A stretch of 64,000 nt of DNA. It comes from Asterias amurensis. Lineage: Eukaryota > Echinodermata > Asteroidea > Forcipulatida > Asteriidae. The stretch is from assembly GCF_032118995.1 (NCBI RefSeq), contig NC_092666.1, forward strand, positions 6,894,501-6,958,500, in the 5' to 3' direction. The translations under genes were made by a program, and so were the position numbers. The notes under the pieces were generated by a model. That model saw only the letters and a list, made by a program, of their open reading frames with translations. It was not told where the DNA came from and searched no databases. This document shows, piece by piece, positions 1 through 64,000 of this stretch. Each line of letters starts with the position of its first letter. Within the stretch, counting starts at the first letter, position 1.

Positions 1-928
1 TTGTAATCTACAAACAAGTACAGTACCATCAGCTATTGTTGTAATCCGAATGAATTATATGAATTGTATGGATTCGTTTGAAAACAATACCTTCTTTAAA
101 AACTCTGGCAAGCGTATTGGGCAGTCTTCCCTGGTACCAGTCTTTCCAAGCACAGTTTAATAAAAAAGGCAAGGACCTGGAGATACAGATAAGAAGACGG
201 ATGATAAATTAGCAACACCCCCTGAATACAAAACATTACAAGACATGTTGAAATAAAAATGAATAACGAAATAAATCACAGCAGGACTGGGCACCTATCA
301 ATGTGGTGGGTGTTGGTACTTAACAAGAAAAATATGAGAGCAGAAAACTAAGTAAGTGAAATCCTTGTAAAGAGAAGTTCATATGCTCACTATTGGTAAT
401 GACTCAAAAAAGTTATTAGCATAACACCTTACTTGGTGACGAGTAATGGGGAGAGTTCGATAATAAAGAACATTGTGAAAACATTGTGAGAAACAGCTCC
501 CTCTGAAGTGACATAGTTTTCGAGTAAAAAGTAGTTTTCCATGAATCTGATTTCAAGACCTCAGATTATTTGCTAACACGTGACGGACAATCCTGCAATC
601 AAATGGCAAGAATCTGCTTGGGTGTTATATAATATAAAACATTGCGAGAAACAGCTCCCTTTGAAGTGACGTAGTTTACGAGAAAGAAGTAATTTCCACG
701 AATTTGATTTCAAGACCTCAGATTTATAATTTGAGGTCTCGAAATCAAGCATCTGAAAGCACACAACTTCGTGTGACAAGGGTGTTTTTTATTTCATTCA
801 TATCTTGCAACTTCGACGACCAATTGAGCTCTAGTTTTCACATGTCTGTTATTTTATGCATATGTTTACATACACCAAGTGCGAAGACTGTTCCTTGACA
901 ATTACCAATAGCGTCCACTGTCTTTAAA
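1..928. repeat. Segmental duplication, copy A, left part
   Basis: This stretch matches 41937-42864 nearly base for base; the constant offset is 41936. Homology ends in the decayed right end of a TTAA-type MITE (about 380-928), after which the two copies become unrelated. The match probably continues left of the window, because position 1 falls inside a 37-base tandem duplication that is seen complete at about 41910-41980. It holds no gene that I can support. Confidence 0.9.
380..928. mobile_element. MITE of the GGCAGTGGACAC family, internally duplicated
   Basis: The body matches the MITE family described at 36760-37148: TTGGTAAT near the left end, CGGCTCCCTCTGAAG-like core, the dyad around GAGACCTC/GAGGTCTC, and a right end ending CCACTGTCTTTAA. 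The core appears twice (about 480-570 and 640-740), separated by some 60 unrelated bases, so this copy carries an internal partial duplication. The same structure is present in copy B (42317-42862). Confidence 0.75.
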
Positions 929-983
929 GCAGATAATATTCCTGCTTGATGCCCTAACACTCATAACAAGTAATTAGTCGTAC

Positions 984-1112
984 CTGAACTGTTTTTCGCA
1001 TTCCCATGCCATCTCCCAATATAGCACCCTCGCCCATCTTATAATGCTGGCACAAGAGCTTCACTCCCTCCCTTTGGTCATCTCTCAAATATCGGTTGAT
1101 AGTTACAGGAAC
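984..1112 (-). CDS. Exon of an ERCC6L2-like SNF2-family ATPase, changed motif I
   Basis: On the minus strand a 129-nt stretch is flanked by a plausible acceptor (CCCAGTAG) and donor (GTACGA), and both boundaries fall between codons. It encodes 43 residues: [18 protein letters not shown], then [16 protein letters not shown], then GMGMRKTVQ. From memory of the family this lines up with the start of the helicase domain of ERCC6L2, a SNF2/Rad54-type DNA-translocase protein of DNA repair (human [13 protein letters not shown], then LGDDMGLGKTVQ). The Walker A loop differs: GLGKT is GMRKT here, replacing a glycine needed for nucleotide binding, and DD is DG. No neighbouring helicase exon is seen, and the upstream side is occupied by a SINE and a Gypsy fossil. 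It could be a decaying exon, a pseudogene fragment or a divergent paralogue. Confidence 0.6.
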
Positions 1113-1344
1113 CTACTGGGTGATCACAAAGAAAACAAAGATAGGATGAGTTGCTTAGTGTTCTTCAATTACAAGTCATAAATGATTTGTGAGTTTTGTC
1201 TAAAATTGCGTCTGGTTACAAGAATGCCACTTGAAATAAATAAGATGTACATGTAAGATGGAAAAAACCATCATAGCACATGAAAACAGTTATCATTACT
1301 AATAATTACAACAATCAAGCCTTGTCAGTCAACACATTAATTGT

Positions 1345-1655
1345 GTCGCCAGACACACATGGCCTGAAGGCCACTTCAAGTTATTGCCTTCAATCAACTG
1401 TTTTTCTACAGGATTACCCCCTATACTGTACAGTCCATACAGATTCAGACTTGGGTATAATCTATCTGAAGCCTGGCTGGAAGAGCAGAAAGCACTACCT
1501 CCCCAACTTTTATGAAGCAATATGGTTACGTGTCTTGCTTAAGAACACAAGTGTAACGACCAGGACTCACATCTGCGTACACTCTACTGATCTAACGCCA
1601 GAGCTTGAATCTGCCGCTCTTAACTGCTAGACCATTACTCGTTACTGTTGTGTTT
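1345..1655 (-). mobile_element. tRNA-derived SINE, diverged, minus strand
   Basis: Read on the minus strand from about 1655, the sequence begins GCAGTTAAGAGCGGCAGATT, then CAAGCTCTG. After a degenerate box B (GTGAGTCCTGGTCGTTACAC) it continues CTTGTGTTCTTAAGCAAGAC and ATTGCTTC. The same order of blocks is found in the better preserved SINE at 39171-39519. The head is a class-II (Ser/Leu-like) tRNA relic, so this is a pol III retroposon and not a tRNA gene. The inner body towards 1345 shares little with the other copy. An open frame across it on the plus strand has no coding signal. Confidence 0.6.
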
Positions 1656-1749
1656 ACGAGCGACTAACAGCTCTAGTCTAATTACCATTAGGTCAAAGGT
1701 GATGTGTGCATGTGCCGACAGGATTGTGATTTGTAGTTTAGATACGAAT

Positions 1750-4700
1750 AAACCGAAGATTCAACATTGGCGACAAGGATAATCCGGAAAAATCATGGAG
1801 AAAACATTAATCCCCATATTTGACTGTTTTTCGGAGCCAGCAACCCTTGGACCACGATGGGAAAGGTGGCTAATGTCGTTCGAGCTGTATGCAGACGGCA
1901 AAGGCCATATTATTGGGTCCACCACGGCACCGAAGGTAAAGCAACGACGACGTGCACTAATGCTCCATCTTACCGGACCGGACGTACAGGACATTTTCTT
2001 GACATTACCGGACACGGGCGTAACTACTGATATTGAAGCTGCCAAAACCGCACTGAACAAATACTTCGTGTCGCAGAAAAATGCAGCATTTGCACGGCAG
2101 ACTTTTCACTAAGTCGTCCAGAAGGAAGGGGAAACGGTATAACAATTTGTAACCAGACTTCGGAGAGCGGATAGTTTATAGAGACTGTGATTTTGGAGGT
2201 GAAAAAGACAACCAGATAAGAGATGCTGTGCTGAGTAAGTGCAAATCTGATTACGTTAGACGCAAGCTATTGGAAGCAGGGGATGAACTAACTTTAGCAA
2301 AGGCAATGAAAGTAGCTGATAAATGTGAAAAGGTAGAAAGTCAGATGGCTGCACTGTCTGTCAAGAGCAAAACCTCTCTGTCTGACACTACTGTCAACAT
2401 GGTGTCTGACAGGAAACCAAAGCTTCATGACAAATCAAGCAAGCCTAAGAAATGGACCCAACAATCCAAATATCAGAGACAGGAAAACCAATCAGTGAAA
2501 TCCGCAACCACTACCATGACTACCAAAGGTGCTTGTTACAGGTGTGGTCGAACTGGGCATTTTGGTCGAGACCCCAAGTGCCCCGCAAGAGGCCAGACAT
2601 GCCAAAAATGTTCTGGAAGAGATCATTTTGCCAAAGTCTGGAAGACCAAGTCCAAGCCAACAGTCAACTAAATCGGTGAGCAACATCTTGATTCAGAACC
2701 ATCGCATGACTATGCATTTCTCATTCATGAGAATACTTACTCGAATAAGATGAAGGTAACTGTTGGTGGAATTGACCTTCACATGTTGATTGATTCTGGG
2801 GCCACGAGCAACATTATTGATGAACATATATGGGAATCACTGAAAAATGCCAAAATTAAGTGTGAATCTCGTGTCGCCCCACCAAACAGGAAATTGTGGG
2901 CATACGGTGCTGACCAAGCCCTATCGTTGAAAGGTCTCCTCAGCTGTGAAGCGAGTATATCAAGGAAATCTGTACTAGCTGAATTCATTGTCATGAAAGG
3001 CAAAGTTACTGCAATGGAGTTGGGTGTACTCAAAATTGGAGTGGATGCAGCTAACGGTCCTCCACACACCCCAGCGGTAGCCAGTATTGATGAGCGCACA
3101 AAGAACGGCTCGACCCAGTTCCATAAGCAATTTCCAGATGTGTTCAAAGGTGTGGGTAAGCTCAAAACTGAACAAGTGAAGCTTCACATTGACCCCTCTG
3201 TAAAGCCAGTAGCACAACCACTAAGACGCACTCCATTCAATATACGCAGTAGAGTGGAGGAAAAGATTCATGAATTGGAGGATCTGGATATCATTGAGCG
3301 TGTGGATGGTCCAACCCCTTGGGTCAATCCAGTAGTCACCGTGCCAAAACCGAATGGTGACATACGACTCTGCCTCGACATGAGACGCGCTAATGACGCG
3401 ATAATACGCGGTCGTCATCCAATACCGACAGTAGATGAACTGTTGCAGACAATGAATGGATCAAAGTTCTTCAGCAAGCTCGACCTCAAATGGGGCTATC
3501 ACCAGTTGGAACTTGATAACGAGTCGCGAGGGATCACAACCTTTGTTACTCATTGCGGTCTCTACCAATACAAACGCCTACTCTTTGGAGTTAGCTCTGC
3601 CAGTGAGCAATACCAATACATGATCGCAAAGACACTAGCGGGACTTGAAGGTGTGGAAAACATCTCAGATGACATCATCGTTCATGCGTCTGACAAGGAG
3701 ACATACAATAACAGAGTATTCGCAGTGTTACGCAGATTAGAGGAGGTAGGTCTTACCTTGAACCAAGAGAAGTGCCAGTTTAACATGAGTCGGTTGGTAT
3801 TCATAGGAATCCTACTATCAGAGAAAGGCATTGGTCCTACACAAGAGCGCATAAGAGCTGTAGCAGAAGCGTAACGTCTCAGAGATTCGAAGCTTTCTGG
3901 CCTCGTTGGGTTTAGTGGCAGATTCATACCTAACTTTGCTACAGTATCAGATCCACTTCGAAAGCTAACCAGGAAAGGAATTCCATTTCAATTTGGATCT
4001 CACGAGCGAACAGCCCTTCAATTCGCTAAAGGAAAGCCTCGCAAACGCAACCACGCTCGCGTACTATGACAAGAACGCACCGACAAAAGTGATAGCTGAT
4101 GCGAGTCCAGTAGGACTGGGTGCTGTTTTAGTCCAGGAACAACACGACGGTTTAGTTCCGATCTGCTATGCCAGTCGCAGTCTGACAGATTGCGAGAGGA
4201 GATATTCGCAAAAAGAGAAAGAAGCCCAATCACTCGTCTGGGCTTGTGAAAGGTTTCACGCATTCATCGATGGTCGCAGTTTTGAACTACTGACTGATCA
4301 CAAACCATTGGAGGCGATATATGGACCCCGATCTAAACCATATGCACGGGTTGTATACATCCCTGGAGGCGATAACATTGCCGACGCTTTGTCCCGGCTT
4401 TCGCAGGAAAAGATTCAATTCAAGCATGACCACGGGGCAGAGGACTATGTGCGTTTTGTAGCCATCTCTGCCACACCCAGTGCTATGACAACGAAACAAG
4501 TTGAAAGCGCATCCGCAGAGGATAAAGAGCTAGCAGAGTTAAGAGAAGCAATTCGAACCGGCCACTTTGAAAACTGTAAGGCGTATGCGCCGATTGCAGG
4601 AGAGCTATGTGTCATCGGACAGCTGATATTACGTGGAACGCGTATCGTCTTACCACAGAAACTCAGACAACAAGCCTTAGCTCTTGCGCACGAGGGTCAC

Positions 4701-5900
4701 CTTGGTATTGTGGGAACGAAGCAAAACCTTCGCACAAAAGTATGGTGGCCAGGAATGGAAAAAGGTGCCGCAAAGTTCTGCAGATCGGGCCATGGATGTC
4801 AAATTGTAGCACGGCCTGACCCCCCGAGCCACTGAGACAACCACACTCCCTGACGGTCCTTGGCAGGACTTAGCAACTGATTTACTTGGACCATTTCCAT
4901 CAGGACATTCCGTTCTAGTAGTTATTGAACTACAGCCGATACTATGAGTACCAGATACTGAGTTCCACTACCGCAGACAAAGTCATTGATTCCCTAGAGG
5001 AAATCTTCAGCCGTCATGAACTTCCAGTGACACTGAAATGCGACAATGGTCCACAGTTCCGTTCTCATGAGTTTCGCGAGTTCTGTGAGGAGAACGGTAT
5101 AGACCATGTCAAGGTCACAGCTAAGTGGGCTCAAGCGAATCACGAAGTGGAACGCCAAAATGACTCAATCATGAAAAGAATCCGTATCGCACAGGCCGAA
5201 GGTCAAAACTGGCGAAAGGAACTACGAAAATATGTCACAAAGTATCGCGCTACTGAACACCCTGCCACAAGGAAAATTCCAGCTGAGTTGTTGTTCAATC
5301 GAAAAATGCGCGGAAAACTACCAGTGTTTCAGGCCGAGAATCATTCTGACTTGGAAGTCCGCGATTGCGATGCCGAAAACAAAGGAAAAGCCAAGCTTTA
5401 CACGGACGCTCGTCGGAATGCAAGATACTCTGAGGTGGAAGTCGATGATGAAGTCCTTGTGAGACAAGAGAAAACAAACAAGTTTTCTACCCCGTTCAAC
5501 CCTGAACCCTTCACAATTGTGGGCAAAACTGGCAATAGTGTCATAGTTGCCTCCCTGAAAGGTGCTCAATATTCGCGAAACACTAGCCATGTGAAGAAGT
5601 TTATGCAAACTGCACGTGACGCGGATATGCCACTGTCTGACCCTGCCATTCAACCATCCAAAATGGATCACGGAAGAGCTGTCCCTGAACAGATTTAAGT
5701 TTCCCCGACTCAGAGTTTGGCAGATACCAATTCATTAGCGACCCCCCACCTGTCGTGGACCAACAATCTTCCCCACCATTGCCAGACCCAAAAGACAGTG
5801 TGGCATGCATCCGAAATACAAAGACTTTGTTCCAAACTGAATGAACTGGACAGAACTTTGAACTTGAAGATGAGAATACATTGAAAACATTGAAAGCATT
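1750..5900 (+). mobile_element. Broken Ty3/Gypsy (Metaviridae) element, Mag/SURL-like
   Basis: A fossil LTR-type retroelement. In order it shows a gag region with a CCHC zinc knuckle (CYRCGRTGHFGRDPKC), then pol with an aspartic protease (LIDSGATS), reverse transcriptase, RNase H, an integrase zinc-binding region and an integrase catalytic core with its C-terminal part. A TTGGCGACAAGG block just before gag resembles the primer-binding region of Mag/SURL elements known from sea urchins. I could not find a matching pair of LTRs. The coding region is interrupted about four or five times, so the copy is dead. It lies only in copy A of the duplicated block. Its age is uncertain without LTRs; the fair preservation of domains suggests a moderately old copy. 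Confidence 0.9.
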
Positions 5901-5971
5901 GTTCTTTGTTTATTAAAGTTTGTTTAAAAGTTGAAGTTTTTCATTGTATTAAAAAGCAGTTGGTCTTTATT

Positions 5972-7562
5972 CATCAAATGAAAACTTATTGCAATATTGG
6001 TGAAATTATCCACCATCTTGAAAAATAACCACATGGATGCTAATCATGGCCACCCGTTCATACGCAGGAAATTCCCTTCAAAGATTTATACCCTTCAAAA
6101 ATGGACCATAACACTTCAAACTTAATGGATTGTGGGGTGATGTTCCAAGGTTATTTATTGTCTAAATTACTTTCAGGATAATTTCTATTCAATCACGATG
6201 CATCAAAAGGGATACATCATTGTAAAGGTGCTGTTTAATAACATGGATTTCTCAAATAATTAGATTTTAATCTATAGATTTTAAAAGGGGTTGTCCCACT
6301 AGATTGAATGGCACCAACACGCATAAACATAAAACTGACTGTTTATTGTGTTGATCCTAATTCATCATTTGACGTTTGTGACTTTTGTTTTAAGGAAATA
6401 TATACCGTAAGAACCGTTTGCTTTTTAACATTTTATAATCACTGCGTACTATTTTGAAAATACCATTGTAAGATATCTATTTAAAATGCGTACATTTTAA
6501 GTGCATAAAACTTCTATCCTTTTGTTGATAATGAGTTAAATTAAGTATATATACTGTAATTAAAAACACCCCGACCGATTTAAACTTTGTAATGAACTGA
6601 GTTTTTTGGGGGGTTGATGCAACACAATTACATTCGAGTGCCTTCAAGTTTAAGTTGACCATTAATAGTGAAAGATACGAGAATCGGATCCGTCTCATTG
6701 TTCCAAACTCTAATAAAACAAGGTACCCTGTTTGTTCGAAAACTTTTCTTGTTGATATGTTGAAACTGATTCTCTAGGATCTCAAATAATTAAATAAGCT
6801 TTTATTGACGCAGAAGAACAACATAGACAATAAAGACAATTGCAATTTTGTCCACAGACTGAAATAAAAGCGTTGAAACCCATCCTGTTAAAAAGTTACA
6901 AATTGAAATGCACAGAGAGCTTAAGATATGACCAATTTGTCTGTAGTAAATACTCAAGGTCATTGAAGCCCAGTGTGAAACCGCAAACTGGCCCTCGGGA
7001 GACCCCCTGCTTGTTTTCCAGTAGATAGCAATCTAAACACTCTGCGGTTTGTAAACAAATGATCTCTGGTGAAGGCCAGTCACTGCGAGCTCGTCCTATA
7101 GCCCGTCCGATAAAGTAATCACTACAAGGGAATTGAACATGGGACAGAAACCTGGTCCTGGACGGGCGCCCGTCTGTTGGCTGTCCAGGATGAGTTTTGA
7201 CAAGGTCCCTTAGCCCCCAGGATTAATGCCCATGGCGAGACACAGGGTTGGTCTTACACAGTGCAATACTTTGGCTTCATGATCAAGGTGGTCAAAAAGA
7301 TTGGGGGGGGGGGACATTTGATATTGTGCCCCTCTCCCCTTGTCACACCCCACCCCCACCTATTTGATGCCCACCACCATTAGTAGAATTTGAAACTTTG
7401 TATGGTGGAATTATAACTATAAGAACATTTTGTGATAACACCGTGTGAGTCTCTTTTTGAATAGTGTTGGTTAGGAAAAGAACTATTGGTTAAAGACTCA
7501 TGTTTCTATTAATATACGCTGATCATCTACAGGAGAAAAATCATTAGAAAGACTGTACTTAC
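5972..7562. other. No gene seen (copy A, start of right part)
   Basis: Intron-like sequence. The part around 7020-7330 (with CTGTCCAGGATGAGTTTTGA) has a diverged inverted relative at 53500-53720. A G-run of variable length lies at about 7302. No splice-bounded frame or RNA gene was recognised. The same applies to 53889-55477 in copy B. Confidence 0.6.
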
Positions 7563-7620
7563 GGTTTGTCTAGACGCTACTGCTCGCCGAATGTACTTCT
7601 GTAGGGCTTCTCTACGCAAC
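7563..7620 (-). CDS. Internal exon of a minus-strand host gene (copy A)
   Basis: A 58-nt exon with strong splice signals: acceptor CTATTGTAG and donor GTAAGT. It gives one base to the split codon from the exon before it and then encodes LRREALQKYIRRAVASRQT. In copy B (55478-55535) there are two base differences in the exon, and both are silent (Ala GCG/GCA and Thr ACC/ACA), which favours coding. Upstream partner: 8551-8601. The residues are charged and probably helical. I do not recognise the protein. In copy A the exon that follows in copy B (51570-51646) is missing, because the middle is replaced. Confidence 0.55.
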
Positions 7621-7849
7621 CTACAATAGACAACAAATATCGGACAAATTTACATCAGCTGCTGTTAAACGAAGAAATTCAGTCTGAATGATCTACATGT
7701 GTAGTTGCATGTTTTGTGTGCATTTGATCACTAGCACTAGGCATAGTTAATTTTTTACAGTATTACATTTAACAATCACCAGTTTCTTAAAAGCTCAGAA
7801 ATGCCTAGTTCATTTTGATGGGCCATAATAAATAATTTGCAGATATTAA

Positions 7850-7905
7850 TTACCTATTTGTCTTTTTAAAGACAAATTTGTCTTTTTAAAGACAAATAAA
7901 GCACT
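7850..7905. repeat. Two tandem copies of a short palindrome
   Basis: TTTGTCTTTTTAAAGACAAA occurs twice head to tail; each copy is its own reverse complement. It is also present in copy B at about 55785-55815. It could extrude as twin hairpins; no function is evident. Confidence 0.7.
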
Positions 7906-8039
7906 TGTGTTTTAATCCAACGAAGTCTTTTGGGGAAAAAAGTACCTACATGTGAGGTGAAACTAAACATGGATTGGAAATCACTAACAAGGCAATACTT
8001 TTTTTAGAAACCTCTTTCATCAGTGAAAAGGGTACAAAA

Positions 8040-8420
8040 GAATTTAGGCTTTGCATGGTGAGGTTATCAATTGTATTTGGTTTGCGGTAACAAACACCAT
8101 GTGTGTTTCTACTTGCCAGGTAGAGTTTGTTCTTTAGAGAACTGTCTTGCTTTATTTTACTACCGCAAAGAGTAGAATATCAGATTTTGGGGAAACTTGT
8201 TCTGAAAAGAACTGTCCTGCTTTGTAAATATACCCTGGCGCAGGTATAGAAAATTGGCTGGGAAAACTACTTTAGCTTTATAGGATCATAATTAACTGCA
8301 CTACCCCGGAGTCAGTCTCTTGACGATGACTAGAGCAAGCTAGTCAAAATGTTGAGACCAATTCAAGAACTGAATAGTGATTTGGTTCCCTATTGGGCAA
8401 TCCATATAGGCTTCTGCTTG
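8040..8420 (+). mobile_element. Fragment resembling the terminal region of a Penelope-like element
   Basis: Two diverged blocks (TTGTTCTTTAGAGAACTGTC at about 8128 and a like block near 8199) precede a conserved stretch with a hammerhead-like fold at 8314-8358, then AATTCAAGAACTGA. From memory, such blocks occur in the terminal repeats of Penelope-like retroelements, which carry hammerhead motifs. No reverse transcriptase is present. The copy B equivalent is about 55980-56345. Confidence 0.4.
8314..8358 (+). ncRNA. Degenerate hammerhead-ribozyme-like motif
   Basis: AGTCTC pairs with GAGAC at the outer ends. Inside lies TTGACGA, then a perfect stem GACTAG / CTAGTC around AGCAAG, then AAAA. 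This resembles the hammerhead plan CUGANGA, stem II, GAAA. Two core positions differ (C3 reads as T, G12 as A), so self-cleavage is doubtful. Copy B (56232-56275) keeps the fold, with a G:U-type change in the stem. Confidence 0.4.
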
Positions 8421-8550
8421 CTTTTTGTTGATATGTCTCTAATTATTTTACTAATAATGCAAAAGTTATACATTTCTACTTATTGTTGCTGTGTGTTTTG
8501 AAGTTTTTAAAGCCTGGGTGAATAAATAAATAAACAAATAAATAAACTAC

Positions 8551-8601
8551 TTGTCCTCTGCATTGTTCTCACTAAGCCTCTTCCTTGATTCAACCTCTTC
8601 C
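8551..8601 (-). CDS. Internal exon of a minus-strand host gene (copy A)
   Basis: A 51-nt exon after the acceptor CTGTTTGCAG, ending before GTAGTT. The frame is G, then EEVESRKRLSENNAED, then AA. The leading G completes a codon begun by exon 39559-39710 (AG+G = Arg), and the trailing AA completes with the first G of exon 7563-7620 (AAG = Lys). This gives a continuous reading frame across three exons. The sequence is identical in copy B (56468-56518). The donor is weak, and if it is not used the frame stops one codon later, so a short terminal exon is the alternative. The product is highly charged and probably coiled-coil. Confidence 0.5.
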
Positions 8602-8869
8602 CTGCAAACAGCCAATCAAAACAAACAAAGCTCGGTAAATAACACCAAACTCACAAATCTCAACTCATGTTAATCCGGCATGGTTAGGCCTGTCGTCTTC
8701 TTGATACTCCAAGGGTTTATGAAGATGCACCAAAAATTCAATCCATACTCAGTGATACTGCCTCTTGAAATACATAATTCTAAAAACACCCCCTTTCTGG
8801 AGCTCCAGCCCTGGCCCCACGCGTCGACCTGGTATTCTTTTAAAACGTAAGAGCCCATAATTTAATAAC

Positions 8870-9243
8870 AACAAGTATGCTAGTAGCTGGGTTAAACAAC
8901 AAAGGAACCGCAGTTGAAATGACCAGATAGAGAAAGGACCAATAACACTATAATTAATACCAGTATCAGCCACCAGACTTGAGATTTGCTGAATTGGGCC
9001 CGCCAGACACCCCCCCCCCCCTCTCCTGGGTTAAACATCTGAGGAAAACCAAGTTGAAATGACCAATGATGACACTATTCCCAATACCAGTATCAGCCAC
9101 CAGACAAAGGTTTTGCTGCATTAGGCCTGCCAGACCCCCCCCCACGTTAAATATCAGACCCCCTTGTAAACCAAGTTGAAATGACAAATGATGACACTAT
9201 TCCCAATACCAGTATCAGCCGCCCGACAAAACATTTGCTGCAT
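8870..9243. repeat. Poly-C satellite, left remnant (copy A)
   Basis: About two and a half units of a roughly 135-bp tandem repeat. The core order is GTTGAAATGACCAAT, ACACTATTCCC, CAGTATCAGCC, CCAGACAAA, TTTGCTGCATT, GGCCCGCCAGACA and a C-run of 8-13, then AACATC and GAGGAACC. A LINE interrupts the array at 9244; it resumes at about 11840. The long open frames on the minus strand only reflect the repeat. Confidence 0.85.
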
Positions 9244-11840
9244 TTTTATTTATTTATTTATTTTAAATCTTTAGACATACACAATAGTTGCAAGTTGTAC
9301 AGGGGCTGTCAAGGCTAAAACAAAAGTAAAAAACTGTCATCAAAAGATGTGTAAAACCAGACCCCTGCCAACGATAAAAAAATAATTATACAATATAAAA
9401 AGGTGATTGCACTGAAACATTTAAGAATCACACAATAGAAATCATTAAAACACAACAAAATCAGACTATTGAAAACAAAAAACTACACCCACAACAAAAC
9501 ACCGCAGCGATAAGAGGAAGGGACAACAATTGAAAATAATAAAAAACATAGAATGGACTAAAAACCCCCAGAAAAAATAAAATTGGCACAGAGTGCACCC
9601 TCACAGATTCATGCCAACCCACTGGGCTCGAGGACAACGATAGCAGAGAGCCTCCCCAAACACCACCCAAAAAGCACAAAGACCCCTTAGACAATTAAAA
9701 CCACTAGCACTTTTAACATACTAAAAATTCCCCCCTCAGCTTCATACGAAAGGACTTGTACCCCTCCAAAATCAAAACATTCCTGGTATCCAAAGTGAGC
9801 TCTGAGAACATTTTAGGAAAGCGAACAATGGTAGAAAATTTATAAGCATCCGTCCTAGGTTTTAGGTGATGAAAAGTGAGCAGTTCTGTGTGACGGGAGT
9901 TAACTTTAGACAGATTAGTTAAGTCATTCATAAAACTATACCGAGTGGACATCAACAGTTTTACAATAAAGCAAATGTTTAAAAAAATTCTTCTGTCAGA
10001 CAGCAACATAAGACCCAGAGTCTTCAGTCTTTCTTGATAAGGCTGTTCCATATATGTTTGCCGAAGTATCATCCTGCTGGCTCTGCGCTGTACCGATTCG
10101 ATTGATATGATGTGTTTTTTACGGTGAACCCACCAGACGGGTGAGCAGTAGTCCAAGATTGGCTGCACAAGAGTCTTGAACAAATGGAGCGATACGCACG
10201 AAGGACAGTTGCCAGAGATGAGGCGAATCAAACCAATCAGTCTATTACATTTTGAAGTAACAGCCTGCACTTGTAGATCCCAAGATAAGTTACTCTGGAA
10301 TATACAGCCTAGAAGCTTGATGGAGTCCACACATTCCAGGGGGGAGTTTCCAAGATTGTATTCTGGTTTGCTCATACGTCGCCAAGTCAACCGTATCGAT
10401 TTGCACTTGTCAGCATTTGAGCGCAAACAGTTCAATTTAGCCCAGTTAACTATAGTGTTTAGGTCCTTCTGAAGTAGAGAATCCGGCGCGTCAGTTGTAA
10501 CATTTTTGAACAAAAATGTGTCATCTGCGTACTGTACAAGGTTTGAAGAAAGTTGAAGCTGAAGATCGTTCGCGTACAAAACAAAGAGCAGGGGGCCAAG
10601 TACAGAGCCCTGTGGCACTCCTGAACCGACCGGTAGCCAGTCTGAAGTACAGCCTTTGTAGACAACTCGTTGCAGGCAGTTTGTTACAAACGACTCAATC
10701 CAGTCAAGAGCAGCACCCTTTATGTTGTAGCAAAGTTGGAGTTTCTTAACAAGAATATCGTGGCTTATAGTGTCAAACGCACGACTGAAATCTAAGGAGA
10801 TTACATCCACTGCAGGTACCCGTGCGTCCAAAGATTGAAGCCATCGAGAACTAGCTGACACCAATGCTGTAGAACAAGACCTCCCAGGAATGAACCCATG
10901 TTGCCGGTCAGCTACAAGTCCGTTGATTTGACAGTGGTCGAGAATTTGACGACACAAGATTTTTTCTAAAAGCTTGCAGATTATTGGAGTCAAAGAAACG
11001 GGTCTGTAATTGATCAAGTTGCTCTTTTCTCCTTTTTTGAAGACGGGCACTACATTAGCACGTTTCCACGCACTTGGAAGACAACCTGAAGCAAGAGTGT
11101 GGTTGTAAAAAGTTGTGAGAACAGGAACAATGGCTGGGGCAGCAAGTTTCAACATTTGGGCGCTAATACCACCAGGTCCATATGCTTTGTGTGCGGAAAG
11201 ATTCCGAATCTCAGACGAAACTTGAGTTGAAGTGATGGAAAAACGTTCCAACGGGGGAAATTCCAACGTGGGAGAAGTGACACGGTCCTGGTCGGTGGAT
11301 CCGGAGAAAAAACTGGCGAAAAGAGAGTTAAACTCATTTGCAATCCGAGATGGGTCACTTATATTTTCACCATTGATGAAATAAGAATTGGTAGATTGAG
11401 AAGATTTGTGTTTGGACTTCACAAAAGACCAGACAGTTTTCCGATTATCTCTTTTCTTAAACAAATCAGTTACGAAGTCACTGTACGCCCTTTTGGAGAG
11501 ATTGCGTACTTTGATCCTGACAAGTTTAAATTGTTTCCAAGCTGTCTCAGTTCCACTTACACGAGCTCGTTTAAACAACCTTTGCTTCTCAAGGATGAGC
11601 CGATGAAGTTCCTCGGTGATCCAGGGCTTAGCTCTCTTGCTACCTTTTCGGACAGGAACACACTCCTTGACGCAATTGAGGAAGAAATCACTGAACGTAT
11701 CCCAAGCATCGTTAATGTCGTTGTAGTCAATCACTCCCCAAGGAACTGCAGCTAGCAAAGTCTGGAAATGAACAAGGTCCGTTTTGTGGTACTGGAAGGT
11801 TTCCCTTACACGACGTGGTAATTTTCCAGGCGACCCGCGA
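9244..11840 (-). mobile_element. 5'-truncated LINE inserted in the poly-C satellite (copy A)
   Basis: A minus-strand non-LTR retrotransposon. Its 3' end is an (AAAT)n tail at 9244-9262, and its 5' end is joined to a satellite unit at about 11840. The endonuclease part is missing; what remains starts in the linker between endonuclease and reverse transcriptase. The same insertion with the same ends sits in copy B, so it is older than the duplication. The satellite unit is split between GCTGCATT and GGGCCCGCC. About 470 bp of 3' untranslated region follow the stop. Confidence 0.85.
9713..11835 (-). CDS. LINE reverse transcriptase (CR1/Jockey-type), open but 5'-truncated
   Basis: An uninterrupted frame of about 705 residues of element origin; a further dozen codons upstream to 11875 read into satellite. 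It shows the N-terminal linker (KPWITEELHRLILEKQRLFKRA), YRPVSLTPIICKLLEK, motif A with its Asp in LDFSRAFD (about residue 363 of the open frame), motif B PQGSVLGPLLF, and the catalytic pair in YADDTFLF (about residue 449). The C-terminal domain contains LLGCIFQSNLSWD and QPILDYCSPVWW. The protein would copy LINE RNA at a chromosomal target, but without the endonuclease it cannot start in the usual way. The copy B counterpart has one frame-breaking base loss. It is most like the CR1/Jockey group; the exact clade is not settled. Confidence 0.85.
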
Positions 11841-11844
11841 ATTA

Positions 11845-12310
11845 GGGGCCCGCCATCCAGGGGCCCGCCAGACACACCCCCCCCCCCCCCGGGTTAAACA
11901 TCAGAGGAACAGCCTGAAACGCAGTTGAAATGACCATAGAGAATTAGGACGATTAACACTATTCTTAATACCAGTATTCAGCTGCCTGACAGAAGTTTTG
12001 CTGCATTGGGCCCGCCCGACACCCCCCCCATACTTAAGTAAACATCAGAGGAACCACCTCAAACAAAGTTGAAATGACCAATGACACTATTCCCCAAACC
12101 AGTATCAGCCGCCAGACAAGGTTTTTGCTGCATTGGGCCCGCCAGACTCCTCCTCTCCCAACCCCCAGGTTAAACATCGGAGGAGCCACATAAACCAAGT
12201 TGAAATGACCAATAACACCATTCCCTATACAAAGTTGGGGGGGGGGGGGAGCAGAGCGTCTGCCAGGCCAAATGCAGCAAAACATTTGTCTGGCGGGTGA
12301 CACTTTGTTT
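11845..12310. repeat. Poly-C satellite, right remnant (copy A)
   Basis: About three further units of the same roughly 135-bp repeat, beyond the LINE. The last unit is partly inverted: after a G-run at 12237-12249 come AATGCAGCAAAACATTTGTC and TGGCGGG, the reverse complement of the satellite core. The array therefore ends in a small fold-back. Confidence 0.8.
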
Positions 12311-12657
12311 TTGGAAAAGTGTTTTTGGTCATTTCCACTCGGTTGCAGGTGGTTCCTCCGATATTATGTCAAAGGGGCGGAGGAGCGGGATGTCTGCAGG
12401 CCTAAGCAGTTTGTCTAGCAGTTCATACATGTGGATGTAAAGGGTTTTAAACCAGAAAGGGCTTTCAACCTTTTTCAGTTGCTCAAATCTCTTGGTGTTA
12501 TCTCCTTTCATAAATTTTGAACAAAAGGTTGTATAAACCTAGAGTTTTCAAAGTAGCAGAGTATAGCTTTTGCTCTTTTCAGATTTCCAAAAATTAAATA
12601 AAAAATGACAAGGGTCGAAAGACAACTCATTTTGCCTTAAAGCATCATTGTACAAAC

Positions 12658-13209
12658 TTAAAGTCACCTGGAAGTAGAATTTTTTTCTTTCAAACATAAG
12701 AGTATATAATTTTTTTAGTAATTGTTTGTCACGATTTATATGTTAAAAAAATATATAAAGTTGTTTGGGGGGCTGACTCCGCCTACCCCTTTTGTGACGC
12801 CATTCGAGGCAGACTTTGCCTGCAATGCGTATAATAAACACACGTGCAAAGTACATGTACGTCCAAGTCGTGAGTTGGTACATTTCAAAAAGTGTTTTTC
12901 TGCATTCAGCAGCAATACACCTGGTCGGCATTGCCGGAAAAAAACTTTTGTTTTTGTTTTTAAAAGTACAAACTCACGACTTGGTCCGTACATTTTGCAA
13001 TTGTGTTTACTCTACGCATTACAGGCAAAGTCTGCCTCGATTGACATCACGAACAGCGCCTTCTCGGGTCGGGGTCTACTGTTAAATTTGTAAATAACAT
13101 AAGAACTGATTTTTTAAAACCTTAGTTAACTGATTCACATTCCACTCATCAAAACACATTAGTGACAAAAGCTTTATTTTTAAAAAATACCACTTCCAGG
13201 TGACTTTAA
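12658..13209. mobile_element. TTAA-flanked fold-back MITE, AGTCACCTGGAAGT family (copy A)
   Basis: TTAA stands at both ends. The terminal inverted repeat starts AGTCACCTGGAAGT (left) and ends ACTTCCAGGTGACT (right). A second, longer inverted pair lies inside: about 12803-12885 against 12965-13043 (AGGCAGACTTTGCCTG with its mirror, CAAGTCGTGAGTTGGTAC with its mirror). No transposase is encoded; the several short open frames are by-products of the palindrome. TTAA targets are typical of piggyBac and Kolobok transposons. Confidence 0.8.
12720..12727. other. Empty target site of a hAT-like MITE (copy A)
   Basis: AATTGTTT occurs once here. In copy B the same octamer flanks a 132-bp inserted element on both sides (60638-60645 and 60778-60785). 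This is the unoccupied allele or paralogue. Confidence 0.9.
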
Positions 13210-13299
13210 GAGCCCAATAAAACTTCTGCCCACAAATTAATCACAGAAGATGTTCAACTGCCCCACTGGCTGATGACCATTATGCAATACAAGACCTAC

Positions 13300-13461
13300 C
13301 ATTGGAACTAGTTGTGGTATTGGCAGTCTGTTTTTCAGCTGAAGTGCCAGGCGGAACATGTCAGTACTGGGCAGGCCCGCCCACCGTCGCCCACCATGGC
13401 TACAACACTGATCATCACCAATGAAGGTAAGTATTACAGTTCCAACATCAAGAGTACTGTA
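13300..13461 (-). CDS. Candidate exon, minus strand (copy A), unrecognised
   Basis: A 162-nt window open for exactly 54 codons, preceded by a good polypyrimidine acceptor (CCTTTTTTGTTAACAG) and followed by GTAGGT. The predicted residues include ILTFIGDDQCCSHGGRRW, then LALQLKNRLPIPQLVPM. It is the same in copy B at about 61358-61519. It does not fit the phase of the neighbouring host exons and resembles no family I know. It also overlaps an opposite-strand candidate, so at most one of the two is real. Confidence 0.2.
13396..13426 (+). CDS. Candidate first coding exon, plus strand (copy A)
   Basis: GCCCACCATGG is a textbook translation start context. The frame reads MATTLIITNE and one more base to a consensus donor (G, then GTAAGT). 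It is identical in copy B (61453-61483). No in-phase downstream exon was found, because the nearest strong acceptor (CTCTTCCACAG, about 13571) leads straight to a stop. Either the partner lies far away or this is a chance match. Confidence 0.25.
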
Positions 13462-14317
13462 CTGTTAACAAAAAAGGTGAAAGCAAATGAGAAAATTCAC
13501 TTACCTTCATCCATTGTTGAAATGAACGAGCTTTACCACTGATTGGTGATGTCTTTACCTCTTCCACAGAATAGAAGAAGCAGGCGTGGGTAAACAAAGC
13601 ACACATCACATATCCGTAGACAACGAAACAGGCCTAGGCCTAGTGTCAATTATTATAATTCTTTTTTTATAGGTAATACAGCATGTACACAAAACAATGA
13701 GATCAACTGGATTATTATTAGGCCCAAAGAGAAGAGACACAGCACTAGTAACCTTAATAATCAACCACTTGATGATTGGGTACTCCGGAACTTCTGTAAC
13801 TACGGTAAAACACTACCATATCGTAACTGGTAAATAACAAACATTCCCATGCACGCAGCAAACCATCAATGATTGATCATCACACTGATCACGAGCCCCA
13901 TACTTAAAAATACCAATATCCCATCTTTAGAGATAACAAAAGAAGAAAAGTCCTACTCACTTCTATACTGCACGCACGGGCGAGAATTAACTGGTTGATG
14001 GATGAAGAATAATCTGTAATTTTTAAGGCGATTTCGTGAAATTATTGGAGAACATTGGTGAAGAACAATTGGCGATATAATTTGAATCATAATGAAATTA
14101 GCCTGTCAATAGAGGGCGCTATCAAAGTTCAATTTGTATGACTTTTTCCAATATTTTTGTGCAGAAATCCAGCCTTCTATTTATTTGGTCGTTATTATAC
14201 AGCATTTTTCATAATATGAGCAGTGGAATGTATTGCCTGCCAGGAAATAGACTGGAACGTAGGCCTAATTTCATTATGCCTGGAAGCACAAACACTTGCT
14301 AAGCACAGAAAAATAGC

Positions 14318-14704
14318 TTAAAGGCAGTGGACACTATTGGTAATTACTCAAAATAATTATTAGCATAAAACCTTACTTGGTAATGAGTAATGGGGAGAGG
14401 TTCGTAGTATAAAAGATTGTGAGAAACGGCTCCCTCTGAAGTGGGTAGTTTTCGAGAAAGAAGTAATTTTCCACGAATTTGATTTCGAGACCTCAAGTTT
14501 AGAATTTGAGGTCCCGAAATCAAGCATCTGAAAGCACACAATTTTGCGTGACAAGGGTGTTTTTTTCTGTCATAGTTATCTCGCAACTCCGACGACCAAT
14601 CGAGCCCAAATTTTCACAGGTTTGTTATTATATGCATGTTATGTTGAGATACAGCAAGTGGGAAGACTGGTCTTTGACAATTACCAATAGTGTCCAATGG
14701 CTTC
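14318..14704. mobile_element. MITE, GGCAGTGGACAC family (copy A)
   Basis: The left end TTAAAGGCAGTGGACACTAT is intact. The central dyad is GATTTCGAGACCTCA with TGAGGTCCCGAAATC. The right end is decayed (GTCCAATGGCTTC). No coding capacity. Copy B equivalent 62397-62783. Confidence 0.85.
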
Positions 14705-14724
14705 TGGCGACCCCAAAATTTAAT

Positions 14725-15900
14725 GTAAGAAGCGTCACTGCGGTAATGCTTCTCAGATTGTGTTTCTATAGGAACTATTCTTCCCATTATGACAATGAAA
14801 CTCTGAAAAACCAGTGGAAAAAAATTTAAGTGGTAAGAAGTACGACAGCTTTGGATAGTACAATGCATCGTTTAAGAAGTACATTTACGTCCGGGTATGG
14901 AAAACGGGGTACCACTTTTTATTCCCTCCCCTCCCCCCCCCCCCCCCAAATTGAATATAAAAGCATTACCGCAGTAACGCTTCTCGGATTGTATCCCTAT
15001 TGTATCCTAATTTGACTAAATTCTTTCCAGTTGGACCATATTGAACTCTGGAATGCCATAAAACTGTATACATGCGGTGAGGAGTAGGGCCTATAGCAGT
15101 TGGATAGTAAGCCCTACAGTGCAAGTTTTAGATAAAAAAATTATACTTCGCTTCCTGTTACAAACGCTTGACCCCCCCCCCCTCCCCGATCATAACACGC
15201 ATTACCGCGGTAATGCTTCTCAGATTATATTCCTATTGGGATTATCCTTCCTATTTTTATTCTCCCAAAAAATTAAAATGAGAAGCGTTAAAGGGAAGGT
15301 ACACGTTTGGTAATTACTCAAAACAATTAACTTAAAAACTGACTTGGTAACGAGCATTGGAGAGCGGTTGTTCATGGTATAAAACATTCTGGGAAACGAC
15401 TCCCTCCGAAGTAACGTAATTTTTGAGAAAGGGGTTATTTCTAACTAAAATATTAAAAGACTTCTAGCTAGAAGTATTTTATTCCTAGCTGCAAGCACAC
15501 CAAATGTTTTCTCGCAACTTCGATGGCCAATTGAGCCCAATTTATGACAGGCTTGTTATTTTATGCTTATGATGGGATACACCAAGTGAGAATACTGGTC
15601 TTTGACAATTACCAAACGTGTACAGTGCCTTTATTGCCTCCCAGATTGTATTCCTATAGATAATATTCAACTTTCAAATAATGGGTCAGTAAAAACTTAT
15701 AACTGCGGTGAAGCTTAGTAAACAGCTTTAGATAATCGCATTTTGAGAAACATTTCATCTTTTTTGTACATTATGGGGATGAAAAAGGTGTAACAATTTT
15801 GAACCCCTCTCACAAATTGAACATAAGAATCGTTACAGCGGTAATGCTTTCCAGCTTGTATTCCTATATAAAGGGAAAATTCTTTCCATGTTGACACAAA
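14725..15900. repeat. Repeated CATTACCGCGGTAATG blocks
   Basis: A block of about 50 bases (GCGGTAATGCTTCTCAGATT, then GT and TTCCTAT) recurs near 14740, 14968, 15205, 15640 and 15838. Spacings are irregular, with C-rich runs between. At 15200 the block contains the perfect palindrome CATTACCGCGGTAATG. A MITE (15288-15633) sits inside the series. Repeated in copy B (62805-64000). Confidence 0.65.
15288..15633. mobile_element. MITE, variant of the GGCAGTGGACAC family (copy A)
   Basis: Left TTAAAGGGAAGGTACACGTT, right AACGTGTACAGTGCCTTT. The body keeps TTGGTAATTACTCAAAACAAT and CTGACTTGGTAACGAG. The central hairpin is replaced by CTTCTAGCTAGAAG. Copy B equivalent about 63361-63707. Confidence 0.7.
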
Positions 15901-15927
15901 TTACACAGGTTTTTAAAAACGCAATCA

Positions 15928-16843
15928 CTTTTTGAAATGTTTTGTTGCAGATTAATTCTATGTTTGAAGTGCTGGCATAAAGAATCGTTAACCAACGGTC
16001 TTTAAAACAAACACTTCTCAAAACAGATGTTTTACTGTGTACTATCTCTTTAATAAAACTTCCACCGTGCAAAGTTTCAAATCATATCAAAGGAAATTAC
16101 TGACTGGGCAAATTGTAAATGATTTTGGGGTGAACAAAGACAAATTCACTGGAGTGGGATACAAACCAAATAACTTAAGGTTTTTTCCGGATTTTTTATA
16201 GGTTAACAAATCATAATTCACACAGGCCCCTTTTCCTTTGACATTTTGACAAAACAATGCACGGTTGTTTTACAGGGCAGGGGTATTTCTACTATTTTTT
16301 ACAATGATCAGTCTACATCACACAGTTGTTTCCTGTTTCACATGACCAATGCATTTATTTTACTCAAAAGCCATACTTGTACACTGAATGTTAAGCTCTA
16401 TTTTTCTCTGCCTCAATAAACAGCTTTGTTTATTGGTTATCCTTTACAAAACCAATTGTTTGTACTTGATTTCATGAAGATAAATGTAAGTTTGAATGAA
16501 TAAAAACCTGGCAACACAAATTGAACATTTTAAAACTTACTATAGCTTAGACCTAATGGCAAAAGAAAACACTTCAAAGTAAAGTGATTGATAATTATGT
16601 TAATGAGCATTACCAGCAATGACATACGGATACTAAAAATAACATAATGCCAGGGAGCTGATACACAGTCGAGTTATGATAATGCATTAAAGTTAATAAA
16701 CTGCAAACTAAGAAAGCTTAGACGGAAGTTTTACTGAAAATTCATGAAATTTATAAAAATCCATTCATAAATACCCAAGACAGTTTCGCTACTCCTATTG
16801 GTTGAGAGCGCTACACCTGAGGTGTTTAAATGGTTGAGAATGA
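15928..16843. other. No gene seen
   Basis: AT-rich intron-like sequence between the duplicated block and the GGGCCC element. I see no splice-bounded frame, no RNA gene and no repeat structure. Confidence 0.6.
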
Positions 16844-17102
16844 CCAGGGCCCAATTTTATGGCTCTGCTTACCGCCGAATTCCGCGCTTACCATCACGAT
16901 TCCCCGCTTACGTGCAAGCGCCAAATTTCTGAGGTAGGCTTTTAAGCGTAGAATGCCTAGAAGCGTGGAGTAGGCTTGCGCAAAAGCCAAAATTCGTCGC
17001 AAGCCCGTGAAATACACTTGCCATATACACAGAATTCACTGCTTCCGTAAGCGCTGATTATTTGCTTACGGCAAGCAGAGCCATGATATTGGGCCCAGCT
17101 GG
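16844..17102. mobile_element. GGGCCC-ended inverted-repeat element
   Basis: The ends are CCAGGGCCCAATTTTATGGC, then TCTGCTTACCG (left), and CGGCAAGCAGAGCCATGATA, then TTGGGCCCAGCTGG (right), giving a terminal inverted repeat of about 30 bases. No coding capacity. A related copy lies at 34245-34495. The target duplication is not clear. Confidence 0.75.
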
Positions 17103-17645
17103 AGCTGTTTATAACCAGCTTTCAAAAGCCAAAATTTGCCGCTAACCCGTGAAATATGCTTGCTGTATACACAGAATTCCCTGCTTCGGAGAGCGCTGAT
17201 TCTCTGCTTACTGTAAGCAGTGCCATGAAATTGGGCCCAGCTGGAGCTGTTTATAACCGGTTTTATGTGCTAGCCTTTCAAGCGTAGAATGCCTAGAAAC
17301 GTCATGCGCAAAAGCCAGAATTCGCCGCTAACCTGTGAAATACGCTTGCCGTATACACAGAATTCCCTGCTACCGTAAGCGCTGATTCTCTGCCTACCGT
17401 AAGCAGTGCCATGAAATTGGGCCCAGCTGGAGCCGTTTATAACCGGATTTCATTGCTAGCCTTTTAAGCGCAGAATGCCTAGAAATGTGGAGTAGGCACG
17501 CGCAAAAGCCAAAATTTTCCGCTAACCTGTGAAGTACGCTTGCCGTATACACATAATTCCCTGCTTCGGTAAGCACTGATTCTCTGCTTACTGTAAGCAG
17601 AGCCATGAAATTGGGCCCAGCTGGAGCTGTTTATAACCGGCTGGC
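17091..17645. repeat. Tandem copies of the right part of the GGGCCC element
   Basis: The segment from GGGCCCAGCTGGAGC through CAGAATTCCCTGC and AAGCAG(T/A)GCCATGAAATT recurs with starts near 17091, 17236, 17420 and 17617 (spacings about 145, 184 and 197). The element's right end has been amplified in place. Confidence 0.8.
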
Positions 17646-18310
17646 TTCCGCGTGTCAGGCTTGCACGTACGCCAATATACTCATGCCAAACACGCAATTC
17701 ATAGCTTTTAGTAACAGGGCGTAATGTAAGTGCGCACACATATCTATTTCTAAGCGCGCTTTTTAACAAAAGGGCATTACTATTAATGGGAATAAAAGAG
17801 TAGTGACTTGTTCTTAAACGTATGTTGCCGTGCAATAAAGGCCCTCGCCATCTGCTGGGGCCTTTATCACCTGGCAATGACCCTGCTGGTTTTAAAAGGC
17901 CAATAAAGAACTCGTCGCTTCCCTTTTGTTCCCCTATCAAACGTCCATCAATTGAACAGATAAACAGTTCTTGAACTTGGTTCATGATCTGCTCTAATGA
18001 ACATGTTATGAACTGTTTTAGGCATGGTCATTGACTGATCATGAACATTCTTGAAAGTTCATCGAGCCTGATGGGGTTACTGGTTTAAAATGCATAGAGC
18101 TATATATACATACGTATATACAGCTGTATTGTTTGATGACAATTAGTTAACAACAGGGTGGACCACGTGAAGGTTGTCATCTCCCACCCCACAAAAGGGA
18201 TCGTAATAAATTTGAGTGTGTAACCATTACAACAATTGCTTATTTGTAATGTTACCCCTCTCTGAAAATTATTTATCATTATTATTATTTTATATTATTA
18301 TTATATAAAA
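17646..18310. other. No gene seen
   Basis: A minus-strand open frame covers much of 17479-17985, but it runs into the GGGCCC repeats. Its upstream part (NQVQELFICSIDGRLIGEQK) has a possible donor near 17870. I see no family resemblance and no acceptor, so I do not call a gene. Confidence 0.4.
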
Positions 18311-18312
18311 TC

Positions 18313-19575
18313 TTGTTAATGAGTACTCTATTCAGCTAAGACAATGCCATGACCTTTGTAATTATTCAACCTTGTTAATGAGTACTCTATACAGCTAAGA
18401 CAATGTCATGACCTTTTTAATTATAAAACCTTGTTAATAAGTACTCTATACAGCTAAACAATGTCAATACCTTTGTAATTAAATAACCTCGTTAATGAGG
18501 ACCCTATGACATTGTCAATACCTTTGTAATTAATTAACCTCGTTAATGAGTACTCTATGACATTGTCATCACCTTTGTAATTATATAACCTCGTTAATGA
18601 GTACTCTATGACATTGTCAATACCTTTGTAATTAAATCACCTCATTAGTGAGTACTCTATGACATTGTCATCACCTTTGTAATTAAATAACCTTGTTAAT
18701 GAGTACCCTTTGACATTGTCAATACCTTTGTAATAATTAACCTCGTTAATGAGTACTCTATGACACTGTCATCACCTTTGTATTTATATAACCTCGTTAA
18801 TGAGTACTCTGACATTGTCATTCCCTTTGTAATTAAATAACCTCGTTAATGAGTACCCTATGACATTGTCAAAACCTTTGTAATTAAATCATCTCATTGG
18901 TGAGTACTCTATGACATTGTCATTCCCTTTGTAAATAATTAACCTCGTTAATGGGTACTCTATGACATTGTCATCACCTTTGTAATTATATAACCTCGTT
19001 AATGAGTACTCTATGACATTGTCATTCCCTTTGTAATTAATTAACTTTGTTAATGAGTACTCTATGACATTGTCATCACCTTTGTAAATATTTAACCTCA
19101 TAATGAGTATTCTATGACATTGTCATGACCTTTGTTAGTTATTTACCTCGTTAATGAGTACCCTATGACATTGTCAATACCTTTGTAATTAAATCACCTC
19201 TTTAATGAGTACTCTATGACATTGTCATGACCTTTGTAATTAAATAACCTCGTTAATGAGTACTCTATGACATTGTCATTCCCTTTGTAATTAATTAACC
19301 TTGTTAATGAGTACTCTATGACATTGTCATAACCTTTGTAATTAAACAACCTCGTTAATGAGTACTCTATGACATTGTCATTCCCTTTGTAACTAAATAA
19401 CCTTGTTAATGAGTACCCTATGACATTGTCATCACCTTTGTAATTAATTAACCTCGTTAATGAGTACTCTATGACATTGTCATCACCTTTGTAATTAAAT
19501 AACCTTGTTATTGAGTACCCTATGACATTGTCATGACCTTTGTACTGAAATAAACTCGTTTAATGAGTACTCTTA
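18313..19575. repeat. 51-bp minisatellite, about 25 units
   Basis: Tandem unit of about 51 bases: CCTTTGTAATTAAATAACCT, CGTTAATGAGTACTCTATGA, CATTGTCATCA. Units differ by a few substitutions and small indels, with alternation in the linker (TCATCACC, TCAATACC, TCATTCCC). Because 51 is a multiple of three, one minus-strand frame stays open with a repeating 17-residue pattern; this is a by-product. Confidence 0.9.
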
Positions 19576-19915
19576 ACCAACCTCCATTTTCACACGACAC
19601 AATGGCATGACCTTTCACATTAAAAGCTTTATGCAGAGTTACCAACAAAAAACCATGGTGGCCACCATGTAAGCTACCCCAGAACAAATACCATGTAAAC
19701 AATTAGACTAATAAATAATTGATAGACAGAATGACACATTACAAAAGTTACATTTTATATTTGATTCATTATTCAAATTAAGTAGTAACAATACAAAACT
19801 TAATGTCTAATAAACACTTAAACACACTCATTAAAAAAAATTCTCTTTTTATTTGTTATGAATTTACTACAAATAAAATTATGTTGTTTCGTATTTTGTA
19901 ATTAGCAAACTGCAT
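19576..19915. other. No gene seen
   Basis: AT-rich unique sequence between the 51-bp minisatellite and the palindrome cluster, with no splice-bounded frame or repeat that I can support. Confidence 0.6.
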
Positions 19916-19936
19916 TACAAACTAACTTAACTTGTT

Positions 19937-20161
19937 TCATGGTTGTAATGCGGTACTTCGTTACGCACATGAAACTTTTACATACTTGCAATAAGGTACT
20001 TTATTGCAAGCATGTTATAATTACATGATTGTAATGAAGTACCTCATTACAAACATGCAACTGTTGTATGTGAATACATGAACTTGTATAGTACCTCGAT
20101 ACAAGTTTATTATGTATTCTGTCTACATACTTGTAATGAAGTACCTCATTTCAAGTATGTT
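19937..20161. repeat. Cluster of five imperfect palindromes centred on GTAC
   Basis: Five hairpin-forming units follow each other every 35-50 bases, each with GGTACT or AGTACC at its centre. Examples are CTTGCAATAAGGTACTTTAT with TGCAAG (about 19985) and TTGTAATGAAGTACCTCATT with ACAA (about 20029), then similar units near 20085 and 20130; the first is at about 19941. Arms are 9-13 bases and flanked by CATG/CATAC-like words. Confidence 0.75.
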
Positions 20162-20269
20162 GACAATATTTCTAAAAGCACATATACTTCCAAGAATGAA
20201 TTAAACAGGCCAACGAAATGTGAAATCTTCACAAATCTTTTTCTTTTTGTTATTGTAAGTGACATAATA

Positions 20270-20570
20270 TCTAGCCTATGTGGCTCCATACTGCAGAAGG
20301 AAGGCTTCTTCATCACCATTCCACCTTGATCTTTCTTGTGCTTGTTGCTTGATGTCATCCATCTAAACGCCAACTTGGTCTGTCTCTTCGTCTCATTCGT
20401 GTACTTGGGTTCCATTCTGTTGACAATGTGTTCATCTGTTGTCATGACGCCTTAGATGAGGTGGTGATGATGATGTTGTATGCTATGCTGATTTTAAATG
20501 GTACTGCATAAGGTGGCTCAGCATCTTGATGTGTCCAACTCAAAGTTGTTCGACTGCGTTAGTCCTGTAA
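20270..20570 (-). pseudogene. Fragment resembling the C-terminus of a LINE reverse transcriptase
   Basis: One minus-strand frame reads EWNPSTRMRRRDRPSWRLDD, then IKQQAQERSRWNGDEEAFLL, then QYGAT and a stop. This resembles the RRGRP..RW.DDIK..(A)QDR..W...EEA tail common at the end of LINE-encoded reverse transcriptases. A different frame is also open over the same bases, so the assignment rests on the motif. No palm domain is nearby. Confidence 0.4.
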
Positions 20571-20834
20571 TATGATCAAAAACCGAAAAATAAACCAGTT
20601 AGATTGCGACTTGGATTTAAAGATCGAAGATTTGTGCATAATAGTAACAATAATGGCTTTTTATAAAGCATGCATATCCCTCACTCAGTGACGCTCCTGG
20701 CCCTTTAACATGCGGTATTCGTGCAAGGTAAATGGGACTAACTTTAATTATGAGATCCAAGAAATGTCTATTTTATGCACTTTAATTGATTTCTAAACTT
20801 TCAACTCAAGCTTAACTTAAAAGACATCTTACCT

Positions 20835-20965
20835 TCATATTCCATTTTGGACCCTGGTATGTAGCTGCCTCAAGCCATGACGTGTCTCTCTCTCTCTGTA
20901 CTGTGCTGTCACATCTTCATGGTCCATGTTGACGGGATGGCTGGTAAGCAGTCGTCACAATCATC
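20835..20965 (-). pseudogene. Splice-bounded block broken by a (GA)n length change
   Basis: On the minus strand, TTTTCTTTCAG precedes and ATATGAAG/GTAAGA ends a block. An ATG opens MDHEDVTAQYRERE. After a (GA)n run, the frame shifted by two continues as DTSWLEAATYQGPKWNMK up to the donor. The splice sites and the two half-frames suggest a real exon, or transposon exon, in which a dinucleotide repeat has changed length. I do not recognise the protein. Confidence 0.3.
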
Positions 20966-21177
20966 TGAAAGAAAATTACAATGTACTACATTAGTACAAA
21001 CCATATAAAGACATAGATCATCAGGGGCAAATTTCATAGAGATGCTTAGAGGCACAAAAAGGATCCAAGCATAAAATAATAGAGAACTGTTTTAGCAATA
21101 TTTTCTGCCTAAACAGCTCAATTAAATTGGTCCCAGACGATCATCACTAATGCTTAAACTGACTTTTAAAGCAATTT

Positions 21178-22575
21178 TAAAGGCATTTATCGAAGTAAAG
21201 GAACCTTGTAGGGGATGAGACTTCCAACACCATCTGGGGGTCTAAACCAACATGTTTTCTACAAGGGACCAAGGGTTTAACCGAGAGCCCTTGAATTAAC
21301 AAGATCATTTTCTAGCCATCTACCAATGATTGATGTGCTTCAATCACATGGGATGATGTCCTCTAGGCAGGCACCCTCTGGGATGTGGCTCGTAGTCAGG
21401 CACCCTCTAGGATGTGGCTCGTAGTCAGGCACCCACTGGGATGTAGCTCGTAGTCAGGCACCCTCTGGGATGTGGCTCGTAGTCAGGCACCCTCTGGGAT
21501 GTGGCTCGAAGTCGGGCACCCTCTGGGATGTGGCTTGTAGTCAGGCACCCTCTGGGATGTGGCTCGTAGTCAGGCACCCTCTGGGATGTGGCTCGTAGTC
21601 AGGCACCCTCTGCGATGTGGCTTGTAGTCAGGCACCCTCTGGGATGTGGCTTGTAGTCAGGCACCCTCTGGGATGTGGCTCGTAGTCAGCACCCTCTGGG
21701 ATGTGGCTTGTAGTCAGGCACCCTCTGGGATGTGGCTTGTAGTCAGGCACTAAAAAGATTTAAAAAAAACTCGGCTAGGACAAGCACTTTTAAAGGCATT
21801 TATCGAAGGAAAGGAACCTTGTAGGGGATGGGACTTCCAACACCATTTGGGGGTCTAAACCACCATGCTTTGTAAGATGGACCAAGTTTTAAACCGAGAC
21901 CCAATGAATTAACAAGATCATTTTCTAGCCATCTACCAATGTTTGATGAACTTCAATCACATGGGATGATGCCCTTTAGGCAGGCACCCTCTGGGATGTG
22001 GCTTGTAGTCAGGCACCCTCTGGGATGTGGCTCGTAGTCAGGCACCCTCTGGGATGTGGCTCGTATTCAGGCACCCTCTGGGATGTGGCTCGTAGTCAGG
22101 CACCCTCTGGGATGTGGCTCGTAGTCAGGCACCCTCTGGGATGTGGCTCGTAGTCAGGCACTAAAAAGATCCACACAAAAAAACTTGGTTAGGGCAAGCA
22201 CTTTTAAAGGCATATATCAACAGAAAGGAACCATGTAGGGGATAGGACTTCCAACACCATTTGAGGGTCTAAACCAAAAAGTTTTCTAAGAGGGACCAAG
22301 TCTTAAACCGAGACCCCTTAAATTAACAAGATCATTTTCTAGCCATCTACCAATGTTTGATGTGCTTCAATCACATAGGATGATGTCCTCTAGTCAGGCA
22401 CCCTCTGGGATGTGGCTTGTAGTCAGGCACCCTCTGGGATGTGGCTTGTAGTCAGGCACCCTCTGGGATGTGGCTTATAGTCAGGCACCCTCTGGGATGT
22501 GGCTTATAGTCAGGCACCCTCTGGGATGTGGCTTATAGTCAGGCACCCTCTGGGATGTGACTCGTAGCCAGGCAC
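21178..22575. repeat. 29-30-bp minisatellite in a higher-order repeat
   Basis: The basic unit is CAGGCACCCTCTGGGATGTG, then GCTCGTAGT. It forms three arrays (about 21366-21750, 21978-22165, 22392-22575; about 13, 6 and 6 units). Each is preceded by the same roughly 200-base leader (AAAGGCATTTATCGAAG, GGAACCTTGTAGGGGATG, TCATTTTCTAGCCATCTACC). Leader plus array has been copied three times. The third array runs directly into the 12-bp minisatellite. Confidence 0.9.
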
Positions 22576-22582
22576 CAGAAAA

Positions 22583-25500
22583 TACAACTGCGACTGCAAC
22601 TGCGACTGCGACTGCAACTGCGACTGCAACTGCGACTGCAACTGCGACTACTACTGCGACTGCAACTGCGACTACTACTGCGACTACAACTGCGACTACA
22701 ACTGCGACTACAACTGCGACTACAACTGCGACTACAACTGCGACTACAACTGCGACTACAACTGCGACTACAACTGCGACTACAACTGCGACTACAACTG
22801 CGACTACAACTGCGACTACAACTGCGACTACAACTGCGACTACAACTGCGACTACAACTGCGACTACAACTGCGACTACAACTGCGACTACAACTGCGAC
22901 TACAACTGCGACTACAACTGCGACTACAACTGCGACTACAACTGCGACTACAACTGCGACTACAACTGCGACTACAACTGCGACTACAACTGCGACTACA
23001 ACTGCGACTACAACTGCGACTACAACTGCGACTACAACTGCGACTACAACTGCGACTACAACTGCGACTACAACTGCGACTACAACTGCGACTACAACTG
23101 CGACTACAACTGCGACTACAACTGCGACTACAACTGCGACTACAACTGAGACTACAACTGAGACTACAACTGAGACTACAACTGAGACTACAACTGAGAC
23201 TACAACTGAGACTACAACTGAGACTACAACTGAGACTACAACTGAGACTACAACTGAGACTACAACTGAGACTACAACTGAGACTACAACTGAGACTACA
23301 ACTGAGACTACAACTGAGACTACAACTGAGACTACAACTGAGACTACAACTGAGACTACAACTGAGACTACAACTGCGACTACAACTGCGACTACAACTG
23401 CGACTACAACTGCGACTACAACTGCGACTACAACTGCGACTACAACTGCGACTACAACTGCGACTACAACTGCGACTACAACTGCGACTACAACTGCGAC
23501 TACAACTGCGACTACAACTGCGACTACAACTGCGACTACAACTGCGACTACAACTGCGACTACAACTGCGACTATCACTGCGACTATCACTGCGACTACA
23601 ACTGCGACTACAACTGCGACTACAACTGCGACTACAACTGCGACTACAACTGCGACTACAACTGAGACTACAACTGAGACTACAACTGAGACTACAACTG
23701 AGACTACAACTGAGACTACAACTGAGACTACAACTGAGACTACAACTGAGACTACAACTGCGACTACAACTGAGACTACAACTGCGACTACAACTGCGAC
23801 TACAACTGCGACTACAACTGCGACTACAACTGCGACTACAACTGCGACTACAACTGCGACTATCACTGCGACTATCACTGCGACTATCACTGCGACTACA
23901 ACTGCGACTACAACTGCGACTACAACTGCGACTACAACTGCGACTACAACTGCGACTACAACTGCGACTACCACTGCGACTACCACTGCGACTACCACTG
24001 CGACTACCACTGCGACTACCACTGCGACTACCACTGCGACTACAACTGCGACTACAACTGCGACTACAACTGCGACTACAACTGCGACTACAACTGCGAC
24101 TACAACTGCGACTACAACTGCGACTACAACTGCGACTACAACTGCGACTACAACTGCGACTACAACTGAGACTACAACTGAGACTACAACTGAGACTACA
24201 ACTGAGACTACAACTGCGACTACAACTGAGACTACAACTGAGACTACAACTGAGACTACAACTGAGACTACAACTGCGACTACAACTGCGACTACAACTG
24301 CGACTACAACTGCGACTACAACTGCGACTACAACTGCGACTACAACTGCGACTACAACTGCGACTACAACTGCGACTACAACTGCGACTACAACTGAGAC
24401 TACAACTGAGACTACAACTGAGACTACAACTGCGACTACAACTGCGACTACAACTGCGACTACAACTGCGACTACAACTGCGACTACAACTGCGACTACA
24501 ACTGCGACTACAACTGCGACTACAACTGCGACTACAACTGCGACTACAACTGCGACTACAACTGCGACTACAACTGAGACTACAACTGCGACTACAACTG
24601 CGACTACAACTGAGACTACAACTGAGACTACAACTGAGACTACAACTGAGACTACAACTGAGACTACAACTGAGACTACAACTGCGACTACAACTGCGAC
24701 TACAACTGCGACTACAACTGCGACTACAACTGAGACTACAACTGAGACTACAACTGAGACTACAACTGAGACTACAACTGAGACTACAACTGAGACTACA
24801 ACTGAGACTACAACTGAGACTACAACTGAGACTACAACTGAGACTACAACTGCGACTACAACTGAGACTACAACTGCGACTACAACTGCGACTACAACTG
24901 CGACTACAACTGAGACTACAACTGAGACTACAACTGAGACTACAACTGAGACTACAACTGAGACTACAACTGAGACTACAACTGAGACTACAACTGAGAC
25001 TACAACTGAGACTACAACTGAGACTACAACTGAGACTACAACTGAGACTACAACTGAGACTACAACTGAGACTACAACTGAGACTACAACTGCGACTACA
25101 ACTGCGACTACAACTGCGACTACAACTGCGACTACAACTGCGACTACAACTGCGACTACAACTGCGACTACAACTGCGACTACAACTGCGACTACAACTG
25201 CGACTACAACTGCGACTACAACTGCGACTACAACTGCGACTACAACTGCGACTACAACTGCGACTACAACTGCGACTACAACTGAGACTACAACTGAGAC
25301 TACAACTGAGACTACAACTGAGACTACAACTGAGACTACAACTGAGACTACAACTGAGACTACAACTGAGACTACAACTGAGACTACAACTGAGACTACA
25401 ACTGAGACTACAACTGAGACTACAACTGAGACTACTACTGAGACTACAACTGAGACTACAACTGAGACTACAACTGAGACTACAACTGAGACTACAACTG

Positions 25501-26620
25501 AGACTACAACTGAGACTACAACTGAGACTACAACTGAGACTACAACTGAGACTACAACTGAGACTACAACTGAGACTACAACTGCGACTACAACTGCGAC
25601 TACAACTGCGACTACAACTGCGACTACAACTGCGACTACAACTGCGACTACAACTGCGACTACAACTGCGACTACAACTGCGACTACAACTGCGACTACA
25701 ACTGCGACTACAACTGCGACTACAACTGCGACTACAACTGCGACTACAACTGAGACTACAACTGAGACTACAACTGAGACTACAACTGAGACTACAACTG
25801 AGACTACAACTGAGACTACAACTGAGACTACAACTGAGACTACAACTGAGACTACAACTGAGACTACAACTGAGACTACAACTGAGACTACAACTGAGAC
25901 TACAACTGAGACCACAACTGAGACCACAACTGAGACCACAACTGAGACTACAACTGAGACTACAACTGAGACTACAACTGAGACTACAACTGAGACTACA
26001 ACTGAGACTTCAACTGAGACTACAACTGAGACTACAACTGAGACTACAACTGAGACTACAACTGAGACTACAACTGAGACTACAACTGAGACTACAACTG
26101 AGACTACAACTGAGACTACAACTGAGACTACAACTGAGACTACAACTGAGACTACAACTGAGACTACAACTGAGACTACAACTGAGACTACAACTGCGAC
26201 TTCAACTGCGACTACAACTGCGACTACAACTGCGACTACAACTGCGACTACAACTGCGACTACAACTGAGACTACAACTGCGACTACAACTGCGACTACA
26301 ACTGAGACTACAACTGAGACTACAACTGCGACTACAACTGCGACTACAACTGGGACTACAACTGGGACTACAACTGGGACTACAACTGGGACTACAACTG
26401 GGACTACAACTGGGACTACAACTGGGACTACAACTGAGACTACAACTGAGACTACAACTGGGACTACAACTGGGACTACAACTGGGACTACAACTGGGAC
26501 TACAACTGGGACTACAACTGAAACTAGAACTGAAACTACAACTGAAACTACAACTGAAACTACAACTGAAACTACAACTGAAACTACAACTGAAACTACA
26601 ACTGAAACTACAACTGAAAC
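22583..26620. repeat. Giant 12-bp minisatellite (ACTACAACTGCG)n, about 336 units
   Basis: About 4.04 kb of a 12-base unit, ACTACAACTGCG, with GAG, GGG and GAA variants of the last triplet and rare ATC, ACC, ACT, TCA or AGA in place of ACA. The first hundred bases are 6/12-base precursors (ACTGCAACTGCG). From about 22680 to 26620 the 12-base phase is never lost. Variant types come in blocks of many units. The unit has no stop codon in five of six frames, so long frames exist on both strands (plus: Thr-Thr-Thr-Ala/Glu; minus: Val-Val-Val-Ala/Ser). I read these as by-products: the plus frame has no signal peptide, and its tail beyond the array resembles no protein. Confidence 0.95.
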
Positions 26621-27380
26621 AGTACTCACAAAACATAGCACAGCAAAGCAAAGCAAAACAGCACAGCATACAGGTCCACCAACAAGCACTTCCAACCGCG
26701 GCATATTGGCGAGTCACTCAACCGTGCTGTGTGCAGGTTTCGTAGCAGAAATTTCCACTCAATCACGTGCTTACTTGAGAAGAACTATTCACAACTGGGC
26801 TATTCACATTCAAATTAGCCAAGGAGCATGCAAGCCCCACACCAAAAATAACAAAGAAATTGGATCACAAAAGCGCTCTTCTTAATCAATACGATCTTAT
26901 AGCAGTAGCGATCAATGGAATCTTCACGGGCTTTTACTTTCTGAGTTATAATTGGTCAGCTATGAAATGATGTACGAAGTCATACATCCATGGGCTAGTT
27001 CCATAAGCTGTTAAAGGCACTATTTGTAATTACTAAAAGAGATGTTTTTTTAGCATTTCCCCCCCGGAAAGTAGACAATCTGACGTGAAATGAAAGTAAA
27101 AAAAATAATTACTCACTAATAAGCCTCCAAAAGCACAAAAGTGCGCTCACTTTAGGCAGAATTGCTCCCAAATTCTCGAGACTAAAGATTTGCATAAAAA
27201 CGAGTATTAATCAAAGACGTTTACTTTACGTCAGATTTTTGCAAAGTTCTTTTTTTTCGCACCATGACTAGAACCACGCACCCAAAATACCCCCTTGCCA
27301 AATCCCTATTCAAGGCCTGCGCAAAAAGGGCAGCAAAAAAGCTACTCCTTACCCTAAGGGAAAAGGGCTCAAAACGTACG
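26621..27380. other. No gene seen
   Basis: Unique sequence between the 12-bp minisatellite and the 654-bp satellite. The open frame leaving the minisatellite ends at 26885 without recognisable features. Confidence 0.6.
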
Positions 27381-30155
27381 TTTTTCTTCAAACAATGACA
27401 CTACACGGAGGCCCATATCGTATCCAAGACATTATTGAATTCGCACATATTATACACCAACGGAAAGCGCTAATCATGGGCTACAGTTTCATGTTTTTGT
27501 TTTGTGTATCTGGTTTTGGTATTAGCGATGCAAGCCGACAAAGGAGGGAGCTATTTTCGGCCATTTTGGCGTGTGTGAAAATGCCAGGAATCGGGGTGCC
27601 GAAAATGGTTGGCATACAAGTTCGCTCAGAGTCTATGAACTTGGCCATTATTCCTGAACTTGGTAGGCTAGAGAAATAATCAGGGTACCTGTGTTTGGCT
27701 TGAATAATACCGCATCCGATAATCAACTTGCGGAGACCCTCCATTAACCCCGTGGTGCTCTAAAAAACGTTTAAGCAAGCCTACTCCGAATGCTTGGCAC
27801 GAAGAGTGTTTTCCGGACGTCAATATTAGCCATTCTGGAGAGAAATTCAAAGTACAAAGGTTATTTTGAACCCAAAGACATTTTTTGATCCACACATACT
27901 ATACACCAGAGGAAAGCCCCATTCAAGGGCTACACGTTTATAATTGTTTCGTGTCTGACGCATAAATCTGCGCAACAAGGGCGGCGAAAAAGCTACCCCT
28001 CACCCTAAGGGAGAAAAAGGCTAAAAAAGTAAGTTTTTCTCCAAATAATGACACTACACGGAGGCCCATATCATATCCAATACATTATTGGATTCGCACA
28101 TACGATACACCAACGGAAAGCGTAAATCATGGGTTACAGTTTCATGTTTTTGTTTTGTGTCTGTGGCTTGGATCTAAGCGATGCAAGCCGACAAAAGAGG
28201 GAGCCATTTTCGGCCATTTTGGGCAAGTTTGAAAATGTCAGGCAACGGGGTGCCGAAAATGGTTGGCATACAAGTTCGCTCAGAGTCTGTGAACTTGACC
28301 ATTATTCCTGAACTTGGTAGGCTAGAGAAATAATCAGGGTACCTGTGTGTGCCTTGAATAATACCGCATCCGATGATCAACTTGCGGAGACCCTCCATCA
28401 ACTCCGTGGTGCTCAAAAAAACGTTTGAGCAAGCCTACTCCGAATGGTTGGCACGAAGAGTGTTTTCCGGACGTCAAAATGAGCCATTCTGGAGAGAAGT
28501 TCAAAGTACAAAGGTTATTTTGAACCCGAAAAATATTGTTGATCCACATATAATATACACCAGAGGAAAGCCCTATTCAAGGGCTACACGTTTATAATTG
28601 TTTCGTGTCTGACGCATAAATCTGCGCAACAAGGGCGGCGAAAAAGCTACCCCTCACCCTAAGGGAGAAAAAGGCTAAAAAAGTAAGTTTTTCTCCAAAT
28701 ACTGACACTACACGGAGGCCCATATCATATCCAAGACATTTTTGGATTCGCACATACTATACACCAACGGAAAGCGCTAATCATGGGCTACAGTTTCATG
28801 TTTTTGGTTTGTGTCTGTGGCTTGGATCTGAGCGATGCAAGCCGACAAAGCAGGGAGCCATTTTCGGCCATTTTGGTCAAGTTTGAAAACGCCAGGCAAC
28901 GGGGTGCCGAAAATGGTTGGCATACAAGTTCGCTCAGAGTCTATGAACTTGACCATTATTCCTGAACTTGGTAGGCTAGAGAAATAATCAGGGTACCTGT
29001 GTGTGCCTTGAATAATACCGCATCCGATAATCAACTTGCGGAGACCCTCCATCAACTCCGTGGTGCTCTAAAAAACGTTTAAGCAAGCCTACTCCGAATG
29101 GTTGGCACGAAGAGTGTTTTCCGGACGTCAATATTAGCCATTCTGGAGAGAAATTCAAAGTACAAAGGTTATTTTGAACCCAAAGAAATTTGTTGATCCA
29201 CACAAAATATACACCAGAGGAAAGCCCCATTTAAGGGCTACACGTTTATAATTGTTTCGTGTCTGACGCATAAATCTGCGCAACAAGGGCGGCGAAAAAG
29301 CTACCCCTCACCCTAAGGGAGAAAAAGGCTAAAAAAGTAAGTTTTTCTCCAAGTAATGACACTACACGGAGGCCCATATCATATCCAAGACATTTTTGGA
29401 TTCGCACATACTATACACCAACGGAAAGCGCTAATTATGGGCTACAGTTTCATGTTTTTGGTTTGTGTCTGTGGCTTGGATCTAAGCGATGCAAGCCGAC
29501 AAAGCAGGGAGCCATTTTCGGCCATTTTGGTCAAGTTTGAAAACGCCAGGCAACGGGGTGCCGAAAATGGTTGGCATACAAGTTCGCTCAGAGTCTGTGA
29601 ACTTGACCATTATTCCTGAACTTGGTAGGCTAGAGAAATAATCAGGGTACCTGTGTGTGGCCTGAATAATACCACATTCGATAATCAACTTGATGAGACC
29701 CTACATCAACTCCGTGGTGCTCAAAAAGTGTTTGAGCAAGCCTACTCCGAATGGTTTGCACGAAGAGTGTTTTCCGGACGTCAATATTAGCCGTTCTGGA
29801 GAGAAATTCAAAGTACAAAGGTTATTTTGAACCCGAAGACATTTTTTGATCCACACATACTATACACCAGAGGAAAGCCCTATTCAAGGGCTACACGTTT
29901 ATAATTGTTTCGTGTCTGACGCATAAATCTGCGCAACACGGGCGGCGAAAAAGCTACCCCTCACCCTAAGGGAGAAAAAGGCTAAAAAAGTAAGTTTTTC
30001 TCCAAATAATGACACTACACGGAGGCCCATATAATATCCAATACATTATTTGATTTGCACATACTATACACCAACGGAAAGCGTAAATCATTGGCTACAG
30101 TTTAGTGTTTTTGTTTTGTGTCTGTGGCTTGGATCTAAGCGATGCAAGCCAAAAA
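27381..30155. repeat. 654-bp satellite, four full units and a partial fifth
   Basis: CTACACGGAG recurs at 27411, 28054, 28708, 29362 and 30015 (spacings 643, 654, 654, 653). The fifth unit breaks off at about 30155. Inside each unit a diverged sub-repeat is seen twice: CACATACTATACACCAACGG, then AAAGCGCT, against CACATACTATACACCAGAGG, then AAAGCCCC. Several frames of 60-95 codons recur in each unit but are broken in some, so no gene is called. Confidence 0.9.
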
Positions 30156-30970
30156 AGGACGCCTACTTTTGGCCAATATTTTCAATTCTATTTGAACATT
30201 CTTAGGCCCAGATAGTAGTACAATTAAGAAAACTTTCACCTCAAATTTTAATGCAAACGTTTCTTGAAACTTAAAAATACAAAGCATAGAAAATGGATAC
30301 AAGTTTAGAAATATTGGAAACTTGCACAAGTTCAAATTGCCGTTTTCGCTTGTTATTTCCACTAGTTTATGGTGCCTTTACGGTGCCTTCTGGATCGGTC
30401 TATTGATATCACTGTCACACTGAATTTGCATGCAACTGTCTCTTGAAACTAACCCTACCAAATAAAGCATCTAAGGTGACAATAAAGTGAAACTAAATTT
30501 GTTTAATTTAAGTTACTTGCGTTTAATGCCTAACAAGAAATGCGAGACTGCTTTAATTTATGTCTGTCGCCTTGGACCGGTCACCACTGGAACGGAAGAT
30601 ATTAGAGAGGGGTTGCAAAAGTATTATCTCTAGCATGGTTATGGGGGTTTAAGTATTTTTTGGGACTGAACTTAGTTTAATAAGTATTACGTCACGTATT
30701 ACAATGCACTAAAAGGTATTGAAATAATTATGTCACTTGCGCTTTAAATTATGCTGGACACCTTAGACTGGGCACCACTAGGTAAGGCTGTCAACCTCCC
30801 CAACATCTACTGACCTTGTATGGTCAGGCCTTAAAAAGGTGCACTCATTATTGCAAGCATTTGTAGGGGCTTGTTACGCACGTAATCTTAATTAAACAAA
30901 TTTAATTAAATTATACTGGAACCCCCATGACAGGGCTAGGGATAAAAAACTTGTAAAGTTTGGAACCTCA
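30156..30970. other. No gene seen; weak long-period repetition
   Basis: Intron-like sequence. The stretch near 30835-30910 (GCACTCATTATTGCAAGCAT, then ACGCACGTAA) has a diverged partner near 31385-31460, on the other side of the fold-back element. Confidence 0.45.
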
Positions 30971-31340
30971 TTAAAGGAACACGTTGCCTTAGATCGGACG
31001 AGTTGGTCTATGAACAGCGTTTGAAACCGTTTGCATATGGTTAGAAAGATGTTTTAAAAGTAGAATATAATGATCCACACAAGTATCACTCAAAATTGCA
31101 CGGTTTTCATTTTACGTCGTGAACTAACTCGGTCGACTATTTATGGGAGTCAAAGTTTTGACTCCCATAAATGGCCGACCGTGTTTATCGACGAGGTAAA
31201 ACGAAAACCACTCAATTTTGAGGCATATTTGTGTAGATCATTGTATTCTACTTTTACAACATCTTTCTAACCATAACAAGCGGTTACAGGACGCTTTTCA
31301 AAGACCAACTCGACCGATCCAAGGCAACGTGTTCCTTTAA
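30971..31340. mobile_element. TTAA-flanked fold-back MITE, GGAACACGTTGCCT family
   Basis: TTAA at both ends. The arms begin AGGAACACGTTGCCTTAGAT and end ATCCAAGGCAACGTGTTCCT, and most of the element is one long hairpin with the centre GGAGTCAAAGTTTTGACTCC. A second copy is at 47440-47829. No coding capacity. Confidence 0.9.
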
Positions 31341-32235
31341 CATTTTCAACCTAGGGTGCTAAGTCCAAGACGTCAAACATAATTTAAAGACGCAGTCATT
31401 ATTGCATTACTTGTTAGTGCATAATACGCGCGTAACTCTAAATGTACAAATTCAATTAAAATGTATTTGCATTTGTGATACCTCGAATATGGTTGATACA
31501 TTATTCGGGAGGGTTACCTTGTTTCAAGAGACATATGACAAGATATCAATTATTGTGGAACTATCAGGGCGTGTACACACATACACATAGTGGAAAACAG
31601 GCGAAAACAGACAATTTTGAATTCATGCAGTTATGACTATTTTTCGTGGTTCCTTTTTTTCTACGTGATACATTGTTTTGGGTTGTTTCAAAATTGATTT
31701 CAAAATTTGAAGTGAAAATGATATAACTTTGACTACTACCGGGGATACATACATACATTAATGTACCTAGAGGCAAAATGGCAACTTGAAATTTCACAAA
31801 CAATGCATATTTTACCTGCTTGCTTTTTTCTACTTTTTCGATGTGGTGTTGCAATTTCGTCTACAGGTCAAGTCATTTTTAGGGGGCCTTTAAAGACTAG
31901 ACTATTTGGCGTATAACGGGCTGAACTGTAATCTTCTAGCGCCTCCTTTGCTTTAAAAAAACACCTGGTAATGCTTCGATGAACTAGGAATGGTAGATCT
32001 GTATAGGACTCTTTGTACTGTAAATCCGTACACTATATTTAATAATACGAAAGTATATGGCCGCCAGGTCTATAGGTATGGCAACTATTACCGCGCTGTT
32101 GCATTCTTGCAGCCAACGCTAAGTCCTCCCACCGAACAAAACTCAACTTTTATTCGCATTTGCTTTGCGTATAGGCATCAAATAGGGTTCTGTATCGGGC
32201 GACATAACAATTACACCGACACATCAGTTTCATAC
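31341..32235. other. No gene seen; left of two direct repeats
   Basis: A block at about 31905-32000 (GGCGTATAACGGGCTGA, then TTCTAGCGCC, then GAACTAGGAATG) recurs in direct orientation at about 32700-32785, bracketing the candidate first exon at 32236-32277. Confidence 0.5.
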
Positions 32236-32277
32236 CTCGTAAAAGATGACAGTTTGCAGAAAGTGTCCTGTAGCCAT
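32236..32277 (-). CDS. Candidate first coding exon, minus strand
   Basis: The start lies in a strong context (GCCAAGATGGCT). The frame MATGHFLQTVIFYE ends exactly at a codon boundary before a donor, GAG/GTATGA. The frame is also open for about 65 codons upstream without another ATG, which would then be 5' untranslated. The surrounding 500 bases are richer in CpG than the rest of the centre, as a promoter-near exon would be. No downstream exon is identified and the peptide is too short to assign to a family. Confidence 0.35.
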
Positions 32278-32589
32278 CTTGGCATCTACGGTCTTCTTAG
32301 CTCCAATTCTTTCTTGGATGCCTCCTCTGATACTAAAACTCTCTGTCTGTCCTCTGAGGAAATGCTGGTTTTTCTCCCATCTCTCGAGACGTTGGATGAT
32401 GGTTATCCGACCAGATTTGCTTGTATCAGTTTTCCCAACCGAATTTCCAACTGTCCGCAGAAATGAAAACGGTGCTATTTTCTCGCTATTGTTAGCTGTT
32501 GTGCCTCTCCCCGCTCAAAGCTCTTTGAATCTTACATCAGCCTCGTTTGATGTTGCGTTTGTGATCGACTGGAGCTTTCAGTCAAAATA

Positions 32590-33098
32590 ATGCTGTTTCG
32601 AATGGCAAGTCAGTGTAAACCCCAGTCGGCTCCACTTTTTTTAAACATCGTTTCTCGATAGTACTGATTTACTATAATGTAAGGTATTGACATGTATCCT
32701 ATGGCGTATAGCGGCCTGACCTAAATTTTCTAGCGCCACTTCTATACAGGGTTGTGCTTCATTGAACTAGGAATGTCAACTATTTCCTTGACTTGTTATT
32801 GGAATCAATGGATGATGCAAGATTCTCTGTATAACAACGGGACAAACTTTAAGATGTCCCACAGCTTTCATGAGCAGTTGGCAATGCACCATTTCGTTTT
32901 AAGATTAACCATGGTGGAAGGATGGTTTAATAAATATGAGTACCGAGTACTGAGTAGGCATATGTACAGTGCTAACACACGTCGGTGTGTGTGGGTAAAA
33001 AACAAAATGAATATTCTTTATCCCCGATGCAAATTTAACATTAATAAATCGTTCGCAGTACCCGCTGCTAAAACATAATATCCGAACTGCCTCTAGTG
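32590..33098. other. No gene seen
   Basis: It contains the right copy of a direct repeat (about 32700-32785) and otherwise nothing recognised. Confidence 0.5.
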
Positions 33099-33245
33099 TA
33101 GCCACCGGGCAATCTATGTGGTTTAGTTGGTATGACACTGCTCTAGAATTTCAAGGGTCGTGGGTTCCAATCTCACCCGAGTAATATGCCTGTGATTTTA
33201 CAAGTACTTAGTTTACAAGGTTGTTAAACACATCTGTGTGTAACT
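33099..33245 (+). mobile_element. tRNA-derived SINE
   Basis: The head CCACCGGGCAATCTATGTGG, then TTTAGTTGGTATGACACTGC, resembles box A with a D-arm. GGTCGTGGGTTCCAATCTCA, then CCCGAG, resembles the T-arm with box B. It continues as ATATGCCTGTGA and GTTAAACACATCTGTGT. A second member is at 50883-51045. The stems are too damaged for a functional tRNA. Confidence 0.65.
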
Positions 33246-33448
33246 GTAAAAATCCTCATGTCGCGCACCTTACTTTGGTGGATCTGGAACCTGAGATCCG
33301 ATCTGGACCCAATCTCATAAATACCACGATAGCCACAATATGCAAACTTCTTTTGCTAACAATCTGTTTCTGCTAAGCAATACGTTTATGTGCTTACGTT
33401 TTTTTGTATTCCTGCATGCCTACGAAATTGGTCCCAGTATGTAGCTGC

Positions 33449-33859
33449 TTTAAGGCAGTGGACACTATTGGTAATTACTCAAAATTTCTTATCCTACCTC
33501 CATGCTCAAAATAATTGTTGGCATAAAACCTATTTTTGTGACGAGTAATGGGGAGAGGTTGATTGTATAAAACATTGTGAGAAACGGCTCCCTCTGAAGT
33601 GCCATAGTTTTCGAGAAGGAAGTAATTTTCCACGAATTTGATTTCGAGACCTAAGATTTAGAACTTGAGGTCTCGAAATCAACCATCTAAACGCACACAA
33701 CTTAATCTGACTAGGGTTATTTTTCTTTCATTATCTCGCAACTCCAATGACCGATTGAGCTCAAATTTTCACAGTTTTTGTTATTGTATGCATATGTTGA
33801 GATACACCAACTGTGAAGGCTATTCTTTGACAATTACCAATAGTGTCCACTGCCTTTAA
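33449..33859. mobile_element. MITE, GGCAGTGGACAC family
   Basis: TTAA at both ends. Left GGCAGTGGACACTATTGG, right CCAATAGTGTCCACTGCC. A short partial duplication of the left end (about 33473-33510) is included. The central dyad GATTTCGAGACC with GGTCTCGAAATC is preserved. Confidence 0.9.
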
Positions 33860-33952
33860 CGGCAGATTTTGCGCTCACTGTGTGATTTCCATTTTAAAGC
33901 AAACGCAATACCTAGGGCCCTACTTCTTGGAATAAACACTTAAACCCATCGC

Positions 33953-34526
33953 TTAAAGGCACTGATGGACACTTTGGTAGTTACTCAAATAATAATTGTA
34001 AGCAAACAAACTAGCTTTGTATAAAACAAACAACGAAGGGCTGTTGACAGTACAAAGTATTGTGAGAAAAGGCTCCCTCTGAATGAAGTAGCGTAGTTTT
34101 TTTATATTCGAGACCTCAGATGAGATCTCTAATTCAAGCATCTGTCAACACAATCTCTTGCAACTTCGACGACAAATATTGAGTCCAAATTTTCACAAGT
34201 TTATTACTTCATGCATTTCTTGAAATACACCTAGTGAGAAGACTGGGCAAAAATTCAGCCCGTTGCTTGTACCGTGCACAGAATCGGCGCTTACGGAAGC
34301 AGGGAACAATGAACTCTAACCTCAAGCGTATTTCACAGGTTATCGACGAATTTTGGCTTATGTGCGTGTGTACTCCGCGTTACTAGACATTCTACGCATA
34401 CAAGGCTAACGCAAAAACTCGGCGCTTGCAATAGCGGGGAATCGTGATCATCAGGGCAGAATTCTGCGGTAAGCAGAGCCATGAAGTAGGGCCCTGGTCT
34501 TTGACCAAAGGTGTCCAGTGCCTTGA
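33953..34526. mobile_element. MITE, GGCAGTGGACAC family, split by a GGGCCC element
   Basis: Left TTAAAGGCACTGATGGACAC, right GGTGTCCAGTGCCTT. A second element (34245-34495) sits inside its right arm, next to AAGACTGG. The nesting gives an order: this MITE came first. Confidence 0.75.
34245..34495. mobile_element. GGGCCC-ended inverted-repeat element, nested
   Basis: The reverse complement and relative of the element at 16844-17102 (CTTACGGAAGCAGGGAA, TATTTCACAGGTTA, GACATTCTACGC, AAGCAGAGCCATGAAGTAGG, GCCC). CTGG stands at both junctions and may be the target duplication. Confidence 0.65.
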
Positions 34527-34539
34527 ATATTGAAGCATT

Positions 34540-34888
34540 GCTAGATAATAATTTTCCCAATCAGTCTTCATTCCTGGTTAAATCTCTTAACAACAGATTA
34601 ATGGACAAAGTTCGAGGTCCTTTCAAAATTTGGAATAAGTGGAAAGCGTAATTCCGAAAGGATGTCAGTTGGAGATGGTTTCATATTTTATTTCTTCATA
34701 GGTTCATGGTTAATGATGTTTTTATCCAGATTGAACCATTTTTAACCATAATATTGAGGATATGGTGCACTTATTGTGTCAACTAGCCATAAGTTTTTCA
34801 ATTTTGGAAAAAAGTAAGTAAGAACAAGCTTTTTATTAAAACTTAATATTGATCTTCTGAATATAATATCATGTTTGGTTACAATTTG
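34540..34888 (+). other. Unrecognised, possibly old LINE sequence
   Basis: A short plus-strand stretch (FPNQSSFLVKSLNNRLMDK, then VRGPFKIWNKWKA, stop, FRKDVSWRWFHILFLHRF) has a protein-like look but no family I can name. No other feature was recognised in this interval. Confidence 0.25.
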
Positions 34889-35145
34889 TTTAAAGGCGCT
34901 TGACACGTTTGGTAGGTGTTTATCAACATACGCATAACATACATGTAACAAACCAGTGAAAATTCGAACTCTTTGTCGTCAATGTTGCGAGAGAATAATG
35001 GAGGAAACAACACCCTTGTCGCACAAGTTGTGTGCTTTCAGATGCTTGAATTCAAGACAACTTCATTGCTCGTTACCAAGTAAGTTGTTATTTTTGTTTA
35101 CAATTATTTTGAATAAATGCCAGTAGTGCCGTGAGCTTTTAACCA
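34889..35145. mobile_element. MITE, GGCAGTGGACAC family, decayed
   Basis: Left TTAAAGGCGCTTGACACGTT; the right end is near TTTTGAATAAATGCCAGTAG. The middle is shortened. Its right part is included in the tandem duplication described at 35085-36757. Confidence 0.55.
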
Positions 35146-35413
35146 AGATTTGTTTAAAAAGTAATTGATTTTCTTAGGCGAGCAATACATTTATACTGAT
35201 TTAGAATTGACCCAATCTCTCAATCTTTCAAGACAAATTATGGAGAGACTGGAAATTAATCAGACTAAATGCTTTTATAGTAAGTGGTCTTTGATAAGGA
35301 ATCAAATCAAACCCTCTCCTACAATATTTTACTTTGTATCCAAGTGGTCGTTGTTGTTAAATTAGTTCCAAATTTATTTAGCTTATTTTCTTTCTGTCTC
35401 TCTTCTCTCATAT
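35085..35413. repeat. Left copy of a tandem duplication, interrupted by a LINE
   Basis: This stretch (AAGTAAGTTGTTATTTTTG to TCTTCTCTCATATTG) recurs at 36361-36695. The left copy continues after the LINE at about 36274 (GTTTATTTATTTTTATTTT to AAGATAACTTTTTGG). Confidence 0.85.
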
Positions 35414-36273
35414 TGACGGAAATTCTCCATGTTACTTCACAGAAGAAGAGATCTCAAGAATTACCTCCTGTACACATTGGTGAGACCCGGGTCTCATGTA
35501 ATGGTGCAGTGAGGGATCTTGGGGTGACACTAGACAGCCATCTATCTCTACGCCAGCATCTGAACATAGTATGTCGCAAAGCCTCGTTCGCACTTTATAG
35601 AATCGGCAAAGTGCGCCATCTTCTCGATAAGCAAACTACAGAGATTCTGGTCCACTCATTTGTAAGCTCCCTTCTGGATAACTGCAGCTCTCTCTTGTTT
35701 GACATTCCCCAAAAAGACATAGCTAAACTTCAACGTATCCAGAATTCCGCTGCCCGTCTGGTCTCACGTTCTACTAAGCGCAAACACATCACTCCGGTTC
35801 TGAAAGAATTACACTGGCTTCCCATCTCTTTTAGAATTCAATACAAGCTCCTCATCACTACGTTTAAAGCAATCCATAGAACATGCCCTAGCTACCTGTC
35901 TGACCTCATCATCCCTTATGTACCAGCCCGTCCACTCCGTTCATCATCACAACATCTTCTCACCATACCACCCGTTCGAACTAAATCCTTCGGTTCAAGG
36001 ACTTTCTCTAGTGCCGCCCCCCAACTTTGGAACTCTCTTCCTGGCTACATCCGCTCTCCACAGAGCATGGAACAATTCAAAACTCTGCTCAAATCCCATT
36101 TGTTTTCTATTGCCTTCTGTTCAGTTTAATCCTTTCGTTTGCATTTTGTTAGCGTATTTTTTGTTATTGGTTGCTTTATTGTTTGCCTTTTGTTTTTTGT
36201 TAAGCGCATTGGTATTTCTTTCAGTTATGAAATGTGCTATATAAGAATTAGCTATTATTATTATTATTATTAT
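35414..36273 (+). mobile_element. L2/CR1-type LINE, 5'-truncated, with (TTA)n tail
   Basis: The 3' part of a LINE. The frame 35414-36129 encodes the region after the palm domain: LGVTLDSHLSLRQHLN, LVHSFVSSLLDNCSSLLF, KLQRIQNSAARLVS, LKELHWLPISFRIQYKLL and LWNSLPGYIRS. It is open to a stop 143 bases before the tail. The end AAGCGCATTGGTA, GTTATGAAATG, CTATATAAGAAT, (TTA)n is nearly the same as the end of the SINE at 39171-39519. The tandem neighbour at 36361-36757 shows the site without the LINE. Confidence 0.85.
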
Positions 36274-36360
36274 TGTTTATTTATTTTTATTTTTTTTTAT
36301 TGTTTTTTTGTATTCAGTGTTGTTTTGCAAAAAAAACTATTAAGATAACTTTTTGGTAAA

Positions 36361-36757
36361 GTAAGTTGTTATTTTTTTTACAATTATTTTGAATAATTGC
36401 CAGTAGTGTCGTGAGCTTTTTAACAAGATTTGTTTAAAATGTAATTGATTTTCTTAGGCGAGCAATACGTTTATACCGATTTAGAATTGACCCAATCTCT
36501 CAATCTTTCAAGACAAATTATGGAGACCCTGGAAATTATTCAGAAAGACTGAATGCTTTTATAGTAAGTGGTCTTTGACAAAGAATGAAATCAAAACCCT
36601 CTCCTACAATATTTTGCTTTGTATCCAATCTTCTTTGTTGTTAAATTATTTCCAAATTTATTTAGCTTAGTTTTTTCTCTCTTCTCTCCTATTGTTTATT
36701 TATTTATTTGTTTATTTTTATTTGTGAAAAAAAAAATATTAAGATAACTTTTTGGTT
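36361..36757. repeat. Right copy of the tandem duplication, without the LINE
   Basis: Matches 35085-35413 plus the part after the LINE. The junction reads CTCTCCTATTGTTTATTTAT with nothing inserted, so it shows the pre-insertion site. Confidence 0.8.
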
Positions 36758-36759
36758 GC

Positions 36760-37148
36760 TTAAAGGCAGTGGACACTTTTGGTAATTACTCAAAATAATT
36801 ATTAGCATAAAAGCTTACTTGGTGACAAATAATGGGAACAGGTTGATAGTATTAAACATTGTGAGAAACGGCTCCCTCTGAAGTAATGCAGTTTTCGGAA
36901 TAGAAGTAATTTTCCATGAATTTGATTTCGAGACCTCAGATTTAGAATTTGAGGTCTCGAAATCAAGCATCTGATAGCACACAACTTCCTGTGACAAGGG
37001 TGTTTTCTTTTTCATTATTATCTCGCAACTTCGGCGACCGATTGAGCTCAAATTTTCACAGCTTTGTTAATTAATGCATATAATGTTGAGATACACCAAC
37101 TGTGAAGAGAAGTCTTTAGAAATTACCATTAGTGTCCACTGCCTTTAA
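36760..37148. mobile_element. MITE, GGCAGTGGACAC family, best-preserved copy
   Basis: TTAA at both ends. Left AAGGCAGTGGACACTTTTGG and TAATTACTCAAAATAATTAT; right ACCATTAGTGTCCACTGCCT. The centre (36924-36964) is a 15-base-pair hairpin, GATTTCGAGACCTCA with TGAGGTCTCGAAATC, around a short AT-rich loop. 389 bases, no coding capacity. Family members in this window number about fourteen. Confidence 0.9.
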
Positions 37149-38103
37149 CTAAAACAAAAACGAAACAAGAAACGAGAATGTCCAAAATTACAGACACCTA
37201 GGTAGCACCATATCGACTCGTAAAACAAGAAGTATTATTCGAGTTTACAGATCACACTTAAAGCTTAATTCACACGAGAGCACTTTTAGCAAGGGTCCAT
37301 TGCTAAATTGTAGCATGGTTGTTAAATTTTACAAAGATGTAGTCATGTGAAAGGACAACAATTTGTTTCTACTGCCCAAGTGTTCTTGCGAAATTTTGTT
37401 AAACATTGCTACAGTTTACAACCATGCTAAAATTAAGCAAGGGACCCCAGTTAAACAGAACGTAGACCAAGAACTTGGACAGTAAAATTTACCGATCAGA
37501 ATGATTTCAGTGATTTGTTTTCAGTCCTTTCCTGCATACAAGATACAAGGCACTTGGCATGTAAGGAAAAATCAACCAAATAAATGTGGCGGTTCAACAA
37601 TATACATTAAAAGCCTACCACCATATCAATTGTTTGTTAAAATTAAATTCATGATTCTCACTTCTAAGATACCAAATAAGCCACACAGATAGATTTAATG
37701 TGATTTGGTGTCTACCTTAAAGCTCAGATACACGGCATCCTATACGCAGGAGAAAATGGTTATTTGAGTGTGAAACAATATCAGGGTGATAGTATAATAG
37801 TGAAAGTGGCCTTTGAATAAAAGTTTTTTTATCTAAGACTTATAAGAACATGCCTAAGTTTATAACCCAAGAGGGGTTGTGGCCCAAAGATTAAAAGTAA
37901 CATTTAAACCCGTTTTTTAAACTGGTTAAAAACTTACTTTATTTACAGAGTTAAAACGGAGACTTGGCATTTGGCATCTTGTAAATGGCAAGACACTCAG
38001 CAGATCAAGCCAGAAATACAATCTTATTACATACATTTCAATGCATAAAGACGGAGGACAAGTTGCATCAAACATTATTAAACTAGCCTCTACATTTGAA
38101 ATG
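37149..38103. other. No gene seen
   Basis: Intron-like AT-rich sequence. Short open frames have no splice support. Confidence 0.55.
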
Positions 38104-38455
38104 TTCAAAGGCACTGGACACATTTGGTTATTGTCAAAGACCAGTTTTCTCATTGGTGTATCTCAAAATATGCTTTAAATAACAAACCTGTCAAGATTTG
38201 AAATCAACTGGTCATCGAGCTTGCAAGATTATAATGAAAGAAAAAAACACCCTTGTCGCAAAAGTTTCAAGACATCAGCTGATAACTCAGCTGAGGTCTT
38301 GAATTCAATGCAAATGTTTTTGCGAGAAATTACATCTTTCTAAAAAACTACGTTACTTCAGAGAGATCCGTTTCTCACAATGTTTTATACCATAAACAGC
38401 TCTCCATTGCTAACAATTATTTTAGGTAATTGCCGTTAGTGTCCAGTGCCTTTAA
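38104..38455. mobile_element. MITE, GGCAGTGGACAC family, reverse orientation
   Basis: Left CAAAGGCACTGGACACATTT with GGTTATTGTCAAAGACCAG; right AGTGTCCAGTGCCTTTAA. The core is in reverse orientation (CTACGTTACTTCAGAG, then TTTCTCACAATGTTTTATAC). The central hairpin is reduced. Confidence 0.8.
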
Positions 38456-38569
38456 TAAAACAGAAAAAAGTTGAATTAAATACATTGATTAATTTCTTCA
38501 AATAAAAAATGACCCTAGCAGGACTGAGTAGAAAGTTTGGTTGCAATTTTCAATCTAACCTTGTCAAAA

Positions 38570-38935
38570 AAAAGACACTGAACACATTTTGGTAACTGTC
38601 AAAGACCAGTCTTCTCACTACGTGTATCTCAACATCTTGAACTCAACTGTTCATACTATGAAGTTGTGAGATAATAATGGGAGAAAAAACCTCTTGTCAC
38701 ACGAAGTTGTGTGATTTCAGATGCCTGAATTTGAGACCTCAAAATCAGTTCTGAGGTCATGAAATCAAATTCAATTATTTCAGTGAGAATTACTTCTTTC
38801 TAAAAAACCACATTACTTCAGAGGGAGCTGTTTATCACAATGCTCCCCAACAGCTCTCCAATGCTTGTTGCCAAAAAAGTTTGTATGCTAACAATTATTT
38901 TGAGCAATTACCAAAAGTGTCCAGTGCTTTTTTAA
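38570..38935. mobile_element. MITE, GGCAGTGGACAC family, reverse orientation
   Basis: Left GACACTGAACACATTTTGGT with AACTGTCAAAGACCAGTC; right CCAAAAGTGTCCAGTGC. Carries TTTGAGACCTCA and TCTGAGGTCATGAAATC. Confidence 0.8.
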
Positions 38936-39170
38936 TAAAATAATGTCCGAGCTACTCAGGACATAATAATAAGTGACAAATGCATGAAACGCCAATTTCA
39001 CCATAGTTGCATACATGAGTGTTATAGACATAATAAACAGATTGTTTTCGAATTTGAAAACCATTAAAACACATTACTTGAAAGTGTTATAACTTCACAA
39101 AATGTCACTACTTTTACTTCGAAGTCACACCAATTTTCGAAATGATAAATAAAACTTGTTTATCATAGAG

Positions 39171-39519
39171 TGTCGCTGCCGAGTGGTTAAGAGCATCGAA
39201 TTCAAGTTCTGCCTGAATTCACCGGAGTGTGGGTTCAAATCCCGGTCGTGACACTTGTGTCCTTGAGCAAGATACTTTACTATAATTGCTTCTCTTCACC
39301 CAGGGGTATAAATGGGTACCTGCCAGGGTAGAGGTTGATATTGTGAATGAAAAGCTTTTGGAGTGCACAGCAGCTCGGGGCTGTATACTCCCTAATGGGA
39401 GCTGAGAAAGATTAAAGGGATGTTTATTGGCTCAATGACCAGGGGACTAATGTAAAGCGCATTGATACGGTTTATTGTGAAATGCCCTATATAAGAACTT
39501 GTTATTATTATTATTATAC
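39171..39519 (+). mobile_element. tRNA-derived SINE with an L2-like LINE tail
   Basis: The head TGTCGCTGCCGAGTGGTTAA, then GAGCATCGAATTCAAG, with GGGTTCAAATCCCGG as box B, is a class-II tRNA relic (Ser/Leu-like). The body is CTTGTGTCCTTGAGCAAGAT, TTCACCCAGGGGTATAAATG and GGTACCTGCCAGG. The 3' end TAAAGCGCATTGATACGG, GTGAAATGCCCTATATAAGA, AC, (TTA)n matches the end of the LINE at 35414-36273. It is a non-autonomous retroposon likely copied by that LINE family, with an internal pol III promoter. Confidence 0.9.
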
Positions 39520-39558
39520 CATTTTTTATTACTAATAGTTCAGGGTTGAATATCATAC

Positions 39559-39710
39559 CTCCTGATTCGTCTAGGTGTCTGACCAATCTGAGCCGTTGTT
39601 TCATTCATTTTATAAGAGGCTTGCTTTGATTGGCCAAGCGAGATTTCTTGTAGTGATCCATTTGATTGGCTGGAAAGAGTACTCTCTTGCGAAGAAGTAT
39701 GTGGTGCTGG
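39559..39710 (-). CDS. Exon of a minus-strand host gene, Ser/Gln-rich
   Basis: A 152-nt exon between the acceptor TTTTTCTTAGATAG and the donor AGGAG/GTATGA. It encodes 50 residues: PAPHTSSQESTLSSQSNGSL, QEISLGQSKQASYKMNETTA, QIGQTPRRIR, plus two bases of the next codon. Those two bases (AG) plus the first base of exon 8551-8601 (G) make Arg and keep the frame open into EEVESRKRL, so I place it upstream in the same gene, with a 31-kb intron holding the tandem arrays. Ser, Gln and Thr dominate, as in disordered protein regions. Both other frames contain stops. The family is unknown. Confidence 0.5.
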
Positions 39711-39719
39711 CTATCTAAG

Positions 39720-40020
39720 AAAAATAAAGAAATCCGATAGAAATATAATAATTAATTGACTGGGTTTGTTTTGGTGTTAGCTCTTTTTCTTTTCCAAATT
39801 AAAAAATACCCTTGGTTGGCCTGCCTGGTATTAACTAAAAGTAATGATAAAACTAAAGCCTTGTAATGTGCACATATCCACCATGCTGGGTGTTCAAGGC
39901 GTAGTAAAAACCAAAAACAAAATTAAAGAAAACAGACACAACAAAATTAGTCCTAATTGAAAACCTGTGGCATAAGATAAGTTTTGATTAGATTTAAATT
40001 TTGTGGTACAAAGAAAAGAT
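39720..40020. other. No gene seen
   Basis: Short unique stretch upstream of the Ser/Gln-rich exon. Confidence 0.5.
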
Positions 40021-40029
40021 CCAAGATTA

Positions 40030-40712
40030 AGTGGTAGAGAGTGCCAGTACGACGCTGCACTGTTCCTCACTCCAAAGATTCGAGGAAGAAGCTGAGATGA
40101 TGGGGATGCACACATCATGGGCAAAAACCAAGATCCAGAACTGTACCAACCTCCGCCAAACACCTACTTCAGTCAACGTTGAGGGTAACTCTGTCCAAAT
40201 TACACAGAAGTTCAGGTATCTCGACTGTGACATCCATTCCTCCGGCTCATCCTCCCCCGACATTCTCCGACGTCTTGGACTTGCCTCATCCACCTTTGGC
40301 CAATGAGATTGTGTCTGGAGAAACAAACGCCTGAAGCTCACAACCAAGCTGAAGGTATTTACTACCCGTGTCCTCCTCGTCCTACTCTTTGGCTCAGAAA
40401 CATGGACACTCCGGGCAGACGACACAGGAAGGCTCCAAGCCTTCAGCCTAAAGTGTCTACTTCATCACTAATGCAACAATCTCGGAGACCACCATCATTG
40501 ATGACATCCCAGAGGATACACCTTCCCATGTGACCATTAAGCTGAATGTCGAAGCACGGGGAGGATCCCGCCCCTGCCTACCTTGCGGACTTTGAGTATC
40601 TGCGTGGCAGCTGTGGCGAAGAGCATTAGAACCCATTGGTTTGGCAGCTTAACGTCCCCATAATGTATTAAGAGAATGATGACGACGACGATGATGATGA
40701 TGATGATGATGT
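40030..40712 (+). mobile_element. LINE fragment (reverse transcriptase C-terminal region), decayed
   Basis: One frame reads RFEEEAEMMGMHTSWAKTK, TPTSVNVEGNSVQITQKFRY, LDCDIHSSGSSSPDILRRLG, LASSTFG. After a frame change come WRNKRLKLTTKLKVF, VLLVLLFGSETWTLRADDTG and RLQAF. This is the thumb and post-palm region common in LINE proteins (LGS.I.S.G...PDI.RRI.LA, then VLLYGSETW). Several stops and shifts follow. The run of GAT triplets at 40680-40712 is probably the 3' tail. Confidence 0.75.
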
Positions 40713-40934
40713 TCCAGATGCATGGCAAAGCTGAAGAAAAAGACCTGTCACTCCATGAGTGTTGAGACTGGGGTTCAATGAGGAGAAGCATGGAACATGA
40801 TCAAAGACTCCATGACAAAGTGTAAACTTGAAGCAATTCAGAGATATAGTGGGGAGCCTTGCCATGTCAATTTCCCCAAGTCCACACTTTCCTGACCCGA
40901 AGTTTGCTGCAAACGCTGGCAATAAAAAAAAAGA
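40713..40934. other. No gene seen
   Basis: Unique sequence between the LINE tail and the fold-back cluster. Confidence 0.5.
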
Positions 40935-40976
40935 AGCTAGGAATAATCTAGACTTGTGGACAAGTCTAGGATTATT

Positions 40977-41436
40977 CTTGTGGACAAGTCGTTAAATCGG
41001 CCCCTCGGGCTGAGATAGCACTCTCACGAGATCAATGCTCTTGCGCGAACTGATGGCTCCCCGATTTCGACTCCTTAGCGCGTGGGGCCGATTTACCGAC
41101 TTGTCCACAAGTCTAGGATTAATCTTGTGGACAAGTCGTTAAATCTGCCCCTCGGGCTGAGATAGTGCTCTCACGAGATCAGTGCTCTCGCGTGAACTGA
41201 TGGCTCCCCGATTTGGACTCCTCAGCGCGTGGGGTCGATTTAACGACTTGTCCACAAGTCTAGGATGAATCTAGACTTGTGGACAAGTCGTTAAATCTGC
41301 CCCTCGGGCTGAGACAGTGCTCTCTCTCGATTATGACTCCTCAGAGTCATAATCGGAAACCATCAGTACACGCGAGAGTGCTCTCATGCGAGCACTATCT
41401 CAGCGCGTGGGGCCAATTTAACGACTTGTCCACAAG
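40977..41436. repeat. Three tandem palindromic elements with CTTGTGGACAAGTCG ends
   Basis: The units are 40977-41111 (135 bp), 41124-41258 (135 bp) and 41276-41436 (161 bp). Each begins CTTGTGGACAAGTCGTTAAA, then TCGGCCCC or a near match, and ends with the inverted copy (GGGGCCGATTTA, CGACTTGTCCACAAG). The spacers are TCTAGGATTAAT-like. The outermost word ACTTGTGGACAAGT is itself nearly palindromic. No coding capacity. Confidence 0.9.
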
Positions 41437-41936
41437 TCTAGGATTAATCCCGATCTAGAGTAAGGACAAGTTACTCATCCCAACTTAAGGAAGGGTTCAA
41501 TGTGTCTTAACTAGTATGGTTACGGAACTTAACTCGTCCTAAGCCATTAGATTATATCCTAAGTTAGGAAGAGTTTGGTGAAATCAACGGCTGGTTATAC
41601 AGTGGATCGCACTCTGTATAATAAACAACTAGCATTAGTTGAGTAATTGACTGATTGATTGATTGATTGATTGACTGATTAAAGTTATTTGGTTAAAAAT
41701 ACAGTAAGAACATGCCGAAAAAACACAAACACAACAACATGAGAAAAAAAATGAAATAAGATAAACCAAAATGTAACGTAAGATAGAAATACTGCACAAT
41801 TATAACCCCCAAAAATCAACCTTACAATGTCAAAGACCAACAAGGTTTTTATACCAATCTTCACAAACTGTTATTTTGTCTGTATTTATTTTGTTTGTCT
41901 CTATTGTTACAAACAAGTACAGTACCATCAGCTATT
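41437..41936. other. No gene seen; short GATT microsatellite
   Basis: Unique sequence with a (GATT)n run at about 41648-41682. A 37-base tandem duplication starts at about 41910 and leads into copy B. Confidence 0.55.
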
Positions 41937-42864
41937 GTTGTAATCTACAAACAAGTACAGTACCATCAGCTATTGTTGTAATCCGAATGAATTATATGAA
42001 TTGTATGGATTCGTTTGAAAACAATACCTTCTTTAAAAACTCTGGCAAGCGTATTGGGCAGTCTTCCCTGGTACCAGTCTTTCCAAGCACAGTTTAATAA
42101 AAAAGGCAAGGACCTGGAGATACAGATAAGAAGACGGATGATAAATTAGCAACACCCCCTGAATACAAAACATTACAAGACATGTTGAAATAAAAATGAA
42201 TAACGAAATAAATCACAGCAGGACTGGGCACCTATCAATGTAGTGGGTGTTGGTACTTAACAAGAAAAATATGAGAGCAGAAAAATAAGTAAGTGAAATC
42301 CTTGTAAAGAGAAGTTCATATGCTCACTATTGGTAATGACTCAAAAAAGTTATTAGCATAACACCTTACTTGGTGACGAGTAATGGGGAGAGTTCGATAA
42401 TAAAGAACATTGTGAAAACATTGTGAGAAACAGCTCCCTCTGAAGTGACATAGTTTTCGAGTAAAAAGTAGTTTTCCATGAATCTGATTTCAAGACCTCA
42501 GATTATTTGCTAACACGTGACGGACAATCCTGCAATCAAATGGCAAGAATCTGCTTGGGTGTTATATAATATAAAACATTGTGAGAAACAGCTCCCTTTG
42601 AAGTGACGTAGTTTACGAGAAAGAAGTAATTTCCACGAATTTGATTTCAAGACCTCAGATTTATAATTTGAGGTCTCGAAATCAAGCATCTGAAAGCACA
42701 CAACTTCGTGTGACAAGGGTGTTTTTTATTTCATTCATATCTTGCAACTTCGACGACAAATTGAGCTCAAATTTTCACAGGTTTGTTATTTTATGCATAA
42801 TAGATGTTGAGATACAGAAGACTGGTCTTTGACAACTACCAATAGTTTCCACTGTCTTTAAATG
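41937..42864. repeat. Segmental duplication, copy B, left part
   Basis: Matches 1-928. It includes the internally duplicated MITE (42317-42862), whose right end is better preserved here (ACTACCAATAGTTTCCACTG). Homology to copy A ends with the MITE. Confidence 0.9.
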
Positions 42865-43111
42865 ATGCTGTTAAATATTCATCATCTCTATCTGTGTTTG
42901 TTAAAAACCTACATAACAGTTCCGTTCCTTGACTCTTTTTCAAGTTGTGTTGGTCTTGTCTCATCCAGAGCCCAGAGCACTTTGGTTAAACGAACAAGGT
43001 ACCAATATTTGACTACAAGAACATTTACTGGATAACCTGACATAGTCAGATATGGATGTTTGCCATGGACACCCAACAAAGACGCAATATAATGAGCTGA
43101 ATCAAACATTG

Positions 43112-43307
43112 TAGGTACCACCTAAAACCAAGTCGAAATGAACAGTAACGATATTCTTCGTTTAAGTATCAACCGCCAGACACGCCCCCCCCCAAAAAAA
43201 AAATCAGAGGAACCACCTCAAACCATGTTGAAATGACCAAAATCAATATTTCCTATACGACGTATGAGCCGCCAAACAAATGTTTTGCTGCATTAGGCCC
43301 GCCAGAC

Positions 43308-43338
<31 letters not shown>

Positions 43339-45076
43339 GTGCCATGGGTTAACCATCAGAGTAACCACCTGAAACCATGTTGAAATGACCACATTGCACA
43401 TTGGAGGAACCACCTGAAACCAAAATGAAATGACCAGTAACAATATTCCCAATAAAAAGATCAACATCCGTACAAATTGTCTGCTGCATTTTGCCCGCCA
43501 GTCACCCTCTATCCCCTCTCCCTGGGTTTACTATCTGAGAAAGTAATTGCAACCAAGTTGAAAATTACCAATAACACTATTCTTTAAACAAGTATCAACA
43601 ACCAGACAGGCTGCAATACACCCCCCCCCCCCCCACATCGGAGGAACCACCTGATGAAACAGTGCTGAAATGATTAAAAGCACTATTTCCTAAACAACGT
43701 GTGAGCCGCCAGACAAATGTTTTGCTGCATTTAGGCCCACCAGACAACACCCTCCCCGCCCCCTGGGTTATGCATCAGAGTAACCACCTGAAACCATGTT
43801 GAAATTACCAAAAAAAGTATACTAAATACATAGTATCAGCCACCAGACAATCATGACAATGCAGACACCCCCCACCCCCCTCACCCAACATTGGAGTAAC
43901 CACTTGAAACCAAGTTGAATATGACCAGTAACACTATTCCCAATGAAAAGATCAACAGCCAGACAAATTGTCTGCCCCATTTTGCCTGCCAGACACCCTA
44001 TATCCCCTCTCCCTGGGTTTACCATCTGAGAAAGTACCTGCAGTTGAAAATGACCAATAACACTATTCTTCATACAAGCATCAACCACTAGACAAGTTTT
44101 CTGCTGCATTAGGCCAGCCAGACCTCCCCCCTCCCCACATCAGAGGAGCCCCATGAAGCTATGTTTAAATGACCCAAAACTCTAATCCCAATACAAAGTA
44201 GACTCTGCTTTGCTGCATTAGGCCTGCCATGGAAAGCACCCCCACCCCCCGAAGTACCACCTGAAACGAAGTTCAAATGAACGATAACAGCATTGCCAAT
44301 GAAAAGTATCAGCCACTAAACAAATTGTCTGCTGCATTTTGCGCCCAGACACCCACCCCCCCCCCCTCCCTGGGTTTACCATCTTAGAACACCACCCCCT
44401 TCCCCTCTCTTGGTCAAAACCAAGTTGAAATTACTAATAACACTTTTCTCCATACAAGCATTAACCGCCATACAAACTGTCTGCCGCTTTAGGCTGCCAT
44501 ACACCCCCCCCCCCAACATCGGAGGAACCACCCGATGAAACAATGTTGAAATGATCAAAAACACTATTTCCTAAACAACGTACATGTTTGAGCCGCCAGA
44601 CAAAAGTTTTGCTGCATTAGACCCACCAGACAACCCCCCCTCCCCGTCAGAGTAACCACCTGAAATCATGTTGAAATTACCAAAAAAATATACCGAATAC
44701 ATAGTATCAGCCACCAGACAATGCAGACACCCCCCCCCCCCTCACCCAACATTGGAGTAACCACTTGAAACCAAGTTGAATATGACCAGTAACTCTATTT
44801 TCAAAGAAAAGATCAACAGCCAGACAAGTTGTCTGCTCTTTTTTGCCTGCCAGACACCCTCTATCCCCTCTCCTTGGGTTTGCCATCTGAGAAAGTACCT
44901 CCAACCAAGTTGAAATGACCAATAACACTATTCATCATACAATAAGTATCAACCACCAGACAAGTTTTCTGCTGCATTAGGCCTGCCAGACACACCCCCC
45001 CCCACATCAGAGTAGCCTAATAAAACCATGTTTAAATGACCCACAACACTAATCCCAATACAAAGTAACCTCTGCT
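43112..45076. repeat. Poly-C satellite, main array of about fourteen units
   Basis: The same roughly 135-bp unit as at 8870-12310 (GTTGAAATGACCAATAAC, CTATTC, GTATCA(G/A)CC, CCAGACAA, TGCTGCATT, GGCC(C/T)GCCAGACA, C-run, AACATC, GAGTAACCACCTGAAACC). Units differ considerably; C-runs range from about 7 to 28 bases (longest near 43311-43338). On the minus strand these are G-runs able to form G-quadruplexes. A larger period is visible: 43840-44120 resembles 44720-44970. Confidence 0.85.
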
Positions 45077-45122
45077 TTGCTCGATTGTTGACTTTGATGG
45101 ATTTGAATCTTGTAAAAGTTAC

Positions 45123-45209
45123 CTCACACTCAGCCACAACAGCAATCTCATTGTATCCATTCTTCTGCAGGGTGTATTTTCCTCCAATTTCGTCGATTCT
45201 CAATCCCGA
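45123..45209 (-). CDS. Candidate exon, weak CLCA-like resemblance
   Basis: An 87-nt stretch between GTCTCACAG and the good donor GAG/GTAACT, in phase at both ends, encodes SGLRIDEIGGKYTLQKNG, then YNEIAVVAECE. The pattern L..NGY..I.VA recalls the mature N-terminus of calcium-activated chloride channel regulators (CLCA proteins), which are extracellular. That resemblance is from memory and short. No further CLCA exon is seen nearby. Upstream of the acceptor the frame is closed. Confidence 0.3.
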
Positions 45210-46004
45210 CTGTGAGACGTCTCCCTACTTCGAGCCACCTTCTCACCGGACCTGGGCTAAGAATGCTTCTTCCTACACAGGGATGTCCTTGACACCTGTT
45301 TTGTCTTGGGCTTAGGAAAACGTCTTGAAAGTTTACTTGTGTGCGTGTTGACATTGGGATGTTAACGGCTACACTGGGATCTAGCTTGTAAATTATGTAA
45401 GAAGAAAGACAGACAAAAATCAGTTAATTTATTTTTGCAGATTACTAGATTGTTTAAAGACTAATTCTGTCATAGCGCTGACATGAACTAACAGTAAAAC
45501 ATGTATGAAGCTATTTACATGTAGTATTGTATTGGTCTGTCATGATGAATTTGGACTAATCTATGGCATGTGATTTAGGCCTAGAAGTATGATACTTCAC
45601 TGTGGCACCAAAGGCGATTGCCTCCCTGGCCCCTGGTCATTGCCTTGGTGCCCTTGAAATGCTCCAGTACAAATTTATAATTTCCTCCCCTTTTCCAAGA
45701 GAAAATGCCTTGGTGCGATTGCCCTTTCAAAAACGAAGCAATAGCATACAGGCCTGATGTATTGTATTGGTCCCTCTTGATGAATTTTGAATATGGCATG
45801 GGATTTAGGCCTAGATGTATGTAAAAAGCACATCGAAAAAGAGTAAATGTACAACCATAAATCACTAAATAATATGGACACAATAAAACTCACTAAAATA
45901 ACTAAACTGCACTAACAAAGTATTTAACTACTTACAAATGGTCAGATTTATTGGAACCTGAATTAGTATGCAATAAAATAATTGGTTGACTCAATTCACA
46001 GGAT
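45210..46004. other. No gene seen; local duplication
   Basis: TATTGTATTGGT, GATGAATTT, TATGGCATG, GATTTAGGCCTAGA appear at about 45525-45590 and again at about 45757-45820. Otherwise unremarkable. Confidence 0.5.
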
Positions 46005-46400
46005 TTAAAGGCAGTGGACACTGTTGGTAATTATCAAAGACTAGCCTCCACAGTTGGTGTACCTCAACACATGTATAAAATAACTAACCTGTGAAAATTT
46101 GAGCTCAATCAGTCATCAAAGTTGCAAGATAATAATGAAAGAAAAAACACCCTTGTCACACGAAGTTGTGTGCGTTAGGACATGTTAGATGGTCGATTTT
46201 GAGACCTCAAGTTCTAAATCTGAGGTATCGAAATCAAATTCATGGAAAATTACTTCTTTCTCGAAAACTATGGCACTTCAGAGGGAGCCGTTTCTCACAA
46301 TGTTTTATACCATCAACCTCTCCCTACTACTCGTCACCAAGAAAAGATTTGTGCTGAACATTATTTTGAGTAATTACCAACAGTGTCCGACTGCCTTTAA
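46005..46400. mobile_element. MITE, GGCAGTGGACAC family, reverse orientation
   Basis: TTAA at both ends. Left AAGGCAGTGGACACTGTTGG, right CCAACAGTGTCCGACTGCCT. The central dyad is GTTGATTTTGAGACCTCA-like, with TGAGGTATCGAAATC. Confidence 0.9.
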
Positions 46401-46978
46401 GGGCACTTGAGCGGCTAAAAGATGCTATGTCAGATGTTTGGCCCCAAACATAAAAAAATAGATTTGTTTGAGTGAATGGTATTTCAAAGAGTATCACCTG
46501 CTCCAACGAAAAAAGTTTAACTTTTACTTTCAATGGTCAGGAACCATTTTACAGAATGGTTTAGCCCATTTAGCCCATCAACAAAATAATGCGTTTGATG
46601 CGACAGGTTCAAAATATGAACCTGGGAATCGCTCCAGGATCTGTAAGTTTTTGTCCATTGTTCTTCGAAAAATATTCTAAATGGTGTTTTGAGTATTATG
46701 GAAGGCTGCATTAGACATTGCGGATTAAGTTCATACCCTCAGAATTTGTGTCATGATTTTTGAAAGTGGTAAAGATGGGGCAAATCTGGTGACTAGCTGT
46801 CGAAATTGTATGTGTTGGACCAGATCAACTGTTTCCGATCAAAAGAATCTCGTAACCCTATGGCCTGGCGGCCGTCGGGAGGAGAGTTACGTATCGCAAC
46901 TAGTATGTGATGCTTAAGTGCTAGTTCCCAAGGTTCTGGAATTGGGTGAATGGGCTTTTGCAACTTTTCAAATTTGAC
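46401..46978. other. No gene seen
   Basis: Unique sequence between two MITEs. No splice-bounded frame was recognised. Confidence 0.5.
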
Positions 46979-47362
46979 TTTAAAGGCAGTGGACACTATT
47001 GGTAGTTACTCAAAAACATAATTAGCACAAAACCTTACTTGGTACGGAGTAATGGGGAGAGGTTAATGGTAAAAAACATTTTGAGAAACGGCTCCCTCTG
47101 AAGTGCCATAGTTTTCGAGCAAGAAGTAATTTTCCACGAATTTGATTTCGAGACCTCAGATTTAGAACTGGAGGTCTCGAAATCAACCATCTAAACGCAC
47201 ACAACTTCGTGTGACAAGGGTGTTTTTTTTTTTCATTATCTCGCAAGTTCAATGACCAATTGAGCTCAAATTTTCACAGGTTTGTTATTTTATGCATATG
47301 TTGAGATACACTAACTGTGGGGACTAGTCTTTGACAATTACCAACAGTGTCCACTGCCTTTC
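46979..47362. mobile_element. MITE, GGCAGTGGACAC family
   Basis: TTAA at the left. Left AAGGCAGTGGACACTATTGG, right ACCAACAGTGTCCACTGCC; the right TTAA has decayed to TTCA. The central hairpin GATTTCGAGACCTCA with GGAGGTCTCGAAATC is preserved. Confidence 0.9.
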
Positions 47363-47439
47363 AGCCACTCAGGTGCCCATAATAATTCTGCAAAACAACA
47401 TCATCATCATTCAATCATACTCATAGACATAGTGCAACA

Positions 47440-47829
47440 TTAAAGGAACACGTTGCCTTGGATCGGTCGAGTTGGTCTTTGAAAAGCGTTTGTAACCGTT
47501 TTTTATAAAATGCGAATGGGTAGAAAGATGTTGTAAAAGTAGAATACAATGATCCACACAAACATGCCTCGAAATTGCGTGGTTTTCCTTTTACCTCGTC
47601 GACTAACACGTCGGCCATTTATGGGGGTCAAAATTTTGACTCCCATAAATGGCCGACCATGTTAGTTCGCATAGTAGAAGGAAAACCACGCAATTTCGAG
47701 GCAAACTTGTGTGGATCATTGTATTCTACTTTTAAAACATCTTTCCAACCATATGCATTTTATAAAAAACGGTTACAAACGCTTTTGTTTTGACCAACTC
47801 GTCCGATCCAAGGCAACGTGTTCCTTTAA
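47440..47829. mobile_element. TTAA-flanked fold-back MITE, GGAACACGTTGCCT family
   Basis: A second member of the family at 30971-31340. Arms AGGAACACGTTGCCTTGGAT and ATCCAAGGCAACGTGTTCCT; centre TGGGGGTCAAAATTTTGACT and CCCATAAATGGCCGACC. The two arms are nearly complementary along their whole length. Confidence 0.9.
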
Positions 47830-47928
47830 TACTGGTGTCAATCAAAATGCTCAGTCAGTAACTGTGAACCAAATTAACAAACTATTTTGTTGCCTACTAC
47901 ACTCAAGTTCCGCTAAATCTGACCATTT

Positions 47929-48060
47929 GGATAACTTTCCGTGTGGCGCCACCACCTTTTCACTCATTTTTACAAAAAGGGATATATCAATCAGGTAAAT
48001 TAGATACTATATTATTTTATTTCGAATGAAAAAGTGGTGGCGCCATACGGAAACTTTTCC
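47929..48060. mobile_element. hAT-like MITE, 132 bp
   Basis: The terminal inverted repeat GGATAACTTTCCGTGTGGCG, then CCACCACCTTTTCACTCAT, faces ATGAAAAAGTGGTGGCGCC and ATACGGAAACTTTTCC. The flanks GACCATTT and GACCTTTT form an 8-base target duplication with one mismatch, as hAT transposons make. It has the same length as the copy at 60646-60777. Confidence 0.85.
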
Positions 48061-48068
48061 GACCTTTT

Positions 48069-48950
48069 TTAAAGTGTAACATAATCCTGAGTGACCATTT
48101 GTAAAGTTTTTAGGCATTTTATTGGTGCAGGTTAGATAATACTGCAGAAGTACTGTATCTGGTAATATTGCACATGTCTTATGATGTACACATGTACTGT
48201 GTACTATGCATTGGTAAGTAATGTACTTTACAAAGGAATATGCAAGTTAAAGTTGGGCAATTTCGAGTCAATAAAAGAAGTACTCTTGTTTGAACACTGA
48301 TGACTGAAGTAAGGTACGCTACCAAAATAATTTTGCTTTGGTTTTCCATAACATACCTTAATAGATCTTCCCTTGCCAGAATACTTATTGTAGGCCCTTA
48401 CAATTATGAAAATACACACCGGCTGTGTGGTCCAGTTCACGGACCAGTTTCAGGATCTCCGCCGTTTCAGCAGCCGAGGAATACACCGCCAGTTGGTGGC
48501 GCTACAACATCAGGGTTCGAATTATCTGGGCGTTTTAGAAACGGCGAATGGATATAGCAGACTTTAAGTACTTTTGGATCCTGACCTGTAAAAATACCTG
48601 CGTTTCAAAAAGACCCTGGTATTTTCAAAACGGCGGACTGGAAACAACAGGTTTTCAGAGCACTACACTCACACTCACGCGATGCTGTTTGTTCAACTTA
48701 CAAAATGGCCGCACAAACACACGCTGTGAGATAGCTGTGTTGTCAACTTAAAAAATGGCCGCCTGCTCGCATACCGGGGCGCGTATATAGGTCAGTGCGC
48801 GCTCTAGTTCTTATATATAACTCTATGGTTTGTGCTTGCTAAAAGTAGCTATATGAAATTGGGCACTGATGTTAATGCTACTGTACAAGTACATTGCATG
48901 GTTTGTTAATACTATCACAGGCAGTACGCATCTTAATTTAAAAAAAAAAA
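48069..48950. other. No gene seen
   Basis: Two AAAATGGCCGC words lie in plus orientation at 48703 and 48758 in otherwise unassigned sequence. An open frame at 48300-48557 (GPVSGSPPFQQPRNTPP) has no splice support. Confidence 0.45.
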
Positions 48951-49294
48951 CAATAAGGACTGAACACGTTTGGTTTTTGTCAAAGACCAGTATTCTTACT
49001 CGGTGTATCCGAACATATATGCATAAAGAAACAAGAATGTGGAAATTTGGACTCAACTGTTCATTGAAGTTGCAAGAAACTGATGAAAGAAAAAATCACC
49101 CTTGTTGTATAAAATAGTGTGCTTCTGGCCAATTTTTATATATATTATTTTAGTGAGAAATTATCTCTTTATAGGAAGTCGTTTCTCACAATGTTTTATA
49201 CTATCAACAGTCTTCCGTTGCTCGTTACCAAATAATGTTTTATGCTAATAAAGGCCTATTTTGAGTAATTACCAAATGTGTACAGTGCCTTTAA
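48951..49294. mobile_element. MITE, GGCAGTGGACAC family, variant ends
   Basis: Left GGACTGAACACGTTTGGTTT and TTGTCAAAGACCAGTATTC; right ACCAAATGTGTACAGTGCCT, then TTAA. The core (AGGAAGTCGTTTCTCACAAT) is in reverse orientation. Confidence 0.75.
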
Positions 49295-49515
49295 AACAGT
49301 AAGTTAACTTTGTTCCTTGTTATAAGTTTTGCTTTTTATACAAACCCTACTATCCCATATAACATCATATAATTTTTTTAATTTGTTGTTGTATTCATGC
49401 CCTTATGGAAAGGGTTTGCTTTGTGTATGGCATCCTGTCACATAATTTGATAAAGGCATTAACAAGTCCACGGTGCTAATTCATTTAGGGGTTAGCACTG
49501 CATACCAGTTGATTA

Positions 49516-49656
49516 TGAGTAATGGGGAGAGGGTGATAGTATAAAACTTTGTGAGCTCAAATTTTCTCAGGTTTGTTATTTTGTGCATATGTTGAGATAC
49601 ACCAACTGTGAAGACTAGTGTTTGACAATTACCAATAGTGTCCAGTGTCTTAAAAG
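49516..49656. mobile_element. MITE fragment, GGCAGTGGACAC family
   Basis: Keeps GAGTAATGGGGAGAGG, TTTGTTATTTTGTGCATATG, and the right end ACCAATAGTGTCCAGTGTCT. The middle is lost. Confidence 0.8.
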
Positions 49657-49779
49657 CCAAGTTAAATAATTATACATCTGAGGTGGTTTAATACATTTAA
49701 AAGCAACTGGTACAACTGTAGCGTCATTGTTGCAGTTAATATGTATAAAACTCAAGGATAACAAAACAATAAAACCTGT

Positions 49780-50142
49780 TTAAAAAACTTCGGGATTGAC
49801 GCCTTCTTCCGGTACTTTCTTATGGCTGATGCTTCTGGTGTGATGACCAGGAAACGCTGCAGAGAGCTCATCACCTTGGGATTTCTGTGGTGAACCCCAA
49901 GGTGATGGGATGACAGCATCTTTTCTTGGAGATTTCTCCGTTGATCGTGTTGGCGATGGAGGCTCTGAACCGACTGACTTTGGTGAAGCATTACCAAATT
50001 CATCACTGTGACAAAAATGACGTCGTCTGAGCGACTGGACTTCAAAATGGTGGACCTCACCAGTCTTATCTGACCTCTCCTTAGGATTTTGCTTGGTGAC
50101 CACCTGAACCTCAAGATTCCCATTGGTGTTCTGGTCGGCAGA
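49780..50142 (-). CDS. Terminal exon of a host gene, Ser/Pro-rich
   Basis: A minus-strand frame, open for up to 121 codons, ends NPEVF and a stop. It reads SADQNTNGNLEVQVVTKQN, TGEVHHFEVQSLRRRHFCHS, DEFGNASPKSVGSEPPSPTR, STEKSPRKDAVIPSPWGSPQ, KSQGDE, GHHTRSISHKKVPEEGV. The SP and SPR motifs look like a disordered, phosphorylatable tail. The 5' limit is uncertain. CCCATAG at 50143 could be the acceptor, but an adjacent LINE remnant may run up to it, and the phase does not match exon 51570-51646 directly. A second frame is also open here but has poor composition. The context suggests the end of the coiled-coil gene of copy B. Confidence 0.45.
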   Translation of the reverse strand, partial: SADQNTNGNLEVQVVTKQNPKERSDKTGEVHHFEVQSLRRRHFCHSDEFGNASPKSVGSEPPSPTRSTEKSPRKDAVIPSPWGSPQKSQGDELSAAFPGHHTRSISHKKVPEEGVNPEVF

Positions 50143-50149
50143 CTATGGG

Positions 50150-50722
50150 GCTCTCTTGATGGGCTTGGGTACCATCACTATAGACTATGATTACAGGTGT
50201 TTTGGATGAGGCCTGATGAGCTGCTCGCAGTTTGAATCATACTCCCAATCAATCAAGTCAAGCGCCATCTAGAGGCTCGAGCCTGCTCAGTGATTTTTCT
50301 CCAGATGTTCCGGTCCAGCATGAAGGAGCGTAGTTCTTCAGCGCTGGTCAAGCCGATGTCTCATTTCAGTGTGTCTAGGTAGGAGAGTCATCTTCTCCCA
50401 CGAGAAGCCTTGCCTTGGGTGGGCTCTCAGAGGATGATTGGGCAAGGGGCAAGCTCTGAGTGGCGGACACAGTGCCGAGCAAGCTTGAGGCGGCGTTCAC
50501 GGATCTTCTCTGTAGCCTTTGGCCAGCCAGCATACAGATTGGAGTTTCTCATGTGGTCTTGCCAGGGGATGTGTAGGGTCATACGCTGCATCCTGGTGTA
50601 GCAACCATCCAGAGACTTCTCCATCCTGGTGGTTAGGGTCTAGGTCTCATCTCCGTATAGTAGCACTGACTCCACTGTTGTGACAAAAGGTGATCTTTTC
50701 ACTCCCACTCCAGCGCTGCTGC
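50150..50722 (-). mobile_element. LINE fragment (reverse transcriptase C-terminal region)
   Basis: The minus-strand frame reads TTVESVLLYGDET, then a stop in place of a codon, then TLTTRMEKSLDGCYTRMQRM, TLHIPWQDHMRNSNLYAGWP, KATEKIRERRLKLARHCVRH, SELAPCPIILWEPTQGKASR. This is the familiar post-palm domain of LINE proteins (ATVESVLLYG, then WQDHVRN, then RR..LAGHC.R). Further on, SAEELRSFMLDRNIWRKITE, QARAS. It is 5'-truncated at about 50722, with a few breaks. Confidence 0.8.
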
Positions 50723-50882
50723 GTGCTGCAGATGAAAATAAACATTACACAATAACTTTACATTTCTAATACAAGCAATTTGGACAGTAACAACAAGAAT
50801 TTTTACTACTGGCACTACAATTATTTATTGTTAATAGGGTTATGGGTCAGTCAGTTTTTTAAACCCAGGATTTGAGCTGCCT

Positions 50883-51045
50883 CTAGCCATCGGGCTAGCT
50901 CGGTGGTCTAGTTGTAGGACATCTGCTTTAGCAATGCAAAGGTCGCGCGTTCAAATCCCACTCGAGTGATTTGCATACTATATTTGTTTTCACAGGGTAC
51001 AGTGGTTAAAACACATCAGTGTAAAGGTTAAAAACAAATTATAAA
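50883..51045 (+). mobile_element. tRNA-derived SINE
   Basis: GCCATCGGGCTAGCTCGGTG, GTCTAGTTGTAGGACATCTG, CTTTAGCAATGCAAAGG, then GCGCGTTCAAATCCCACTCG, AG. It has tRNA-like box A and box B, followed by GTGGTTAAAACACATCAGTG. Same family as 33099-33245. The acceptor stem does not pair, so it is not a working tRNA gene. Confidence 0.65.
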
Positions 51046-51569
51046 CCCAGAAATGGTTGAGTTAATAAATGCATTCTCATTCAGGGACAATCGATAAAAG
51101 GAATGACGATCTCAAAAACAAGTACAAAGTTGTATCTTTAAAGGGTTTTGGTACCTTTTGTATAACAATTTTGCCCATTACATAAATCCCTATGCACTGT
51201 GAATGATGTACATGTACTATACAATTTTAGCAACATTAGTTTTAAAGTTTTGCGAAGAAAACAAAAGGCAAAATCAAACAGCAAGGTTTTCAGGAGAGTA
51301 GCGTAAATACGTTTTACATGCTAAGATCACTTTTGTTTCATGAAACAAAAACTACTTTCATAATATTTTTTTACTCATGTCTCAAAACTTACAACCTCAG
51401 CAAGGCAAGTAATATTTTAGAAGCCTTCTACCACCATTATCTTCAAACCGGATAGTTTAATGTATATCTGTTGACATTGAGTTTTGTGTTGTACAAAAGG
51501 TATCCAAACCCTTAAGTACGGTGTTGCTGAGATGTAATCTTGAATAAGAAAAAAAACAGTGTCTCTTAC
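51046..51569. other. No gene seen
   Basis: Intron-like sequence just downstream (minus strand) of the coiled-coil exon. Confidence 0.5.
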
Positions 51570-51646
51570 AGAGTCTTCCTCCGCTTCCTGTTATCCTTCA
51601 TTTGACTCTCCAGCTCAGCTCTTTTGCTCTCTTGGGTTTTGTGCAA
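51570..51646 (-). CDS. Internal exon of a host gene, basic coiled-coil
   Basis: A 77-nt exon after the acceptor CATTTTCTCAG, before the donor CTCT/GTAAGA. It starts in phase 0 and encodes LHKTQESKRAELESQMKDNR, KRRKT, plus two bases. The preceding exon in copy B (55478-55535) ends in phase 0, so the join AVASRQT-LHKTQESK is open and continues the same charged, helical character. If the donor is skipped, the frame stops one codon later, which would make it a terminal exon. It is absent from copy A. Family unknown. Confidence 0.5.
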
Positions 51647-52527
51647 CTGAGAAAATGAGAAAACATTCATAATGTTATAATTTGTTTAGAGTGACCATTA
51701 GCATCGACGTCAATCTGTCTTGAAAGATGGGGGGAGGAACATCGTTAGTCATACCATCTACGGCGTGGGGTCCCGCCTCGCTTAAGGGCCCCAGGAAAAT
51801 TTTAAGGCCATTTATGCTCTCTAGTGCAATCTTATGAGTCTGAGGGAAGATGTGCCCCATCTGAGATCTTGGAATTTAATGGCTATTTCGAGCTATGACA
51901 AATGATGCACCATTTAATTGCTATCCTGGTTATTAGCTAAAAACCAATTCAATTATAGCTGCGTATACAAATTATTTCTACATACTGTATAATGCTCAGA
52001 CGGCGGTTCATTCCTAGCATCGTCAAGGGTGGATTAAGACAGGAAATTCTATAAAGGGGGTGGGGGCTTGTTGGTAGGGCAAACCAATTAAAGATGGAGC
52101 ATGCTATAAAGCGGAACGCAAAACCTTTTTCGGCCTGGGCAAAACTTTGCATTCTAGATTCTCTGGTGCAAACTTAGGCCAATAGGCAAAACGAATGGAA
52201 CAGAACATTTATAAAGCCTTTTAAATGTGAGCAGCAGTTGTATAACCTTTTTGGTTAACATCATCTTCATGTGCGGATCTATAAGCATGCTCATGTGAAA
52301 CCTTTACGGCGTGGGTCGGGCCCGTTTAAGGGCCTGGGAACAGTTCACATTCTAGATGCTCTGTGGTGCAATCTTAGGGCAACTGTCAACAAGAGGCAAC
52401 AAGAATGGAATAGAGCAAAGCCTTTAAAATGTGAGCAGCAGTACAACCTTTTGAGTTAACAGCATCTTCAAGTACGGATCTACATACATGACACAAGTTG
52501 TAGGGGGCAAATGAGTCCGGGCTCGCC
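51647..52527. other. No gene seen; diverged repeats
   Basis: A motif TTCTAGATGCTCTGTGGTGC, then AATCTTAGG, recurs in diverged form near 51805, 52145, 52350 and 53435, usually after a GGCGTGGG, GGGCC(C/T) block. These look like old copies of one short element. Confidence 0.45.
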
Positions 52528-52907
52528 TAAAGACTCTGGACACTATTGGTAATTTTCAAAGACCAGTCTTCTCACTTGGTGTATCTCAAAATGCCTAAAA
52601 TAACAAACCTGTGAAAATCTGAGCTCAATCGGTCGTTGCGAGATATTAATGCACAAAACAAAAAAACACCTGTCACACAGAGTAGTGTGCTTTCAGATGC
52701 TTGATTTCGAGACCTGGCATTCTAAATCTGAGATCTTGAAATGAATTTCATGAAAAATTACTTCTTTCTCGGGAACTACGACACTTCAGAGGGAGCCGTT
52801 TCTCACAATGTTTGATACTATCAACCTCTCCCCATTGCACGTTACCAAGTGAGGTTTTAGGCTGATAATTATTTTGAGTCACTACCAATAGTGTCCACTG
52901 CCTTTAA
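52528..52907. mobile_element. MITE, GGCAGTGGACAC family, reverse orientation
   Basis: Left CTAAAGACTCTGGACACTAT, right CCAATAGTGTCCACTGCCTT with TTAA. The dyad is TTGATTTCGAGACCTGGCAT-like with GAGATCTTGAAATG. Confidence 0.85.
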
Positions 52908-52910
52908 TCA

Positions 52911-53193
52911 GGCCTGGATCCTAGATGCTGTTTGGCTTCTCACACTATTGCTCAAACGTTGACAAAATTGCACCTCCCCCTTGAAACAGTGGAAGGGACT
53001 ATCCCCCCCTCCCCCCCCCCATTTTTGAAGGGTGGAGGACATAAACTCAAATGTTTGCCGTATCTAATGACTTGTCTTTATCTTGAAACTCAAGTATTGC
53101 ACCGTATAAGACCAAACCCTGTGTCCCGTCAATGGCATCAATCATAATGTTTGAGCATTTGTGTGAGAAGCCAAACAGCATAGGGTCCAGGCC
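52911..53193. mobile_element. Inverted-repeat element with GGCCTGGATCC ends
   Basis: Left GGCCTGGATCCTAGATGCTG, TTTGGCTTCTCACAC, TTGCTCAAAC; right GTTTGAGCATTTGTGTGAGA, AGCCAAACAGCATAGGGTCC, AGGCC. The inverted arms of about 45 bases are good. It abuts the MITE on its left. A C-run lies inside at 53005-53020. Confidence 0.75.
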
Positions 53194-53888
53194 CGCTTAT
53201 AGGCGATGTGACCATGTTTACATTCAAACCACCCTCTGTTGACAAAACACTCTATACGTCATGTTTCGCCGGGCACCTGAGTTGCGCAGTCACAGTAAGA
53301 TTGCGTACACTTTCTAGCTGGCTGCCAAAACACAAAGGTTTTGCCTGGCAGTATGCGCGCGAATCATGTTATGGTTTTCGTGTGATGTCAGAGGTCACAT
53401 CGTCTATAGGCACGGGAAAATTCTGCATTTTAGATGCTCTGTGGTGCAATCTTCGGTCAATTTTGAGAGGGGGACGTTTGATATAGTGTCCCCCACCCTT
53501 CTAAAAAGTTGTGTCATCCTTAGGGGTCTTGTCAAAACTCATCCTGGACAGACCACAGGACGAGGCTCGTCCGATGTCACATTTTTGTCGGACGGGCCAC
53601 AGGATGGGAGTTCATATGGAACAAGGTTCCACACGATGAAATGTGTATTCCCGTCCGATACACAGTACCCAAGGCACCCCACTGAGCGCTCTGCGGTTTC
53701 ACTGGCTCATTAAACACTAACTAAACAAACCTGGGGTTTGCGGTTTGGGGCAAGTCTGGACTGACTGTTTGGAGGTCACTGTAGGAAAGATTATACTAGC
53801 ATAGCTCATGTAAACCGTTAACAGTGTTTTATTCTCCATTCCTAAATTGTATAGGTTTATAAAAATTAAACCAATGAAAAATATAAAG
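53194..53888. other. No gene seen; inverted relative of copy B sequence
   Basis: About 53500-53720 contains GTCTTGTCAAAACTCATCCT, GGACAG and other words found inverted at about 55040-55130 within the duplicated block. An inverted pair about 1.5 kb apart therefore straddles the duplication breakpoint at 53889. Confidence 0.5.
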
Positions 53889-55477
53889 CATCAAATGAAA
53901 ACTTATTGCAATATTGGTGAAATTATCCACCATCTTGAAAAATAACCACATGGATGCTAATCATGGCCACCCGTTCATACACAGGAAATTCCCTTCAAAG
54001 ATTTATACCCTTCAAAAATGGACCATAACACTTCAAACTTGTTGGATTGTGGGGTGATGTTCCAAGGTTATTTATTGTCTAAATTACTTTCAGGATAATT
54101 TCTATTCAATCACGATGCATCAAAAGGGATACATCATTGTAAAGGTGCTGTTTAATAACATGGATTTCTCAAATAATTAGATTTTAATCTAAAGATTTTA
54201 AAAGGGGTTGTCCCACTAGATTGAATGGCACCAACACGCATAAACATAAAACTGACTGTTTATTGTGTTGATCCTAATTCATCATTTGACGTTTGTGACT
54301 TTTGTTTTAAGGAAATATATACCGTAAGAACCGTTTGCTTTTTAACATTTTATAATCACTGCGTACAATTTTGAAAATACCATTGTAAGATATCTATTTA
54401 AAATACGTACATTTTAAGTGCATAAAACTTCTATCCTTTTGTTGATAATGAGTTAAATTAAATATATATACTGTAATTAAAAACACCCCGACCGATTTAA
54501 ACTTTGTAATGAACTGAGTTTTTTGGGGGGTTGATGCAACACAATTACATTCGAGTGCCTTCAAGTTTAAGTTGACCATTAATAGTGAAAGATACGAGAA
54601 TCGGATCCGTCTCATTGTTCCAAACTCTAATAAAACAAGGTACCCCGTTTGTTCGAAAACTTTTCTTGTTGATATGTTGAAACTGATTCTCTAGGATCTC
54701 AAATAATTAAATAAGCTTTTATTGACGCAGAAGAACAACATAGACAATAAAGACAATTGCAATTTTGTCCACAGACTGAAATAAAAACGTTGAAACCCAT
54801 CCTGTTAAAAAGTTACAAATTGAAATGCACAGAGAGCTTAAGACATGACCAATTTGTCTGTAGTAAATACTCAAGGTCATTGAAGCCCAGTGTGAAACCG
54901 CAAACTGGCCCTCGGGAGACCCCCTGCTTGTTTTCCAGTAGATAGCAATCTAAACACTCTGCGGTTTGTAAACAAATGATCTCTGGTGAAGGCCAGTCAC
55001 TGCGAGCTCGTCCTATAGCCCGTCCGATAAAGTAATCACTACAAGGGAATTGAACATGGGACAGAAACCTGGTCCTGGACGGGCGCCCGTCCGTTGGCTG
55101 TCCAGGATGAGTTTTGACAAGGTCCCTTAGCCCCCAGGATTAATGCCCATGGCGAGACACAGGGTTGGTCTTACACAGTGCAATACTTTGGCTTCATGAT
55201 CAAGGTGGTCAAAAAGATGGGGGGGGGGACATTTGATATTGTGCCCCTCTTCCCTTGTCACACCCCACCCCCACCTATTTGATGCCCACCACCATTAGTA
55301 GAATTTGAAACTTTGTATGGTGGAATTATAACTATAAGAACATTTTGTGATAACACCGTGTGAGTCTCTTTTTGAATAGTGTTGGTTAGGAAAAGAACTA
55401 TTGGTTAAAGACTCATGTTTCTATTAATATACGCTGATCATCTACAGGAGAAAAATCATTAGAAAGACTGTACTTAC

Positions 55478-55535
55478 TGTTTGTCTAGATGCTACTGCTC
55501 GCCGAATGTACTTCTGTAGGGCTTCTCTACGCAAC
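55478..55535 (-). CDS. Internal exon of a minus-strand host gene (copy B)
   Basis: The counterpart of 7563-7620, with the same acceptor and a donor CAAACA/GTAAGT. It encodes LRREALQKYIRRAVASRQT; two silent differences from copy A. It joins in phase to 51570-51646. Confidence 0.55.
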
Positions 55536-56231
55536 CTACAATAGACAACAAATATCGGACAAATTTACATCAGCTGCTGTTAAACGAAGAAATTCAGTCT
55601 GAATGATCTACATGTGTAGTTGCATGTTTTGTGTGCATTTGATCACTAGCACTAGGCATAGTTAATTTTTTACAGTATTACATTTAACAATCATCACCAG
55701 TTTCTTAAAAGCTCAGAAATGCCTAGTTCATTTTGATGGGCCATAATAAATAATTTGCAGATATTAATTACCTATTTGTCTTTTTAAAGACAAATTTGTC
55801 TTTTTAAAGACAAATAAAGCACTTGTGTTTTAATCCAACGAAGTCTTTTGGGGAAAAAAGTACCTACATGTGAGGTGAAACTAAACATGGATTGGAAATC
55901 ACTAACAAGGCAATACTTTTTTTAGAAACCTCTTTCATCAGTGAAAAGGGTACAAAAGAATTTAGGCTTTGCATGGTGAGGTATCAATTGTATTTGGTTT
56001 GCGGTAACAAACACCATGTGTGTTTCTACTTGCCAGGTAGAGTTTGTTCTTTAGAGAACTGTCTTGCTTTATTTTACTACCGCAAAGAGTAGAATATCAG
56101 ATTTTGGGGAAACTTGTTCTGAAAAGAACTGTCCTGCTTTGTAAATATACCCTGGCGCAGGTATAGAAAATTGGCTGGGACAACTACTTTAGCTTTATAG
56201 GATCATAATTAACTGCACTACCCCGGAGTCA

Positions 56232-56275
56232 GTCTCTTGACGATGGCTAGAGCAAGCTAGTCAAAATGTTGAGAC
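56232..56275 (+). ncRNA. Degenerate hammerhead-ribozyme-like motif (copy B)
   Basis: The counterpart of 8314-8358. Stem II reads GGCTAG / CTAGTC with a G:U pair, and the loop AGCAAG is unchanged. It has the same two departures from the catalytic core. Confidence 0.4.
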
Positions 56276-56467
56276 CAATTCAAGAACTGAATAGTGATTT
56301 GGTTCCCTATTGGGCAATCCATATAGGCTTCTGCTTGCTTTTTGTTGATATGTCTCTAATTATTTTACTAATAATGCAAAAGTTATACATTTCTACTTAT
56401 TGTTGCTGTGTGTTTTGAAGTTTTTAAAGCCTGGGTGAATAAATAAATAAACAAATAAATAAACTAC

Positions 56468-56518
56468 TTGTCCTCTGCATTGTTCTCACTAAGCCTCTTC
56501 CTTGATTCAACCTCTTCC
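56468..56518 (-). CDS. Internal exon of a minus-strand host gene (copy B)
   Basis: Identical to 8551-8601: frame G, EEVESRKRLSENNAED, AA. It joins in phase to 55478-55535. Its upstream partner, the copy of 39559-39710, would lie beyond the window. Confidence 0.5.
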
Positions 56519-56804
56519 CTGCAAACAGCCAATCAAAACAAACAAAGCTCGGTAAATAACACCAAACTCACAAATCTCAACTCATGTTAATCCGGCATGG
56601 TTAGGCCTGTCGTCTTCTTGATACTCCAAGGGTTTATGAAGATGCACCAAAAATTCAATCCATACTCAGTGATACTGCCTCTTGAAATACATAATTCTAA
56701 AAACACCCCCTTTCTGGAGCTCCAGCCCTGACCCCACGCGTCGACCTGGTATTCTTTTAAAACGTAAGAGCCCATAATTTAATAACAACAAGTATGCTAG
56801 TAGC

Positions 56805-57167
56805 TGGGTTAAACAACAGAGGAACCGCAGTTGAAATGACCAGATAGAGAAAGGACCAATAACACTATAATTAATACCAGTATCAGCCACCAGACTTGAG
56901 ATTTGCTGAATTGGGCCCGCCAGACACCCCCCCCCCCCCCTCTCCTGGGTTAAACATCTGAGGAACCACCTAAAACCAAGTTGAAATGACCAATGATGAC
57001 ACTATTCCCAATACCAGTATCAGCCACCAGACAAAGGTTTTGCTGCATTAGGCCTGCCAGACACCCCCCACGTTAAATATCAGACCCCCTTGTAAACCAA
57101 GTTGAAATGACAAATGATGACACTATTCCCAATACCAGTATCAGCCGCCCGACAAAACATTTGCTGC
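56805..57167. repeat. Poly-C satellite, left remnant (copy B)
   Basis: The counterpart of 8870-9243. One unit keeps GAGGAACCACCTAAAACC, a stretch copy A has lost, and C-run lengths differ. Confidence 0.85.
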
Positions 57168-59775
57168 ATTTTTATTTATTTATTTATTTTAAATCTTTAG
57201 ACATACACAATAGTTGCAAGTTGTACAGGGGCTGTCAAGGCTAAAACAAAAGTATAAAACTGTCATCAAAAGATGTGTAAAACCAGACCCCTGCCAACGA
57301 TAAAAATATAATTATACAATATAAAAAGGTGATTGCACTGAAACATTTAAGAATCACACAATAGAAATCATTAAAACACAACAAAATCAGACTATTGAAA
57401 ACATAAAACTACACCCACAACAAAACACCGCAGCGATAAGAGGAAGGGACAACAATTGAAAATAATAAAAAACATACAATGGACTAAAAAAAAACACAAA
57501 AAATAAAATTGGCACAGAGTGCACCCTCACAGATTCATGCCAACCCACTGGGCTCGAGGACAATGATAGCAGAGAGCCTCCCCAAACACCCAAAAAGCAC
57601 AAAGACCCCTTAGACAATTAAAACCACTAGCACTTTTAACATACTAAAAATTCCCCCCTCAGCTTCATACGAAAGGACTTGTACCCCTCCAAAATCAAAA
57701 CATTCCTGGTATCCAAAGTGAGCTCTGAGAACATTTTAGGAAAGCGAACAATGGTAGAAAATTTATAAGCATCCGTCCTAGGTTTTAGGTGATGAAAAGT
57801 GAGCAATTCTGTGTGACGGGAGTTAACTTTAGACAGATTAGTTAAGTCATTCATAAAACTATACCGAGTGGACATCAACAGTTTTACAATAAAGCAAATG
57901 TTTAAAAAAAATCTTCTGTCAGACAGCAACATCAGACCCAGAGTCTTCAGTCTTTCTTGATAAGGCTGTTCCATATATGTTTGCCGAAGTATCATCCTGC
58001 TGGCTCTGCGCTGTACCGATTCGATTGATATGATGTGTTTTTTACGGTGAACCCACCAGACGGGTGAGCAGTAGTCCAAGATTGGCTGCACAAGAGTCTT
58101 GAACAAATGGAGCGATACGCACGAAGGACAGTTGCCAGAGATGAGGCGAATCAAACCAATCAGTCTATTACATTTTGAAGTAACAGCCTGCACTTGTAGA
58201 TCCCAAGATAAGTTACTCTGGAATATACAGCCTAGAAGCTTGATGGAGTCCACACATTCCAGGGGGGAGTTTCCAAGATTGTATTCTGGTTTGCTCATAC
58301 GTCGCCAAGTCAACCGTATCGATTTGCACTTGTCAGCATTTGAGCGCAAACAGTTCAATTTAGCCCAGTTAACTATAGTGTTTAGGTCCTTCTGAAGTAG
58401 AGAATCCGGCGCGTCAGTTGTAACATTTTTGAACAAAGATGTGTCATCTGCGTACTGTACAAGGTTCGAAGAAAGTTGAAGCTGAAGATCGTTCGCGTAC
58501 AAAACAAAGATCAGGGGGCCAAGTACAGAGCCCTGTGGCACTCCTGAACCGACCGGTAGCCAGTCTGAAGTAAAGCCTTTGTAGACAACTCGTTGCAGGC
58601 GGTTTGTTACAAACGACTCAATCCAGTCAAGAGCAGCACCCTTTATGTTGTAGCAAAGTTGGAGTTTCTTAACAAGAATATCGTGGCTTATAGTGTCAAA
58701 CGCACGACTGAAATCTAAGGAGATTACATCCACTGCAGGTACCCATGCGTCCAAAGATTGAAGCCATCGAGAAATAGCTGACACCAATGCTGTAGAACAA
58801 GACCTCCCAGGAATGAACCCATGTTGCCGGTCAGCTACAAGTCCGTTGATTTGACAGTGGTCGAGAATTTGACGACACAAGATTTTTTCTAAAAGCTTGC
58901 AGATTATTGGAGTCAAAGAAACGGGTCTGTAATTGATCAAGTTGCTCTTTTCTCCTTTTTGAAGACGGGCACTACATTAGCACGTTTCCACGCACTTGGA
59001 AGACAACCTGAAGCAAGAGTGTGGTTGTAAAAAGTTGTGAGAACAGGAACAATGGCTGGGGCAGCAAGTTTCAACATTTGGGCGCTAATACCATCAGGTC
59101 CATATGCTTTGTGTGCGGAAAGATTCCGAATCTCAGACGAAACTTGAGTTGAAGTGATGGAAAAACGTTCCAACGGGGGAAATTCCAACGTGGGAGAAGT
59201 GACACGGTCCTGGTCGGTGGATCCGGAGAAAAAACTGGCGAAAAGAGAGTTAAACTCATTTGCAATCCGAGATGGGTCACTTATATTTTCACCATTGATG
59301 AAATAAGAATTGGTAGATTGAGAAGATTTGCGTTTGGACTTCACAAAAGACCAGAAAGTTTTCCGATTATCTCTTTTCTTAAACAAATCAGTTACGAAGT
59401 CACTGTACGCCCTTTTGGAGAGATTGCGTACTTTGTTCCTGACAAGTTTAAATTGTTTCCAAGCTGTCTCAGTTCCACTTACACGAGCTCGTTTAAACAA
59501 CCTTTGCTTCTCAAGGATGAGCTGATGAAGTTCCTCGGTGATCCAGGGCTTAGCTCTCTTGCTACCTTTTCGGACAGGAACACACTCCTTGACGCAATTG
59601 AGGAAGAAATCACTGAACGTATCCAAAGCATCGTTAATGTCGTTGTAGTCAATCACTCCCCAAGGAACTGCAGCTAGCAAAGTCTGGAAATGAACAAGGT
59701 CCGTTTTGTGGTACTGGAAGGTTTCCCTTACACGACGTGGTAATTTTCCAGGCGACCCGCGAATTAGGGGCCCGC
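57168..59775 (-). mobile_element. 5'-truncated LINE inserted in the poly-C satellite (copy B)
   Basis: The counterpart of 9244-11840, with the same 3' (AAAT)n tail, the same 5' truncation and the same satellite junctions, so it is one ancestral insertion. Confidence 0.85.
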
Positions 59776-59797
59776 CATCCAGGGGCCCGCCAGACAC
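57636..59797 (-). pseudogene. LINE reverse transcriptase, one frameshift (copy B)
   Basis: The same protein as 9713-11835 but split in two frames. In copy B one T is missing from the T-run near 58957, so the frame shifts between VVPVFKK and NYRPVSLTP. The catalytic motif reads YADDTSLF (YADDTFLF in copy A). Downstream motifs LDFSRAFD and PQGSVLGPL are intact. The difference lies in a homopolymer, so a sequencing or assembly error is possible. Confidence 0.8.
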
Positions 59798-60235
59798 CCC
59801 CCCCCCCCGGGTTAAACATCAGAGGAACAGCCTGAAACGCAGTTGAAATGACCATAGAGAATTAGGACGATTAACACTATTCTTAATACCAGTATTCAGC
59901 TGCCTGACAGAAGTTTTGCTGCATTGGGCCCGCCCGACACCCCCCCCCCCCTACTTAAGTAAACATCAGAGGAACCACCTCAAACAAAGTTGAAATGACC
60001 AATGACACTATTCCCCAAACCAGTATCAGCCACCAGACAAGGTTTTTGCTGCATTGGGCCCGCCAGACTCCTCCTCTCCCAACCCCCAGGTTAAACATCG
60101 GAGGAGCCACATAAACCAAGTTGAAATGACCAATAACACCATTCCCTATACAAAGTTGGGGGGGGGGAGCAGAGCGTCTGCCAGGCCAAATGCAGCAAAA
60201 CATTTGTCTGGCGGGTGACACTTTGTTTTTGGAAA
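59776..60235. repeat. Poly-C satellite, right remnant (copy B)
   Basis: The counterpart of 11845-12310, including the small fold-back end. Confidence 0.8.
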
Positions 60236-60575
60236 AGTGTTTTTGGTCATTTCCACTCGGTTGCAGGTGGTTCCTCCGATATTATGTCAAAGGGGCGGAG
60301 GAGCGGGATGTCTGCAGGCCTAAGCAGTTTGTCTAGCAGTTCATACATGTGGATGTAAAGGGTTTTAAACCAGAAAGGGCTTTCAACCTTTTTCAGTTGC
60401 TCAGATCTCATGGTGTTATCTCCTTTCATAAATTTTGAACAAAAGGTTGTATAAACCTAGAGTTTTCAAAGTAGCAGAGTATAGCTTTTGCTCTTTTCAG
60501 ATTTCCAAAAATTAAATAAAAAATGACAAGGGTCGAAAGACAACTCTTTTTGCCTTAAAGCATCATTGTACAAAC

Positions 60576-61266
60576 TTAAAGTCACCTGGAAGTAGAATTT
60601 TTTTCTTTCAAACATAAGAGTATATAATTTTTTTAGTAATTGTTTGGAAAAGTTTCCGTATGGCGCCACCACTTTTTCATTCGATATGAAAAAATTTAGT
60701 ATCTAATTTACCTCAATGAGATATCCTTTTTTGTAAAAATGAGTGAAAAAGTGGTGGCGCCATACGGAAAGTTATCCAATTGTTTGTCACGATTTATATG
60801 TTAAAAAAATATATAAAGTTGTTTGGGGGGCTGACTCCGCCTACCCCTTTTGTGACGCCATTCGAGGCAGACTTTGCCTGCAATGCGTATAATAAACACA
60901 CGTGCAAAGTACATGTACGTCCAAGTCGTGAGTTGGTACATTTCAAAAAGTGTTTTTCTGCATTCAGCAGCAATACACCTGGTCGGCATTGCCGGAAAAA
61001 ACATTTTTGTTTGTTTTTAAAAGTACAAACTCACGACTTGGTCCGTACATTTTGCAATTGTGTTTACTCTACGCATTACAGGCAAAGTCTGCCTCGATTG
61101 ACGTCACGAACAGCGCCTTCTCGGGTCGGGGTCTACTGTTAAATTTGTAAATAACATAAGAACTGATTTTTTAAAACCTTAGTTAACTGATTCACATTCC
61201 ACTCATCAAAACACATTAGTGACAAAAGCTTTATTTTTAAAAAATACCACTTCCAGGTGACTTTAA
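60576..61266. mobile_element. TTAA-flanked fold-back MITE, AGTCACCTGGAAGT family (copy B)
   Basis: The counterpart of 12658-13209, enlarged by a hAT-like MITE nested near its left end. TTAA is present at both ends. Confidence 0.8.
60646..60777. mobile_element. hAT-like MITE, 132 bp, copy-B-specific insertion
   Basis: The inverted repeats GGAAAAGTTTCCGTATGGCG, CCACCACTTTTTCAT and ATGAGTGAAAAAGTGGTGGC, GCCATACGGAAAGTTATCC are flanked by a perfect 8-base duplication, AATTGTTT. The empty site is 12720-12727. It has no transposase, so mobilisation must be in trans. Confidence 0.95.
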
Positions 61267-61452
61267 GAGCCCAATAAAACTTCTGCCCACAAATTAATCA
61301 CAGAAGATGTTCAACTGCCTCACTGGCTGATGACCATTATGCAATACAAGACCTACCATTGGAACTAGTTGTGGTATTGGCAGTCTGTTTTTCAGCTGAA
61401 GTGCCAGGCGGAACATGTCAGTACTGGGCAGGCCCGCCCACCGTCGCCCACC

Positions 61453-61483
61453 ATGGCTACAACACTGATCATCACCAATGAAG
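61453..61483 (+). CDS. Candidate first coding exon, plus strand (copy B)
   Basis: The counterpart of 13396-13426: CCCACCATGG start, frame MATTLIITNE, donor GTAAGT. Same reservations. Confidence 0.25.
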
Positions 61484-62396
61484 GTAAGTATTACAGTTCC
61501 AACATCAAGAGTACTGTACTGTAAACAAAAAAGGTGAAAGCAAATGAGAAAATTGGAAAGAAGTTGTTCAATCTTCACTTACCTTCATCCATTGTTGAAA
61601 TGAACGAGCTTTACCACTGATTGGTGATGTCTTTACCTCTTCCACAGAATAGAAGAAGCAGGCGTGGGTAAACAAAGCACACATCACATATCCGTAGACA
61701 ACAAAACAGGCCTAGGCCTAGTGTCAATTATTATAAAAAAATTTTTTATAGGTAATACAGCATGTACACAAAACAATGAGATCAACTGGATTATTATTAG
61801 GCCCAAAGAGAAGAAACACAGCACTAGTAACCTTAATAATCAACCACTTGATGATTGGGTACTCCGGAACTTCTGTAACTACGGTAAAACACTACCATAT
61901 CGTAACTGGTAAATAACAAACTTTCCCATGCACGCAGCAAACCATCATGATTGATCATCACACTGATCACGAGCCCCATACTTAAAAAATACCAATATCC
62001 CATCTTTAGAGATAACAAAAGAAGAAAAGTCCTACTCACTTCTATACTGCACGCACGGGCGAGAATTAACTGGTTGATGGATGAAGAATAATCTGTAATT
62101 TTTAAGGCGATTTAGTGAAATTATTGGAGAACATTGGTGAAGAACAATTGGCGATATAATTTGAATCATAATGAAATTAGCCTGTCAATAGAGGGCGCTA
62201 TCAAAGTTCAATTTGTATGACTTTTACCAATATTTTTGTGCAGAAATCCAGCCTTCTATTTATTTGGTCGTTATCATACAGCATTTTTCATAATATGAGC
62301 AGTGGAATGTATTGCCTGCCAGGAAATAGACTGGAACGTAGGCCTAATTTCATTATGCCTGGAAGCACAAACACTTGCTAAGCACAGAAAAATAGC

Positions 62397-62783
62397 TTAA
62401 AGGCAGTGGACACTATTGGTAATTACTCAAAATAATTATTAGCATAAAACCTTACTTGGTAATGAGTAATGGGGAGAGGTTCGTAGTATAAAAGATTGTG
62501 AGAAACGGCTCCCTCTGAAGTGGGTAGTTTTCGAGAAAGAAGTAATTTTCCACGAATTTGATTTCGAGACCTCAAGTTTAGAATTTGAGGTCCCGAAATC
62601 AAGCATCTGAAAGCACACAATTTTGCGTGACAAGGGTGTTTTTTTCTTTCATAGTTATCTCGCAACTCCGACGACCAATCGAGCCCAAATTTTCACAGGT
62701 TTGTTATTATATGCATATTATGTTGAGATACAGCAAGTGGGAAGACTGGTCTTTGACAATTACCAATAGTGTCCAATGGCTTC
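62397..62783. mobile_element. MITE, GGCAGTGGACAC family (copy B)
   Basis: The counterpart of 14318-14704, with the same decayed right end, so it was inserted before the duplication. Confidence 0.85.
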
Positions 62784-63360
62784 TGGCGACCCCAAAATTT
62801 AATGTAAGAAGCGTCACTGCGGTAATGCTTCTCAGATTGTGTTTCTATAGGAACTATTCTTCCCATTATGACAATGAAACTCTGAAAAACCAGTGGAAAA
62901 AAATCTAAGTGGTAAGAAGTACGACAGCTTTGGATAGTACAATGCATCGTTTAAGAAGTACATTTACGTCCGGGTATGGAAAACGGGGTACCACTTTTTA
63001 TTCCCTCCCCTCCCCCCCCCCAAATTGAATATAAAAGCATTACCGCAGTAACGCTTCTCGGATTGTATCCCTATTGTATCCTAATTTGACTAAATTCTTT
63101 CCAGTTGGACCATATTGAACTCTGGAATGCCATAAAACTTTATACATGCGGTGAGGAGTAGGGCCTATAGCAGTTGGATAGTAGGCCCTACAGTGCAAGT
63201 TTTAGATAAAAAAAATTATACTTCGCTTCCTGTTACAAACGCTTGACCCCCCCCCCCCTCCCCGATCATAACACGCATTACCGCGGTAATGCTTCTCAGA
63301 TTATATTCCTATTGTGATCCTTCCTATTTTTATTCTCCCAAAAATTTAAAATGAGAAGCG

Positions 63361-63707
63361 TTAAAGGGAAGGTACACGTTTGGTAATTACTCAAAACAAT
63401 TAACTTAAAAACTGACTTGGTAACGAGCATTGGAGAGCGGTTGTTCATGGTATAAAACATTCTGGGAAACGACTCCCTCCGAAGTAACGTAATTTTTGAG
63501 AAAGGGGTTATTTCTAACTAAAATATTAAAAGACTTCTAGCTAGAAGTATTTTATTCCTAGCTGCAAGCACACCTAATGTTTTCTCGCAACTTCGATGGC
63601 CAATTGAGCCCAAATTATGACAGGCTTGTTATTTTATGCTTATGATGGGATACACCAAGTGAGAATACTGGTCTTTGACAATTACCAAACGTGTACAGTG
63701 CCTTTAT
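63361..63707. mobile_element. MITE, variant family member (copy B)
   Basis: The counterpart of 15288-15633; TTAAAGGGAAGGTACACGTT at the left and GTGTACAGTGCCTTT at the right. Confidence 0.7.
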
Positions 63708-64000
63708 TGCCTCCCAGATTGTATTCCTATAGATAATATTCAACTTTCAAATAATGGGTCAGTAAAAACTTATAACTGCGGTGAAGCTTAGTAAACAGCT
63801 TTAGATAATCGCATTTTGAGAAACATTTCATCTTTTTTGTACATTATGGGGATGAAAAAGGTGTAACAATTTTGAACCCCTCTCACAAATTGAACATAAG
63901 AATCGTTACAGCGGTAATGCTTTCCAGCTTGTATTCCTATATAAAGGGAAAATTCTTTCCATGTTGACACAAATTACACAGGTTTTTAAAAACGCAATCA

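Follow-up and report, generated by a model that had tools for sequence, protein, structure and literature searches.

The DNA analysed here, 64,000 nucleotides of Asterias amurensis (NC_092666.1, here C19:6894501-6958500, referred to as the window), covers 1.5 units of a tandem array, namely unit U2 and the first 22 kb of unit U3. The best explanation for its near-identical blocks, in which we place high confidence, is the tandem multiplication of a block of about 45 kb, which was followed by two different deletions in the middle of the unit. The data favour a true tandem segmental duplication, probably present in many more than two copies, over two haplotypes. Segmental duplications are blocks of more than 1 kb with more than 90% identity; here, blocks of several kb are mostly 95-99.5% identical and the tandem-repeat parts 90-95%.

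Repeated blocks in the window

Comparison of the window with itself (BLASTN) showed that positions 1-928 recur at 41938-42862 (97.0% identity), 5972-12728 at 53889-60646 (98.8%) and 12720-15927 at 60778-64000 (98.1%), the second copy having about 130 additional bases. The order and direction of the two resulting block pairs, A and B, are kept in both copies. The longest words recurring more than 20 kb apart have at least 500 bases in the window versus 14-17 bases in 10 of 10 mononucleotide shuffles. The features of the window discussed first are the following.

1-41936 (C19:6894501-6936436), plus strand: unit U2, 41.9 kb
1-928, plus strand: block A, copy 1 (BLASTN); the main differences from copy 2 lie in the final ~110 bases
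388-928, plus strand: MITE-like repeat, two partly overlapping copies of ~390 bp, ends TTAAAGGCAGTGGACACT; in the sister units the recombination took place in a copy of this family
929-5971, plus strand: middle of U2, occupied by the degenerate remains of a Ty3-like retroelement with Pfam matches in separate frames
5966-5976, plus strand: U2 deletion junction, joining the 3′ side of the element to U3 position ~11953
5972-15927, plus strand: block B, copy 1 (BLASTN)
41937-64000, plus strand: first 22 kb of unit U3, which extends past the window (whole U3: C19:6936437-6982163, 45.7 kb)
41937-42862, plus strand: block A, copy 2 (BLASTN), ending in a recombinant that passes from a left to a right MITE-like copy
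42863-53888, plus strand: middle of U3, ~11 kb, kept in U1 and U4 and lost from U2
53889-64000, plus strand: block B, copy 2 (BLASTN)

The sole match of U2 901-6000 in the whole of U3 is a run of 29 bases just after the junction, which is the start of block B; thus, the middles are unrelated. A preliminary description of this DNA had reported near-identical blocks in the same order with unrelated middles, and we find the same, with 97-99% identity in the blocks and middles that lack any match beyond the 29 bases. It had also let block B stop at 15927. This stop is set only by the end of the window at 64000, since the homology continues, with gaps, across the whole unit.

The array and its copies in the genome

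About six units lie in an array at C19:6.80-7.09 Mb. Altogether, about 287 kb of sequence beyond the window were examined. The 250 kb at C19:6.80-7.05 Mb contain U0 (cut at its left edge), the whole units U1 (46.7 kb), U2 (41.9 kb), U3 (45.7 kb) and U4 (54.8 kb) and the first 13 kb of U5; they contain no N, and the head-to-tail order is gap-free. U2 is the shortest of the four whole units because of its own deletion of ~11 kb. U4 holds a 6,963-base duplication that is 99.986% identical and may be an artefact. Another kind of tandem array, with a copy spacing of 16-24 kb, is found to the left, and a second, inverted array of the units is located at C19:7.33-7.60 Mb.

Probes from the window were matched against the genome; all resulting counts are lower bounds. 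The probe from block A (100-900) has at least 21 full-length matches. On C19 at least five are in plus orientation (6.848, 6.895, 6.937, 6.982 and 7.037 Mb, spaced by 42-55 kb) and at least five in minus orientation (7.345-7.555 Mb); at least seven more are found at C19 4.94-5.20 Mb, at least three on C11 and at least one on C13. The assembled C19 4.9-5.2 Mb region shows a repeat of ~131 kb. The 15.0-16.5 kb probe has at least 26 full-length matches, on C19, C11 and C17. The part at 16-42 kb, previously regarded as a single-copy centre, belongs to the repeated unit as well: the two C19 arrays contain at least 10 near-full-length matches of the 37.2-40.6 kb probe with 98-100% identity (the match in the window counted) and a further partial match at 7.084 Mb, and other parts of C19 contain at least six matches with 94% identity.

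The copies on C11, C17 and C19 4.9-5.2 Mb are 97-99% identical to the window in the 15.0-16.5 kb part, whereas the A part is only 92% identical on C11 and at C19 4.9-5.2 Mb. Tentatively, the arrays might exchange DNA between chromosomes, and this mosaic might reflect ectopic gene conversion that is still going on, perhaps in heterochromatin or pericentromeric DNA; we regard this as possible rather than probable.

The assembly was made from HiFi reads (mean 12.5 kb, 22.7x) with hifiasm, purge_dups and Hi-C (PMC10625585, in the accessible text); the mean read is thus shorter than a unit of 42-55 kb. The genome comprises 23 contigs, one of which (16,427 bases) carries COX1; this gene scores higher under the echinoderm code (844.4 bits) than under the invertebrate code (808.8). 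Ordering 90 contigs into 22 scaffolds increased the length by 34,000 bases (PMC10625585), and our arithmetic on that table gives 34,000 bases for 68 joins, or 500 per gap. Since scaffold gaps add 500 bases each and the stretch has no N, the units were probably joined by read overlap.

It is unlikely, in our judgement, that the array is real and its unit number or the inverted array at 7.33-7.60 Mb is partly an assembly error, for example both haplotypes placed in opposite orientation. In its favour, the two arrays are mutually inverted and similar in length, and the plus and the inverted array do not form two groups in a tree built over 2.5 kb from 13 of the 26 copies; the one well-supported split of this tree sets three copies (two on C17, one at C19:4.88 Mb) against ten from the two arrays. 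However, the order of unit types differs between the arrays. From U1 to U5 of the plus array the Ty3-like element is absent, present, absent, absent and present, whereas the inverted array, followed downwards from 7.555 Mb, probably lacks it in the first copy and has it in the next four. The A copy at 7.555 Mb is probably element-free according to its 97% identity class and its spacing of 22.0 kb.

Two probable, different deletions in the middle of the unit

The sequence at 929-5971 matches, in this order, a zinc knuckle, a protease-like domain (its matches are below Pfam's cut-off), reverse transcriptase, RNase H and integrase, which is the arrangement of a Ty3-like element; its coding sequence is broken into separate frames. 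The element is present in U2 and U5, and its start is found in all four A copies examined from the inverted array, as well as in the C13 copy. A probe from its 3′ half has at least six matches in the two C19 arrays, of which one is partial, and also matches fragments on C1 (96%), C16 and C9. An inner part of the element differs between the units, as U2 2730-3795 cannot be aligned with U5 2722-3356.

When long terminal repeats were looked for, the direct repeats flanking the element in U5 proved to be MITE-like copies; a 121-base repeat (93%) is also present. The MITE-like repeats are short, have terminal inverted repeats and occur in many copies, and some of the six copies inspected have degenerate 3′ ends. 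In U5, the left MITE-like copy is followed by the Ty3-like element, then by a further MITE-like copy of identical direction and finally by the beginning of the 11 kb middle. The two U5 copies are 81.6% alike. At the 41 substitutions between them, U3 agrees first with the left copy (22 sites) and then with the right copy (18 sites), and a single site of the right type interrupts the left run; if indel columns are included, there are four exceptions among 79 columns, two of which match neither U5 copy. Such a switch from left to right is the trace of a recombination between direct repeats that removes the intervening DNA. U3 thus has the structure of an NAHR deletion product, with one hybrid repeat versus two direct repeats in U5, and U1 and U4 carry the same recombinant end.

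The 11 kb middle is kept in U1, U3 and U4; in U5 it was seen up to the end of the fetched sequence and with the probe taken from 47.9-50.6 kb. At the U2 junction three bases (CAT) are common to both sides. The 39-base junction sequence occurs once in the genome by exact matching, which a mismatched copy would escape. The spacing between the A probe and the 15 kb probe is 14.9 kb in U2 versus 21.0-27.8 kb in the other eight of the nine copies of the two C19 arrays in which both probes match.

Could the element-free units be original, with the Ty3-like element of U2, U5 and the inverted array a later arrival? That an insertion usually adds DNA to a previously empty site speaks for this order of events. 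Against it, the U3 MITE-like copy follows the left and then the right copy of U5, as expected after a deletion between direct repeats, and the start of the element is present in the C13 copy too, which agrees with an older element-bearing state. We therefore consider a late insertion quite improbable.

Unit order, pairwise divergence, rearrangements and junctions are read directly from the assembled units, and they suggest the following history of tandem multiplication and deletion. A block of ~45 kb, in which transposable elements, minisatellites and a single gene exon relic were found, would have been amplified in head-to-tail order, giving about six units at C19:6.80-7.09 Mb. The older unit would have had the Ty3-like element together with the 11 kb middle, a state that persists in U5. 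Recombination between the two direct, about 81%-identical MITE-like copies flanking the element would have deleted it from U1, U3 and U4. U2 would have retained it, and a separate deletion with 3-base microhomology would have removed about 11 kb from U2. The order of these events rests on the one recombinant end and the C13 copy. The copies may have arisen, and may stay alike, by unequal crossing over and gene conversion. The difference between U2 and U3, in which the element and the neighbouring stretch are reciprocally kept and lost, is ordinary genome change.

An earlier reading had proposed a segmental duplication with a period of 42-48 kb and the replacement of one middle. The duplication stands; the restriction to two units, the single changed middle and the single-copy centre do not, as both middles were altered, by two different deletions.

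Divergence among the units

Five units were compared pairwise in four stretches, with the repeat-rich 23-38 kb part of the unit left out, and differ by 0.16-1.04%. At U3 12000-13830, U0 and U4 are nearer to U3 than U2 is; at U3 13885-23000, U0, U1 and U4 all are. At U3 38440-44460, U2 is the nearest unit (0.58%), and U3 8606-11570 is deleted from U2. U2 is consequently nearest to U3 in one of the three stretches covered by all five units. In 33 intervals of 500 bases the nearest unit shifts, with many ties. Most two-state sites (211 of 245) are private to one unit; the remaining 34 are common to two units, in eight different pairs, of which U2 and U3 are the most frequent (9 of 34). By these comparisons, U2 and U3 are not a sister pair. 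Haplotigs would be present in exactly two copies that are closest to each other; here, many copies were found, and U2 is closest to U3 in one of three stretches.

The heterozygosity of A. amurensis is 0.96% by k-mers, and heterozygous SNPs amount to 0.632% (PMC11090083, a second assembly project, in its accessible text). The divergence of the units is close to these values, so identity alone decides nothing, and the number and contiguity of the units do. That two haplotypes of a heterozygous animal were laid end to end by the assembler, which would make the duplication an artefact and had been offered earlier as unpurged haplotypes, agrees with a unit divergence in the range of the heterozygosity (PMC11090083) and with the 9 of 34 sites shared by U2 and U3, but is very improbable, since a diploid has two haplotypes and the N-free 250 kb hold parts of six units of about equal divergence, the 15.0-16.5 kb probe has its 26 or more full-length matches on three chromosomes, U3 is nearer to other units than to U2 in two of the stretches compared, and purge_dups was applied (PMC10625585).

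A gap at U3 13837-13880 was considered as a small inversion and rejected; it is a masked palindromic stretch that is identical in U0, U1, U2 and U3, and U4 has a short length difference beside it.

Content and coding potential of the unit

Besides the retroelement, the unit contains tandem repeats and remnants of coding sequence.

18304-19573, plus strand: 51-base tandem repeat
22593-26616, plus strand: 12-base minisatellite, about 335 copies (U2)
27317-30175, plus strand: ~653-base tandem repeat (BLASTN)
9716-11893, minus strand: reverse transcriptase frame (RVT_1), a single frame of 726 codons; the second copy, 57636-59818, consists of two frames
49783-50973, minus strand: relic of a coding exon together with the intron upstream of it; on C1 (~17.409 Mb) a homologue has an open frame of 270 codons

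The 12-base minisatellite has about 287 copies in U0, 230 in U1 and 130 in U4; none is listed for U3 at the length shown. We read the RVT_1 frame at 9716-11893 as being of the non-LTR type. The exon relic is interrupted by an insertion of ~456 bp with GGAGT at both ends. Its 120-aa frame (49783-50142) is without a stop in 24 of 24 full-length matches listed (22 with 120 codons, two with 117), and a further copy at C19:7.604 Mb is broken. An active gene was rejected here: compared with the C1 homologue, the unit copy carries a large insertion, one gap of 19 bases and further small gaps, and its exon has diverged as far as its intron (79% and 78%). The C1 exon homologue itself matches no Pfam family.

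Pfam searches covered 10 chosen frames, 146 of the 403 frames of at least 45 codons, and the 10 frames again with a laxer cut. Beyond the retroelement domains these frames gave only marginal matches, to DUF5578 (E 0.0047), Ly-6_related (0.027) and bPH_8 (0.048), the latter two below Pfam's cut-offs. ARAGORN found no tRNA genes, and no Rfam family reached its gathering score. The pooled dN/dS of 475 overlapping U3 frames against the other units is 0.998, so that selection leaves no trace in the pool; the changes per frame are too few to judge frames singly. Altogether, neither a functional gene nor an indication of function was found in the unit by these sequence searches, and the unit is most likely non-coding repeat DNA multiplied by unequal exchange. 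A sex-linked region was also considered and rejected; the candidate in A. amurensis is on chromosome 10 at 7-12 Mb (PMC11757944, in the accessible text), not on C19.

Comparison with known systems and significance

Macrosatellites such as human D4Z4 and DXZ4 consist of many-kilobase tandem units that resemble one another. The units described here are likewise tandem, similar and many kilobases long, but they measure 42-55 kb, vary in length by large indels, and a conserved reading frame is not among the findings. With haplotigs they share near-identical neighbouring blocks and a haplotype-like divergence; they differ in being present in far more than two copies, with no N between them and with mostly private differences. 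A survey of segmental duplications in 117 vertebrates and one starfish reports a bias of vertebrates to tandem copies (PMC13431229, in the accessible text). Animal tandem segmental duplications (e.g. PMC13431229) have in common with this array the long blocks of more than 90% identity, the head-to-tail order and internal deletions at interspersed repeats; here, in contrast, no functional gene was found in the unit, and copies are also inverted on the same chromosome and located on further chromosomes. The accessible literature on NAHR arrays in echinoderms and on satellites of A. amurensis yielded nothing to the point.

Users of the published A. amurensis assembly should regard this stretch as a multi-copy array and neither purge it as haplotigs nor count it as single-copy, and the doubt about the assembly is settled as far as sequence allows. 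The array provides a clear example of a retroelement-bearing segment removed via recombination between two MITE-like copies inside an array. The U2 deletion and the U4 duplication mark units that can be used for tracking unequal exchange in populations. If the exchange between chromosomes is true, the family would be a natural assay of such exchange in an echinoderm.

Further Features of the Units

The 120-aa frame (window 49783-50142, reverse strand) lies in the 11 kb middle of unit U3 of the tandem array on contig C19 (NC_092666.1). All 24 full-length matches are open, two of them being shorter by 9 bases with the frame kept, and one further copy, in addition to these 24, is broken. Though open throughout the full-length matches, the frame looks like a gene relic. 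The decayed Ty3-like element is present in U2 and U5, and an internal segment of 1,066 bases in its U2 copy (window 2730-3795) fails to align with its 635-base counterpart in U5. Beyond the window, unit U4 contains two abutting copies of 6,963 bases with 99.986% identity (C19:7007169-7021094). Either this segment was duplicated in tandem very recently or the second copy is an artefact of the assembly.

Other Observed and Possible Tandem Repeats in the Genome

A different tandem array adjoins the units on the left (C19:6674704-6805500); its probe matched at seven places spaced 16-24 kb apart with 90-100% identity. The window segment at 37.2-40.6 kb, used as a genome query, matched at least four places on contig C6 (C6:11530404-11672585; 76-83%, approximately 36-56 kb apart), perhaps an older array related to the C19 units. 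At C19:4.94-5.20 Mb, probe matches with equal scores recur at an offset of approximately 131.4-131.8 kb (e.g., 4942813 and 5074206). The pattern suggests either a higher-order repeat made up of roughly three units or an artefact. Contig C5 carries two COX1 copies 16,420 bases apart (C5:658874-676634), and both share 98% identity with the 16,427-base mitochondrial contig. The comparison covered COX1; the pair might mark mitogenome copies joined head to tail in the nuclear genome, or might stem from misassembly.
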